A DNA stretch of 41,837 nucleotides from positions 1 to 41,837 of the IMG/VR virus record IMGVR_UViG_3300035680_000025; one strand, given 5' to 3'. The translations under genes were made by a program, and so were the position numbers. The notes beneath the pieces are model-generated. The model did no database searches, was not told the DNA's origin, and was given only the letters and a program-made list of their open reading frames with translations. Every line of letters starts with the position of its first letter. The stretch's first letter is position 1. Positions 1 through 41,837 of the stretch are shown here, one piece after another. The stretch comes from a virus.

Positions 1-1010
1 ATACATTTACTGCGGAGTCAAGTTTAGGTATGTGGAGGGCTGGTACAAATATACTAGCTTTCTCTACGGCTAGTTCTGAGAGGATGAGAATTGATGCTAA
101 TGGAAATGTCGGTGTCGGGACAACTACTCCAAATGAAAAATTAACAGTCTCGGGAAATATATCTGCCACCAATATATACTCCGGTAATATTGTATATAAT
201 ACAGGTGATCAAAGTATTGCTGGCGATAAAACCTTCACAGATGACTTGATTTGTAATGGACAAATAACAGCACCAAACCAGACATCCTCAACGAGCGATT
301 CGGTTATTACAAAAAGTCTAGGTGATCTCTTATATACCCAAGCATTTGGTGGTTGGTCTATTCATATAGATCAGAATACTGGATGGACTCCTTCACTTTT
401 AGGCAGTGGCACGGCAGCTGCGTTTGGCGGAAACATACTTGCTTGTAATACCTCCACAGTATCTGGAAACAGGGCAGCTATATATGCTGGTGGTTATGCG
501 CCTTATACTTATTGTCCTCCGGGGGGGACACATGCCAATAATAGTAATAGTGGTGTATATTTTGATAGAAAATTGGTTTTTGGATTCAGAATCACTCACA
601 ACTATGGCAGTAACCAAGGCATTGCCGCCAATGCGGAAGGTTATTTAAGGTTTGGGGGAAACCGTGGTGATACCACATTTGGTCCTCTTACCGAGGCGGG
701 AATCGGTGTATTTATTTCCAATAGATTTTTATATGGAATGGTTCATAATGGAACATCTTTAAACCAAACAACACTTCCAATTTATAATATGGCTGGATGG
801 CCATATCCAGTTAATTACATTGAGATTTACAGCGATGGATTGGGAAATGTTTCATTTTTCAATAATAGAACTTTAATTCAGACAATTTCAGGTGGACCTA
901 CAAGCAGAACCGGAACTGCAGGAACCGGAACATATTTCGGAGCAAGAACAAACGAGAACTTAAATCTATCATTATTTATCCCACAGGGATTGACACTAAC
1001 ATACCTATGA
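1..1010 (+). CDS. Tail fibre or other receptor-binding virion protein, C-terminal part (5' cut by window)
   Basis: The frame is already open at base 3, and the ATG at 30 is probably internal, so the gene begins upstream of the window. The visible part carries the GNVGVGTTTP-x-EKLTVSGNI pattern and an IAGDKTF segment, which recur in trimeric beta-rich phage tail fibres. After that come Gly/Thr/Asn/Tyr-rich strands with no catalytic motif, ending in a hydrophobic LTLTYL tail. I see no S74-type chaperone or lysine-rich cleavage site. Its stop overlaps the ATG of the next gene (ATGA at 1007), so the two are probably translated together. The fibre call rests on composition and the repeat pattern; which fibre it is cannot be told. 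Confidence 0.65.
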   Translation, partial: TFTAESSLGMWRAGTNILAFSTASSERMRIDANGNVGVGTTTPNEKLTVSGNISATNIYSGNIVYNTGDQSIAGDKTFTDDLICNGQITAPNQTSSTSDSVITKSLGDLLYTQAFGGWSIHIDQNTGWTPSLLGSGTAAAFGGNILACNTSTVSGNRAAIYAGGYAPYTYCPPGGTHANNSNSGVYFDRKLVFGFRITHNYGSNQGIAANAEGYLRFGGNRGDTTFGPLTEAGIGVFISNRFLYGMVHNGTSLNQTTLPIYNMAGWPYPVNYIEIYSDGLGNVSFFNNRTLIQTISGGPTSRTGTAGTGTYFGARTNENLNLSLFIPQGLTLTYL

Positions 1011-1396
1011 TTACAAACAAAACACAAACACAAAAGGATATTGATCAGATTGAAAAACTAGCTGACAATACAATCAGAGCTTTAAAGGCGGCGGTTTCAT
1101 CACTGAACAACTCTTTTGATTATTTTTGGAGTTTACCTAATGATAGACTCGAATCAGTTATAAATGAACTTTTAGTAAAAGGAGTTTTTGAAGATATATT
1201 CGAGAAACATTTCAAAACAGCTACAGCATTTAATAATATTCTTGCATCTAATGGAGTTATGGATATTAGATGCAAATCAGAAATACCGAAGGTGATGACC
1301 TTCGATGTGGAAGGTGTAAAAATATCTGAAAAAACACATGAATCAGAAGCGATTATGGAACCTGTGATTGTAGAAGAATCTATTCTCGAAGAATAA
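1007..1396 (+). CDS. Hypothetical protein, 129 aa, coupled to the tail fibre gene
   Basis: I do not recognise this protein. The ATG overlaps the stop of the fibre gene. The first ~85 residues look alpha-helical, with hydrophobic/charged heptad-like spacing, and the last ~25 are acidic (EE and ESILEE near the end). There is no signal peptide, membrane helix or cysteine pair. Its place between a fibre gene and a head-completion gene suggests a small virion or assembly factor, for example a fibre accessory protein, but that is inference from position only. Its stop codon TAA (1394-1396) is also the first three bases of the TAAATA element of the following gene. Confidence 0.6.
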   Translation: MITNKTQTQKDIDQIEKLADNTIRALKAAVSSLNNSFDYFWSLPNDRLESVINELLVKGVFEDIFEKHFKTATAFNNILASNGVMDIRCKSEIPKVMTFDVEGVKISEKTHESEAIMEPVIVEESILEE

Positions 1397-1404
1397 ATAA
1401 TCCT

Positions 1405-1869
1405 ATGGGTTCTTTGGGATTATCAAAACGGAATAATAAGTTTCATCAAGGTTTCTACGCACCCAAAAATCTAAATAAATATGTCGGCAATATTGATAAT
1501 ATTATATACCGATCCGGTTTGGAATTAAAGTTGTTTCGCTTTTGTGATAATAATCCCAATGTGGTGGAATGGAATAGTGAGGACATTATTGTGCCTTATT
1601 TCGATACTCTTTTGAAAAAGAATCGTAAATATTTTATTGATGCCTATGTAAAGATACAGGAAGGGGATATTGTCAAGAAATATTTGGTGGAAGTCAAGCC
1701 TTGGAAGCAGACGCAAGAGCCGAAAGCTGGGAAGGGTAAGAAGAAATCCAATCTGTTATATGAACAGGTTGCTTGGAAAAACAATTGTGACAAGTGGGCT
1801 TTCGCAAAAGAATTCGCCAAGAAACATGGGATGGAATTCATTATTATTACGGAAAAAGAACTAAATTGA
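1405..1869 (+). CDS. gp4: Head completion protein, gp4-like (TnsA/VRR-type nuclease fold)
   Basis: The 154-residue length and pattern fit the T4 gp4 head-completion family, which finishes DNA-filled heads before tail joining. Visible landmarks are the PKNLNKYVGN lead-in, IIYRSGLELK (Glu40), WNSEDIIVPY, FIDAYVK (Asp79), YLVEVKP (Glu96, Lys98) and a C-terminal FIIITEKEL. The E...D...E-x-K spacing is that of a restriction-nuclease-like core, so the active residues appear intact. TAAATA lies at 1394-1399, five bases before the ATG, and includes the stop of the previous gene. I see no Shine-Dalgarno sequence. It stands apart from the neck genes further downstream. Confidence 0.8.
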   Translation: MGSLGLSKRNNKFHQGFYAPKNLNKYVGNIDNIIYRSGLELKLFRFCDNNPNVVEWNSEDIIVPYFDTLLKKNRKYFIDAYVKIQEGDIVKKYLVEVKPWKQTQEPKAGKGKKKSNLLYEQVAWKNNCDKWAFAKEFAKKHGMEFIIITEKELN

Positions 1870-1902
1870 TATCAAAGTCCATTCATGGGACTAAATAATA
1901 CT

Positions 1903-3663
1903 ATGGGTGGAAAGTATCATAGTAATAAAGATGTTATAGATCATTTCAAAAGAATACACTGTGATAAATACGATTATTCATTAGTTCATTATACTGGTAA
2001 TCTAAATTTAGTCGATATCATATGTCAAAAACATGGAGTATTTAAGCAGTCTCCAAAAAAACATAAAATAGGTCATGGGTGTCATAAGTGTAATACCCAA
2101 AGAAAGCGAACTGAAGAGGAGGCAATTGAAGAGTTCAAAATAAAACACGGTAATAAATACGATTATTCGGATTTGGAATATAAAAACGGTTCCAGTCTGA
2201 TTAAAATAGGATGCCCAACTCATGGGTGGTTTTATCAAAAAGCCAGTGAACATAAAATCGGTTATGGGTGTGCTAAATGTGCCAATCACGAGAAAAGTCC
2301 CCCATATGAAGAATGGTTAAATTCGTGTGTTGAAAGACATAATAATTATTATGATTATTCTATTTCAAAATACGAAACATTGTCTAAATCAGTTAGAATA
2401 ATTTGCCCAAAACATGGAATTTTCACACAAAAGGCGGGAACACATAGAAATGGTAGTGGTTGTAAAAAATGTGGGGATGATAGAAAAAGTTTGAAATATC
2501 AACAATTATTTACCACGGAATCTTATATAGAAAAGTTAGAAGAAAAACATGGTGATAAGTATGATTATAGTAAGGTTAATTATACCACTTTAAAAAATCC
2601 TGTCACTCTTACATGTCCCAAACATGGAGACTTTACAAGATTTCCCCAAAATTTATTAAAAGGTGGTGGATGTGACAAATGTTTAGATGAAATCAGAGTT
2701 AAAAAATCTCTAACAAAAGTTAAAAAACATTTTAAACATAATAATTTCGAGTTGGTAATAGATGAAAGCAAGTTCAAGGGATTCAATAATGAGATATTTT
2801 TAACATGTTCAAAGCATGGAGAATTTGTAAGATTTCTTGATATGAATATTTTTGTTTTAAATCATCCGTGTTTAAAATGTGGGATGAAGATATCAAAATT
2901 GGAACAACGAGTGTCCGAAACGTTGGACGATCTTGGAATATCACACATCCAACACACTAGATATAAAGATGATAACGGTAAAATATACGAAATTGATATA
3001 TTAACCCCTGATTTGAGTATAGGGTTTGAGATTAACGGACTTAGATATCATGGAGAAGTTATGGGTAAGGATTCTGACTATCATAGGTGGAAAACCGAAG
3101 AATGTTATAAACGAGGTATAAAATTGACACACATTTATGAAAATGAGATTATAGGATCAGACCACTTCAAACACAAAATTTTCAGAGAATTGGGATTGAG
3201 AACCCAAGCAAATGACTCGTGTGTATTTGAATATGTTGGAGATGATTCCATAAATGATTTTATAATCAATAATCACCCATTGGGGTTGATGAAAAATTGT
3301 ATTAATATGGTTTGTTGTAATGATGGAGATATATATGGTTGTATATCGTTTAAAGATAACACTGTATTAAGAGTAGCCAATAAACACGATGTTGATATGT
3401 CTAAAGTGTTTCAATCTATGATAAGACAGTATATGAATGATCATGAATTAAATACAATAGTAAGTAATGTGTTATTTGATTGGGATGATCTTACACTATT
3501 TGAAGAATCAGGATTTATCGTCAAAGATACCATCGAACCAGTTTGTTGGAAATTTATCAACGCGAAACATGATAAGATTTACACCCACGATGAAGAATTA
3601 TTGGCTGATAATGTTGATAAATTTTGGGATACTGGTGGATATTTGATGGAATTTTTGATTTAA
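1903..3663 (+). CDS. Homing endonuclease: zinc-ribbon repeats plus Vsr-like (EDxHD-type) nuclease
   Basis: This is a 586-residue free-standing mobile endonuclease. The N-terminal half has four clear copies and one weaker copy of a ~60-residue unit: HGxKYDYS, then C-x2-HG-x-F, then GCxKC. This matches the DUF723-type zinc ribbon. A Vsr-like nuclease domain follows, with EIDILTPDLSIGFEINGLRYHGE at about residues 362-385 and a YHRWKTEECYKRGIKLTHIYENE segment. The C-terminal third is an unassigned domain. I chose the ATG at 1903, not 1885, because TAAATA (1892-1897) sits five bases upstream of 1903. It separates gp4 from gp21 and reads with them. Its sister is at 8178-9632. Confidence 0.75.
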   Translation: MGGKYHSNKDVIDHFKRIHCDKYDYSLVHYTGNLNLVDIICQKHGVFKQSPKKHKIGHGCHKCNTQRKRTEEEAIEEFKIKHGNKYDYSDLEYKNGSSLIKIGCPTHGWFYQKASEHKIGYGCAKCANHEKSPPYEEWLNSCVERHNNYYDYSISKYETLSKSVRIICPKHGIFTQKAGTHRNGSGCKKCGDDRKSLKYQQLFTTESYIEKLEEKHGDKYDYSKVNYTTLKNPVTLTCPKHGDFTRFPQNLLKGGGCDKCLDEIRVKKSLTKVKKHFKHNNFELVIDESKFKGFNNEIFLTCSKHGEFVRFLDMNIFVLNHPCLKCGMKISKLEQRVSETLDDLGISHIQHTRYKDDNGKIYEIDILTPDLSIGFEINGLRYHGEVMGKDSDYHRWKTEECYKRGIKLTHIYENEIIGSDHFKHKIFRELGLRTQANDSCVFEYVGDDSINDFIINNHPLGLMKNCINMVCCNDGDIYGCISFKDNTVLRVANKHDVDMSKVFQSMIRQYMNDHELNTIVSNVLFDWDDLTLFEESGFIVKDTIEPVCWKFINAKHDKIYTHDEELLADNVDKFWDTGGYLMEFLI

Positions 3664-3678
3664 AACATAAATAAGAAC

Positions 3679-4350
3679 ATGGCATTAAAACTAAAGCTGA
3701 TGTACAATGATCCCACCAACTTCGATGGATTGGAAATTGTCGAAGAACAGACTAATCGTGGAAGTGGTAGTAATCTATATGTGCAGGGGGTTTACCTTGG
3801 TTCGGAGATTAATAAGAACGGGAGAATCTATCCAGAGCATGAGCTTGATCGTGAAATTAATCGGTATCTGAATGAGATGGTTGTAACTAAACGATCACTT
3901 GGGGAATTAAATCATTCCAATACCAGTGAGGTAAATCCAGAGCGTGCATGTCACCTTGTTACTGAACTCAGGAAAGATGGTAAGGCATGGGTTGGGAAAT
4001 CAAAGATTCTCTCTGGAGAAGGCATGATATGTGGAAATATTGTTCGCGGACTCATCAATAATGGAGTTTCCCTCGGTATGAGTACTAGATCGCTTGGATC
4101 GTTGCGTGAAGCGTCTGGTCATAAGGTTGTGGAAAACATGCATTTGGTTGCAATCGACTGTGTTGCCGATCCATCATATCCAACAGCTTTTGTTGACGGT
4201 ATTCTTGAAAGTAAAAGTTGGACTATTACCGAAAACGGTGATTACGAACAAATCTACGAGGACTTTGGCAAAGCTCTAAAAACACTTCCAAAACACGATG
4301 TTGATAATTATCTTCGCGCACAGATCATAAAGTTTATCCAACAAATCTAA
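3679..4350 (+). CDS. gp21: Prohead core protease gp21 (serine peptidase, S77-like)
   Basis: This protease matures the T4-type prohead by cleaving scaffold and capsid proteins. The 223-residue protein has the family landmarks in order: NKNGRIYP (46-52), LGELNHS (74-80, probable catalytic His79), GKSKIL and GVSLGMSTRSLGS (129-141, probable catalytic Ser135). These are followed by HLVAIDCVADPSYP, in the usual place of the last core strand. It heads the capsid block gp21-core protein-gp22-gp23, the normal T4-family grouping. TAAATA at 3668-3673 lies five bases before the ATG. The assignment of catalytic residues is by analogy with T4 gp21. Confidence 0.88.
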   Translation: MALKLKLMYNDPTNFDGLEIVEEQTNRGSGSNLYVQGVYLGSEINKNGRIYPEHELDREINRYLNEMVVTKRSLGELNHSNTSEVNPERACHLVTELRKDGKAWVGKSKILSGEGMICGNIVRGLINNGVSLGMSTRSLGSLREASGHKVVENMHLVAIDCVADPSYPTAFVDGILESKSWTITENGDYEQIYEDFGKALKTLPKHDVDNYLRAQIIKFIQQI

Positions 4351-4358
4351 ATAATACT

Positions 4359-4895
4359 ATGGGCAAAACATATAAAGATTTGAAGAAACAGGGCAAGCAC
4401 GTTTTCGATGGACCGGAAGTGAAACAGCGCAAGAATTTTGCCCCCGCAACCAAAACGGAAAAGCCGAAGAAGGGCAAAGGATCGTATAATCGCGGGAACG
4501 CTTTTGATGAGGATGAGGAATCCGGTGATGATAAGAGAACCAAACGTATTAAACAGGCTGAATCCATGGGTTACAAGAAATTACCACAACATGATGCGGT
4601 TTGGACACATAAAGGTATGAAAATTTATGGAGTTAATAATCTCCCACCATTGAAAGATGAAAAAAATGATGAGGATGAGGAAAAAGCCTGTTGGAAAGGT
4701 TACGAAAAGAAAGGCACCAAGAAAAAGGGTGGAAAGACTGTCAACAATTGTGTGAAGGAATCAACCGATCTCTCCAAATTCATTGAGGCTATCATGACCA
4801 ATGATCATGCCCAAGCTCATAAACAACTCAAGGATGCTGTGAATTTCAAAATCCAACAGAGAATTGCTCAAGAAATCGACAATCCTTTGTTCTGA
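4359..4895 (+). CDS. Probable prohead core/scaffold component
   Basis: The protein is 178 residues and highly charged. Lys-rich and Asp/Glu-rich stretches fill residues 1-125, including a CWKGYEKKGTKKKGGKTVNNC segment that recurs in capsid-region proteins of marine T4-like phages. The C-terminus (from about 140) is helical: DLSKFIEAIMTNDHAQAHKQ and onward, ending RIAQEIDNPLF. It resembles the short assembly helices of T4-type core proteins. It sits between protease gp21 and scaffold gp22, where T4-like phages carry small core proteins (gp67/gp68 class). TAAATA at 4348-4353 starts with the gp21 stop codon and ends five bases before the ATG. The exact T4 equivalent is not clear. Confidence 0.55.
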   Translation: MGKTYKDLKKQGKHVFDGPEVKQRKNFAPATKTEKPKKGKGSYNRGNAFDEDEESGDDKRTKRIKQAESMGYKKLPQHDAVWTHKGMKIYGVNNLPPLKDEKNDEDEEKACWKGYEKKGTKKKGGKTVNNCVKESTDLSKFIEAIMTNDHAQAHKQLKDAVNFKIQQRIAQEIDNPLF

Positions 4896-4932
4896 TTTTC
4901 AAAAAATTCATACCCGATCTCTAAATAATAAT

Positions 4933-5820
4933 ATGAAGAAAAAAAGCACGAACCTTTTCTCGGAAGACATCCAAAAAAGTCTGGGACTCAGCGATGAATC
5001 CATCAAGGCAATTCAGGAATCCCTTGAATCCAAGATTGATCTGGCCGTTGAAGCTGCCCTTTTGGAACAGGATGAAGTATATGCCTCCAAACTCAAGACC
5101 CTGATGACATCCGTTGATAAGGATCGCACGGTCAAGATGAAAAAGATCATGGAAGCTTTTGATAGAGATAAGACCGCAAAGCTGGTCAAGGTTATCAAAA
5201 AGTATGAGCGCGAACAGAACGGCGATCTTCTCAAGTTCAAAAAACAACTTACGGAATCCGTTAGTGCTTTCCTTGACGAGTTCATTGATGAATCCATTCC
5301 AACCAAAGATATCAAGGAAGCTGTCAAGAACAAGACAGCCATGAATGTTCTGGAAAATCTCAAAAAGGTCTTTGCAATCGATCTTGCTGTCATGAAGGAA
5401 TCCGTATCTGGGGCAATCGTGGAAGGTAAGAGTGAAATCGACAAGCTCCGCAATAAGAATGCTGAACTTGAAAAGAACGTTCGCTTCCTCACCGAATCCA
5501 AGAACAAGTCGGAAGTCAAACTTTTCCTTGAAGGCAGAACTTCCAAGTATCCTGAAACCAAAAAGAATTTTGTGAAGAAGGCTTTGGGAGACAAGTCCCT
5601 GCAATTCATTCAGGATAACTTTGATTACACCGTTCGCCTCTTTGAAAAACAAGAGAAAAAGCAACTGGAAACCATCAAGGAAGAAGCTGTTCAAAACCGC
5701 AAGCACAAGCCCGATTTCGTAAAAGAACAAAAAATTGTTACTGAAAAGGTAAATAATAATACGGATGAAGAATCTGATCCTTATCTGGATGTTTTGAAAC
5801 AACAAACATTCCGTAGGTAA
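4933..5820 (+). CDS. gp22: Prohead core scaffolding protein gp22
   Basis: This 295-residue, almost wholly alpha-helical, Lys/Glu-rich protein between the gp21 protease and gp23 capsid genes has the composition and position of the T4 scaffold gp22. It begins with KKKSTNLFSEDIQKSLGLSD, has long coiled-coil segments (about 25-100 and 170-215), a conserved-looking FLEGRTSKYPETKKNFVKK block near 220, and ends DPYLDVLKQQTFRR. The start at 4933 is preferred over an upstream in-frame start because TAAATA (4922-4927) is five bases before it and the upstream 23 codons are low quality. Its 3' end contains another TAAATA (5750-5755) that may serve the capsid gene. Confidence 0.85.
   Translation: MKKKSTNLFSEDIQKSLGLSDESIKAIQESLESKIDLAVEAALLEQDEVYASKLKTLMTSVDKDRTVKMKKIMEAFDRDKTAKLVKVIKKYEREQNGDLLKFKKQLTESVSAFLDEFIDESIPTKDIKEAVKNKTAMNVLENLKKVFAIDLAVMKESVSGAIVEGKSEIDKLRNKNAELEKNVRFLTESKNKSEVKLFLEGRTSKYPETKKNFVKKALGDKSLQFIQDNFDYTVRLFEKQEKKQLETIKEEAVQNRKHKPDFVKEQKIVTEKVNNNTDEESDPYLDVLKQQTFRR
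5750..5755 (+). promoter_or_regulatory. Candidate late promoter for the major capsid gene, inside gp22
   Basis: The string TAAATAATAATAC has the same form as the elements that abut other starts in the window, but here it lies 128 bases before the capsid ATG. The base five after it is in gp22 coding sequence and is not a start codon. If it is a promoter, the gp23 transcript would have a leader of about 123 nt. I see no TAAATA or TAAGTA nearer to the capsid start. Confidence 0.4.
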
Positions 5821-5839
5821 AAAATTTCCAACCCGCACT

Positions 5840-5887
5840 ATGAGGAAGCAATTCCTGAACAATGTGAATAGAAAGTCAAATATATGA
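5840..5887 (+). CDS. Possible 15-codon leader peptide overlapping the capsid start
   Basis: An ATG at 5840 opens a 15-residue frame (MRKQFLNNVNRKSNI) whose TGA overlaps the gp23 ATG as ATGA. Overlaps of this kind join many real genes in this window, so ribosomes finishing this peptide could reinitiate on gp23, which has no clear Shine-Dalgarno site. The frame is short and could be chance. Confidence 0.25.
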   Translation: MRKQFLNNVNRKSNI

Positions 5888-7350
5888 ATAATCTACCATC
5901 TACTGATATCCAAGGCTCCAAGATGCAACAAGCAGTTGCCAAGTGGCGTAAGGTTCTCGATTATAGCTCGGACTCGATCCCAGCTATTCGGAACGAACAC
6001 GTTTACAAGACCACTGCAATGCTCCTTGAGAACCAAGAACAGTGGTGCTACCAAGAATCGAATACTGCTGCCTCCGGTGGTGTGTTCGGTGCAACGACTT
6101 CCATTGGCAACGGTATCGCTAACAGCGACTCCTATGCTACTGGTGATGCTCGTCTGCCAAAGATTCTGATTCCTATGATTCGACGCACTTTCCCTGAATT
6201 GATTTCCAATGAGATCGTAGGCGTTCAGCCTATGGGTGGTCCTGTTGGTCTTGCTTTCGCTCTTCGTTACGCCTATCAAGGTGATACTCTGAGCGATAGT
6301 AGCATCGACGGCAAGACCTCTGGAGGTGGAACTGGTTCTAGCTTCGGTAATCAGCTTAAAGCTGCTTACGATGGTAGTACTGGTCTTCCAGACACCGAAC
6401 TTGGTTATCAACTTCTGGACACACGTTTCACTGGCACATCTGCTGGATTCCTTTCGGGTAACACCGAACACTGGACATTCGCAGATCAAGACCGTGGTAT
6501 TGCTGAACTTTTGAGCAACTACGAATTGACGGGTAAAATCCCTCAAATCGAACTCAAGTTTGAAAAGACCGCTGTTGAGGCCGGAACACGTAGATTAGCT
6601 ACCCGCTGGTCGGTTGAGTTGGAACAAGACATCAAAAACATGAACGGTATCGATATCGATGGAGAACTTACGAATGCAATGTCGTATGAAATCCAAGCCG
6701 AAATCGACCGCGAAGTTGTGATGCGTATGATCCAAACTGCCTTCAATGCTGGTGCTGGCGCAGGTTTCTCCATCTGGAGTCCTGTTAGTGCGGATGGACG
6801 TTGGACTGCTGAACGGAATCTTACCTTCTATCAACGCCTTATTATCGAAAGTGGTCGTATGGCTGCTCGTAACCGTAGAGGTGCCGCTAACTTTGTTATC
6901 GCCACTCCTCGTGTTTGCAGCATCCTCGAAATGCTTCCTGACTTTAAGGTTTACGAAATCAATGGCACAGTCTCGACTGCTGGTGTTGGTATCGCAAAAG
7001 TTGGTACTGTTGGTAGCCGCTGGACGGTTTATCGTGATACTCGGACTGAAGTTCAGAATTCCTCGCTCTATAGCCCTAACTACTACTCTGGTCAAACCAG
7101 TGGTGTGGAATATGCGCTGTTGGGTTACAAGGGTTCTGAATACTATGATACTGGTCTGATATACTGTCCGTATATCCCGATCATGGTGCAAAGAACGATT
7201 GGACCAAATGATTTCGCTCCTCGTGTGGGTCTTATGACTCGTTACGGGATTGTGAACAACATTTTTGGTGCATCGCTCTATTACCACCTTATCATCGTAA
7301 AGGGTCTTGGTACTGCGTTTACACCGGGGTCGGTTTCAACCTACCTCTAA
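5884..7350 (+). CDS. gp23: Major capsid protein gp23
   Basis: The 488-residue product matches the T4 gp23 family across its length. Visible landmarks are the N-terminal helix that is normally cut off by gp21, YATGDARLPKILIPMIRRTF, NEIVGVQPMGGPVGLAFALR, LEQDIKNMNGIDIDGELTNA, RRGAANFVIATPRVCSILE and the C-terminal PYIPIMVQRTIGPNDFAPRV. It forms the hexamers of the head shell. It is the last gene of the capsid block and is followed by a strong terminator. Unlike most genes here it lacks a promoter-like element beside the start; see the element at 5750 and the small overlapping frame at 5840. Codon use looks somewhat more G/C-rich than its neighbours, as for a highly expressed gene. Confidence 0.97.
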   Translation: MNNLPSTDIQGSKMQQAVAKWRKVLDYSSDSIPAIRNEHVYKTTAMLLENQEQWCYQESNTAASGGVFGATTSIGNGIANSDSYATGDARLPKILIPMIRRTFPELISNEIVGVQPMGGPVGLAFALRYAYQGDTLSDSSIDGKTSGGGTGSSFGNQLKAAYDGSTGLPDTELGYQLLDTRFTGTSAGFLSGNTEHWTFADQDRGIAELLSNYELTGKIPQIELKFEKTAVEAGTRRLATRWSVELEQDIKNMNGIDIDGELTNAMSYEIQAEIDREVVMRMIQTAFNAGAGAGFSIWSPVSADGRWTAERNLTFYQRLIIESGRMAARNRRGAANFVIATPRVCSILEMLPDFKVYEINGTVSTAGVGIAKVGTVGSRWTVYRDTRTEVQNSSLYSPNYYSGQTSGVEYALLGYKGSEYYDTGLIYCPYIPIMVQRTIGPNDFAPRVGLMTRYGIVNNIFGASLYYHLIIVKGLGTAFTPGSVSTYL

Positions 7351-7361
7351 GTCGTTAATAC

Positions 7362-8153
7362 TCAAGCAGTTACGCAAATCAAATCTGAAACCCAAGGTGC
7401 CGAAGACCCTTGGGTTTCCTCGTTTTTATAGGTATCGAATGTTCTTATCTCTGAAATATATTTTATAACCGTCTTAACTGGAAATGGGTGTTTTGTAAGT
7501 TTGGTTCTCTTCTTGAAGACATATTCGCCGTTTGTTCTGATGCGCGAGAATACATGATCTTCTGTTTTATATTCAGTTAGAAAATCTCTGAGTGTTTTAC
7601 TCTCAACGACAGACTTGCCATCGGGATATGATATCTCATACGTGACAATACCGAATCCATTATCTAGCATGAATTGTCTCTTTTTAATTTCCTTATCAGA
7701 TTTACCCTCTTTAGATTTTCTTAAATCCATCGTAGCTTTCCTTTTCTTTAAGGATTCTTTCCATTTATCATAATGTTCGGGGTCTTTATATTTTTCTTTA
7801 AGACCACTGCTTATTTTAGAATACACTTCATCCAATTCATTTTCATCCATGTATTCAGTGTAATAACCCCCCCTACCACCCTTTTGAATATTGTAACAAT
7901 TACTCTTACCGAATTTGTGGTGTAGCCTTCTGATTAACTTGATTTCCAATCTATTCAAGTCTTCTGGTGTAGTTATCTTTAAATTAAACCACCTAGTTTC
8001 AAAATTTTCTTTTCCATATTTGACCATAGCTTGGCGCAATCTATAACCAGAACCCATATATCTAGTTTTTGGATACCAATAATGTTTTCCCCCATAAACC
8101 TTGCCATTGATTTTGTTGATAGTGACGTATAATTTGAATTGTTTTCTGTTCAT
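7362..8153 (-). CDS. GIY-YIG family homing endonuclease
   Basis: The 263-residue protein has an N-terminal GIY-YIG-like domain: KLYVTINKINGKVYGGKHYW (the two tripeptides are LYV and VYG rather than GIY and YIG), then TRYMGSGYRLRQAMVKYGKENF and a LEIKLIRRLH segment with the expected catalytic-type Glu. NIQKGGRGG follows, then a Lys-rich DNA-binding tail. It is free-standing and lies antisense just after gp23. I use the ATG at 8153, eight codons inside the longest frame, because TAAGTA (8164-8159) lies five bases before it. The last ~15 codons run through the gp23 terminator, so the C-terminus is partly made of terminator DNA. Confidence 0.8.
   Translation of the reverse strand: MNRKQFKLYVTINKINGKVYGGKHYWYPKTRYMGSGYRLRQAMVKYGKENFETRWFNLKITTPEDLNRLEIKLIRRLHHKFGKSNCYNIQKGGRGGYYTEYMDENELDEVYSKISSGLKEKYKDPEHYDKWKESLKKRKATMDLRKSKEGKSDKEIKKRQFMLDNGFGIVTYEISYPDGKSVVESKTLRDFLTEYKTEDHVFSRIRTNGEYVFKKRTKLTKHPFPVKTVIKYISEIRTFDTYKNEETQGSSAPWVSDLICVTA
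7388..7426 (+). terminator. Rho-independent terminator after gp23
   Basis: A perfect 10-bp stem (7388-7397 with 7408-7417, aaacccaagg/ccttgggttt) with a 10-nt loop is followed by a T-rich run (cgttttta). It lies 38 bases past the capsid stop. It also falls inside the 3' end of the opposite-strand GIY-YIG gene. Confidence 0.85.
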
Positions 8154-8177
8154 GGTAATACTTAATACCGGAATCAA

Positions 8178-9632
8178 TTATTGCAATGATTTCCTCCACA
8201 CAAATTTATAATTACCACAATCATATATCTTATAAAAACCATTCATCTTCATATTATCCCCTTCACTCAACGACTCATCAAAGATTGGTAACTTATCTTC
8301 GAGCTTATGTTTCTGGAACTGATGGCGAGAATATCTAATACCTTCTCGCTTATTAAAATAATAATAATTCACCGCATCATTTTGAATCTCTTTCATACCA
8401 ACACTACGGTATATATTACCAATTGAATATCGCTTATCTGCGTAAGATACTATGGAATTTGGATTATAAGTTCTGATGAAGTGTTTGAACAACTTCTGAA
8501 ATCCACCGACTATCGAAGTGTTCAATACGTTGGCGAAACGAATAAGCTCCCATTCCACATTCTTATCGAATCTACTTTTACCAAATGTTAATATGGATAC
8601 CAATTGGTTATTGTAATAGAGTCCTAGCGAAATTGAACAATTGGAATATCCTTGTAGATGGTTGTCGTTTAGAAAATGTCTTGTATTGAAATTGTCAACC
8701 ATTCTTATTTCACATTTTCTAGCATGGATTTTATTGGGAACTTTCCCGAAATTATATCTAATAATGGATTTCCAAATCTCCTGTTTGTTCCGCCATTCAT
8801 CCTCAAATATGTGAAACAGACGAATACCAGATTCCAGACACTTATTTGTCTTGTATAAATGATAATGTTTGTCCTTACCTTCTTCTTCTGAATGACAAAA
8901 TAACCCGTTCATCTCAATTGCAATATTGTGTTTTGGGGATAGGACATCCAATTCTTTTTTATCTAAAATTTGTTTATCGTTTCTAATAATGTCGGTATCC
9001 AATTCAGACTCCACAAATTCTCTAAGTTCTTCTTCAATCTTAGATAGATTCTCAGCACATACTGGACATCTTGTTTTAGAGTGAAGAAGATTATCCGGTC
9101 TAACCAACCATTCTCCATGCAATTCACACACAGCTTTAATATGTGTTTTATTGTTTGTGTATTCCTGATTGGGAATTTGATATGATGTTAATTCCCTGAT
9201 CCTTTCAATCGTCAATCTTTTCTTTCCCGAACATTCGGAACAACCATATTGTCTTGCCAACAAGTGCTTGGGAGTGATTTGAAATTCTCCGTGTTTGGGA
9301 CATGCGATAATTCCTTTGGTGGTGTTGTTCTTATATATGAATTTAGAAAAATCATATTCCTGAAATTTCGAATATTTTTCTTTCAATTCTTCCATGAATT
9401 GTTCTTGGGTTCTTCGTTTGAATCCCCCTCTTGGGACACCCGCGCAATCAGGACAACCAGAACCTTGTAAATGATGTTGCTTGGAAGTTAGAAATTGACC
9501 ATGATCTTTACAAATCACAATCCCTTTATCATTCTTTTTACCGGGATAAATAAACATCGAATAATCATATCTATCCCCATGCTTCTCCTTGAAAAGTTTG
9601 ATCACTTCATCTGTTGAGTATTTTTTAGCCAT
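8178..9632 (-). CDS. Homing endonuclease: zinc-ribbon repeats plus Vsr-like nuclease
   Basis: This 484-residue relative of the 1903-3663 protein has fewer N-terminal repeats. There are two or three C-x2-HG-x-F ... GCxxC zinc-ribbon units (first at HGDRYDYS) and a short CELHGEW...CPVC unit. The nuclease follows: KELDVLSPKHNIAIEMNGLF, then CHSEEEGKDKHYHLYKTNKC and GIRLFHIFEDEW. A C-terminal domain (KIHARKCEIR, then FLNDNHLQGY and WELIRFANVL) is typical of this endonuclease type. The ATG at 9632 is chosen because TAAGTA (9643-9638) is five bases upstream and the 55 codons before it are not protein-like. It is followed after 24 bases by the GIY-YIG gene, so the two endonucleases form a mobile pair. 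Confidence 0.75.
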   Translation of the reverse strand: MAKKYSTDEVIKLFKEKHGDRYDYSMFIYPGKKNDKGIVICKDHGQFLTSKQHHLQGSGCPDCAGVPRGGFKRRTQEQFMEELKEKYSKFQEYDFSKFIYKNNTTKGIIACPKHGEFQITPKHLLARQYGCSECSGKKRLTIERIRELTSYQIPNQEYTNNKTHIKAVCELHGEWLVRPDNLLHSKTRCPVCAENLSKIEEELREFVESELDTDIIRNDKQILDKKELDVLSPKHNIAIEMNGLFCHSEEEGKDKHYHLYKTNKCLESGIRLFHIFEDEWRNKQEIWKSIIRYNFGKVPNKIHARKCEIRMVDNFNTRHFLNDNHLQGYSNCSISLGLYYNNQLVSILTFGKSRFDKNVEWELIRFANVLNTSIVGGFQKLFKHFIRTYNPNSIVSYADKRYSIGNIYRSVGMKEIQNDAVNYYYFNKREGIRYSRHQFQKHKLEDKLPIFDESLSEGDNMKMNGFYKIYDCGNYKFVWRKSLQ

Positions 9633-9682
9633 ACTATTACTTAACAGACTATCAGACCAAAAACAGATTTCAATAAAAATAT

Positions 9683-9710
9683 TTGACAAATTTAAAAATT
9701 GTGTTAAATT
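9683..9710 (+). promoter_or_regulatory. Sigma70-type promoter abutting a start codon
   Basis: TTGACA (9683-9688), 16-bp spacer, then TAAATT (9705-9710). The ATG at 9716 follows after five bases, so the predicted transcript start is at the ATG. Confidence 0.6.
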
Positions 9711-9715
9711 AATAC

Positions 9716-10150
9716 ATGACAGTATCAGAAACCGCAATCCAAAAAGCTTACGAGTTGGCAGAAATAGACGCTTTTTACGTTGAACGACCATATTCAAAAG
9801 AAACAGTTGAAAACCGTTTGAACTTGTTGGATTGGTTTAGGGGATGGTTTGATAAAAACGAAGAGGGTGATATTTATTGGGATAGCGGACGAAATTGGCT
9901 GTGCGAAGAAATCGAGGCATATTATAATGATAAAATTTTTGATTTAAAATATTCAAATGTGGCGAAGACACCGTTGGTAGTTAAATGGATTAAAATTCTA
10001 TCATTACCAAGATTCAATCTTCCACAATCCGCATATCATGAGGTTGCAGAAGATTTGGAAAAAATCGAGCTTGATAATATTGAAGCTGGAAAGGATACCG
10101 TGTCTTCCAAACTCATAGAATACTTTGAAAATAATTACCCAAATTACTAA
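9716..10150 (+). CDS. Hypothetical protein, 144 aa
   Basis: I do not recognise this soluble, mostly helical, acidic protein. It has Trp-rich patches (LLDWFRGWFDKNEEGDIYWD and WLCEEIEAYYND) in the first half and a Leu/Glu helix near residues 120-140. There are no metal-binding clusters, membrane helices or nucleotide motifs. It starts a new + strand unit after the two antisense endonucleases, driven by its own sigma70-type promoter, which suggests expression earlier than the capsid genes. Its stop TAA (10148-10150) forms the start of the late-type TAAATA element for the next gene, so the two genes may be expressed at different times. Confidence 0.65.
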   Translation: MTVSETAIQKAYELAEIDAFYVERPYSKETVENRLNLLDWFRGWFDKNEEGDIYWDSGRNWLCEEIEAYYNDKIFDLKYSNVAKTPLVVKWIKILSLPRFNLPQSAYHEVAEDLEKIELDNIEAGKDTVSSKLIEYFENNYPNY

Positions 10151-10158
10151 ATAATACT

Positions 10159-10611
10159 ATGAGCCTATACACGTTCCAAACCGTCCTCCTTTCCGCTGAA
10201 AAAACCGGAACCCCGAACCTTACGAACACTTCCCTATCTGCCACGGGTGTCACCTATCTCTCTGGGGCAGACGTTGTGGTTACAAGTCGCCAAGTTGGAG
10301 TCGTATCCCTTTCCACCACCGATGTAGGACTCGCTTTCTCCCCCGTGAATTTTTCTGTGGGTAGCACCGTTCACACCGCATCAGCATTCTCCCTTGCAAC
10401 CTTTCCAAACGTCACGGTGAATGTTCTGGGATCGGTGTTCAACATCCCGTCTTCCCTCCACCTCACCGATATGGCAGTTGTCAACACCGACAATTCCTAT
10501 TCGGTTTTCCCGTTCCTCAGTTCGGTTACTACCGTTCCCGTATCAGCGTTCTCTGAGACGTTCTCGGTGTCCACGGCTGATACGCGCAGGAAAAGGTTGC
10601 TTGGATATTAA
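10159..10611 (+). CDS. Ser/Thr/Val-rich beta protein, probable virion decoration or fibre-like protein
   Basis: The 150-residue protein has the composition of a small beta-sheet virion protein, with many Ser, Thr, Val and Phe residues. Phrases such as SLSATGVTYLSGADVVVTSR and VSLSTTDVGLAFSPVNFSVG alternate polar and hydrophobic residues. It ends in an unusual basic tail (ADTRRKRLLGY). There are no cysteines, catalytic motifs or signal peptide. A late-type TAAATA (10148-10153) lies five bases before the ATG and a terminator follows directly, so it is a single-gene late unit. A head or tail surface role is inferred from composition and regulation only. Confidence 0.6.
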   Translation: MSLYTFQTVLLSAEKTGTPNLTNTSLSATGVTYLSGADVVVTSRQVGVVSLSTTDVGLAFSPVNFSVGSTVHTASAFSLATFPNVTVNVLGSVFNIPSSLHLTDMAVVNTDNSYSVFPFLSSVTTVPVSAFSETFSVSTADTRRKRLLGY

Positions 10612-10637
10612 AAAACGGACGGAAAGTGTCCGTTTTT
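10611..10637 (+). terminator. Rho-independent terminator
   Basis: A perfect 10-bp stem (aaaaacggac at 10611-10620, gtccgttttt at 10628-10637) with a 7-nt loop. The stem itself ends in a T-run, and in an A-run on the other side, so it could act in both directions. It isolates the next gene, which has its own promoter. Confidence 0.85.
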
Positions 10638-10652
10638 GTATTTTTCAGCACC

Positions 10653-10680
10653 TTGACATCCTTTCTTGGAATGGTAAGAT
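10653..10680 (+). promoter_or_regulatory. Sigma70-type promoter abutting the glycosyltransferase start
   Basis: TTGACA (10653-10658), 16-bp spacer, TAAGAT (10675-10680), then six bases to the ATG at 10687. It lies between a terminator and the start codon, with no space for a normal ribosome-binding leader. Confidence 0.7.
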
Positions 10681-10686
10681 GCTCCC

Positions 10687-11457
10687 ATGAGTAATTGCTA
10701 CGTGCATCCAATTGGTGGTTTGGGAAACCAGCTATTCATTATTGCTGCGGGATACGCCTATGCCAAAAAGCATGACAAGAATTTGATAATCGTTCCCGAT
10801 AATTGGAATGCTGGTCAAGGTAATAGCGTCTTATCGTATAAAGATAATATCTTTCGCAATTTTGAATATGGTTCTCCACCAGTTACTAGAGATGTGATTT
10901 CTCTTCACGAGAAGAGATTCAATTACGATGAATTACCTTTTCATCATGGAAGTGTTTCTCTTCATGGATATTTCCAATCCCTCAAATATTTTGAGGAATT
11001 TAAGGATGAATTTATATCGTTATTGGACTTTGGGGATAGTAATTCAACTCCCAGTATTTATCCCATAATCAGAGTGGCGTTCCATGTAAGAAGGGGGGAT
11101 TATTTGATATATCCAAATATTCATTATGTCTGTAAGACAGAATATTTCGATTATTTCCTCAACATTTTTGCCCCCGAAATGGTAAAAGGAACCAAAATTT
11201 ATATGTTCACGGATTCTCCTGAACACGTTACAAAAGAATTTAATATGTTCAATTACACTTTGATTGAAACCGATTCTGATGTGAAAGAGCTTGCCATGAT
11301 GAGTAAATGTGATATTATAGTGGGAAGCAATTCCACGTTCTCTTGGTGGGCATCCTTAATTGGGGGAAAGACTTGTTACTTTCCATCCAAATGGTTTGCT
11401 GATGGTGGAGAACATGGAGACATTTACAGAGAGGATATGATACTACACGATGTTTAA
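10687..11457 (+). CDS. Glycosyltransferase family 11 (alpha-1,2-fucosyltransferase-like)
   Basis: The 256-residue protein carries the GT11 signature set: GGLGNQLF (10-17), LHGYFQSLKYF (92-102), HVRRGDY (133-139, the nucleotide-sugar binding HxRRGDY motif), a YMFTDSPEHV segment and VGSNSTFSWWASLIG (about 209-223). This family transfers fucose from GDP-fucose to galactose on surface glycans or lipopolysaccharide. In a phage it could alter the host surface or decorate a virion protein. It has its own promoter after a terminator, so it is controlled apart from the capsid genes. The next gene starts inside its last codons. The family call is firm; the sugar acceptor is unknown. Confidence 0.85.
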   Translation: MSNCYVHPIGGLGNQLFIIAAGYAYAKKHDKNLIIVPDNWNAGQGNSVLSYKDNIFRNFEYGSPPVTRDVISLHEKRFNYDELPFHHGSVSLHGYFQSLKYFEEFKDEFISLLDFGDSNSTPSIYPIIRVAFHVRRGDYLIYPNIHYVCKTEYFDYFLNIFAPEMVKGTKIYMFTDSPEHVTKEFNMFNYTLIETDSDVKELAMMSKCDIIVGSNSTFSWWASLIGGKTCYFPSKWFADGGEHGDIYREDMILHDV

Positions 11458-11725
11458 CACCATAAATCATATTATCTTTGATAAGAAAGGAGAGATGACC
11501 AACGAATTGTTGGAAGAGTTCTCCCCTTACATGGTGACACGTTATCTGAGTTTCTATGATGACGATCTGTTGAATTATGCCAATGAGACGGTAAATAAGT
11601 ATAGTCAGATTTTTGAGACTGATGAAGAACAATTTCGTTTCTTTCAGAACTTGATACCCAAGTTGAAACGGAAAAGAATTAATTATATTTCTAAAAAACG
11701 CTTGCCTTCCAAAAAAGATGAATAA
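11450..11725 (+). CDS. Short protein resembling the N-terminal part of clamp-loader subunit gp62
   Basis: Residues 21-80 of this 91-residue protein follow the pattern of the T4-type gp62 clamp-loader small subunit. FSPYMVTRYLSFY aligns with the family's YSKFMVENALSQF, then come NYANE, a D-E-x-x-F-x-(F/Y) helix and IPKLKRKR. Full gp62 is about 140-190 residues; this one stops after the basic segment. It may be a minimal gp62-like subunit or a truncated relic. No gp44-like partner lies in the window. The ATG overlaps the glycosyltransferase stop (ATGTTTAA). An internal ATG at 11494 with an upstream AAAGGAG is an alternative start. The similarity is from memory of the family and is moderate. Confidence 0.5.
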   Translation: MFNTINHIIFDKKGEMTNELLEEFSPYMVTRYLSFYDDDLLNYANETVNKYSQIFETDEEQFRFFQNLIPKLKRKRINYISKKRLPSKKDE

Positions 11726-11733
11726 ATATTCTC

Positions 11734-12159
11734 ATGACAGTAAGCATTGATAAGTTAGCACCCCAAAAATCCCACATTGATCTAAATGATCCCAACCTTC
11801 CCACAGACTTCGGTATGGATGATTATATCCTCTCCCGCCTGATGGATGATGTGATGCTTGTGGAATATTGTGACATTGCCCAAGGAACTGAACAATCGGG
11901 CGATTTTGTCCAGCGTGGTAGTCTTCTGATTCCAATTGCAAATGTGGATAAGATGTGGCGCAAGGGAAAAGTGATTTTAAAAGGACCGAATGTTCTCTTC
12001 ACGGAAGTTGGAGAGATTGTGGTGTTTCCCAGCGGAATGGGAAGTGGTGTGAGTAATCTGGAAGTTAAAGGCTACGGAAAAGTGAAGAACGGACTGTTCT
12101 TGAATGAGCAACGCATGTTTGGCGTTTGTGAGATAAATGAGACTAATAAAACGGACTGA
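11734..12159 (+). CDS. GroES-like co-chaperonin (gp31-type)
   Basis: The 141-residue protein has the layout of a GroES-fold subunit: MLVEYCDIAQGTEQSGDFVQ (mobile-loop region), RGSLLIPIANVDKMWRKGKV, ILKGPNVLFTEVGEIVVFPS and a C-terminal GLFLNEQRMFGVCE strand. Similar proteins in T4-like phages replace host GroES in folding gp23. The hydrophobic mobile-loop triplet is not obvious. TAAATA (11723-11728) shares its TAA with the preceding stop and ends five bases before the ATG, so it may be expressed with capsid genes, as its role would need. The next gene begins inside its 3' end. Confidence 0.65.
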   Translation: MTVSIDKLAPQKSHIDLNDPNLPTDFGMDDYILSRLMDDVMLVEYCDIAQGTEQSGDFVQRGSLLIPIANVDKMWRKGKVILKGPNVLFTEVGEIVVFPSGMGSGVSNLEVKGYGKVKNGLFLNEQRMFGVCEINETNKTD

Positions 12160-12550
12160 GTTACAGCGTTTGCTGAAAAGCAATATCTGTGATCTGATGA
12201 TCGTCCGTAGAAGACCGGAACGCGCCCCCGGAAGACCGGAGATTCGCCAGATGCTATGCACCAATAGCAACGAGATTCTACGATCCGAAAACGGATTGAG
12301 AACCCTCCAGTATCAAGGTTCTCTGGAACCCAAGAAAATCAACGAACGTAAACATAATATCGTGGTAGCATGGGATATTTTCATGCAATCATATAGAAAT
12401 ATATCAATGGATATGTGCTACCTCGTTCAACAAATGCCAGCAGATGATACGTTCTGGCCGTTCTTTAATGAAAAAATATTTCCCATGAGTCCCAACGAAA
12501 AGATGCGATACATGGATATTGAATTGAACCTTGACCCCTTTCCAAAATGA
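12137..12550 (+). CDS. Conserved phage protein, SH3-barrel-like (DUF2693-type)
   Basis: The 137-residue protein matches a family seen in T4-like phages. RQMLCTNSNEILRSENGLRT near residues 36-56, NIVVAWDIFMQSYRNISMDM (about 74-93) and an FWPFFNEKIFPMS segment near the C-terminus fit the MICT-N-x-x-LL ... VVWDIxxQDWRxI pattern of SH3-fold proteins of unknown function. The N-terminus is basic (RRRPERAPGRPEIR). It overlaps the GroES-like gene by 23 bases and its stop overlaps the next ATG, so it depends on coupled translation. No activity can be assigned. Confidence 0.6.
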   Translation: MRLIKRTELQRLLKSNICDLMIVRRRPERAPGRPEIRQMLCTNSNEILRSENGLRTLQYQGSLEPKKINERKHNIVVAWDIFMQSYRNISMDMCYLVQQMPADDTFWPFFNEKIFPMSPNEKMRYMDIELNLDPFPK

Positions 12551-12876
12551 TTAAAATTGAAGAACATCTTAAACAATTGATTTTCCGTGAAGTGAAATTT
12601 GTGTTAAACTCCCGAACCATCAGGGAGGGTAAAATACAAATGTTCAACACCAAGCAGAATTTCGTAAAATTCAAAATCGAAGAAGGAGGGGAAGTCAAGG
12701 AATGGGAAATCTCCTATCCTTATGACATCAAGCTCACGGAGGGGGGATTTATTTTCGATTATGCCCTGAGTGCGTTTTGTCCCCGAACGGAAGAGGTGTA
12801 TTGGAAAATGCGGATGCTGAACAAATCGGAAGCTTCAAAATTCTTCGATAATCATCTCTACGTGATCACGGGTTGA
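12547..12876 (+). CDS. Hypothetical phage protein, 109 aa
   Basis: This small soluble protein has an alternating beta-strand pattern (VKFVLNSRTIREGKIQMFNT, FVKFKIEEGGEVKEWEISYP, FIFDYALSAF) and a C-terminal helix. The layout recalls small beta-barrel proteins of T4-like phages, but I cannot name the family. It is coupled to the previous gene by ATGA and its stop comes just before the promoter of the next gene. The TTGACA of that promoter begins in its last codons. Confidence 0.65.
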   Translation: MIKIEEHLKQLIFREVKFVLNSRTIREGKIQMFNTKQNFVKFKIEEGGEVKEWEISYPYDIKLTEGGFIFDYALSAFCPRTEEVYWKMRMLNKSEASKFFDNHLYVITG

Positions 12877-12900
12877 CATTCGTTGTTGGTGGGGTATCAT
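12873..12900 (+). promoter_or_regulatory. Sigma70-type promoter abutting a start codon
   Basis: TTGACA (12873-12878), 16-bp spacer, TATCAT (12895-12900), then six bases to the ATG at 12907. An in-frame TTG at 12883 lies inside the spacer and would be untranscribed, so it is not the start. Confidence 0.68.
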
Positions 12901-12906
12901 ACCCAT

Positions 12907-13455
12907 ATGAAACAGAGGGATATAGAAAATATCCAAAGGATTTTGATGAATGAAAGTCCTTGGAATTATGGGGTAATGGACGATGATTTTGAAGAACACA
13001 TGTCCAATTTTTCCGTTGAAAAGGTTCAACAAATGAAATTTGTAACTGAGTGGAATACCATGAATGTTTACTATCAGACTGAATTTGAATATGGGGAATA
13101 TTACATTTTAAAAAATAATGAATTGGTCGCTTTTTATAGGTTTGATCCAAAGTCTAATTACATCCAAACGGAAATAACTTGGAATAAGCGAGGAAACAAA
13201 GGAGTTCTTAGAAAATTTTTGGCTGAATATATTATTCCTAAATATGGGATGGTTGAAAGTGGTAACAAATTATCAACGAACGCATTTAGTATGTGGGAGA
13301 ATATGTATGTGGAGTATCCACAGTATGATTATCTAGTGAAATATAAAAACGGAGAAACAAAAACAATAACACACCACACACAATTCGTGTTGTATAGCAG
13401 TTCATCTTTTAATGATGACCTTGCTTTCACAACATTTATAGTAAAAGAAAAATGA
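12907..13455 (+). CDS. Hypothetical protein, 182 aa (possibly acetyltransferase-like)
   Basis: I do not firmly recognise this protein. The middle reads TEFEYGEYYILKNNELVAFY, then TEITWNKRGNKGVLRKFLAE, NKLSTNAFSMWENMY and QYDYLVKY. A strand-helix alternation with a GxxxxFLxxY helix followed by a T/S-D-x-x-S-x-x-W-like segment occurs in phage GNAT-type acetyltransferases. The acetyl-CoA loop is not clear, so this is a weak idea. The start follows the sigma70-type promoter, placing the transcript start at or next to the ATG. It heads a unit running through the helicase and AAA genes by overlapping start and stop codons. Confidence 0.65.
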   Translation: MKQRDIENIQRILMNESPWNYGVMDDDFEEHMSNFSVEKVQQMKFVTEWNTMNVYYQTEFEYGEYYILKNNELVAFYRFDPKSNYIQTEITWNKRGNKGVLRKFLAEYIIPKYGMVESGNKLSTNAFSMWENMYVEYPQYDYLVKYKNGETKTITHHTQFVLYSSSSFNDDLAFTTFIVKEK

Positions 13456-13646
13456 ATATGATAGCAATAGAATATCCAGATAAACCGACTGAAAAATACA
13501 GGGGTGGTGAAATATTCCAATACAGGGAATTCAATGGAATATACCAAGTCCATTCCAAGGGACGACAACATTGGGCATTGTGTGATACTCAATCCATGGC
13601 TAAAGTGGTGTGTGATGCATTGGAAGAATTTTATAAAAACAAATGA
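13452..13646 (+). CDS. Hypothetical small protein, 64 aa
   Basis: This 64-residue protein joins the gene before (ATGA at 13452) and the helicase after (ATGA at 13643). It contains a strand-rich start (MIAIEYPDKPTEKYRGGEIF), a basic turn (VHSKGRQHWALCD) and a C-terminal helix (SMAKVVCDALEEFYKN). It could be a small regulator or partner of the helicase because of the tight coupling, but nothing in the sequence shows this. Confidence 0.6.
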   Translation: MNMIAIEYPDKPTEKYRGGEIFQYREFNGIYQVHSKGRQHWALCDTQSMAKVVCDALEEFYKNK

Positions 13647-15268
13647 ATAACTTAATCTTAAACTTTCCAGAGGGATTCAATCCCCGTGACAAACAAGCCA
13701 AAGCTCTTAATGCCATTGAAAAAGCATTTGAGAATGGTAAGAAATTCGTGATCGTCCATGCCGATACGGGTGTTGGTAAAACACATTTGGCAAAGACGCT
13801 TGGCAATGTATCCAAAGATGTTCCTGCCGAATTTGAAAGGATCGTCAGAAATTACAGCATCTTTGGGGAGGATGGAGCGGGATTGGTTTCAGATTTTGAA
13901 CCTTTTGGCTGTTATGCCCTGACAATTACCAAATCCCTCCAAGACCAATATCAGATGACCTTCGATGATACGGGACTGTTAAAAGGCAAGAGCAATTACC
14001 AATGCGATGTGGATGACACACTATCGGTCGATGTCGCTCCCTGCATCTACGTGGCAAACCAGAAGACCGAATGCTGGAAAGCAAATCGCTGCCCTTATTA
14101 CAATTCCCGTAATGACATGCTGACTTCCAAATTTGCAGCCCTGAATTACAGCATGTTTTTTTCCTTACCAAACCATCTCAAGAAGAGACAAGTGATGGTG
14201 TGTGACGAGGGATCGGAATTGGAAGAGCAATTGGTGAGTCAATTCACATGTGAGGTTGATATCCCATTCCTGATGAAAACCCAGACTTTGGTGACACCGT
14301 TCCCCAACGATGACAAGAATAAGCCCAAGGTTCTCTCATGGATAAATTCCCTGATGGAAAAAGTCGAAACGTCTTGTGAGGATTACAAGGAATGGTTCTC
14401 TTCCAATACAGCCAAGAAAGACATCATCACGTTCAATAAAAAGAAACAGGAATATACCAAACTTCAGAATCTTTTCAATTCTTTGGGATTACTCTCTGAA
14501 TCATTCTATGACAGTGATTATATAATTGAGCGGGTGGAATATGGTATCCGGTTCATTCCCCTGAAAGTGGATGTCCTGTCCAAGCACCTTTTCTCCCATG
14601 CGGAGAAGGTGGTAATCATGTCCGCAACGATCATTGATCCCGATGCATATTGCAAATCTCTGGGAATCAAGGATTATGAATACCTTCATATTGGAACTGA
14701 TTTCAATCCTGAGAAATCTCCAATTCATATTATGGCTAAACAAAAGTTGAATTTTCAAAATTTGAAATCCATGCTTCCAACTCTGGTGAAACAGATCAAG
14801 GGGATTCTTGAACACCATGGGGATGAAAAAGGTATCATACACACTCATACCCAATACTTGACGGATTATATTCGAGATAATGTAAAATCAGATCGTTTAC
14901 TTTGTCGGGAACCGGGGGTGAATAATGAGCAGCTTTTGGAAATGCATGAGGAGTCGGAGGAACCCACTGTTCTGGTGTCTCCCTCCATGACCTATGGTGT
15001 TGACCTGAAAGGCGATCTGGCGCGGTTCCAGATCATCCTGAAGGCACCTTGGCTACCAACCAAGGATGTGCGGGTGGAGAAGCTGATGAAGCTTGATAAG
15101 GATTGGTATGGAAATCAGATGTTGAAGACACTGGTGCAAGCTTGTGGTCGCGGCGTTAGATCAAAAGATGATTATTGCGAAACATACATACTTGACGGGA
15201 GCATTTTTGATGCTATAAACAGGAACAAGAAGAAGCTGCCGAAGTTCTTTTTAGATAGATTTAATTAA
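13643..15268 (+). CDS. dinG-like: DinG/XPD-type superfamily 2 helicase with iron-sulphur cluster
   Basis: This 541-residue ATP-dependent DNA helicase has Walker A ADTGVGKTH (40-48) and four cysteines in XPD/DinG spacing (Cys121, 134, 144, 150, with CPYY after the last). The usual ALNYSMFF motif and a Walker B variant VCDEGSE (the DEAH box is DEGS) follow. The second RecA domain has VVIMSATI, TMTYGVDLKG-like motif V (read as SMTYGVDLKG) and motif VI QACGRGVRSKDD. Such 5'-3' helicases unwind damaged or structured DNA and R-loops. It lies in an overlapping gene chain with the AAA ATPase three bases after its stop, so it is probably a replication/repair accessory gene. The Fe-S cluster appears intact. 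Confidence 0.88.
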   Translation: MNNLILNFPEGFNPRDKQAKALNAIEKAFENGKKFVIVHADTGVGKTHLAKTLGNVSKDVPAEFERIVRNYSIFGEDGAGLVSDFEPFGCYALTITKSLQDQYQMTFDDTGLLKGKSNYQCDVDDTLSVDVAPCIYVANQKTECWKANRCPYYNSRNDMLTSKFAALNYSMFFSLPNHLKKRQVMVCDEGSELEEQLVSQFTCEVDIPFLMKTQTLVTPFPNDDKNKPKVLSWINSLMEKVETSCEDYKEWFSSNTAKKDIITFNKKKQEYTKLQNLFNSLGLLSESFYDSDYIIERVEYGIRFIPLKVDVLSKHLFSHAEKVVIMSATIIDPDAYCKSLGIKDYEYLHIGTDFNPEKSPIHIMAKQKLNFQNLKSMLPTLVKQIKGILEHHGDEKGIIHTHTQYLTDYIRDNVKSDRLLCREPGVNNEQLLEMHEESEEPTVLVSPSMTYGVDLKGDLARFQIILKAPWLPTKDVRVEKLMKLDKDWYGNQMLKTLVQACGRGVRSKDDYCETYILDGSIFDAINRNKKKLPKFFLDRFN

Positions 15269-15271
15269 AAA

Positions 15272-16417
15272 ATGAGTAAATTAAAAACAATAATCGACAA
15301 ATCGTTGGAGAACGTGTTCTGGGTTTCCCATCAGGGGAAATTCCTTGGCTCTTCCGATTACCCCCAAGAATTTGAGCAGAAATATGGGAATATCTCCTAT
15401 GTGTCTTTGGCAATAGATGACTATCTTTTTGACAAGCAGCAGCTTGAGAGAATCCATGATTTCCTGAGAAAATGGAAATTCGATGTCACACAACAATACA
15501 AGATCAACGAATACAACACGGGGTATTATTACTGCGACGATCTGACGCTTATGGTTCGGGCTACATTTGGTATGCCGGAAGATAAGGTTGAGAAAGAGGA
15601 TGATGAGGGGGAGGTTTTCTCGCCAAATAGTGGAGGGATCACTATTAGCTTTTCACCTCTGATTAAGAATAGAAAAAATATTGAGGAATTTTTGAAAGAA
15701 TTTGTGGATGGGGAATTTCTGTTTCTCCCCACTTCTGAAAAGAACTTTTATATGATTGCTCAGACTCAGCATGGATTAACTAAGCAGAAAACGAGTTTTG
15801 CTGATATTGAAATTAAGGATGATAGATATGATCTATATTATGGAGAAGCGTTTCCAAAAGATAAAATTATGAGCTTTGTTAAGGATAAACATCCAGAAAG
15901 TTTGCTACTTTTTCATGGGGTGCCGGGGTCTGGAAAATCTAACCTGATTAAAAATCTCATCACCGAATGTGAAGATGATGTGATCTATATTCCACCCTCC
16001 ATGGTATCGGTGATCTCCCAACCATCTTTCATATCATTCATGTTAGATAATCGCGGATGCATATTATTAATCGAAGATGCGGAAGAAATATTATCAGTTG
16101 ATAGGAATTCGGGAACACAAAATATTTTGGGTATGACCGATGGTTTCCTCCGCGACTGTATGGGTATGCGTATCATTTGCACATTCAATTGCGATTTGAA
16201 AAAAGTTGATCCAGCCTTATTGCGTAAGGGTAGGCTCTACCTAGAATACCGTTTCGGAGAGCTTTCCATTAAAGATGGTCAGAGATTAGCTGATCATTGT
16301 AATCTTGATATTACAATTGACAAGGAAATGACACTGGCTGATATTTTCAATTATCATAAAGAAAACACTTCTACGAAGTCGTTTGAGGATCGTCCAATGG
16401 GGTTTGGGAATTTTTAA
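15272..16417 (+). CDS. AAA family ATPase
   Basis: The 381-residue protein has an uncharacterised N-terminal half (1-200) and a C-terminal AAA domain. The domain shows Walker A FHGVPGSGKSN (214-224), Walker B GCILLIEDAEEIL, a sensor-1 region RIICTFNCDLKKVDPALLRK and the arginine-finger-like GRLYLEYRF. The LRKGR-x-E-YRF ending resembles BCS1/proteasomal-type AAA ATPases found in T4-like phages, of unknown target. It is next to the DinG-like helicase and ends in a region shared with the antisense GIY-YIG gene. The last 16 codons overlap that gene's 3' end. A remodelling or chaperone role is likely; the substrate is unknown. Confidence 0.78.
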   Translation: MSKLKTIIDKSLENVFWVSHQGKFLGSSDYPQEFEQKYGNISYVSLAIDDYLFDKQQLERIHDFLRKWKFDVTQQYKINEYNTGYYYCDDLTLMVRATFGMPEDKVEKEDDEGEVFSPNSGGITISFSPLIKNRKNIEEFLKEFVDGEFLFLPTSEKNFYMIAQTQHGLTKQKTSFADIEIKDDRYDLYYGEAFPKDKIMSFVKDKHPESLLLFHGVPGSGKSNLIKNLITECEDDVIYIPPSMVSVISQPSFISFMLDNRGCILLIEDAEEILSVDRNSGTQNILGMTDGFLRDCMGMRIICTFNCDLKKVDPALLRKGRLYLEYRFGELSIKDGQRLADHCNLDITIDKEMTLADIFNYHKENTSTKSFEDRPMGFGNF

Positions 16418-17144
16418 TTTTGTTTCCGCCTATGGCATTTTTATTTCCCATCAAACTTTGAGAAATTCTTTTTCTTCGTTCTTCTGGAACTGGGTTACCA
16501 TAGCTTGGATTATTTTCACCGCTCAATTTTAGAGATAATTTTAATCTTTCGTTGGGGTCTTCGTATCGTTTTCTCATTATTTCAGCAGTTTTTCTTTTTC
16601 CTTCTTCGGAATTAGCTCGGATTTTTTGTGATCTTCTCATATTTTCAATAGCTTCTGGAGAAGCTTTAACCCCCAATCTAGACTTTCTAATATTTTCCCT
16701 ATGCTCTTCTGTGAATGGTTTCTTTTTCTTACCCTTCTTAGATAAGCTCATATTTATTCTAGCTTCAGGTGATGCTTTCTTTCCTAATTTAGCTAGTGAC
16801 ATTTTTTTTCTACTTTCTTCACTATATTTTCTTCCAGTATTATCTAAACCTCTAGTGCAAACATTATACCCAAGTGGAACCAAACAATTATATTTTATTA
16901 TTAATTGTTCTTCTAAGTCATGTAAAAATGTTTTATTGACATCTGGTAGGTAGTATATTTCTACGTGGAAATTATTAATACCATGTTTTTTAAAAGCTTT
17001 TGAAATAACTTGGTGTTTATGGGATCGGTGTTCACTTATTCGTTTATGGATATTCATCGTTTCCCCAATATAATACTTCCCATTCACCTCATTGCGAATG
17101 ATATACACCCCCGGTTTGTTCTCAAATTTATCAGTTAGTCTCAT
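16371..17144 (-). CDS. GIY-YIG homing endonuclease with NUMOD3 repeats
   Basis: The 257-residue protein starts with a canonical GIY-YIG domain: GVYIIRNEVNGKYYIGET (12-29), ISEHRSHKH, then AFKKHGINNFHVEIYY and LEEQLIIKYN with the catalytic-type Glu. It continues with several NUMOD3-type DNA-binding repeats (YSEESRKKMSLAKLGKKAS, FTEEHRENIRKSRLGVKAS, PEERRKRISQSLMGNKNA). Its ATG lies inside the 3' end of a 47-codon ribbon-helix-helix gene (14-base overlap). An AGAGG in that gene is correctly placed to act as a Shine-Dalgarno site, unusual in this window. The 3' end overlaps the AAA gene on the other strand by 47 bases. Confidence 0.85.
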   Translation of the reverse strand: MRLTDKFENKPGVYIIRNEVNGKYYIGETMNIHKRISEHRSHKHQVISKAFKKHGINNFHVEIYYLPDVNKTFLHDLEEQLIIKYNCLVPLGYNVCTRGLDNTGRKYSEESRKKMSLAKLGKKASPEARINMSLSKKGKKKKPFTEEHRENIRKSRLGVKASPEAIENMRRSQKIRANSEEGKRKTAEIMRKRYEDPNERLKLSLKLSGENNPSYGNPVPEERRKRISQSLMGNKNAIGGNKIKNSQTPLDDPQTTS

Positions 17145-17274
17145 TCAATTTATCCTCTAGTATTCTTTTGATATATTCGGTCATAGTCAGACCAGATTTC
17201 TTAGCAATTTTACGAATTTGTTCCTTCATCTCGGAAGTCACATACAGTTCTATTTTTTTCTTTATTGTTTCCAT
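17131..17274 (-). CDS. Ribbon-helix-helix DNA-binding protein, 47 aa
   Basis: This short gene encodes METIKKKIELYVTSEMKE followed by QIRKIAKKSGLTMTEYIKRI and LEDKLNETN. The basic beta-strand, helix, Gly turn with Leu-Thr-x-(T/S)-E-Y-I-K and second helix are the classic ribbon-helix-helix (Arc/CopG) repressor layout. It would bind DNA as a dimer. TAAGTA (17287-17282) lies seven bases before the ATG. It overlaps the start of the GIY-YIG gene and must be co-transcribed with it, so the likely job is control of that endonuclease or of the shared promoter. It could also be a leftover RHH targeting domain. The fold is convincing; the target is inferred. Confidence 0.75.
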   Translation of the reverse strand: METIKKKIELYVTSEMKEQIRKIAKKSGLTMTEYIKRILEDKLNETN

Positions 17275-17373
17275 ACTATATTACTTAGTAAATTTTAATG
17301 ATTTTTCCATGATTTTTTCATAAAAAAGTTGAGAGAAGGTTATTATATTAAGTATTATCAGACCGTGTAAAAA

Positions 17374-18453
17374 ATGAACGATTACAATTACTTCTTTGAA
17401 AATTCCCAACTCCTCAACATGTTCGTTGCAGCGTTTGACGATGCATTCGTATATCGTTATGATGCTCGCACCCGTGTAGCAAAGGAGAAGATTGAGGTTC
17501 GATACGTCAATGGACCGAAACACCGTGTTCTCCTCGATCTGAGCGATAGAGCCAAGACACTCACCCTACCCGTGGTGACGATTGAGCAAACCTCATTGGC
17601 GCGTGATCCGTCCCGTATCCATAATAAAGGCCAATTTATTTACAGAAAACAGTTGGATTCCACGAATCGGATGGCTAAAATTCCCCAACCAATTCCCGTA
17701 AATCTTACTCTGGATGTGAACATCATCTGCTATTTCAAGGAGGATTTGGATCAGATCATTCAGAATTTCGTGGTGAATTGCAATCCATATATCATGGTTT
17801 CTTGGAAAATTCCTGAAAAATTCAACATGCCGTTCATTGATGAGATTCGTTCGGAAATTCAGTGGTCGGGAGATATTTCCTATGAAAATCCCAAGGACTT
17901 GTCTCCCGATGTGAAATGGAGAATTTCTGCTTCCACTTCTTTCACGGTCAAGGGATGGTTGTTCAAGGATTACAATCAGACCCAAGCACCAATCTATGTA
18001 ATCAATGCTGACTTTCATGCGCTTCCGTTTAGCAGCCGCTTCTGTGATTACAATCTCTTTGATGCGATCAGTGCTGAAGGAGTGGTGACGGATAGCGTAT
18101 CAATCAGTGCATATCCAGAATTCACCAATTATTTCATCAACGGTATTCACCAAGGGGATTCTCTGGTTGTCACGGAATTGAATGACAGGAACTTCCAATT
18201 CTATGGTAAGCGATTTGGATATAATAACACTTGGTATCTATCAGGTGCTTATAATATTCCCGAATTGGTATATACGGAGATTGACACTGCCAAGTTCCCC
18301 ACCATTTCCGCATACCAGTTACCAGAGAATGTGATTACCACAGTGAATGATAATATTGTCACGGTGTCGCTAAGTTCCAATTATTTTAGTAATTTGTCAG
18401 GAAATATGGTTTTTGTGACAGCTAATGATGCGGGATGGGTTGCATCCTATTAA
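17374..18453 (+). CDS. gp15: Tail sheath stabiliser / tail completion protein, gp15-like
   Basis: The 359-residue protein follows the T4 gp15 pattern, though longer (T4 about 270). It has an aromatic start (MNDYNYFFENSQLLNMFVAA), LPVVTIEQTSLARDPSR, then PQPIPVNLTLDVNIICYFKE, DLDQIIQNFVVNCNPYIMVS, a strand near IDEIRSEIQWSGDISYE and KWRISASTSFTVKGWLF. The last ~140 residues are extra beta-rich sequence not present in T4. gp15 caps the tail at the head end and joins it to the neck. TAAGTA (17349-17354) lies 19 bases before the ATG, so a short leader of about 14 nt without Shine-Dalgarno is likely, an exception to the usual spacing. It begins the neck/portal block. Confidence 0.7.
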   Translation: MNDYNYFFENSQLLNMFVAAFDDAFVYRYDARTRVAKEKIEVRYVNGPKHRVLLDLSDRAKTLTLPVVTIEQTSLARDPSRIHNKGQFIYRKQLDSTNRMAKIPQPIPVNLTLDVNIICYFKEDLDQIIQNFVVNCNPYIMVSWKIPEKFNMPFIDEIRSEIQWSGDISYENPKDLSPDVKWRISASTSFTVKGWLFKDYNQTQAPIYVINADFHALPFSSRFCDYNLFDAISAEGVVTDSVSISAYPEFTNYFINGIHQGDSLVVTELNDRNFQFYGKRFGYNNTWYLSGAYNIPELVYTEIDTAKFPTISAYQLPENVITTVNDNIVTVSLSSNYFSNLSGNMVFVTANDAGWVASY

Positions 18454-18479
18454 AAAAAACAATTCAACTAAATAATATC

Positions 18480-18788
18480 ATGACTACGAAAGATCAATTT
18501 GCAATTTCAAATCTTATAACAGAGATGTATTCAGAACAATCAGGTATTGTTAAATTGGAGCAAGATGAATTTGGAAATCTTTCGACCAGAACACCAGACG
18601 GTGAATTGGAAATGTTAATGGGATATTCTAGCGGTGGAGAACCAGTAACTTTCAAATTTCCAATGAGTGAGTATCAACAACAATATTTTTCCAATGCTTT
18701 GTATGATGCAATTGAGACTGGTATGTTACCATCGTCCACGACAGCAGTTCAATTACCAGATGGTTCCACTTTTGAAATACCTAAATAG
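18480..18788 (+). CDS. Hypothetical protein, 102 aa, between gp15 and portal
   Basis: This small acidic protein is not recognised. It has a helical first third (MTTKDQFAISNLITEMYSEQ) and a middle with Gly-Asp turns (DEFGNLSTRTPDGELEMLMG). The second half, with a YQQQYFSNALYDAIETG helix, ends in a beta hairpin. The ATG at 18480 is chosen over an in-frame start 45 bases upstream because TAAATA (18469-18474) is five bases before it. Position between tail and portal genes suggests a late virion or assembly function, without further support. Confidence 0.62.
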   Translation: MTTKDQFAISNLITEMYSEQSGIVKLEQDEFGNLSTRTPDGELEMLMGYSSGGEPVTFKFPMSEYQQQYFSNALYDAIETGMLPSSTTAVQLPDGSTFEIPK

Positions 18789-18828
18789 ATTTCATTGAAT
18801 AATTGAAGATTCCGCTTAAATAATAAGT

Positions 18829-20652
18829 ATGGCGGGTATCGGCAGTTCAACAACACCATCTTCAAACAAACAATACCAAGGAACGGATGGTAAAGGTTCC
18901 ACATTTGATAGGAACATGCAATCCTATTTGAAGAATCGCGGGAATTTCATTGAGAAGACTCCTGACGAAGCGAAGAATACAAAATATAAATATTTCCAAA
19001 AGATTGGTTTACGCAGACCGGAAGCGATTGCTAGAAATTCCGTAGCTCTCAATAACGACTGGAACAACACTGCATTTTCCGCAATTTACCAAGACAAGTC
19101 CTTTACGGATTTGATGTATTCCCAAGCTTCGGAGGAAAAACCGGGGCGTTTGCGGGACTACCGCATGATTGCCGCTTACTCTGAAGTGGCGGATGCCATG
19201 GATGAGATTTGCGATGAGACGATCAATGTGGATGAGAACGGAGAGATTGTAACTCTAGAAATCCGTAATACTGATCTGGAATCGGAAAAGAAAGAGGAGA
19301 TTGAGAAGGAATTCTCCCGTTTCGTTGCCATGATGGAACTGGAAGACAATGGTTGGAATTATTTCCGCCAATTTCTTATTGAAGGCGAACTGTTCTTTGA
19401 ATTGATTCTAAAAGATGATTATATCAAACAAGGGGTAGTTGCCATCAAAAACCTCCCTGCTGAACAATTTGATCCTGTATATGACAACATTCAGACGATG
19501 TTGGTGAAAGCGTTCATTTACAAGAAGCCAATCTTCTCTTCGGTGGATAATAAAAAGGTAGAACGCTATGAATACATTCCCTTTGAACAAAACCAAGTCC
19601 TCTATGTGAACAGTGGGCAATATAATGAAACCAAGGATTTTATCATTCCTTTCATTGAGAATTGCCGTAGAGCTTACAGACAGCTTTCCATGATTGAGGA
19701 TTCCGTGGTGATCCACAGAATGGTTCATGCGCCCCTCCGCTTCCTCTTCAACGTGGATGTGGGAAGATTGCCCGTCCCCGCAGCAGAAGCCTACCTACGC
19801 AAGCTACAGAGCCAATACTGGTCAACCAAGACGTTTGACATGGATCAGGGAGATATTGTCAAGAAATACGCACCTCAATCCACGCTTGATTCATTCTGGT
19901 TTGCCAAGAGACAAGGACAAGAGGCAACTACAGTTGAAACATTTGGGGGTCAAATGTCGGATGGTAATATGGAACCTCTTGATTGGTTCATCAAGAAATT
20001 ATATCGTTCTCTCAAGACTCCAACTTCTCGTTTGAATAATGAAACGGGTTATAATGATGGAACGGAGATGCTTCGGGAAGAACTGAAGTTTGCCAAGATG
20101 ATCATTCGTCAACAACAACGCTTTGCCCAAGGTATCAAGAGAGCGTTTATCACACACCTCAAGTTCAAGGACATGTTCGATGATTGGGATTTGTTCGATG
20201 ACAATATCCGCGTGGAATTCAATGTTCCCACCAATTTCTATGATATGCGGGAGAGCCAGAAGCTCAATCTTAAGATTGAGACTTTCAATAACATTACGGG
20301 TAATGAAATGGTATCCACGATTTATGCCATGAAGAAATATCTGGATTGGAGAGATTCCGATATCCTTGCCAACCTACATTTCAAGAAGGTGGAAGCGGAA
20401 CACATGTTTGAAATCGAACAAATAAAAACACTCGGACCCAACTACAAAGAGTTATTAGCTCAACAAGCTGGAGGCGAAGCTGGTGGTGATATGGGAGCCA
20501 TGGGAGGATCAAGTGGAGGTGGTGGGATGCCTCCAGATTTTGGAGGCTCTGGCGCAGCTATAACTGATTCAGAAGCTCCAAATGTCGAAGCTCCACTCGA
20601 TCAAGCAGAAACGCCGGAAGCTCCGTCCAATGAACCAGAGATGGGTGTCTAA
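18829..20652 (+). CDS. gp20: Portal protein gp20
   Basis: The 607-residue protein matches the T4 gp20 portal family: RLRDYRMIAAYSEVADAMDE, ICDETINVDENGEIVTLEIR, NYFRQFLIEGELFFELI, VHAPLRFLFNVDVGRLP, QSQYWSTKTFDMDQGDIVKK, GGQMSDGNMEPLDWFIKKLY and SRLNNETGYNDGTEMLREEL. The dodecameric portal is the DNA entry/exit vertex and docks the terminase and neck. TAAATA (18817-18822) is six bases before the ATG. The C-terminal ~70 residues are low-complexity: Gly-rich, then SEAPNVEAPLDQAETPEAP. The last 31 codons lie on the opposite strand of an HNH endonuclease gene, so this tail may have been shaped by the insertion. Confidence 0.95.
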   Translation: MAGIGSSTTPSSNKQYQGTDGKGSTFDRNMQSYLKNRGNFIEKTPDEAKNTKYKYFQKIGLRRPEAIARNSVALNNDWNNTAFSAIYQDKSFTDLMYSQASEEKPGRLRDYRMIAAYSEVADAMDEICDETINVDENGEIVTLEIRNTDLESEKKEEIEKEFSRFVAMMELEDNGWNYFRQFLIEGELFFELILKDDYIKQGVVAIKNLPAEQFDPVYDNIQTMLVKAFIYKKPIFSSVDNKKVERYEYIPFEQNQVLYVNSGQYNETKDFIIPFIENCRRAYRQLSMIEDSVVIHRMVHAPLRFLFNVDVGRLPVPAAEAYLRKLQSQYWSTKTFDMDQGDIVKKYAPQSTLDSFWFAKRQGQEATTVETFGGQMSDGNMEPLDWFIKKLYRSLKTPTSRLNNETGYNDGTEMLREELKFAKMIIRQQQRFAQGIKRAFITHLKFKDMFDDWDLFDDNIRVEFNVPTNFYDMRESQKLNLKIETFNNITGNEMVSTIYAMKKYLDWRDSDILANLHFKKVEAEHMFEIEQIKTLGPNYKELLAQQAGGEAGGDMGAMGGSSGGGGMPPDFGGSGAAITDSEAPNVEAPLDQAETPEAPSNEPEMGV

Positions 20653-21691
20653 ATTTTAAATTAGCTCTCTTACTGTCGTTAAGAGACTCTGGTATTGTTT
20701 GGAGATTTCCATGGTGATGATAACCTCCTTTGGTTAGAGGTAAGATATGATCAACATTATATTTGATACCTAGACAATCTTCCAGCCTGATTCGCATATC
20801 AACATATGTTTTTTCAATGTTTTGATCGTGATTAGGATGTGTTGCGTTCTTTTTTAACGCTCGTCTTTTACTATTTCTCAATAATACCTTATCCCAATTA
20901 TTTTTATCCCAATTATTCTTTTTAATATTTAATTGTTCTTTATTATTTTTATAATATTCAGAAAATTTTTTGTTGTGGCAAGCTTCACAATAAGACGATC
21001 TATTTTTAAATTTTTTATGTAATATACAAAAGCTATCAATTGGGGAAATTTGATCGCATGAGTAACATTTTTTATTACCACTCATTTCTAATTTTACATT
21101 TTCTATTTGTAATGCCTTGTCCCATAAAAATTCTGGAGTGTCCCCCCAATATTTTAATATGGGATTATCGTGCTTAATTAATTTATTGGCTATTCCCTCG
21201 AATGATTTTGGTATAACTTGAATATTTTGGTGATGATGATAACCTCCTTTATTCATTGGGATTATTTTATGTAATATAAATTTAACACCTAAACATTTTT
21301 GCAATCTAATTTTCATTTCTATTAAAACAGCTTCTATCTTCGGATCATGTTGTTCGTGATAAGCATCGTTTTTAATTGCATTCGTCTTATAAGAACCCAA
21401 TTGTCTAATCACCGGATTCTTCAATTTATAATTTTTAGAACGGAGTAATTCCTTTTCCAAATTCTTTTCTCTATATATTTTACCTCTCTCTATACAAAGC
21501 TCACGGTTTTCTTCTCTGTATTTTACCATATAAGCATCATGACGATCTTTATTTTTCAATCTCCATTCACGTTTTCGTTCTTTCCCACATTCAATACATT
21601 CATATTGCAAACCATCAGGACTTTTGGAAGATTTTGTAAATAAATTTAATGATAACTCACTTTTACATCTAGTGCATTCCTTCGTATTCAT
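20558..21691 (-). CDS. HNH homing endonuclease with two tandem zinc-finger/HNH modules
   Basis: The 377-residue protein contains two copies of the same module. Each starts with a C-x2-C ... C-x2-C zinc finger (ECTRCKSELS...YECIECGKER; KCYSCDQISP...YCEACHNKKF) and a Lys/Arg/Asn-rich helix. Each ends with an HNH-like block: FILHKIIPMNKGGYHHHQNI in copy 1, YNVDHILPLTKGGYHHHGNL in copy 2. Copy 2 keeps the VDHI-(x)n-GG-HHH-N pattern; copy 1 has LHKI and lacks the Asp-His pair, so it is probably inactive and kept for DNA binding. TAAATA (21702-21697) lies five bases before the ATG. The 3' end overlaps the portal gene by 95 bases. Confidence 0.8.
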   Translation of the reverse strand: MNTKECTRCKSELSLNLFTKSSKSPDGLQYECIECGKERKREWRLKNKDRHDAYMVKYREENRELCIERGKIYREKNLEKELLRSKNYKLKNPVIRQLGSYKTNAIKNDAYHEQHDPKIEAVLIEMKIRLQKCLGVKFILHKIIPMNKGGYHHHQNIQVIPKSFEGIANKLIKHDNPILKYWGDTPEFLWDKALQIENVKLEMSGNKKCYSCDQISPIDSFCILHKKFKNRSSYCEACHNKKFSEYYKNNKEQLNIKKNNWDKNNWDKVLLRNSKRRALKKNATHPNHDQNIEKTYVDMRIRLEDCLGIKYNVDHILPLTKGGYHHHGNLQTIPESLNDSKRANLKFRHPSLVHWTELPAFLLDRVELRHLELLNQL

Positions 21692-21764
21692 ATTAATATT
21701 TAACTAAACGGATCAAACTGGAAAGAAAAAATTGTGATAAATCACCATCAAATTAAATATTATC

Positions 21765-22184
21765 ATGACTTCCCACGACTTCAAAAATCTAGCACTATTA
21801 TATGAAAGTATGGAAAACCATACCATGTCTCTGAACGATATTTATGGTGATATTGAATATGATGTTCCTGAAAACGAGGCACTTTATAGTGCTGTTGACC
21901 CCGAAATAGGGGATATCCAAATTCCGATCAAAACACTATCACCAGATCAATTGTTGAAATTGACGACATATAAAGATGATACCACGGTATTTCAAGCATA
22001 TAAAGATTTTGCTGATAGGGATCAGAAGCAAATCGTAAATCATTACAAGAAAAATTTAAATGAATTACACGATAACCCAATCGTCATTAATAATAACACG
22101 GCTTTGGATGGGTATCATCGAATTATTGCAGCTATTTTGATGAAACAATCTTTGAAAGTATTGGATGTGTCGGATATACAGTAG
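21765..22184 (+). CDS. ParB/Srx-like nuclease-fold protein, 139 aa
   Basis: The C-terminal part has LHDNPIVINNNTALDGYHRI followed by IAAILMKQSLKVLDV. The V-x-D/N...LDGYHR-x-x-A pattern is that of ParB/sulfiredoxin-like domains, which bind or cleave nucleic acid or use ATP. The N-terminal half (to about 60) is acidic with a D-I-Q-I-P-I-K-T-L strand, as in the first ParB strand. A separate ParB helix-turn-helix is absent. TAAATA (21754-21759) lies five bases before the ATG. It sits alone between two antisense genes within the virion block. The fold assignment is likely; the role is unknown. Confidence 0.55.
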   Translation: MTSHDFKNLALLYESMENHTMSLNDIYGDIEYDVPENEALYSAVDPEIGDIQIPIKTLSPDQLLKLTTYKDDTTVFQAYKDFADRDQKQIVNHYKKNLNELHDNPIVINNNTALDGYHRIIAAILMKQSLKVLDVSDIQ

Positions 22185-22185
22185 T

Positions 22186-22860
22186 TTAATTTAAAGGAAT
22201 GCCATAAGTCTTGGCATATTCTTTCGATTTCTGGTCAAAAGGATAAATTGTCCCATGCCACAGGAAATCGTTTCCCGAATCGATTGCCCCCAAAGGACGG
22301 ACTTTCACAATCCACTCGCCCATATATTCGCCTTTGGAGTTTTTAAATTTTAATTTACCAGAAAACTGTGAAAATACATCGGTTGAATCCTCCCATCTAC
22401 GCATGTAATCATCAAGTTGATGTTCGTCTTCCACGAAATTTTTCCAATTTAATCTAAGCAATTCTTCTGATGATGTTGCACACAGATTACAATATGCTTC
22501 ATTCACCATAATATTAAGACCTTTGGAGGTAACTCTAAACGATGGTTTGGGATTGAGCCAAAACATAGCCTCTATTTCAGCTTTGATTATTTTCACAGAA
22601 TCCCGCATGGAACCCCCACCATTCGGGGATATTTCATATTCAACATTTTTTAAACGATCATCAATATTTGACACAGTTCCTTGAATATTTTTTAAAGATT
22701 CTGGTATGGAATTCCGAGATTTAATATATTCCTGACGTTCCTTATATTTTTCGACAATAAAAGTCCTGAGTTGTTTCCAAGTCAATATAATGGCACCAAT
22801 CGCCCCTAGAATAATTTTTATAAAATTGGCGTGTTGTTGAACAAAATCGTAAAAATCCAT
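22186..22860 (-). CDS. Membrane-anchored PAS domain protein
   Basis: The 224-residue protein has one N-terminal membrane helix (NFIKIILGAIGAIILTWKQL, about 12-31). A basic, coiled-coil-prone linker (about 32-95) is followed by a PAS-like domain: FWLNPKPSFRVTSKGLNIMV, NEAYCNLCATSSEELLRLNW, KNFVEDEHQLDDYMRRWEDS, FKNSKGEYMGEWIVKVRPLG and FLWHGTIYPFD. The order N-E-A-Y...G-x-x-W...V-x-x-(D/E) matches PAS folds, which sense ligands or redox state or mediate dimers. There is no kinase, cyclase or other output domain, so any signalling must go through partners. TAAATA (22871-22866) lies five bases before the ATG. It is antisense to its structural neighbours. Confidence 0.65.
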   Translation of the reverse strand: MDFYDFVQQHANFIKIILGAIGAIILTWKQLRTFIVEKYKERQEYIKSRNSIPESLKNIQGTVSNIDDRLKNVEYEISPNGGGSMRDSVKIIKAEIEAMFWLNPKPSFRVTSKGLNIMVNEAYCNLCATSSEELLRLNWKNFVEDEHQLDDYMRRWEDSTDVFSQFSGKLKFKNSKGEYMGEWIVKVRPLGAIDSGNDFLWHGTIYPFDQKSKEYAKTYGIPLN

Positions 22861-22877
22861 AATATTATTTATGAAAG

Positions 22878-23174
22878 TTAATCACAAAAGCTCACACAGT
22901 TGAACGCGGAATTATAATAATATTTTGTTCCATTGTTTTCTTCAGCATTCCAACCCGAATCAGTGGGTCTATCACAGTCATAGAAGTAGAATTGACTCCC
23001 ATTATTGGACGATGGGTGGATGTAAGTGGTGTCCTGCCCCCAGAGGATGAAATCGTTGGCAGATAGGTAATAATACGCGGAACCGTTGTTGGTATTAGCA
23101 TTCCAACCTGAAACGGTGGGGATGCCGCAGGATAATTCGTAATAAATGGAACCGTTGTTTGATTCAAAGGACAT
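22878..23174 (-). CDS. Small aromatic repeat protein, 98 aa
   Basis: The protein is made of four short repeats with the core NNG(S/T)-x-(Y/F)-(Y/F): ESNNGSIYYELS, NTNNGSAYYYLS, PSSNNGSQFYFYD and EENNGTKYYYNS. The linkers carry PT-x-SGWNA twice and have no Lys-rich segment. It contains six cysteines but no signal peptide, is rich in Tyr, Asn and Gly, and is probably all-beta. The ATG at 23174 is chosen because TAAGTA (23184-23179) lies five bases upstream; a longer frame begins inside the divergent gp13 gene. A late virion adhesin or decoration role is a guess from composition. I know no named family for it. Confidence 0.6.
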   Translation of the reverse strand: MSFESNNGSIYYELSCGIPTVSGWNANTNNGSAYYYLSANDFILWGQDTTYIHPSSNNGSQFYFYDCDRPTDSGWNAEENNGTKYYYNSAFNCVSFCD

Positions 23175-23202
23175 AATAATACTTAACAGATTAAATAAGA
23201 TT
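23175..23202. promoter_or_regulatory. Divergent pair of late-type elements in a 28-bp intergenic space
   Basis: TAAGTA on the minus strand (23184-23179) is five bases before the repeat-protein ATG. TAAATA on the plus strand (23192-23197) is five bases before the gp13 ATG. Only seven bases separate the hexamers, which leaves no room for two -35 boxes outside coding DNA. This fits T4-type late promoters, which need only the -10 element. Confidence 0.6.
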
Positions 23203-24342
23203 ATGAGCTTATGCCAAGTTGAACCAATTTCCGCTTTCATGTCCACCAATCTCAATTCCAAGATTGAGTGTTACCAGCGTTTGGGAGAGAGGATTCTGAG
23301 AACCTTGGGACATCCCATGATTAATGTGGAGTTACATTACGATCAGTTACACGAAGCCATATCAATGGCGGTTGACTTCTATACAGTATATAGTGGTTAC
23401 ACTAAAGAATATCTTATTTTTGACAGCCGATTGTATGAGGGTAACAAAGGCTTACGATTGGATCATCTTTTCACAGTTGCCAATTCGGGATACACACCAT
23501 CGGAAAAGCTCAATGATAAGAGAACCGGACCACAACCGGATTATGAAGTGACTCTCCCAACTCCTTTATATGTTTCCCTTTCCACAATTCCCAGCGCATA
23601 TTTCACAGCTTCTTCAGCATTAAGCGGAGTGGTTCCTTCCGATGGCATTACTTCCATGCAAATTATTGACCAAACTACTTACGATCTTCTAGTGGGATTC
23701 AATGCTGGTTTGAGTGTGCTGTTCCAACAATCCTATCAAAAACCGTTCACGATACAGTGTGAACAACAGGATGATGTGAACACATTCAATAATATGTTTG
23801 ATTATGATGTCATGGATTACCGCAAAGTAGTTGATGTTATTTCTTTTGAGGAAGGTTCTTCCACAGGTGTAAACACATTGTTTTCCGTGGAACAAACCAT
23901 GGCTCAACAAAGTTATCACGCTTATTCGCTGGGTAACTATGGATTTGATATTCTATCTTGGCACACCGTCAAGGATTGGATTGATACCCGCGAAAAAATG
24001 TTTGCTACTCGTCGGGACATCTATTTTGATGCAAGAACACAATATCTCCGTTTAATACCTCAACCGAAAAACACTCAATTTTTTGGCTTGCTCACTTGCT
24101 ACGTGGAAAAACCTTTAAGAGATTTGATCAAGGAGAAGTGGATTTTGGAATACGCCACCGCCATGTCTAAGATCATGTGGGGACGGATACTCACTAAGAT
24201 ATCCGGTGTTACTTTACCCGGAGGTGGTTCCATTGATGGTTCCAGCATTCTTTCGGAAGGATTGGAAGCGAAAAAAGAATTGGAACAATTCTTAATTGAA
24301 GGTGGATTCTCAACGGACCCTCCCTTGATGCTCGTGATGTGA
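23203..24342 (+). CDS. gp13: Neck protein, gp13-like
   Basis: The 379-residue protein resembles gp13 of T4-like phages, a neck protein that completes the head-tail connector. The N-terminal ILRTLGHPMINVELHYDQLH and EAISMAVDFYTVYSGYTKEY match the family's LG-x-P-x-V-x-V-x-x-x-x-Q-x-x-x-A-I-x-x-x-x-x-F/W-x-x-Y. The C-terminal EYATAMSKIMWGRILTKISG and LPGGGSIDGSSILSEGLEAK match its Y-x-A-x-x-K-x-Q/MWG-x-x-L-x-K ... G-x-x-I-x-x-x-A region. TAAATA (23192-23197) sets the start at 23203 rather than an in-frame start 57 bases upstream inside the antisense gene. It precedes the hub genes. Confidence 0.7.
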   Translation: MSLCQVEPISAFMSTNLNSKIECYQRLGERILRTLGHPMINVELHYDQLHEAISMAVDFYTVYSGYTKEYLIFDSRLYEGNKGLRLDHLFTVANSGYTPSEKLNDKRTGPQPDYEVTLPTPLYVSLSTIPSAYFTASSALSGVVPSDGITSMQIIDQTTYDLLVGFNAGLSVLFQQSYQKPFTIQCEQQDDVNTFNNMFDYDVMDYRKVVDVISFEEGSSTGVNTLFSVEQTMAQQSYHAYSLGNYGFDILSWHTVKDWIDTREKMFATRRDIYFDARTQYLRLIPQPKNTQFFGLLTCYVEKPLRDLIKEKWILEYATAMSKIMWGRILTKISGVTLPGGGSIDGSSILSEGLEAKKELEQFLIEGGFSTDPPLMLVM

Positions 24343-24363
24343 GATACCTTATTAAGTATTGTT

Positions 24364-25089
24364 GTGTTTATTCGTGGATCAGGGGCGGGCAATGAGGCGA
24401 AAAGGAACGACGAATCGTTCTACCGTGGAATTGTGGTCAAGAACAACGATCCCCTGAAAATGAATCGGGTTAAGATATTCATTCCCGAATTATCCAACCA
24501 ACCTTTTGAGGAATGGTTTGAGAAATATGAGGAAATGAATATTCAAAGACCCGGACTCAACAACCCCGAAGACACTTGGGTTGATATCAAGATTTACGAA
24601 GAGATTTCCAAACACATTCCATGGGCGGAACCGTGTTATCCTCTGATGGGAGAATCCGGTAATGGACGATACTTCAAACAGGATGGGGATGGTTTGGCTG
24701 TTATAACGGACAGTAACTATTCGGAGACTTACGAAAATAATAATACTGAAGTCCCAACTTTAAGCGGGGGATCGTTCTCCCCTTCATTTTTATATGAAAA
24801 CATGGATACCATGGTATCCGATGCGTTTGCCAATCCTCTTGATGTTTTCGCTGTCAAATGCAATCCCTATGCTTTTGGATATAAATCGAATAATTTCACA
24901 AACAAATCCAAGGGAATGTTCGGTATTCCCGAAGTGGGTTCCAAGGTTTGGGTGTTCCATTATCTGGGAGATTTAAACTTTCCCATTTACTTTGGAGTGT
25001 CGCAGGATTTCCGTGGACTGACACTGATAAATAGAACCGACAATGATAATAAAATTTCCCCTTATTATCCAAACGATTTTGAGAATTGA
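24364..25089 (+). CDS. gp5 (OB part): Baseplate hub OB-fold protein, gp5 N-terminal-like (GTG start)
   Basis: The 241-residue protein begins FYRGIVVKNNDPLKMNRVKI, IPWAEPCYPLMGESG and ends with GMFGIPEVGSKVWVFHYLGD, FPIYFGVSQ. This is the OB-fold pattern of the T4 gp5 N-terminus (RG-x-V...DP-x-x-x-x-RVKV...W...P...G-x-x-x-x-P-x-x-G-x-x-V-x-V-x-F...G). There is no lysozyme domain. TAAGTA (24353-24358) lies five bases before GTG at 24364, which supports a GTG start; there is no nearby ATG. The next gene continues the hub: its ATG lies two bases after this stop. Together they look like a gp5 split into two chains. Confidence 0.68.
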   Translation: MFIRGSGAGNEAKRNDESFYRGIVVKNNDPLKMNRVKIFIPELSNQPFEEWFEKYEEMNIQRPGLNNPEDTWVDIKIYEEISKHIPWAEPCYPLMGESGNGRYFKQDGDGLAVITDSNYSETYENNNTEVPTLSGGSFSPSFLYENMDTMVSDAFANPLDVFAVKCNPYAFGYKSNNFTNKSKGMFGIPEVGSKVWVFHYLGDLNFPIYFGVSQDFRGLTLINRTDNDNKISPYYPNDFEN

Positions 25090-25091
25090 TT

Positions 25092-26684
25092 ATGGCCGAT
25101 AAAATTTACAGAAATAGGACGATACTAAACCAAAGGGGTGGCTCTTTGGTGATTACAAACACAACCGATCAGGAGAGCATTCAGCTTTCCCAAAGATCGG
25201 GAAGCAATGTTCTGATGAACAATCTGGTCAATTCAGAACTTGCCACTAACAACAAGCAAACCCATGTCATCAATGATAATTTTGAGACTGTTCTGAATGA
25301 TGATAATAAATTCGTAAAAGGCGTTCAGACCAATCGTGTGGGAAATACCAGATATGATTTCAAGGGGTTCCTGAAAGACGAGGAATTTGATGCTTACCAG
25401 CAATGGAAAGACACTTTTAATTCGGTGGCATTGGTAAATTCCAAATTCAAAATCAAACGGGGAGGAGTATCCGGCCCGAATGGTGTGGATACTGATTTGG
25501 AAGGAGAACGTGCGGACAATCCGGTGATCGGTTCCAAGGTCTATGTTGTCGAGAATAAGTTCGGGGGGTATATAAAATTACCCCGAAGATTATCATCTAC
25601 AGATGAAGTTACTGATTATTCCCCCGTTCCTGACCGTGGCAAGACCAAACCAGCGGAAGAAAAAGATATAAAAGAGGAGGATATTTCCAAGAGTGCGGGA
25701 GAGCAAGGATCGAAAGCTCCCGGTGTTTTGGAATTTGGAGCAAATAAATCAGCAGCTACGGAGAACGGGGAATGGGAGCCGGAAGAGGATGCCCAAAACA
25801 TTGCTGATGCTGTATTGGCAATTCAGGAAGAACTCACTCCCATTGAAGAGAAGATGGGTGATGGGGGGGATGAACATATCATCGTCAAGAGAAACAAAAT
25901 TGAAACGGTGGGAGCGATTTTCAATGATTACCCATCGGTTCGCATTGATGAAAAAGGGAGAAGTCAACCATTTGAAATGTTGGTTGGTGATACGGGTGTA
26001 TATAAAAACCATGATTACATTCCCCATGTGGAAGAAATAGATAATTCTTCCAATTTCCCTTGTGGACAGGACACTAAGATTGTGGGCAATTCCTACAACC
26101 GTATCGTCGGTTCCGGTGGCATTTCCCTGAAGACCACGGGAGCCACCGAATTGGGGGGAGCCACTTTAAAAGCCGGATTCAAAAAAATAAATATTAATGC
26201 TTCCCATGGTGTCCACATTGGATCGGAGAACGCAATTGAATTGCAATCCATGAAAACCATCGTTCTCCGCACGAACAGGCAGGTTTATATCGAATCATCC
26301 CTTGGAGTTAAAAATAACTTAATTGTGGGGGGTGGTCTTGCCGTGGAGGGTCAGACATACCTCCAAGGCGTTACTGCCCCGCTGGAGGTGCAGCAGACGG
26401 AAAATACGCTGGTTTCCGGCAGGTTCGCCACAACCACTGATCGCAGCTTGTATATTGGGGACTGCGAAATTGCAGGAGAGTATTATCCCGTGTATGCCAG
26501 AGCCGCCGATGACCTGATTGTGACGTATCCCCATAGCCACCACTTCAACAACCTACCGTTGAAACTTATGGAAGCCAATGAGGACGTTCGGAAGGATGCC
26601 CACAAGAACGGTATCAATGTCCACAATTCGATTGCCCAAGCGTATCCTCAGATGCATGAGAAGAAGAAACCGCAAAAGGGCTAA
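25092..26684 (+). CDS. gp5 (spike part): Baseplate central spike, gp5 C-terminal beta-helix-like
   Basis: The 530-residue protein has an N-terminal hub-like section (about 1-190), an acidic linker (about 190-270), and a C-terminal repeat region. The latter reads VGNSYNRIVGSGGISLKTTG, ATELGGATLKAGFKKININA, SENAIELQSMKTIVLRTNRQ and VYIESSLGVKNNLIVGGGLA, which are beta-helix strands like the T4 gp5 spike. Near the end comes YPHSHHFNNLPLKL, His-rich like metal-binding spike tips. It may be the membrane-piercing needle. ATG at 25092 is used in preference to an overlapping TTG at 25086. Its 3' end overlaps the nrdA stop on the other strand by four bases. Confidence 0.62.
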   Translation: MADKIYRNRTILNQRGGSLVITNTTDQESIQLSQRSGSNVLMNNLVNSELATNNKQTHVINDNFETVLNDDNKFVKGVQTNRVGNTRYDFKGFLKDEEFDAYQQWKDTFNSVALVNSKFKIKRGGVSGPNGVDTDLEGERADNPVIGSKVYVVENKFGGYIKLPRRLSSTDEVTDYSPVPDRGKTKPAEEKDIKEEDISKSAGEQGSKAPGVLEFGANKSAATENGEWEPEEDAQNIADAVLAIQEELTPIEEKMGDGGDEHIIVKRNKIETVGAIFNDYPSVRIDEKGRSQPFEMLVGDTGVYKNHDYIPHVEEIDNSSNFPCGQDTKIVGNSYNRIVGSGGISLKTTGATELGGATLKAGFKKININASHGVHIGSENAIELQSMKTIVLRTNRQVYIESSLGVKNNLIVGGGLAVEGQTYLQGVTAPLEVQQTENTLVSGRFATTTDRSLYIGDCEIAGEYYPVYARAADDLIVTYPHSHHFNNLPLKLMEANEDVRKDAHKNGINVHNSIAQAYPQMHEKKKPQKG

Positions 26685-28333
26685 CCTTCACAGGACTTAC
26701 AATTCATGATCGATCTCGCCAAATCTTGGGAAGGATTTGAACTGCGACTGTAATATAAAGATTTAATCCCCTGTTCCCAAGCGAAGATCATAAGCTGATT
26801 AATTTCCTTTGGTTTGGTTCCCGCTGGAATCATTAGGTTTAGCGATTGTCCTTGATCTAGATATTGACCCCGTTGAGCAGCATGAACAACGATTTCTCGT
26901 TGGGAAATTTCTGCAAACGTCTTAAACACATCTTTCTCTTCTTGGGTTAAGAAATCTAGATGTTGAACACTCCCCCCATGCGCCAAAATATCTTTCCAAA
27001 CATCCTTGGTATTTTTATCTTTAGATTTCAATAATTCAATGAGATGTGGATTTTTATATGTGAATTTACCTTTTGCCAAATTCTTTACAAAGTAGTTGGA
27101 ATTGAGAGGTTCGATGGATGGAGAGACTTGCCCCAAAATAAAACTGCTTGAAGTTGTTGGAGCCACAGCCAACGTTGTAGTATTCCGTCTTCCATATCCT
27201 TTTAGGACTTCCGGTTCCCCGAACATTTGAGCCAATTCTTCCGTTGCCTTATCAGCACGTTCACGAATCTTGGAAAAGATTTCAATATTCTCGAAATGTG
27301 CATCCATACTTTCCCAAGCGATCATCTTGGATTGGAGGTAATTGTGATAACCCAGAACTCCCATACCTAATGCCCGATGATTCTTGGCAAATCTATGAGC
27401 AGCTTCCATCAATCTAATATCTGCGGTTTTTTCGATGAATTCGCTCATCACAGCGTCAAGGAACATAATCAGCGTTTCGACAGCATCAGTATCTTTGATT
27501 TCATCCCACCAAAGCAGGTTCAACGACGATAAACAGCACACGAACGATTCTTCTCTGGTTGAAGGGAGAAAAATTTCAGTACACATGTTGGAACTATTGA
27601 TTTTATAATCTTTATCTTTATAAACTTGTGGTTTCTGATTGTTTGCATTATCAGTGAAAAATACATACGGATAACCAGTTTCAGAACGTTTTTTGATAAC
27701 AGCAGACCATCTACGTCTTTTTTCCTTATCACCTTCAACCATTGATTGCATCCATTCATCAGAAACACATACACCAATTGACATTTCTTGGATGGTATTA
27801 CCTTCCGATCTAATTTTGATAAATTCATCAAAGTCATCATGATCAATTGGTAAATATGCAGCAAAGTGTCCTCTACGTGCGCTTCCTTGACTAACGATAC
27901 TTGTTACAGTATCAAATAATTCCATACAACGCGCTGCACCTTCAGCAATTCCACCACCAGTGATTTTAGAACCGCGAGGACGAATATCCCCAAAATAACC
28001 AGAACATCCCCCACCAACTTTCGTCATCATCCCCACTTCTGCTTGTTTGAAGAGGAAATCTTCAATACTATCAGAAACGTGTGAATTGAAACATGAAATA
28101 CCCAATCCACGTTTATTCCCAAAATTCATCCAAACGGGAGTTGCCAAACTATAATAACCCTTGGACATATAATCCTCGAATTTATCGGAAAATCCATCAA
28201 CACCCAAGATTTTTTCGGCGGCATCAGCAATCTCTTTAATTCTCTCCAAAGGAGTCTGCCCCTCTTTCAAATATCCCTTCTCCAAAAATTTAACGGAGTC
28301 TTCGTTCAACCAATAGTATTTTTCTCTTGTCAT
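26681..28333 (-). CDS. nrdA: Ribonucleoside-diphosphate reductase, large subunit (class I)
   Basis: The 550-residue protein reduces ribonucleotides with NrdB, supplying dNTPs for phage DNA. The key residues are visible: GISCFNSHVSD (active-site Cys), GGGCSGYFGDIRPRGSKI, SSNMCTEI (the Asn-x-Cys-x-Glu trio), SFVCCLSSLNL (the second cysteine), AVAPTTSSSFILGQVSPSIE, SLYYSRS (the radical-path Tyr pair) and NCKSC-EG at the C-terminus (the reducing CxxC). It lacks the N-terminal ATP-cone domain (550 versus about 750 residues in E. coli and T4), so dATP inhibition through the cone is probably absent. It is separated from nrdB by three bases, so the two are co-expressed. Confidence 0.95.
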   Translation of the reverse strand: MTREKYYWLNEDSVKFLEKGYLKEGQTPLERIKEIADAAEKILGVDGFSDKFEDYMSKGYYSLATPVWMNFGNKRGLGISCFNSHVSDSIEDFLFKQAEVGMMTKVGGGCSGYFGDIRPRGSKITGGGIAEGAARCMELFDTVTSIVSQGSARRGHFAAYLPIDHDDFDEFIKIRSEGNTIQEMSIGVCVSDEWMQSMVEGDKEKRRRWSAVIKKRSETGYPYVFFTDNANNQKPQVYKDKDYKINSSNMCTEIFLPSTREESFVCCLSSLNLLWWDEIKDTDAVETLIMFLDAVMSEFIEKTADIRLMEAAHRFAKNHRALGMGVLGYHNYLQSKMIAWESMDAHFENIEIFSKIRERADKATEELAQMFGEPEVLKGYGRRNTTTLAVAPTTSSSFILGQVSPSIEPLNSNYFVKNLAKGKFTYKNPHLIELLKSKDKNTKDVWKDILAHGGSVQHLDFLTQEEKDVFKTFAEISQREIVVHAAQRGQYLDQGQSLNLMIPAGTKPKEINQLMIFAWEQGIKSLYYSRSSNPSQDLARSIMNCKSCEG

Positions 28334-28336
28334 ATA

Positions 28337-29311
28337 TTAAAATAGTTCATCTTCCTCATAACACTGCCCCTTTTTAGAATATTCCACACTTTTTGAATGG
28401 AAAAAATCTGTCATATTGGAACCCATCAATTCTTCTTCAAACCATGATGTTTCATCCAATAATACTTCATCAATATCAAAAACTTTTTTAAATCCAATCT
28501 GAACCAGAGATTCGTTGATCCTGTTTTTGATGAATTCCTTGAGAATTGGAGCAGTCAGTCCCTTTTCATCAATACCATTCACCATCCAGTCGATGATCTT
28601 CGATTCCGATATGAAAGCTTGTTCTGCTTCCTGTAAAATCTTGGTTTCCAATTCCTCATCAAAAAGCTCCGGTAGTTCCTCCCTAATGGTATTGATAATC
28701 TTAACACCTACCAACGCATGAATCATTTCTTCATTGCGGGTGTATCGAACCTGTTGATCAGTGTCTTTCAGGACACTCTTGTTCCGTCCGAACCAATTGA
28801 TCACATAGAATTGAGAAAACAAGGATACGTTTTCCACAAACAATGTGAAAAGAATCAGGGCATAAAGATATTGTTTCTTGGAATCCTTATAGAAACGATG
28901 GGTATATTTTTTGAGATATTTCACTCTTCCCTGAATCCATTCCAATTTAAGGTTCTCTTCAAAAACATCCTCCATATCCAATACGGACAGGAGACGTTCG
29001 TATGCATTATTGTGGATCACCTCAACATTTGCCATCACAAATCCTAGATCAGACAAGGATGGGTGGGGGAGGTTGTCCCCAAGCTTTGCCCAAAATGTCT
29101 TTACCGCAACCTCAATCTGTCCAATGGCAGACAAGGTTCTCACAATGATTTCCCGTTCCTGATCCGTGAGTTGTGTCTTGAATTGATGAAGATCGCTTTT
29201 GAAAGAGAATTCCTTGTCAGTCCAAAAACCATTGTGCATTGCTTCAATGAATTTTTCTGTCCACGGGTATTTGTTTGGTTTCCTGCTTATCTGTTCGTCA
29301 AAAATGCTCAT
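28337..29311 (-). CDS. nrdB: Ribonucleoside-diphosphate reductase, small subunit (class I)
   Basis: The 324-residue ferritin-like subunit has LSAIGQIEVAVKTFWAKL, ANVEVIHNNAYERLL (Glu-x2-His plus a Tyr four residues later, the radical Tyr position), FTLFVENVSLFSQFYV and RYTRNEEMIHALVG (Glu-x2-His). It ends CYEEDELF, the peptide that docks with NrdA. The first metal ligand position, about 30 residues before EVIH, appears to be Glu (QIEV) rather than the more common Asp. This is my alignment by spacing. TAAATA lies ten bases before the ATG, with AGGCG between, so this start departs from the usual five-base rule. Confidence 0.95.
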   Translation of the reverse strand: MSIFDEQISRKPNKYPWTEKFIEAMHNGFWTDKEFSFKSDLHQFKTQLTDQEREIIVRTLSAIGQIEVAVKTFWAKLGDNLPHPSLSDLGFVMANVEVIHNNAYERLLSVLDMEDVFEENLKLEWIQGRVKYLKKYTHRFYKDSKKQYLYALILFTLFVENVSLFSQFYVINWFGRNKSVLKDTDQQVRYTRNEEMIHALVGVKIINTIREELPELFDEELETKILQEAEQAFISESKIIDWMVNGIDEKGLTAPILKEFIKNRINESLVQIGFKKVFDIDEVLLDETSWFEEELMGSNMTDFFHSKSVEYSKKGQCYEEDELF

Positions 29312-29410
29312 ATCGCCTGATTATTTATTCCCCACTTTCGTTGTTTCTCTTTCTTGATTTTGGTTGTTCGCCACGCTAAATACTGGCATAGCTTTTCCAA
29401 AAATCAAGCC

Positions 29411-30052
29411 TTAAACGATCTCATCAACGATTCCGTATTGGAGGCATTCCTCTGCATTGAGCCAGATGTCCCGCTTCAAAAGTTCATCCAATTTCTTCAT
29501 GGGAAGCTTGGTATTCTTTTTATAGAAATCTTTCAAAAGTTTCATCAGATTGGTGCAATTGAAAATCTCATCCTCCATCTCTGAGAACTTACCATACACA
29601 CCGGAACTCAATTGGTGGATCAAAAGATGAGCATGTTGTCCCATGTATCTCTTGCTACCAATGGCGGAAACCAAGGTTCCTGCACTTGCCACACTACCAT
29701 CAATGTGGGTATGGACTTTGGATTTCAGTCTGCGGATGGTATCCACGGTGGAGAATGCTGCAAAGATACTACCACCAAAGGTATTCAGGTGAAGATGGAT
29801 GGTGGATTCATACGCACCGTCTAAAGCAAGTTCCATGCTTTGAAGCTTCAAATCTGTTTCTAAAAGAACCCTATTCAATTCTAACATCGCCCCCTCATTA
29901 ACATCAGCATAAAATAAAATTTTATTATTGATGACTCTAATACCTTGAGGATATTGAGTTTCTTCATTATCAGAAGAATTTATGATAATCTGGGGCATTT
30001 GGAATGCATTCATGTTCTCCTTCTCCTCTTCGTTTCGGTAACGCCACTTCAT
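29411..30052 (-). CDS. clpP: ClpP-type serine protease
   Basis: The 213-residue protein matches ClpP: IHLHLNTFGGSIFAAFSTVD, HIDGSVASAGTLVSAIGSKR (Ser123 in the G-x-A-S-x-G nucleophile motif), HLLIHQLSSG (His146) and RDIWLNAEECLQYGIVDEI (Asp195). The Ser-His-Asp set appears complete. Phage ClpP-like proteases are often head-maturation enzymes, but this phage also has gp21, so it may instead degrade host or phage proteins alone or with a host Clp ATPase. There is no Clp unfoldase here. TAAGTA (30064-30059) lies six bases before the ATG. The 99-base gap to nrdB (29312-29410) holds no gene I can support. Confidence 0.88.
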   Translation of the reverse strand: MKWRYRNEEEKENMNAFQMPQIIINSSDNEETQYPQGIRVINNKILFYADVNEGAMLELNRVLLETDLKLQSMELALDGAYESTIHLHLNTFGGSIFAAFSTVDTIRRLKSKVHTHIDGSVASAGTLVSAIGSKRYMGQHAHLLIHQLSSGVYGKFSEMEDEIFNCTNLMKLLKDFYKKNTKLPMKKLDELLKRDIWLNAEECLQYGIVDEIV

Positions 30053-30099
30053 GTATAATACTTAACACAGAAATCGGGGTTCGCAATCTAAATACTAAT

Positions 30100-30405
30100 G
30101 TGGATCAAGAATTAAAAAACATCTATTCCGATATTATTTTGGAATACCAATCGGGTTTCAATCCTCCCCAAAGGGTTCCCAAGCAAGCGGTTCCCGATGA
30201 AGCTGGGGGTAAATTATCATATGGTAAGATTAAAATGGGAATGGTCAACACTCCAGTAACTACCAATGTCTATGGGGAACAGGAGGAGGAAGCTGAAGGT
30301 ATTTTAAAAATTATTCAGGATGTGGAATCGGAATATCGGGGGGATTCTCCCATAAATAATGCCGTGAGATTGGCATTCGGCAAATTAAAGGAAAAATTGG
30401 CATGA
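30100..30405 (+). CDS. Hypothetical protein, 101 aa (GTG start)
   Basis: The longest frame runs back into clpP, but TAAATA (30089-30094) lies five bases before an in-frame GTG at 30100. This gives a protein starting MDQELKNIYSDIILEYQSGF. It has a Pro/Gly turn-rich middle (NPPQRVPKQAVPDEAGGKLS) and a helical C-terminus with an acidic stretch (EQEEEAEGILKIIQDVESEY). It is not recognised. The next gene's ATG overlaps the stop. It is one of two genes here where the promoter-like element picks out a GTG start. Confidence 0.6.
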   Translation: MDQELKNIYSDIILEYQSGFNPPQRVPKQAVPDEAGGKLSYGKIKMGMVNTPVTTNVYGEQEEEAEGILKIIQDVESEYRGDSPINNAVRLAFGKLKEKLA

Positions 30406-30653
30406 ACAAGGATCAGGAAATATTGGAAGAGATGGTGAGGGAAATTATCGAGGAAATTGCCAAACATGGTAAGACCCGCAAGTTATATGAGCTTTTGGAT
30501 GATGCCGTGAAAAAAGGATTTGTGAAATACGTCGAGAAAAATGGGAAGATTATGGTGAAGTCCCTGAAAGATGATCGCCAATATCTAGCTCATCTTGGGG
30601 AAGTTGCAGTTGATCCCGTTTTTCGTTTTCTGAAAAAGCTTGGATATAATTGA
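30402..30653 (+). CDS. Hypothetical protein, 83 aa
   Basis: This is an 83-residue, strongly helical, charged protein (KDQEILEEMVREIIEEIAKH, KLYELLDDAVKKGFVKYVEK) with a short basic strand (NGKIMVKSLKDDRQYL) and a hydrophobic C-terminal helix. It is coupled to the gene before by ATGA and converges on an HNH endonuclease one base away. It has the look of a small nucleic-acid-associated or partner-binding protein, without a recognisable family. Confidence 0.6.
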   Translation: MNKDQEILEEMVREIIEEIAKHGKTRKLYELLDDAVKKGFVKYVEKNGKIMVKSLKDDRQYLAHLGEVAVDPVFRFLKKLGYN

Positions 30654-30654
30654 T

Positions 30655-31323
30655 TTATTGAAGATTTTTATTGTTTATGGAGATTTTTTTATCTTCTTTA
30701 GATTTTAGAAGATTTTCTATACCCCATAACGGGCGAAGATTTACATAATTAAAACATTTGAATTGTTCTTCAGGGATGGATAAATCAAAAGAACAACAAG
30801 GAATAATGTGATCAATATGCCACTCACCATAATTATCCCATGACATATTTTCTTGAAATTGATTTTGAAGATGCAGCTTAAAAAAATCTACATCACAACC
30901 AAGTAATTCTATTGTCGATTTCGACTTACATTTCCCATGTAAAGCTCTTCTAATTCTTATTCTTAAACGTTCAGATAAAACATGGTTTATATTATGTTTT
31001 CCTCTGCTGTGATACCATTTATTGATATTTCTCCTCTGAGAACCAGATTCTTTTCGCTGTTTATATACAGCATCCCAATTATTTTTCCGCCACTCTTGAT
31101 TTCTTTCATATACCTTTTTTCTATTTTTTTCAGTATATCTTCTTTGGCTTTCTAAGTCTTTTTGTTTATATTCTGGATTGTTTCGATAAAAGGTTTTCGA
31201 TTCCTTATCATATTTTCTTTTAATTTCCAATTGTTCGGGAGTCATGTCTTTTCGTGGTAGATTCCACCATAATGATACTCCTTCTGGGAATTTTGGTCGT
31301 TGTATTTCGATATCATCTTGCAT
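30655..31323 (-). CDS. HNH homing endonuclease
   Basis: The 222-residue protein has a Lys/Arg/Asn-rich helical N-terminal two thirds (including the repeats KRKYDKESKTFYRNNPEYKQ and RKNNWDAVYKQRKESGS). A LLGCDVDFFKLHLQNQF segment leads to an intact HNH core: MSWDNYGEWHIDHIIPCCSF, then FNYVNLRPLWGIENLLKSKE. The His-Ile-Asp-His pair, the N-x-x-NLRPLW loop and the final N-x-x-K-x-x-K are typical of phage HNH endonucleases. The ATG at 31323 is chosen because TAAATA (31334-31329) is five bases upstream; the longer frame is unsupported. It lies just before the endolysin gene. Confidence 0.85.
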   Translation of the reverse strand: MQDDIEIQRPKFPEGVSLWWNLPRKDMTPEQLEIKRKYDKESKTFYRNNPEYKQKDLESQRRYTEKNRKKVYERNQEWRKNNWDAVYKQRKESGSQRRNINKWYHSRGKHNINHVLSERLRIRIRRALHGKCKSKSTIELLGCDVDFFKLHLQNQFQENMSWDNYGEWHIDHIIPCCSFDLSIPEEQFKCFNYVNLRPLWGIENLLKSKEDKKISINNKNLQ

Positions 31324-31359
31324 AATCATATTTAACATGATTATGACAATATGCAACAA

Positions 31360-31938
31360 CTACCGATTCACTGCTTCGTGGTGCATTGCATCGTATCCCC
31401 AAAAAGCACCAGCGGCAATCCACCCCTCACGGGCAAAGCATTCCATAATCTCCAATGGCATATCTGATTTCATTGGCCAGCTATCGCGGAAAGTATTATC
31501 ATCGGCATCCAAATCAATGGCAGCACCATAGGCATGTAGAGAATAAGAAGAACCTCCACGCTTCAAGCGGAAATTGAAAACGCCCCCATAATCTTCAGCT
31601 TCATCTTTAATATCTGGATATTTTGGAATTATATCCTTAATGTTGTTCAATACCCTCAAAAGAGAATCCACACATTTCTTATTAACACGGGTTTTAGTAA
31701 CCAATTTACCACCATAATACATTGGGTATGGAAAGTTGATCATTACGAGATTTGATTCGTCTCCGGGTTTTCCGTAAAATTTAGTTAAGGATGCTTGATC
31801 ACTTTTTGGCCATGGGTTGTTCTTAGGCATCAGAGAGCGTAGATATGTTTTACATGCGGCTTGTGATTTCGGACCCCAAAATCCATCAACAGTTGTTCCG
31901 ATTTTTTTCTGCATTTTTTTAATTTCATCGCTATTCAT
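31360..31938 (-). CDS. Endolysin: peptidoglycan-binding domain plus M15 peptidase
   Basis: The 192-residue lysis enzyme has an N-terminal peptidoglycan-binding repeat (IKKMQKKIGTTVDGFWGPKS then QAACKTYL, about 6-33). A metallopeptidase domain of the M15 (VanY/DacA-like) family follows, with SSYSLHAYGAAIDLDADDN (His-x6-Asp zinc ligands) and YDAMHHEAV (the third His ligand). It should cleave peptide cross-links in cell-wall peptidoglycan. There is no signal sequence or membrane helix, so a holin is needed; none is certain here. TAAGTA (31949-31944) lies five bases before the ATG. It sits next to a DUF1353 gene often found with lysis genes. Confidence 0.85.
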   Translation of the reverse strand: MNSDEIKKMQKKIGTTVDGFWGPKSQAACKTYLRSLMPKNNPWPKSDQASLTKFYGKPGDESNLVMINFPYPMYYGGKLVTKTRVNKKCVDSLLRVLNNIKDIIPKYPDIKDEAEDYGGVFNFRLKRGGSSYSLHAYGAAIDLDADDNTFRDSWPMKSDMPLEIMECFAREGWIAAGAFWGYDAMHHEAVNR

Positions 31939-31946
31939 AAAAATAC

Positions 31947-32354
31947 TTAGTCCAATCCATATTTTTCAAATCTCTTTCTCCAGATAAAATAAGAACCCGC
32001 AACAACAGCAGAATAAATCGTCCATCTCATGGGAAGAGATACCCCAGCCTCTTTCATCAATTCTAAAAACATCCAGTTGGATTCCTTCCAAGTGAATTTG
32101 TCGTTGAATGGAGAGAAGCACCAATCATGAATCAGAGCCGCTGGAAAAGCTCCTCCAAATGGCCCGACAATTGGCCAAGCGAATTTCGGGGAACTGATCC
32201 CATCAGTGATGAATCCTTTCTTTACGGTGATGAGATGATTCTTATAAAAACAGCGAAAATTCTCCCCCAACTCAAATTTTCGGGTTCCTTTATGGATACC
32301 CAAATCTTTCAGATATATCGTATCAGGAAAGGTGTTTTTATTAACGGTGGTCAT
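31947..32354 (-). CDS. DUF1353 family protein
   Basis: The 135-residue protein follows the DUF1353 pattern found in many phages beside lysis or structural genes. LITVKKGFITDGISSPKFAW is followed by IVGPFGGAFPAALIHDWCFS (the G-x-x-x-PAA-x-IHDW motif), ESNWMFLELMKEAGVSLPMR and a final hydrophobic AVVAGSYFIW helix. The conserved His-Asp and Asp residues suggest an enzyme, but no activity is known to me. TAAATA (32365-32360) lies five bases before the ATG. Its position upstream of the endolysin on the same strand hints at a lysis or virion role. Confidence 0.72.
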   Translation of the reverse strand: MTTVNKNTFPDTIYLKDLGIHKGTRKFELGENFRCFYKNHLITVKKGFITDGISSPKFAWPIVGPFGGAFPAALIHDWCFSPFNDKFTWKESNWMFLELMKEAGVSLPMRWTIYSAVVAGSYFIWRKRFEKYGLD

Positions 32355-32367
32355 AATAATATTTAGC

Positions 32368-32395
32368 TTGACATTGGGAAATATTTTATTATAGT
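32368..32395 (+). promoter_or_regulatory. Sigma70-type promoter abutting the thyX start
   Basis: TTGACA (32368-32373), 16-bp spacer, TATAGT (32390-32395), then seven bases to the ATG at 32403. GTG 32394 and ATG 32397 in the same frame fall in or just after the -10 box and would be upstream of transcription. It diverges from the late-type element of the DUF1353 gene only two bases away. Confidence 0.7.
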
Positions 32396-32402
32396 GATGG
32401 AA

Positions 32403-33038
32403 ATGAAAGCAGAACTAATGAATTATTTTGGAGACGATTTAATGATCGTCAATGCGGCTAGAGTTTCTTTTGGGAAAAATAAAAATATTTTGGATGAGAA
32501 AGATGAAAAGCTGATCAAGTATTTAGTGGAGCATAAACACACAGCACCTTTTCGACATCCCCAATTACAATTCAGAATTGAATGTCCTATCTTTGTGGAA
32601 CGACAGCTTTTCAAACATCAGGTAGGATTATCAGCCAACAGTATTAGTGGTAGATATGTGGATTTCTCCGATAATTATTATCATGTTGAGGAGCTTAGAC
32701 AACAATCGTCTTCGTCCAAACAAGGGAGTGATGGGTTGTTGAATAGACCGGATTTGATTAGCCAAATGGATCATCATATTACATTGGGTAAGAAATTGTA
32801 TAAGGAATTGTGTGATGCTGGTGTTGCCAAAGAACAAGCTAGAGTTATCCTGCCGCTTTGTTTGGAGACGCAATTTATCTGGACTGGATCGTTGTTGGCA
32901 TTCATTCATATGTGGAAATTGCGGTTGAAAAGTGACACCCAACAAGAAACAAGAGAAATTGCCCAACAGATGTTTGATCTTGTTAAAAACATCGAGGGGA
33001 ACCCGTTTGAACACACTTTAAACGCTTGGGGATATTAA
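32403..33038 (+). CDS. thyX: Flavin-dependent thymidylate synthase ThyX
   Basis: The 211-residue enzyme makes dTMP from dUMP using FAD and methylenetetrahydrofolate. It starts MKAELMNYFGDDLMIVNAAR and contains HKHTAPFRHPQLQFRIECPI. The ThyX motif region is RQLFKHQVGLSANSISGRY (67-85); where most ThyX have RHR, this has Lys71-His-Gln73. Later come EQARVILPLCLETQFIWTGS and an RLKSDTQQETREIA segment with the usual Arg/Gln substrate residues. Its start is fixed by the sigma70-type promoter. With nrdA/nrdB it completes a dNTP supply route, although it lies on the other strand with a different promoter class. Confidence 0.9.
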   Translation: MKAELMNYFGDDLMIVNAARVSFGKNKNILDEKDEKLIKYLVEHKHTAPFRHPQLQFRIECPIFVERQLFKHQVGLSANSISGRYVDFSDNYYHVEELRQQSSSSKQGSDGLLNRPDLISQMDHHITLGKKLYKELCDAGVAKEQARVILPLCLETQFIWTGSLLAFIHMWKLRLKSDTQQETREIAQQMFDLVKNIEGNPFEHTLNAWGY

Positions 33039-33039
33039 T

Positions 33040-33417
33040 ATGATTACAATATTAGCAGGATCAAGAGAGGGTGTCCATTACGATGATATCCTAAAAGCCA
33101 TGGAAACCTGCCCATGGTCGCCCACAGAAGTCGTGTCAGGCAAAGCCCGTGGGGTTGATACTATGGGAGAACAGTGGGCAATGGAAAATAATATTCCAAT
33201 TAAAGAATTTCCTGCCGATTGGAAAAATCTAGGGAGGTCTGCTGGATATCGTAGAAATGAACAAATGGGAGATTATGCCGATGCTCTCATAGCTGTGTGG
33301 GATGGCTCAAGTAGAGGAACTGCACACATGATCAAATATGCCAAAGAAAAAGGTTTGAAAGTGTTTGTCCATGATTTAAGTAAAATCAATGAATACAAAT
33401 TTCAAGATTGGATATAA
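33040..33417 (+). CDS. SLOG-domain protein (DUF2493-like)
   Basis: The 125-residue Rossmann-like protein has MITILAGSREGVHYDDIL, EVVSGKARGVDTMGEQWA, IKEFPADWKNLGRSAGYRRN and EQMGDYADALIAVWDGSSRG ending in the TAHMIKYAKEKG helix. This set (AG-S/G-R, SGxARGxD, RN-xxM, AD-x-xIAxWDG-S-xGT) is that of the YspA/DUF2493 branch of the SLOG superfamily, which binds nucleotides or nucleotide-derived signals. In phages its function is unknown. It begins two bases after the thyX stop and so shares its transcript. Its 3' end overlaps the next small gene by 29 bases. Confidence 0.78.
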   Translation: MITILAGSREGVHYDDILKAMETCPWSPTEVVSGKARGVDTMGEQWAMENNIPIKEFPADWKNLGRSAGYRRNEQMGDYADALIAVWDGSSRGTAHMIKYAKEKGLKVFVHDLSKINEYKFQDWI

Positions 33418-33574
33418 AGTTCAAGACCCGAAATGGGGGATGTGTGAGATTGGAAGTGAGGGTTCTATGATTGAAAGTGGGGAGATTGCTTATGTGGCAA
33501 TTCCTCTTGAAGAAAGATATAAAGGTTGGGGTAAATTTTGTTTACTTGAAAAAGATTTGGAACTCATTAAATAA
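33389..33574 (+). CDS. Hypothetical protein, 61 aa
   Basis: This small protein starts inside the SLOG gene (ATG 33389) and has a compact beta pattern: FKIGYKVQDPKWGMCEIGSE, SGEIAYVAIPLEERYKGWGK, FCLLEKDLELIK. The aromatic and Gly spacing suggests a small SH3-like or CarD-like barrel. I cannot assign a family. The start choice is uncertain because of the overlap. The TAAATA at 33568-33573 at its end may belong to the next gene. Confidence 0.5.
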   Translation: MNTNFKIGYKVQDPKWGMCEIGSEGSMIESGEIAYVAIPLEERYKGWGKFCLLEKDLELIK

Positions 33575-33581
33575 TTTCGTT

Positions 33582-33779
33582 ATGATTAAAATTCTAAAAA
33601 ATAATAGTGTTCAATTGTGCTGCAAAGGAAAAAGTTGCCCTATCGTTACTGAACTTGCTGATGGAATGGTGGAGATTGTGGATGATAACGGCAATCGTAT
33701 CGTAGTCCGCAAGGAAGAAGCCCTCTTGATTTCCGATGGGGTGAAAACGATTGATAGTCAGAAATTGATCCTTGGATGA
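33582..33779 (+). CDS. Conserved small phage protein, 65 aa
   Basis: The protein reads MIKILKNNSVQLCCKGKSCP, IVTELADGMVEIVDDNGNRI, VVRKEEALLISDGVKTI. A similar short Cys-containing protein (QLCC-x-GKSCP, then a D-DG-N-x-V-x-(V/L)-KKEEA-x-L pattern) seems familiar from T4-like phages, but I know no function. Four clustered cysteines might bind zinc. TAAATA (33568-33573) lies eight bases before the ATG, so the leader would be very short. The longer upstream frame is low quality. Its stop overlaps the next ATG. Confidence 0.62.
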   Translation: MIKILKNNSVQLCCKGKSCPIVTELADGMVEIVDDNGNRIVVRKEEALLISDGVKTIDSQKLILG

Positions 33780-34084
33780 GCCTTTGGTTTCAATCATTTG
33801 TTTTAATTGGCTGTTGTTTGATCCTGAAATACGGATCAATCCTTGAGCCTATTCGTGTCTTTCTCAGACAATGGGAATTCTTTGAAAAGCTTCTCAAGTG
33901 CTGTATGTGTATGGGCTTTTGGGTGGGAGTATTCTTTGGAATATTCTGGTCTGCCCACATTTGGGAGATTCCGCTTTGGGGATTCTACGCATCTGTAATC
34001 TGCTGGTTTGCAGACTATCTGACGATGGTGCTTGACAAATATCTGGATGATGGTAAAGTGGAGGATGAAGAAATTACCAAATAA
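33776..34084 (+). CDS. Small membrane protein, 102 aa
   Basis: The protein has two or three hydrophobic segments: WFQSFVLIGCCLIL, CCMCMGFWVGVFFGIFW and IWEIPLWGFYASVICWFADY. A KLLKCCMCMGFWVGVFFG motif recalls the C-x-x-C-x-G-F-W-x-G pattern of small phage inner-membrane proteins. The C-terminus is acidic and cytoplasmic (KYLDDGKVEDEEITK). It could be a holin candidate by size and topology, but it sits in the thyX unit rather than next to the endolysin. ATGA couples it to the previous gene. A promoter for the next gene lies in its last codons. Confidence 0.62.
   Translation: MSLWFQSFVLIGCCLILKYGSILEPIRVFLRQWEFFEKLLKCCMCMGFWVGVFFGIFWSAHIWEIPLWGFYASVICWFADYLTMVLDKYLDDGKVEDEEITK
34032..34059 (+). 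promoter_or_regulatory. Sigma70-type promoter abutting a start codon, inside the upstream gene
   Basis: TTGACA (34032-34037), 16-bp spacer, TAAAGT (34054-34059), then GGAGG and ATG at 34065. The GGAGG touches the ATG with no spacer, so it cannot serve as an ordinary Shine-Dalgarno site. The promoter is embedded in the end of the membrane-protein gene. Confidence 0.5.
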
Positions 34085-34370
34085 TTTTCATCAGAAAACG
34101 ATTGAAGAAAAATCACAGTATTTTCATTCTTTATCTGACAAAGATGTGTATGATTTATCACCATCTATGTCTTTTATATTTTATAAAACCAATAACATCG
34201 AGGGATGTTTATATGATGGATGGTATTATGATAAGGTTGTAATTAATAAAAATGCCTCAACATATCAACAAAAATTAATTTGTAAGGTAGTGGAAAAATA
34301 TTATGGGTTTTTGAAATGGGATGACATATTGGGATCGCAAAAAATAGTTAATCACATTAAAACATTATGA
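34065..34370 (+). CDS. Hypothetical protein, 101 aa
   Basis: The product starts MKKLPNNFHQKTIEEKSQYF and has a Tyr-rich middle (GCLYDGWYYDKVVINKNAST) and a helix near the end (QKLICKVVEKYYGFLKWDDI). It is not recognised. The longer frame has earlier TTG and ATG codons, but these lie in or upstream of the promoter at 34032-34059, so ATG 34065 is the only start consistent with it. It overlaps the membrane-protein gene by 20 bases. The next small gene begins in its stop (ATGA). Confidence 0.58.
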   Translation: MKKLPNNFHQKTIEEKSQYFHSLSDKDVYDLSPSMSFIFYKTNNIEGCLYDGWYYDKVVINKNASTYQQKLICKVVEKYYGFLKWDDILGSQKIVNHIKTL

Positions 34371-34540
34371 ATAAAAAACATCCACATTATAAGGCAACTG
34401 TTGTGAGATACAGAGGGATCGGTGGCGGATTTAAAATTAAATGCAAAGACGGATCATTGTCTGATGAAACATACGGAACTAGGAAAGGTGCGGAGAAAAT
34501 GATCAACGGAACATTTGGAAGTGCTGGAGGTATTAGATGA
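34367..34540 (+). CDS. Hypothetical small basic protein, 57 aa
   Basis: The protein reads MNKKHPHYKATVVRYRGIGG, GFKIKCKDGSLSDETYGTRK, GAEKMINGTFGSAGGIR. It is basic, Gly-rich and has a strand-turn-strand then helix pattern, like a very small nucleic-acid binding domain. Both ends overlap neighbouring genes as ATGA, which supports it as a real gene despite its size. I know no family. Confidence 0.5.
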   Translation: MNKKHPHYKATVVRYRGIGGGFKIKCKDGSLSDETYGTRKGAEKMINGTFGSAGGIR

Positions 34541-34599
34541 AAACAAAGGAAGAGCTTTTAGAGGAATGGAAAGATGATGATAATGTGGAAGGTGAATGA
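34537..34599 (+). CDS. Possible 20-aa acidic peptide
   Basis: ATGA overlap at 34537 opens a 20-residue frame (MKTKEELLEEWKDDDNVEGE) that ends at 34599. The overlap and the natural acidic composition favour translation, but it is short enough to be chance. After it, 34600-34653 holds only the late-type element of the next gene. Confidence 0.3.
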   Translation: MKTKEELLEEWKDDDNVEGE

Positions 34600-34653
34600 G
34601 TGTAAGAATGCTGGATTAAAAACTAGATTATTATAAAGTGATTAAATAATCAA

Positions 34654-35418
34654 ATGGAAAGCTTCAAGACATTTTACGAAAAATTTGTAAACGGGGAACT
34701 CCCCCCAACCAACCGTAGGCGTAGGATGCTTCTGGAGGCGCAATACACTTACCCATCCACCGGAGATAAGGCGATAATGGATTTATATGCCTTATATGCC
34801 CTGTGGTGGGAGCTTGGAGGGGGTAAGGCTTCTTATGGCTACGAAGACACCAACGTTCGCAATTATAAGGTCAGGGAAAAGGTTGACCGCTATTTTGAGG
34901 AAGCTCTGGTGGTTATTTCCAATACCCTTTTGGAAGAATCCAAGGAAGCCATTGCAGATGAAGCTGAAAATATCTTCGACGAATACCTAATCCCCTCTCA
35001 AGTGGTGGTGGATTGGTTTAAGGAAAATGATATGATGCCAAAATTGGCAAAAGCTTATAATGGCGGTAAAGGGGGAATTTGGTTCTCCGTGTTTGATTAT
35101 GGGGATACCCTTGATATATTATCCGCGCCATTTTGGGAACAATATGCAAATCTTTATGGTGGGGATAAATGGGTGACTATTACGGAAACCACCCGCCAAC
35201 TGGATAATGCTATTCGTAGGGAGAAGGTTCAAAATCTTATGAACGCCTTTGTCAAATTCATGGACTTGGAACACAATACTGGAAGTCTTTATTCCAAACT
35301 TAAAAGAATGAAAGTATCCAAGGAAACACTTGATCTTCGGGCGGGGTTCCGTTCAGCGGAGGATTTTAAACCGCATGTCAGTCCCCAAGTGGCGAAGCTG
35401 ATTGGGCTTGTGAGATAA
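34654..35418 (+). CDS. Hypothetical protein, 254 aa
   Basis: This soluble, helical, charged protein begins MESFKTFYEKFVNGELPPTN followed by a basic RRRR patch. It has DLYALYALWWELGGGKASYG, an acidic helix (EESKEAIADEAENIFDEYLI) and a Gly/Trp/Tyr-rich centre (AYNGGKGGIWFSVFDYGDTL). The start resembles proteins of the same phages that open with a short helix plus Pro-Pro, but I cannot name it. TAAATA (34643-34648) lies five bases before the ATG, so it is probably a late gene. It converges with the CCA enzyme gene across an inverted repeat. Confidence 0.65.
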   Translation: MESFKTFYEKFVNGELPPTNRRRRMLLEAQYTYPSTGDKAIMDLYALYALWWELGGGKASYGYEDTNVRNYKVREKVDRYFEEALVVISNTLLEESKEAIADEAENIFDEYLIPSQVVVDWFKENDMMPKLAKAYNGGKGGIWFSVFDYGDTLDILSAPFWEQYANLYGGDKWVTITETTRQLDNAIRREKVQNLMNAFVKFMDLEHNTGSLYSKLKRMKVSKETLDLRAGFRSAEDFKPHVSPQVAKLIGLVR

Positions 35419-36942
35419 TTAATTCAATGAATGAAAATATGTAACCCATTCATTGAATTGGTTCCCCTTCAAAATACCGGAAGCAATTGTTTTCATTTCC
35501 TCTTCATTCGGTTCCCTACCAGCATTCAATTCTTCTAGAACATATTCTTGCAAGGCTGCTGTGATATCCTTGAATTTGGATTTATCCTTGACAAGAATTG
35601 GAAACCATTGCATTAATTTATCACCACTGAAATATTGTTTCAGAAGTTTTCTGGTGTCATCTTCCGATCCTCCAATGTTGGAAACCTTCTCTTCCGCCCT
35701 TTTGATCTTCTCCCAAAATTCCTGTTTATTGAAAAGACCAGAACCACGGGATGCTTCATCACAGTAACCAACTGCTTTGATGGTTTCCCATGATGGATTC
35801 TGAATCAGCTTGGTGAGAGTCTTGATATTCAATTTATCTAAATTGTGAACAAGCATATGTTTATCAACTGCTGCCAATATGTTCTTTTTATCTTGGGGGG
35901 ATAATTCCGCAAAACGCAATCTTTTGAAAATTTCCTCAACAATGGGAACTCCCGCCGATTCGTGTCCATGATAATTACTGAAACCATTATCTTTCTTTCC
36001 TCTGGTAGTGGCTTTCCCGAAGTCATGGAAGAGAACTGCCAGATTGATCACAGGGTCTTTGTATGGTGATGCCTTTAGACATTCATAGATGTGTCCCAGA
36101 ACTTGGGAATCCCCTTCGGGGTGGTGTTGTGGGTCGTGATCATATCCTTCCATCGTGGTAAATTCGGGAAGGATATCATGGAGGATTTTGGTGTCCTGTA
36201 ATTTCTTTAGGAAATTCGCAAGCGTTTGTCCCGTTTTGGCGGATTTGAAAAATTCCTTGGAAATGCTTTCTTGGGAAATTGCCTTGGGGTCTTGGAGGAG
36301 ATGCTTCAATTCAATTGCGGCAGCTTTGGTATTATCCTCAATTTCAAAATCCATCTTGGCGGCAAAACGAAAGACACGGAGGATTCTCGTAGCGTCTTCC
36401 AGAAATCTTTGTTTTGCGTCTCCCACGGCACGGACGATCTTGTTCTTCAAATCTTCCAGACCACCTTGGTAATCCACGATCTTACCCTCTTCATCCAACC
36501 CGAAAGAATTGATTGTTAAATCTCGCCGCTCCGTATCCTTTTCAAATGAATCTGTTTCTGTTGATATGTTGGATTGTCTTCCAATATCGCCGGAGTCGGT
36601 TCTGAATTTTGCCAGATCATAAACATAACCTTTCCAGAGAATGGCATACACGGGTTGGGAATCGTTCTTGGAAATATTTCTCAATTCAAAATGTTTTTCC
36701 AATTCTTCCACGGGAATATTGGTAGCCAAATCCACATCATCAATTGCGTTACCCATGAGTAGATCACGGGGAACTCCCCCAACGATATAGATTTCTCCTT
36801 GTAATTTTGCCTTGATATTCTTCATCAAATCCAAAGCAACTTGGAGTTCTTCCGATTCTTTGACAGCGGTATTCCACTTCTCATCAAAATCCTCCACGTA
36901 TTCACGCATGAGTCGGTGATATAATTTATGAAATCTTTCCAT
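35419..36942 (-). CDS. cca: CCA-adding enzyme / tRNA nucleotidyltransferase with HD domain
   Basis: The 507-residue protein is a class II nucleotidyltransferase: EIYIVGGVPRDLLMGNAIDD and VDLAT (50-74, GG with the DVD metal-binding pair at 69-71), RRDLTINSFGLDEEGKIVDY and RFLEDATRILRVFRFAAKMD. The C-terminal half has an HD-type region (LAVLFHDFGKATTR, SNYHGHESAG). It adds or repairs the 3' CCA of tRNAs. The gene is about 2 kb from a seven-tRNA array in which two tRNAs lack an encoded CCA. ATG 36942 is used; an in-frame start 69 bases upstream lies inside the previous gene. A poly(A) polymerase of the same fold is the main alternative. Confidence 0.82.
   Translation of the reverse strand: MERFHKLYHRLMREYVEDFDEKWNTAVKESEELQVALDLMKNIKAKLQGEIYIVGGVPRDLLMGNAIDDVDLATNIPVEELEKHFELRNISKNDSQPVYAILWKGYVYDLAKFRTDSGDIGRQSNISTETDSFEKDTERRDLTINSFGLDEEGKIVDYQGGLEDLKNKIVRAVGDAKQRFLEDATRILRVFRFAAKMDFEIEDNTKAAAIELKHLLQDPKAISQESISKEFFKSAKTGQTLANFLKKLQDTKILHDILPEFTTMEGYDHDPQHHPEGDSQVLGHIYECLKASPYKDPVINLAVLFHDFGKATTRGKKDNGFSNYHGHESAGVPIVEEIFKRLRFAELSPQDKKNILAAVDKHMLVHNLDKLNIKTLTKLIQNPSWETIKAVGYCDEASRGSGLFNKQEFWEKIKRAEEKVSNIGGSEDDTRKLLKQYFSGDKLMQWFPILVKDKSKFKDITAALQEYVLEELNAGREPNEEEMKTIASGILKGNQFNEWVTYFHSLN
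35421..35459. terminator. Perfect inverted repeat between convergent genes
   Basis: A 13-bp perfect inverted repeat (aattcaatgaatg at 35421-35433, cattcattgaatt at 35447-35459) with a 13-nt loop spans the junction of two convergent genes and forms the last codons of the CCA enzyme. It has no T-tract, so it may be a 3'-end stabilising stem for both transcripts rather than a classic terminator. Confidence 0.5.
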
Positions 36943-36946
36943 ATTT

Positions 36947-38971
36947 TTATAGATATTTATAATAGAGTTTATACAATTGTGGATAATTGTATTTTTTGGA
37001 TAAATCTTCAAATTCTTCAGGGTTGGTTGCTACGGTTTTCAACATGTGTAAGGCATACAATCTAAAAGCATTTATAATGTGGGGATACATATCATCAACA
37101 AATTGAACGAATTGATAATTTTTATTATCCATTTTGGGAAAGAGCATTTTGAGATTTGTGAATTCCAAATCCCCATAATTGAAATGTGTATTACCCGACA
37201 ACATATAATCAACCCCATCCAGAGGATTGGAATACGACTCGAAAAATTTGTCAAATTGTAACTGCGCCGGATCATTATCCAACTTCGGTTTGAAATTTTC
37301 CATAGCCAGTTTTGTTATGATGTTTTCCAACACTCCTTTTGATTGACCATGTTTACTATCCATAACACCCTGAAGAGCATGGCGGAAATCCTCAAGAATA
37401 ATAAGTCTGCTTGGAAATCTTACAGTAAAGGATTTCCTGACATCGTTGCCTGAAATTGTCAGGGTGTCGAACGGTTCTTCTTCCATTTCAATATAATCTT
37501 CAATCATGGAGAAATTGCTATCTCCGCTTGCAGCGGTTTTTATAAACCCACCATCAATAAGCACTGTATAAAGCTCATCCTCATCATCCAACATATCCTC
37601 AATCTTATCGTCAAAATTCTTCATATAGTGACAATATGTATCAAATTTATCGGAATCATTATGATATTCCTCTTCTGAAAAGTGGATTTCCAAGCTGGTG
37701 TTGGTTAGGATCATTCGATATATGTTGATGTCGGTAGCGTCATATATGTATTGGAACAATTGGGAATACTCATAATCATCATCATATTTCCCATCCCTAG
37801 CTTTACTCACATCATAATCTTCAGCTTCCAACTCGACATCATCCGGTAAATTGAACTTGGTTAAATCGATGGTTGATGTTCCGCTTGCTTGGAAATATAC
37901 TTCTTCATCGTCCATCAAGTAATAATCAACACTACTATATGTCAACCTGCCGTTATATTCCTCTTTTATTTCTTCCAGTTCATCTTCCAGACCCAATTGG
38001 GAATGTCTGCTTTCCCCCCTTTCATCATCCCGATCATGGTTTATTCGTTTGAAATCGGATGAGTCTTGGGTGGATTCCTCATCCGTGAAATAATTGGCAA
38101 CCAGATCAAGGATTTCATCATCATAATAAGTTCCCCCCTTTTTCGTATAGGAATTACCACGGAAATCTTCGGGAGTGGTTGTTTGTTTATTTTTCAGATA
38201 ATTTACCAAGGATTTGTAGAAATTGGGGATTGCGGTATCTCCATATATCTTGGTATCGGGAATGGCAATCTCATCTCCGTAATCATCCACCAATCGACGA
38301 ACACGCAAACGGGACATGGGGCGCAATCCATATGCACCGGATATGCCCCTGTCGGAATCAACGAATATTTCCCTCTTCTGAAAGTCCTCTTCCGTAAGCT
38401 CATTGAAATCCTCTTCTCGCACCACATAAGCCACAGCACCTCCTGAAATGGCTTCTTGGATGGCACACTGGAAATATCCCCCACCTTGGGAATGACAGGA
38501 TGATATGTTGCGGTGATCGGACATGCGAACCACATCAATGGGAGCGCGGGAAAGGATGACTATGAATTCCGGTTTCTCAAACGCGGATTCCAGATTGTCC
38601 TTATACATTGCAAACCAATCCAGATATTTTTTCTTTTTATTCTCCGATACTTTCAGGGCAGCAATGGCTTTACCAATGTTGATTTTCTGTTCCTTGTGTT
38701 CCCCCTGCCCATATTTTGGATCAAGCTTTATTTTTCTGATGACTTCCCCTTTTTTCAAATCCACCTTGTCAAAATGCTGAATTCTTTTCAGGTCATCCAT
38801 GATACTCTGAGCCGTGATGTCCGTCCCGATTGGAAATGCCACACGCATTTTGTCTCCAAAAATATGATCAAAAGGTAAGACATCCGAATGTTGGTTGAGA
38901 TAATCCACGACCTTTTGGTTCATCTCTGTGATGAGGACGGATTCGTAGAGTTCTTGGAGTTGGAAAATCAT
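36947..38971 (-). CDS. Large conserved phage protein of unknown function, 674 aa
   Basis: The protein starts MIFQLQELYESVLITEMNQK. A central part has PEFIVILSRAPIDVVRMSDH, RNISSCHSQGGGYFQCAIQE, AISGGAVAYVVREEDFNEL and LRPMSRLRVRRLVDDYGDEI. This I recall as a conserved block (PIDxxRMSDH...SCH...Y...A) in large myophages, with no known role. The second half is very acidic (DDDEDE-rich runs). The His/Cys-rich SDH...CH segment might bind a metal or substrate. TAAATA (38982-38977) five bases before ATG 38971 sets the start; the longer frame runs into the tRNA array. The CCA gene follows four bases after its stop. Confidence 0.65.
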   Translation of the reverse strand: MIFQLQELYESVLITEMNQKVVDYLNQHSDVLPFDHIFGDKMRVAFPIGTDITAQSIMDDLKRIQHFDKVDLKKGEVIRKIKLDPKYGQGEHKEQKINIGKAIAALKVSENKKKKYLDWFAMYKDNLESAFEKPEFIVILSRAPIDVVRMSDHRNISSCHSQGGGYFQCAIQEAISGGAVAYVVREEDFNELTEEDFQKREIFVDSDRGISGAYGLRPMSRLRVRRLVDDYGDEIAIPDTKIYGDTAIPNFYKSLVNYLKNKQTTTPEDFRGNSYTKKGGTYYDDEILDLVANYFTDEESTQDSSDFKRINHDRDDERGESRHSQLGLEDELEEIKEEYNGRLTYSSVDYYLMDDEEVYFQASGTSTIDLTKFNLPDDVELEAEDYDVSKARDGKYDDDYEYSQLFQYIYDATDINIYRMILTNTSLEIHFSEEEYHNDSDKFDTYCHYMKNFDDKIEDMLDDEDELYTVLIDGGFIKTAASGDSNFSMIEDYIEMEEEPFDTLTISGNDVRKSFTVRFPSRLIILEDFRHALQGVMDSKHGQSKGVLENIITKLAMENFKPKLDNDPAQLQFDKFFESYSNPLDGVDYMLSGNTHFNYGDLEFTNLKMLFPKMDNKNYQFVQFVDDMYPHIINAFRLYALHMLKTVATNPEEFEDLSKKYNYPQLYKLYYKYL

Positions 38972-38999
38972 GTTATTATTTAAGGGATAATGTGGAAAA

Positions 39000-39080
39000 T
39001 GGTAGATGCTGAGGGAATCGAACCCAATCTCTGAGAGGATCAAAACCTCTAGTGCTAAAAAACCGTTACACTACGCATCA
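39000..39080 (-). tRNA. trnQ: tRNA-Gln (anticodon TTG)
   Basis: On the minus strand the acceptor begins TGATGCG at 39080. The anticodon stem is AGAGG/CCTCT with loop TTTTGAT, giving anticodon TTG. The 3' end is followed by an encoded CCA (39002-39000). U8, A9, G10 and the T-loop TTCGATT are present. Weak points are mismatches at acceptor pairs 1-72 and 7-66 and only three good pairs in the T stem. It may be a functional but divergent tRNA or one that is decaying. Confidence 0.65.
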
Positions 39081-39090
39081 ATTATAAAAA

Positions 39091-39188
39091 TGGTCTAGGT
39101 GACAGGATTCGAACCTGCGAGAGACAGACACTTACTGCCCCCAAGTAGTTCCAAGCTACCCCGATTACCAAGCTATCGCAACACCTAG
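39091..39188 (-). tRNA. trnP: tRNA-Pro (anticodon TGG) with an unusually long variable arm
   Basis: The acceptor is CTAGGTG/CACCTAG with A73 and an encoded CCA (39093-39091). The anticodon stem is GGTAG/CTACT with loop CTTGGAA, giving TGG. The T arm is GCAGG-TTCGAAT-CCTGT. C1-G72, A73 and G35-G36 are proline identity elements. Between anticodon and T stems lies a ~25-nt variable region that folds as an 8-bp stem (GGGGGCAG/CTGTCTCT with G-T pairs) and 7-nt loop. Long variable arms are normal for Leu, Ser and Tyr, not Pro. Total length with CCA is 98 nt. Confidence 0.72.
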
Positions 39189-39191
39189 ATA

Positions 39192-39278
39192 TGGTGTGTC
39201 ACATAGGATTCGAACCTACTCAGCCCAAAGGCAAATGATTTACAGTCATTCTCAACTCTCCAACTTTGACGGTGACAC
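39192..39278 (-). tRNA. trnY: tRNA-Tyr (anticodon GTA)
   Basis: The acceptor is GTGTCAC/GTGACAC with A73 and an encoded CCA (39194-39192). The anticodon loop is CTGTAAA, giving GTA. The variable arm is of moderate class II length, as expected for tRNA-Tyr, and the T arm is GTAGG-TTCGAAT-CCTAT. Position 8 appears to be C rather than the usual U. Confidence 0.82.
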
Positions 39279-39291
39279 ATATTAAAAAAAG

Positions 39292-39364
39292 AGCCGTAGG
39301 AGGAATTCGAATCCCCGACCACCGAATTACAAATTCGACGCTCTACCAACTGAGCTACTACGGC
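39292..39364 (-). tRNA. trnT: tRNA-Thr (anticodon TGT), CCA not encoded
   Basis: A clean cloverleaf: acceptor GCCGTAG/CTACGGC, D arm GCTC-AGTTGGTA-GAGC, anticodon stem TCGAA/TTCGG with loop TTTGTAA (anticodon TGT) and T arm GGGGA-TTCGAAT-TCCTC, with discriminator T. The bases after it are not CCA, so the 3' end must be added after transcription. Confidence 0.9.
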
Positions 39365-39369
39365 ATTGA

Positions 39370-39441
39370 CACTTCTGAGGGGAATCGAACCCCTATTTGG
39401 TGGATGAAAACCACCCGTCCTAACCATTAGACGACAGAAGC
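39370..39441 (-). tRNA. trnE: tRNA-Glu (anticodon TTC), CCA not encoded
   Basis: The acceptor is GCTTCTG/CAGAAGT (first pair G-U), the D arm GTCTAATGGTTAGGAC, the anticodon stem GGTGG/CCACC with loop TTTTCAT (anticodon TTC), and the T arm AGGGG-TTCGATT-CCCCT with discriminator G. No CCA follows. It lies five bases before the Thr gene, so they share one precursor. Confidence 0.9.
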
Positions 39442-39454
39442 AAAATTGGCTCGC

Positions 39455-39535
39455 TTATTTGTTGACGGAGGCATTAGTCTTTCGACAGCGAACGATGATC
39501 ACTATTACGATCCTCTCCGAAGCAGTTTTTTGATT
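39455..39535 (-). other. Structured spacer inside the tRNA array, possible small stable RNA or tRNA relic
   Basis: The 126 bases between the Glu and Asn tRNAs (39442-39567) are far longer than other spacers in the array and hold no cloverleaf. The minus strand can fold into an outer stem (CGG-AG-AGG with CCTCCG), a GATC-GTAATAGT-GATC hairpin and a GTC-GAAA-GAC hairpin with a GNRA loop. At its upstream end, tactcagcccaa (39544-39555) repeats bases of the Tyr gene (39217-39228), which suggests a decayed tRNA. T4 carries two small stable RNAs in its own tRNA cluster, an analogy only. Confidence 0.3.
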
Positions 39536-39567
39536 TGGGGACATACTCAGCCCAAGATTTTATAAAA

Positions 39568-39642
39568 TGGCTCTCAGGGTAGGATTCGAACCTACAACCT
39601 AGAAATTAACAGTTTCCCGCTCTACCATTGAGCTACCTGAGA
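39568..39642 (-). tRNA. trnN: tRNA-Asn (anticodon GTT)
   Basis: The acceptor is TCTCAGG/CCTGAGA, D arm GCTC-AATGGTA-GAGC, anticodon stem GGAAA/TTTCT with loop CTGTTAA (anticodon GTT), T arm GTAGG-TTCGAAT-CCTAC, G73 and an encoded CCA (39570-39568). All stems pair well. Confidence 0.9.
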
Positions 39643-39644
39643 TT

Positions 39645-39721
39645 TGGTGAGAGTCGCGGGATTTGAACCCACAAGACCACGGATTAAAAGTCCGTTGCTT
39701 TACCAAATAAGCTTCACTCTC
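39645..39721 (-). tRNA. trnK: tRNA-Lys (anticodon TTT)
   Basis: The acceptor is GAGAGTG/GACTCTC (pair 7-66 mismatched), D arm GCTT-ATTTGGTA-AAGC, anticodon stem ACGGA/TCCGT with loop CTTTTAA (anticodon TTT), T arm GTGGG-TTCAAAT-CCCGC, A73 and an encoded CCA (39647-39645). It is the first tRNA of the array in the direction of transcription. Confidence 0.88.
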
Positions 39722-39807
39722 ATAATATTAAAAACATTCAGTGTGCTTGTTTCATCACAATCTCCCTTTCGGACTTTAATGTGTTCGGCCACATAACCCC
39801 TAGATAA

Positions 39808-39837
39808 CAAAAAACCCCATCTTGTTAAGGATGGGGT
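39808..39837 (-). terminator. Rho-independent terminator on the minus strand
   Basis: In minus orientation a perfect 8-bp stem ACCCCATC/GATGGGGT (39837-39830 with 39821-39814) with an 8-nt loop is followed by a run of six T (39814-39809). It ends the chain of small genes upstream, so the tRNA array probably has its own promoter in 39722-39807. In that stretch I see only an ATGTG-GCCGAA-CACAT hairpin and no clear -35/-10 pair. Confidence 0.8.
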
Positions 39838-39865
39838 GAAAACGAAACAGGATATTACCATATAA

Positions 39866-39928
39866 TCATTTGCACCGCCACCCAGATGGTGTCGGTTTCT
39901 CCTGATTATAATTTTGGTTGTTGCTCAT
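39866..39928 (-). CDS. Possible 20-aa peptide gene
   Basis: The frame encodes MSNNQNYNQEKPTPSGWRCK. It lies between the gene ending at 39974 and the terminator at 39808-39837. TAAATA lies eleven bases before the ATG. Its second half overlaps a near-perfect 9-bp hairpin (accgccacc 39874-39882 with ggtgtcggt 39888-39896), so the DNA may be a structured RNA instead. The rest of 39722-39973 has no other gene. Confidence 0.25.
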   Translation of the reverse strand: MSNNQNYNQEKPTPSGWRCK

Positions 39929-39973
39929 GTCGTTATTCTTATTTAGCAGATGCGTTTAGATTTTCAAGTTCTT

Positions 39974-40171
39974 TTATAATAAAATTTCATTCATTTGATC
40001 AATTATCTCATTAATATTGATTGGAGATGCGTTTGTTTTATAGAATTGTGCTGCTGGTGAATACCAATTAACCCAATGGGTAATATTCTCAATAGATACA
40101 CCATTCAAATATTTGGAGTAAATGAGTAAATCAATATCAGCAAAATCCATCTCTTTTAATTCTTTGTCCAT
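39974..40171 (-). CDS. Hypothetical protein, 65 aa
   Basis: The protein starts MDKELKEMDFADIDLLIYSK and has YLNGVSIENITHWVNWYSPA and a C-terminal acidic helix (INEIIDQMNEILL). It is small and helical with several Trp and Tyr residues, possibly a DNA- or protein-binding three-helix fold; no family is known to me. ATG 40171 follows the upstream stop by one base, so it relies on that gene for translation. A TTG start at 40183 is less likely. Confidence 0.55.
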   Translation of the reverse strand: MDKELKEMDFADIDLLIYSKYLNGVSIENITHWVNWYSPAAQFYKTNASPININEIIDQMNEILL

Positions 40172-40172
40172 A

Positions 40173-40592
40173 TTATTCCCCAAGTTCTTTCTTCAATTGT
40201 TCCAGAAGCAGAATTTTCTGTTCCTTGGTCTTTGCCAATTTGTTCATTTCCTTCTCCTTTTTCTTACGTTCGTATTCTTCCTTGCGCTTACGTTCCGCTT
40301 CCAGACATTTGATACGTTCATCCTGTCTCTTTTTCACAATAAAATCAATTGCTGATTGGGCGGTGATCTGTTCTTGTTTCACCACAAGGAACGCAAAAGA
40401 TTTATTTTTATTTTTTGGCAAGTTGAAATTGCTCACAAATTCTTCCAATTCATATAAATCATCATCCTCCACCTCTTCCCATGGGGAATGATCTTCCACT
40501 AAAACCCTTGTGATGTCGGAGTAATCGTCCCCATAATTGAAATAAACCGTGTTGGTTTCCGTATTTGCGATAATCAATTTTACTTGTTTCAT
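40173..40592 (-). CDS. Hypothetical coiled-coil protein, 139 aa
   Basis: The N-terminal half is a small mixed domain (MKQVKLIIANTETNTVYFNY, VEDHSPWEEVEDDDLYELEE). The C-terminal half is a long charged coiled coil from about residue 85 (IVKKRQDERIKCLEAERKRK, EEYERKKKEKEMNKLAKTKE). It is not recognised. It belongs to the minus-strand chain of small genes ending at 39808. A weak TACAAT lies six bases before the ATG, but no good -35 is seen 16-17 bases further up. Confidence 0.62.
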   Translation of the reverse strand: MKQVKLIIANTETNTVYFNYGDDYSDITRVLVEDHSPWEEVEDDDLYELEEFVSNFNLPKNKNKSFAFLVVKQEQITAQSAIDFIVKKRQDERIKCLEAERKRKEEYERKKKEKEMNKLAKTKEQKILLLEQLKKELGE

Positions 40593-40606
40593 GTCTTTAT
40601 TGTATT

Positions 40607-40714
40607 CTAGTTTTTAAGGCACTCCAGCCCGTAATCGTTTTGATCTTCCGTTGTGATAGGAATTACTGGCGGCAAACAACGTTCCTTTATCATTATAGAT
40701 GGGAACCTTACCAA
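40607..40714 (-). CDS. Possible 35-aa protein with TTG start, nested in another gene
   Basis: A frame beginning at TTG 40714 encodes MVRFPSIMIKERCLPPVIPI then TTEDQNDYGLECLKN. It lies inside the 74-residue gene in another frame. The reason to list it is that TTGACA-N16-TATGAT (40747-40720) ends exactly five bases before this TTG, the same arrangement as the other sigma70-type starts here. The composition of the second half is protein-like. An internal ATG at 40693 is an alternative. Confidence 0.3.
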   Translation of the reverse strand: MVRFPSIMIKERCLPPVIPITTEDQNDYGLECLKN

Positions 40715-40838
40715 AGCTGATCATATACCAGAGAAAGTGGATGTCAATCCTCCTGTCCATGCAGATGTGAATACCAAAGGAAATATCGGGATATCCGAAA
40801 TCGGTGATCCAGAATTTTTTAATCTTGTGGAATTTCAT
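40614..40838 (-). CDS. Hypothetical protein, 74 aa
   Basis: The protein reads MKFHKIKKFWITDFGYPDIS, FGIHICMDRRIDIHFLWYMI, SFGKVPIYNDKGTLF and ends in a basic tail. It is strand-rich with many aromatics. AAGGA lies seven bases before the ATG, one of few proper Shine-Dalgarno sites in the window. It overlaps the 38-residue gene upstream by 20 bases. It is not recognised, and its 3' half shares DNA with a possible second frame. Confidence 0.5.
   Translation of the reverse strand: MKFHKIKKFWITDFGYPDISFGIHICMDRRIDIHFLWYMISFGKVPIYNDKGTLFAASNSYHNGRSKRLRAGVP
40720..40747 (-). promoter_or_regulatory. Sigma70-type promoter abutting a TTG codon
   Basis: TTGACA (40747-40742), 16-bp spacer, TATGAT (40725-40720), then five bases to TTG at 40714. 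The promoter is inside the coding frame of the 74-residue gene, so it may instead drive the genes downstream. Confidence 0.45.
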
Positions 40839-40935
40839 TCTTATCCTTACAAGTTCTTTTCCACTTAAACCATTTCAACCATTTGCAGGTTGAGGTTTCG
40901 TTTTTGATTTTCTTTCGTAGCTTTTTATATTTCAT
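40819..40935 (-). CDS. Hypothetical Lys/Trp-rich protein, 38 aa
   Basis: The ATG overlaps the previous gene's stop (ATGA). The product is MKYKKLRKKIKNETSTCKWL then KWFKWKRTCKDKNEIPQD. It is very basic with four aromatic residues in the KWLKWFKWK stretch, which could bind nucleic acid or membrane. The overlap on both sides supports it as part of the gene chain. Confidence 0.45.
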   Translation of the reverse strand: MKYKKLRKKIKNETSTCKWLKWFKWKRTCKDKNEIPQD

Positions 40936-41213
40936 ATCATGCGGGATGCTTCCCAATCCGCCAAAGGACGGGCATTGTAATTACAATCAATATTGTGAAC
41001 CTCTCGCCAATTTGCCAGACAGGATAGCTCATTAGCGAGATCATCAGCCAATTTCCTTTCGGCATTGAGATCATCGAGACGATCATTCAACTGATCGATG
41101 ATAGATTGTAGGGCATCACGGGAACCGATGAACAGTTCATCACATTCCGCGATTTCCAGCTTGCCGTTTTTCCTTCGATGTAGGACTACTTGACTTGGTT
41201 CTTCTTTGTTCAT
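40932..41213 (-). CDS. Hypothetical coiled-coil protein, 93 aa
   Basis: The protein has a short beta start (EPSQVVLHRRKNGKLEIAEC) and a helical coiled coil in the middle (ALQSIIDQLNDRLDDLNAER, KLADDLANELSCLANW). It ends LADWEASRMI. It looks like a small oligomerising protein of unknown role. ATGA joins it to both neighbours. Confidence 0.6.
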   Translation of the reverse strand: MNKEEPSQVVLHRRKNGKLEIAECDELFIGSRDALQSIIDQLNDRLDDLNAERKLADDLANELSCLANWREVHNIDCNYNARPLADWEASRMI

Positions 41214-41458
41214 ATTTTTACAAATGTCCCATCTTCAACCGCTTTACGAATATATCTCATAAAGTATATTGCCTTGTCATGATTTTGGAAGGTTGCATCT
41301 CCACAATCCTCAATAGGAACAGGGAATCTATAAAGACCGCATTCATCTTCTGGTAATCCATTACCAATAACAACTACGTTATAATATAGAATACCTTTAC
41401 GATACTCTACAAATCTCACATAATTTTTATCTACAATTTGTTTTATTGTTAATTTCAT
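41210..41458 (-). CDS. Hypothetical phage protein, 82 aa
   Basis: The protein starts MKLTIKQIVDKNYVRFVEYR and continues KGILYYNVVVIGNGLPEDEC, GLYRFPVPIEDCGDATFQNH and DKAIYFMRYIRKAVEDGTFV. Small proteins of this type, with a strand pair, a short acidic turn and a terminal helix, are common in T4-like phages, but I do not know the function. It overlaps the preceding and following genes by ATGA. Confidence 0.62.
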   Translation of the reverse strand: MKLTIKQIVDKNYVRFVEYRKGILYYNVVVIGNGLPEDECGLYRFPVPIEDCGDATFQNHDKAIYFMRYIRKAVEDGTFVKI

Positions 41459-41685
41459 TTTATACTTGATCCGAATTTTTTATCAATCTTTGCTTTTTCG
41501 GTGACATCTTCCACTGATCTTGTGCCTTGACTAACACCAATCACTTCCCATCCATCTTCCCAAGTCTTATCATCCTTTTTGATTTTGATGAACTTATTCA
41601 TCACGGCGAATTTTGAAGGAATCCATGCCATATGATGTTGGTTTATTCGCTTGAGTGAACATTGTGTGTATGTATCTTTTTTCAT
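41455..41685 (-). CDS. Conserved small phage protein, 76 aa (frame open to the window edge)
   Basis: The protein MKKDTYTQCSLKRINQHHMA, WIPSKFAVMNKFIKIKKDDK, TWEDGWEVIGVSQGTRSVED resembles a conserved T4-like family with a TxCxL start, WIPxKFAxxxKxxKLK and DGWEV. I chose ATG 41685 because the family usually begins a few residues before the TQC motif. The same frame has no stop back to the end of the window (41837) and could start at ATG 41760 or beyond, so the protein may be longer. The gene has no TAAATA-type element before 41685. Confidence 0.55.
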   Translation of the reverse strand: MKKDTYTQCSLKRINQHHMAWIPSKFAVMNKFIKIKKDDKTWEDGWEVIGVSQGTRSVEDVTEKAKIDKKFGSSIK

Positions 41686-41837
41686 AATTTTAATCAGTAA
41701 TATAATATAAACCCATCTTTCACAAACAAAATTGAGACTATCCTTGATAAATTCCCGCATTGTTTTATCATTGTTTGGTGTAATAACTTCAAACCAAACC
41801 CCTCTAAGTTCCGATATGAATGAAAAATCTTTTATAA

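Follow-up and report, generated by a model that had tools for sequence, protein, structure and literature searches.

Late promoters that probably abut start codons in an uncultured T4-like phage and its relatives

Why should a hexamer resembling the core of a T4-type late promoter end exactly five bases ahead of one start codon after another? This question is raised by the window, that is, the whole stretch of 41,837 nt analysed here (IMGVR_UViG_3300035680_000025), which is a fragment of the genome of an uncultured T4-like phage. We examined it together with six related IMG/VR contigs of 82-207 kb (G001, G002, G003, G004, G006 and G008, the last an 82-kb fragment), which are kin and not independent samples. 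We consider it likely, with a joint probability of about 0.82, that in this lineage late promoters abut start codons and yield leaderless late mRNAs, that some earlier promoters are probably leaderless in the same way, and that the host, whose identity is not established, translates independently of Shine-Dalgarno (SD) sites. In this view the hexamer TAAATA or TAAGTA would be the -10-like element of a T4-type late promoter, and host RNA polymerase would recognise it through gp55, a sigma-like phage protein that the polymerase carries; with its end 5 nt (sometimes 6) 5' of the start codon, RNA would start at the A of AUG or a few bases off, and the late mRNA would possess neither a leader nor an SD site. 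A middle/early block and a sigma70-like promoter often show the same spacing to the start codon, and many promoter-proximal genes would thus give leaderless mRNAs read by ribosomes which do not need SD pairing.

The initial annotation had claimed 22 starts with the hexamer exactly five bases upstream, two of them GTG, and three more at six or seven bases. Both claims held: all 22 (20 ATG, 2 GTG) showed spacer 5, and the extra three showed spacer 6 (18829 and 30052) and spacer 7 (17274, an ORF of 47 aa). When every ATG, GTG or TTG within the first 300 nt of 57 greedily chosen frames was counted, spacer 5 turned up 22 times and spacer 6 twice, and no other spacer between 0 and 29 exceeded two. 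The choice of starts does not account for this: for 12 of the 22 the frame offers no earlier start, and 15 lack any ATG further upstream in frame. The initial annotation had also asked for a count by distance against shuffled controls, and with starts assigned blind to the motif we observed spacer 5 at 15 of 52 genes, whereas 300 dinucleotide shuffles gave 0.11 on average and never more than 2. The total number of TAARTA hexamers in the window was ordinary (67 against 59.85 in shuffles, sd 7.23); the signal therefore lies in position and not in abundance. A screen of all hexamers at 41 spacers, again with motif-blind starts, placed TAAATA at spacer 5 on top in the window, G004, G002, G006 and G008 and among the strongest signals in G001 and G003, and placed SD strings on top in T4. 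The element and its fixed spacing are thus demonstrated.

The hexamer is found at virion, lysis and homing-endonuclease genes, and gene matches upheld the claim that the rule runs across capsid, neck, lysis and endonuclease genes. On the plus strand, TAAATA-N5-ATG precedes the head closure (neck) gene 1405 (1394..1407, its TAA doubling as the stop of the gene ending at 1396), the HNH endonuclease gene 1903 (1892..1905), the head maturation protease gene 3679 (3668..3681), the unknown genes 4359 (4348..4361, TAA being the stop of the upstream gene) and 4933 (4922..4935, immediately 5' of the major head gene), gene 10159 (10148..10161, where TAA is again the upstream stop), gene 11734 (11723..11736; spacer 5 in 26 of 37 loci, 6 in one, none in 10), gene 18480 (18469..18482; spacer 5 in 13/13 loci with three distinct upstream sequences), gene 21765 (21754..21767; spacer 5 in 10/10, two distinct upstream sequences) and the head-tail adaptor gene 23203 (23192..23205; spacer 5 in 35/38 and 6 in 3/38, 19 distinct upstream sequences). 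The same arrangement on the minus strand precedes the endonuclease VII-like gene 21691 (21689..21702; spacer 5 in 10/10, two distinct upstream sequences), gene 22860 (22858..22871; spacer 5 in 30/30, 15 distinct upstream sequences, protein identity 48-100%), gene 31323 (31321..31334), the tail assembly chaperone gene 32354 (32352..32365) and gene 38971, which encodes an unknown protein of 674 aa (38969..38982). TAAGTA-N5-ATG was noticed, always on the minus strand, at the homing endonuclease gene 8153 (8151..8164), the HNH endonuclease gene 9632 (9630..9643), gene 23174 (23172..23185; spacer 5 in 26/26, 10 distinct upstream sequences) and the endolysin gene 31938 (31936..31949, with TAA as the stop of gene 31947-32354). 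The two GTG starts, both on the plus strand, are gene 24364 with TAAGTA-N5-GTG (24353..24366; spacer 5 in 8/10, 6 in 2/10) and gene 30100 with TAAATA-N5-GTG (30089..30102). Gene 34654 shows a tandem arrangement (34616..34656, plus strand), in which a middle-type block TTAAAAACTAG (34616-34626) is followed by TAAATA-N5-ATG. Among the longer spacers, the portal gene 18829 has TAAATA-N6-ATG (18817..18831, plus strand) and retains the hexamer in 58/58 loci, at spacer 6 in 55 and 5 in 3 (24 distinct upstream sequences), the head maturation protease-like gene 30052 has TAAGTA-N6-ATG (30050..30064, minus strand), and TAAGTA-N7-ATG of ORF 17274 (17272..17287, minus strand) is a weak member. PHROG matches in the window and G004 include a T4-type portal (29% identical to that of the best isolate), major head protein, neck, tail sheath, baseplate and terminase.

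The rule is not universal, as a hexamer at spacer 5 or 6 was absent from 30 other candidate starts examined in the window, including those of the major head protein (5884), a helicase (13643), both ribonucleotide reductase (RNR) subunits and thyX. Many of these starts overlap or closely trail another gene, and six (9716, 10687, 12907, 32403, 34065 and 40592) carry another promoter-like element.

The arrangement is conserved in the relatives. Spacer 5 was found at 45/336 called genes in G001, 43/294 in G002, 42/289 in G003, 41/252 in G004, 33/194 in G006 and 18/105 in G008, and at none in T4 (0/251), S-PM2 (0/225) and Syn9 (0/186); in every one of the six, exactly 5 is the most frequent spacer, and spacers 6, 7 and 8 form minor classes. 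Shuffles of G004 gave a mean of 0.43 and a maximum of 3 against the observed 41. Counts of TAAATA-N5-ATG against the reversed pattern were 48/3 in G001, 49/3 in G002, 49/3 in G003, 45/0 in G004, 48/4 in G005, 41/1 in G006, 30/0 in G007, 21/6 in G008 and 6/2 in G009, and 10/5, 5/3 and 3/3 in T4, S-PM2 and Syn9, respectively. Spacer 5 or 6 is kept across most orthologues: among 100 reciprocal best pairs of G004 and G006, 23 keep 5/5 and five keep 6/6 with a changed spacer sequence, down to 31% protein identity, and between G004 and G008 the spacing is kept down to 28%. In the six relatives pooled, TAAATA at spacer 5 occurred 200 times and TAAGTA 22 times (0.5 expected), as against only two occurrences of TAAAAA (9.1 expected), and therefore the T at -7 matters. 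TAARTA further upstream is rare in the lineage. The phages with this gp55-type box have a GC content of 34-39%.

That the hexamer is a promoter is inferred, and the inference can be set beside the late transcription machinery. A gp55 homologue is present in 6/6 relatives (E 9e-16 to 1.3e-13, one query), as is the gp45 sliding clamp; the gp44 clamp loader was found in 5/6 and not in the fragment G008. The window gave no gp55 match, being itself only a fragment. An iterated HMM search found the co-activator gp33 in 0/6 relatives, though a diverged gp33 might escape detection; the same search found it in T4, S-PM2, Syn9, HTVC008M and Mosig. Moreover, the aligned C-terminus of the group's gp55 homologues is an acidic tail, unlike the hydrophobic clamp-binding end of T4 gp55, although there are no binding data. 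Late activation therefore cannot be exactly that of T4. In the -10 box, which is TATAAATA-like in T4, the TAAATA/TAAGTA core is conserved in the group, but the two bases upstream of it differ from the TA of T4, with C/T at -12 and A at -13 in 55% (G001, G003); no comparable conservation was seen from -30 to -14, and no conserved -35 element.

In T4 the late box is 8 bp long, positions -13/-12 being its first two (PMC2988020), and from this geometry the sixth base after the hexamer is predicted to be +1, i.e. the A of the start codon at spacer 5. A purine stands at the predicted late +1 in 76% of 29 T4 sites, 75% of 24 S-PM2 sites and 92% of 13 Syn9 sites, which is weak support, since other offsets can be equally rich (offset 1 reaches 100% in Syn9). 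Where the ATG of the relatives lies 7-19 nt off (63 sites), the predicted +1 was a purine in 48, against 47 and 45 for offsets 8 and 1, and only G stood out, with 15 at offset 6 against 2-8 at offsets 1-5 and 7-9. In the spacer-6 genes +1 cannot be placed from base composition, which is uninformative as a test of it.

The initial annotation had inferred leaderless late transcripts without room for an SD site. No 5' ends have been mapped and leaderless translation remains an inference, but sequence tests support it. Of the 332 genes in the window and the six relatives whose hexamer has spacer 5 or 6, only 9 showed a 4-nt SD match, a scarcity partly forced by the hexamer itself, which occupies -11 to -6. 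The remaining genes of all six relatives showed no SD excess, and therefore translation appears SD-poor throughout, which goes beyond the initial annotation. It may be noted that in the window alone the non-hexamer genes had a slight SD excess (6/25, control 12%), as had small distal classes (e.g. 3/16 in G003, control 0). T4 is mostly SD-led, with 134/217 and 27/32 in two gene classes, the latter being the distal-hexamer genes. The late consensus has A at two positions known to enhance translation, -3 and -6. Element-less genes no more than 10 nt from the upstream gene (n=177, G001 and G003) had A at frequencies of 0.58 at -3, 0.51 at -6, 0.50 at -12 and 0.52 at -13, positions which matter in Flavobacterium johnsoniae (PMC6847099).

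The leaderless geometry also extends beyond the late genes of the initial annotation, as two other promoter-like classes share it. The second class, the middle/early block TTAAAAACTAG-N2-TANAAT-N6-ATG, is present in four of the six relatives, with 249 blocks in G001-G004. In 151 of these ATG or GTG begins at index 23, and of the 98 with the start codon elsewhere 81 still have the Y(-1)R(+1) step at index 22-23. In 39 blocks the ATG lies 3 nt further downstream. The class is common only in these four closer relatives, G006 having three blocks with ATG at index 23 and G008 none; a variant in G006 leaves about 9 nt between block and ATG. The informative blocks of G004 kept YR at index 22 in only 2/5, and two G001 blocks adjoin tRNA genes such that +1 would land inside the tRNA, which counts against a leaderless role there. 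The window has one such block, TTAAAAACTAGAATACAAT-N6-ATG, at gene 40592 (40590..40617, minus strand), with +1 predicted at the A of ATG. The third and rarer class is the sigma70-like TTGAC-N17-TANNNT-N5-7-ATG, represented on the plus strand by gene 9716 (9683..9718, TAAATT-N5), the glycosyltransferase gene 10687 (10653..10689, TAAGAT-N6), the gene whose element and start lie at 12873..12909 (TATCAT-N6), for which we infer a start at 12907 and not at TTG 12883, thyX (32368..32405, TATAGT-N7), for which we infer 32403 and not GTG 32394, and the ORF starting at 34065 (34032..34067, TAAAGT-N5), the weakest since its spacer reads GGAGG. Leaderless bacterial genes have a published hallmark, a TANNNT with its first T about 12 nt ahead of the start codon (PMC3160421).

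Among the alternatives, the one which survives best, unlikely as we hold it, is that the hexamer and its A/T-rich tail (TAAATAATAAT-ATG) form a Kozak-like translation signal for SD-blind ribosomes in a host of the Bacteroidota type, the mRNAs starting further upstream. In its favour are the lack of SD excess in the six relatives, the A at -3 and -6 of the late consensus, and the A peaks at -3, -6, -12 and -13 in element-less genes, which match the F. johnsoniae positions. Against it, the Tenacibaculum phage PTm1, whose host belongs to the Bacteroidota, has no called start with TAARTA at spacer 5, and has three at 6, six at 7 and five at 8. PTm1 lacks an SD excess (14/294, control 43) and is A-rich from -14 to -11; it serves as a control for SD-less initiation only, gp55 not being found there (best E 1.6). 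Furthermore, position -7 requires a T, although for a translation signal A would do; this hexamer forms the core of the late box in T4 and is found at late genes; and many late genes would be left without any late box because TAARTA further upstream is rare. Still less probable is that the promoter is as we propose but the start slips upstream or varies, leaving leaders of 1-5 nt. The minor classes at spacers 6, 7 and 8, spacer 6 at 55 of 58 portal loci and the 39 middle blocks with a displaced ATG speak for it; the predominance of spacer 5 in each relative and the 151 of 249 second-class blocks with the start codon at index 23 speak against it, and such a leader would still lack room for a ribosome-binding site. 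Chance or start-picking in an AT-rich genome, to which the common though not over-represented TAARTA might point, is virtually ruled out by the shuffles, motif-blind starts, reversed-pattern controls and orthologue conservation.

The preferred reading, leaderless late mRNAs from a gp55-type promoter, may be compared with known systems. The lineage shares with T4-type late promoters (T4, KVP40, S-PM2; gp55/gp33/gp45) the TAAATA core of a -10-like box without a visible -35, the gp55 and gp45 homologues, and use at virion, lysis and homing-endonuclease genes. It differs in its TAAGTA variant, in that neither gp33 nor a gp55 C-terminus of the T4 kind was found, and in position: among hexamers within 44 nt of a start, 29/39 in T4, 32/39 in S-PM2 and 26/29 in Syn9 lie 17-41 nt upstream, against a spacer of 5 nt in the lineage. 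The lytic Thermus phage phiYS40 has mostly leaderless middle and late mRNAs, and a change in IF2/IF3 is reported for it (PMC3594737); its host, Thermus thermophilus, sets it apart, and it is not known to have a T4-type gp55 late box. Leaderless genes of Actinobacteria and Deinococcus-Thermus (PMC3160421) have the first T of TANNNT near -12, as do the middle block and the sigma70-like class, but the lineage has a gp55-type box as well. Like leaderless genes in general, those of the lineage have their -10 element roughly 10-12 nt ahead of the start codon. AR9 was rejected as a precedent, its leaders being 26-491 nt. The open-access literature, searched in part, yielded no report of leaderless late transcripts in a T4-like phage (including PMC2988020, PMC2984593, PMC3037559, PMC9004378, PMC5312081, PMC7029224, PMC3160421, PMC5397173, PMC3155529, PMC6847099, PMC7892883, PMC3594737 and PMC2988022). 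On the other hand, the pelagiphages HTVC008M and Mosig (Kyanoviridae) show a weaker form of the pattern, with TAARTA at spacer 5 in 11/178 starts of HTVC008M (shuffles mean 0.56, max 3) and 6/181 of Mosig; in one 15-kb stretch of HTVC008M all seven such starts are the RefSeq starts. Most other genes of these two phages carry an SD (93/151 in HTVC008M), so that the spacer-5 starts are a minority class in them. The novelty suggested by the initial annotation for T4-like phages is weakened by this isolated phage, and therefore the lineage is not the sole T4-like one with such starts. Prediction of late promoters in pelagimyophages had failed (PMC7029224), and a box only a few bases from the start codon may possibly, by inference, explain this.

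As for the host, a cyanophage assignment was rejected: psbA (PF00124), which Syn9 and P-SSM2 possess, is absent in G001-G006, and the closest isolate by portal is the 29% one noted above. When genome contigs were scanned, a single distant relative (portal 39%) turned up, in a Chitinophagaceae MAG. Among at least 29 TAARTA at that locus, spacers 5 and 6 were each seen at one open frame, and no spacing was favoured; the MAG overall had no excess of the pattern (155 vs 158 reversed). Of 165 records matching the endolysin 146 are Flavobacterium phages, yet the best rows are other phages, and the RNR matches many unrelated phages. A Bacteroidota host is possible, hinted at by the endolysin matches and the bases of the initiation region, but not by the TTGAC/TANNNT promoters.

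A bolder reading, which we regard as possible but less likely than not, is that leaders and SD sites have been given up at sigma70-like, middle and gp55-late promoters alike, with +1 at the A of the start codon throughout; the restriction of a common middle block to the four closer relatives makes it slightly less likely. If it were true, the promoter would set the start of the reading frame, the phage would be freed from SD recognition, and its own mRNAs would be favoured via leaderless initiation, possibly with host initiation reprogrammed as reported for phiYS40. The preferred, more limited reading makes a prediction that can be tested on dozens of genes in each genome, its spacing rule settles where genes start in related metagenomic phages, and it is a strong hint that translation in the host is SD-independent. 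If it is true, this lineage would have joined a T4-type late promoter directly to the start codon, and a single signal would set where both transcription and translation begin.

The window is a 41,837-base IMG/VR fragment of a T4-like myovirus, with PHROG matches for neck, protease, major head protein, portal, adaptor, endolysin, RNR and thyX. The initial annotation had placed 22 of its start codons exactly five bases after the hexamer TAAATA or TAAGTA (TAARTA) and had read them as starts of leaderless late transcripts. The spacing held, TAARTA lying exactly 5 nt upstream (spacer 5) in 22/22 cases, and so did three extra starts, with spacers of 6, 6 and 7. TAARTA occurs 67 times in the window against 59.85 ± 7.23 expected, and 22 of those 67 are at spacer 5. 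The distance count with shuffled controls proposed there was run on the window and gave a spacer-5 excess above the shuffles: 15 of 52 motif-blind gene calls had the hexamer at this distance, while 300 dinucleotide shuffles yielded a mean of 0.11 and a maximum of 2. In twelve of the 22 cases the frame offers no earlier possible start. Genes carrying the hexamer include neck, protease, portal, adaptor, tail chaperone, endolysin and endonuclease. No hexamer was found near the start of the major head gene, which is probably transcribed from upstream.

Several other features of the window were observed. The TAA of the hexamer also terminates the preceding gene at five places in the ORF list (1394, 4348, 10148, 11723 and 31949); an automatic count gave 4/22 for the window and 8/61, 8/57, 9/50, 11/55, 3/45 and 2/21 for six related contigs. 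Endonucleases (homing or HNH/GIY-YIG, plus an endonuclease VII-like one) lie among the head and tail genes at 1903, 8153, 9632, 17144 and 21691, and in four of them the hexamer lies at spacer 5, the exception being that at 17144. At 34616-34656 a middle-type block and a late hexamer stand in tandem ahead of a single gene, where leaderless RNA would be expected from the late hexamer only. Six consecutive tRNA genes (Pro, Tyr, Thr, Glu, Asn, Lys) occupy 39091-39721 on the minus strand.

The same spacing was seen in relatives. In 59 IMG/VR loci retrieved with the portal protein, a redundant and partly near-identical set, and counting only ATGs that open a frame of ≥60 codons, the hexamer lay upstream at spacer 5 in 235 cases and at spacer 6 in 92; no other spacer between 0 and 24 exceeded 13. 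Six contigs were analyzed whole, namely (size, portal identity) G004 (178 kb, 100%), G001 (207 kb, 91%), G003 (184 kb, 90%), G002 (198 kb, 90%), G006 (150 kb, 82%) and G008 (82 kb, 60%). With motif-blind starts, spacer 5 occurred 41, 45, 42, 43, 33 and 18 times and spacer 6 occurred 4, 7, 4, 5, 10 and 3 times, respectively, the remaining spacers from 0 to 44 summing to 14-32 in each. Under the same treatment T4, S-PM2 and Syn9 showed no hexamer at spacer 5 or 6; unlike in the six relatives, their hexamers mostly lie 17-41 nt upstream (29/39, 32/39 and 26/29, respectively). A plain count of TAAATA-N5-ATG against the reversed pattern gave 10 vs 5 in T4, 6 vs 6 in P-SSM2 and 2 vs 2 in KVP40, so called starts matter. 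Ten further phage records showed no clear excess of this pattern except PTm1 (20 vs 5) and Mosig (11 vs 3), in which called starts with the hexamer at spacer 5 numbered none and 6/181, respectively. The isolated pelagiphage HTVC008M differed in having a minority of spacer-5 starts (11/178), among them those of tape measure, end protector, head closure and tube cap genes. In the stretch checked, all seven coincided with RefSeq starts: 6280, 7562, 11972, 18943 and 19456, and 16007 and 18916 on the minus strand, each annotated and with TAAATA at 5 nt. A portal gene 39% identical was noticed in a Chitinophagaceae MAG contig (L160, 5001-6728), and in this contig the spacing rule was not found.

The spacing is largely kept between orthologues. 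Using a looser hexamer, [TA]AA[AG]TA, 23 of 100 reciprocal best pairs between G004 and G006 keep 5/5, five keep 6/6 and 52 have the hexamer in neither; spacer 5 is confined to one partner in nine (5 in G004, 4 in G006), seven shift from 5 to 7, 6 or 4, and four others are one-sided at 4, 6 or 7. Some of the shifted pairs appear to be chance matches. Portal genes have the hexamer in 58/58 loci, 55 at spacer 6 and 3 at spacer 5, with 24 distinct upstream sequences. In portal-neighbourhood loci, across which flanks and spacer sequence differ, it is kept at genes 22860 (30/30) and 23174 (26/26), and gene 23203 has spacer 5 in 35 and spacer 6 in 3 of 38 loci. Gene 11734 lacks it in 10/37 loci, and gene 17374 is variable over 54 loci (14 at 5, 5 at 6, 23 at 7-13, 12 without).

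The hexamer shares its core with the T4 late −10-like box (PMC2988020). Spacer 5 or 6 holds the hexamer in 59 G004 genes; a PHROG scan of 20 outside the window's part matched ten, of which six are virion or packaging genes (sheath, terminase, baseplate wedge, tail tube, tail-fibre assembly-like, baseplate hub) and the others two homing endonucleases, one of unknown function and one weak kinase-like match. All six relatives encode gp55 and gp45; an iterated HMM search of the six found neither gp33 nor RegA, and loss of RegA, an inference, would be compatible with genes without leaders. The gp55 homologues are short proteins that finish in an acidic tail, and in their alignment no counterpart was visible of the hydrophobic, clamp-binding C-terminus of T4 gp55. 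By T4 geometry, +1 would be the sixth base after the hexamer, here the first base (A or G) of the start codon. A pyrimidine stands just before the start codon in 89% of 269 spacer-5 genes vs 61% of 953 element-less genes. The predicted +1 is a purine in 76% (T4), 75% (S-PM2) and 92% (Syn9) of cases, which agrees, but other offsets can be similar.

A 4-nt Shine-Dalgarno (SD) match at −20 to −4 was present in only 9/332 hexamer genes of the window and six relatives. Since the hexamer fills −11 to −6, only other genes give a fair test. In hexamer-less genes of the six relatives SD matches were at or under the upstream control (e.g., 16/220 in G003, control 15%), and in the window alone they were 6/25 vs 12%; T4 (134/217) and HTVC008M (93/151) differed. 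Among element-less genes ≤10 nt from the gene before them, A is seen at −3, −6 and −12/−13, and like positions are known in the initiation region of Flavobacterium (PMC6847099). Such genes sit in longer mRNAs, and thus we infer that the host accepts both kinds of SD-less start.

It may be argued that the hexamer is instead part of an SD-free ribosome site. This is unlikely, because none of the called starts of PTm1, a Bacteroidota phage that has no SD excess and whose initiation region is A-rich, carries the hexamer at spacer 5, and TAAAAA, though more A-rich, is rarer than expected at spacer 5 in the pooled relatives (2 vs 9.1). We therefore favour the promoter reading, that is, leaderless late transcripts as initially proposed, with a probability of about 0.82; it is inferred from sequence alone, and no 5′ ends have been mapped.

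A second, middle/early-type class, TTAAAAACTAG-N2-TANAAT-N6-ATG, precedes many other genes in G001-G004. In G004 it precedes 23 genes, all on one strand and 19 of them at 144-176 kb; five of the ten longest scanned had PHROG matches (primase/helicase-like ATPase, DNA-binding protein, two unknown, one virion structural protein), the last of which argues against an early role. An ATG with open frame stands at index 23 in 142/249 blocks of the four contigs, placing TANAAT at −12 to −7, and the preceding base in 207 genes is a pyrimidine in 94% (C in 76%). The main test used the 98 blocks that lack ATG/GTG at index 23: a pyrimidine-purine step occurs at index 22-23 in 81 of them. Other positions give ≤33, apart from 51 at index 25 and 59 at index 27, both of which are explained by start codons at index 26. 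This places the predicted +1 at index 23 without reliance on the start codon, with support in G001 (25/31), G003 (31/36) and G002 (23/26) but only 2/5 in G004. G006 has few members of this class (3 with ATG at index 23), and none was seen in G008. G006 (L152-L159) has a diverged block, TAAAAACCACATTAAACT, in place of TTAAAAACTAG, about 9 nt from the ATG; if the geometry is unchanged, the predicted leader there would be about 3 nt long. In G001 (L073), a TTAAAAACTAG...TAGAAT block runs right up to the first base of each of the tRNA genes at 59643 and 59738; these two do not fit, as initiation at index 23 would then lie within the tRNA.

A third, sigma70-like class (TTGAC-N17-20-TANNNT, then ATG at 5-7 nt, frame ≥40 codons) gave, per TTGAC/TANNNT site, 5/13 in the window, 12/64 in G001, 8/62 in G004, 9/67 in G003, 4/71 in G002, 8/52 in G006 and 3/41 in G008. 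A reversed −35 control gave 0 or 1 each (3, 21, 16, 20, 27, 31 and 13 sites, respectively). The comparison phages differed, with 2/42 (T4), 1/74 (S-PM2), 1/66 (Syn9) and 3/77 (HTVC008M). Most sites lack such an ATG and a few double as second-class blocks. The class may point to alternative starts for thyX (32403) and ORFs 12907 and 34065.

Leaderless phage mRNA has a precedent in phiYS40 (PMC3594737), and leaderless bacterial genes have been recognised by the same geometry (PMC3160421). The initial annotation knew of no description for a T4-like phage; our search, of open-access literature only, likewise found no T4-type late box in leaderless use, and HTVC008M carries its minority of such starts.
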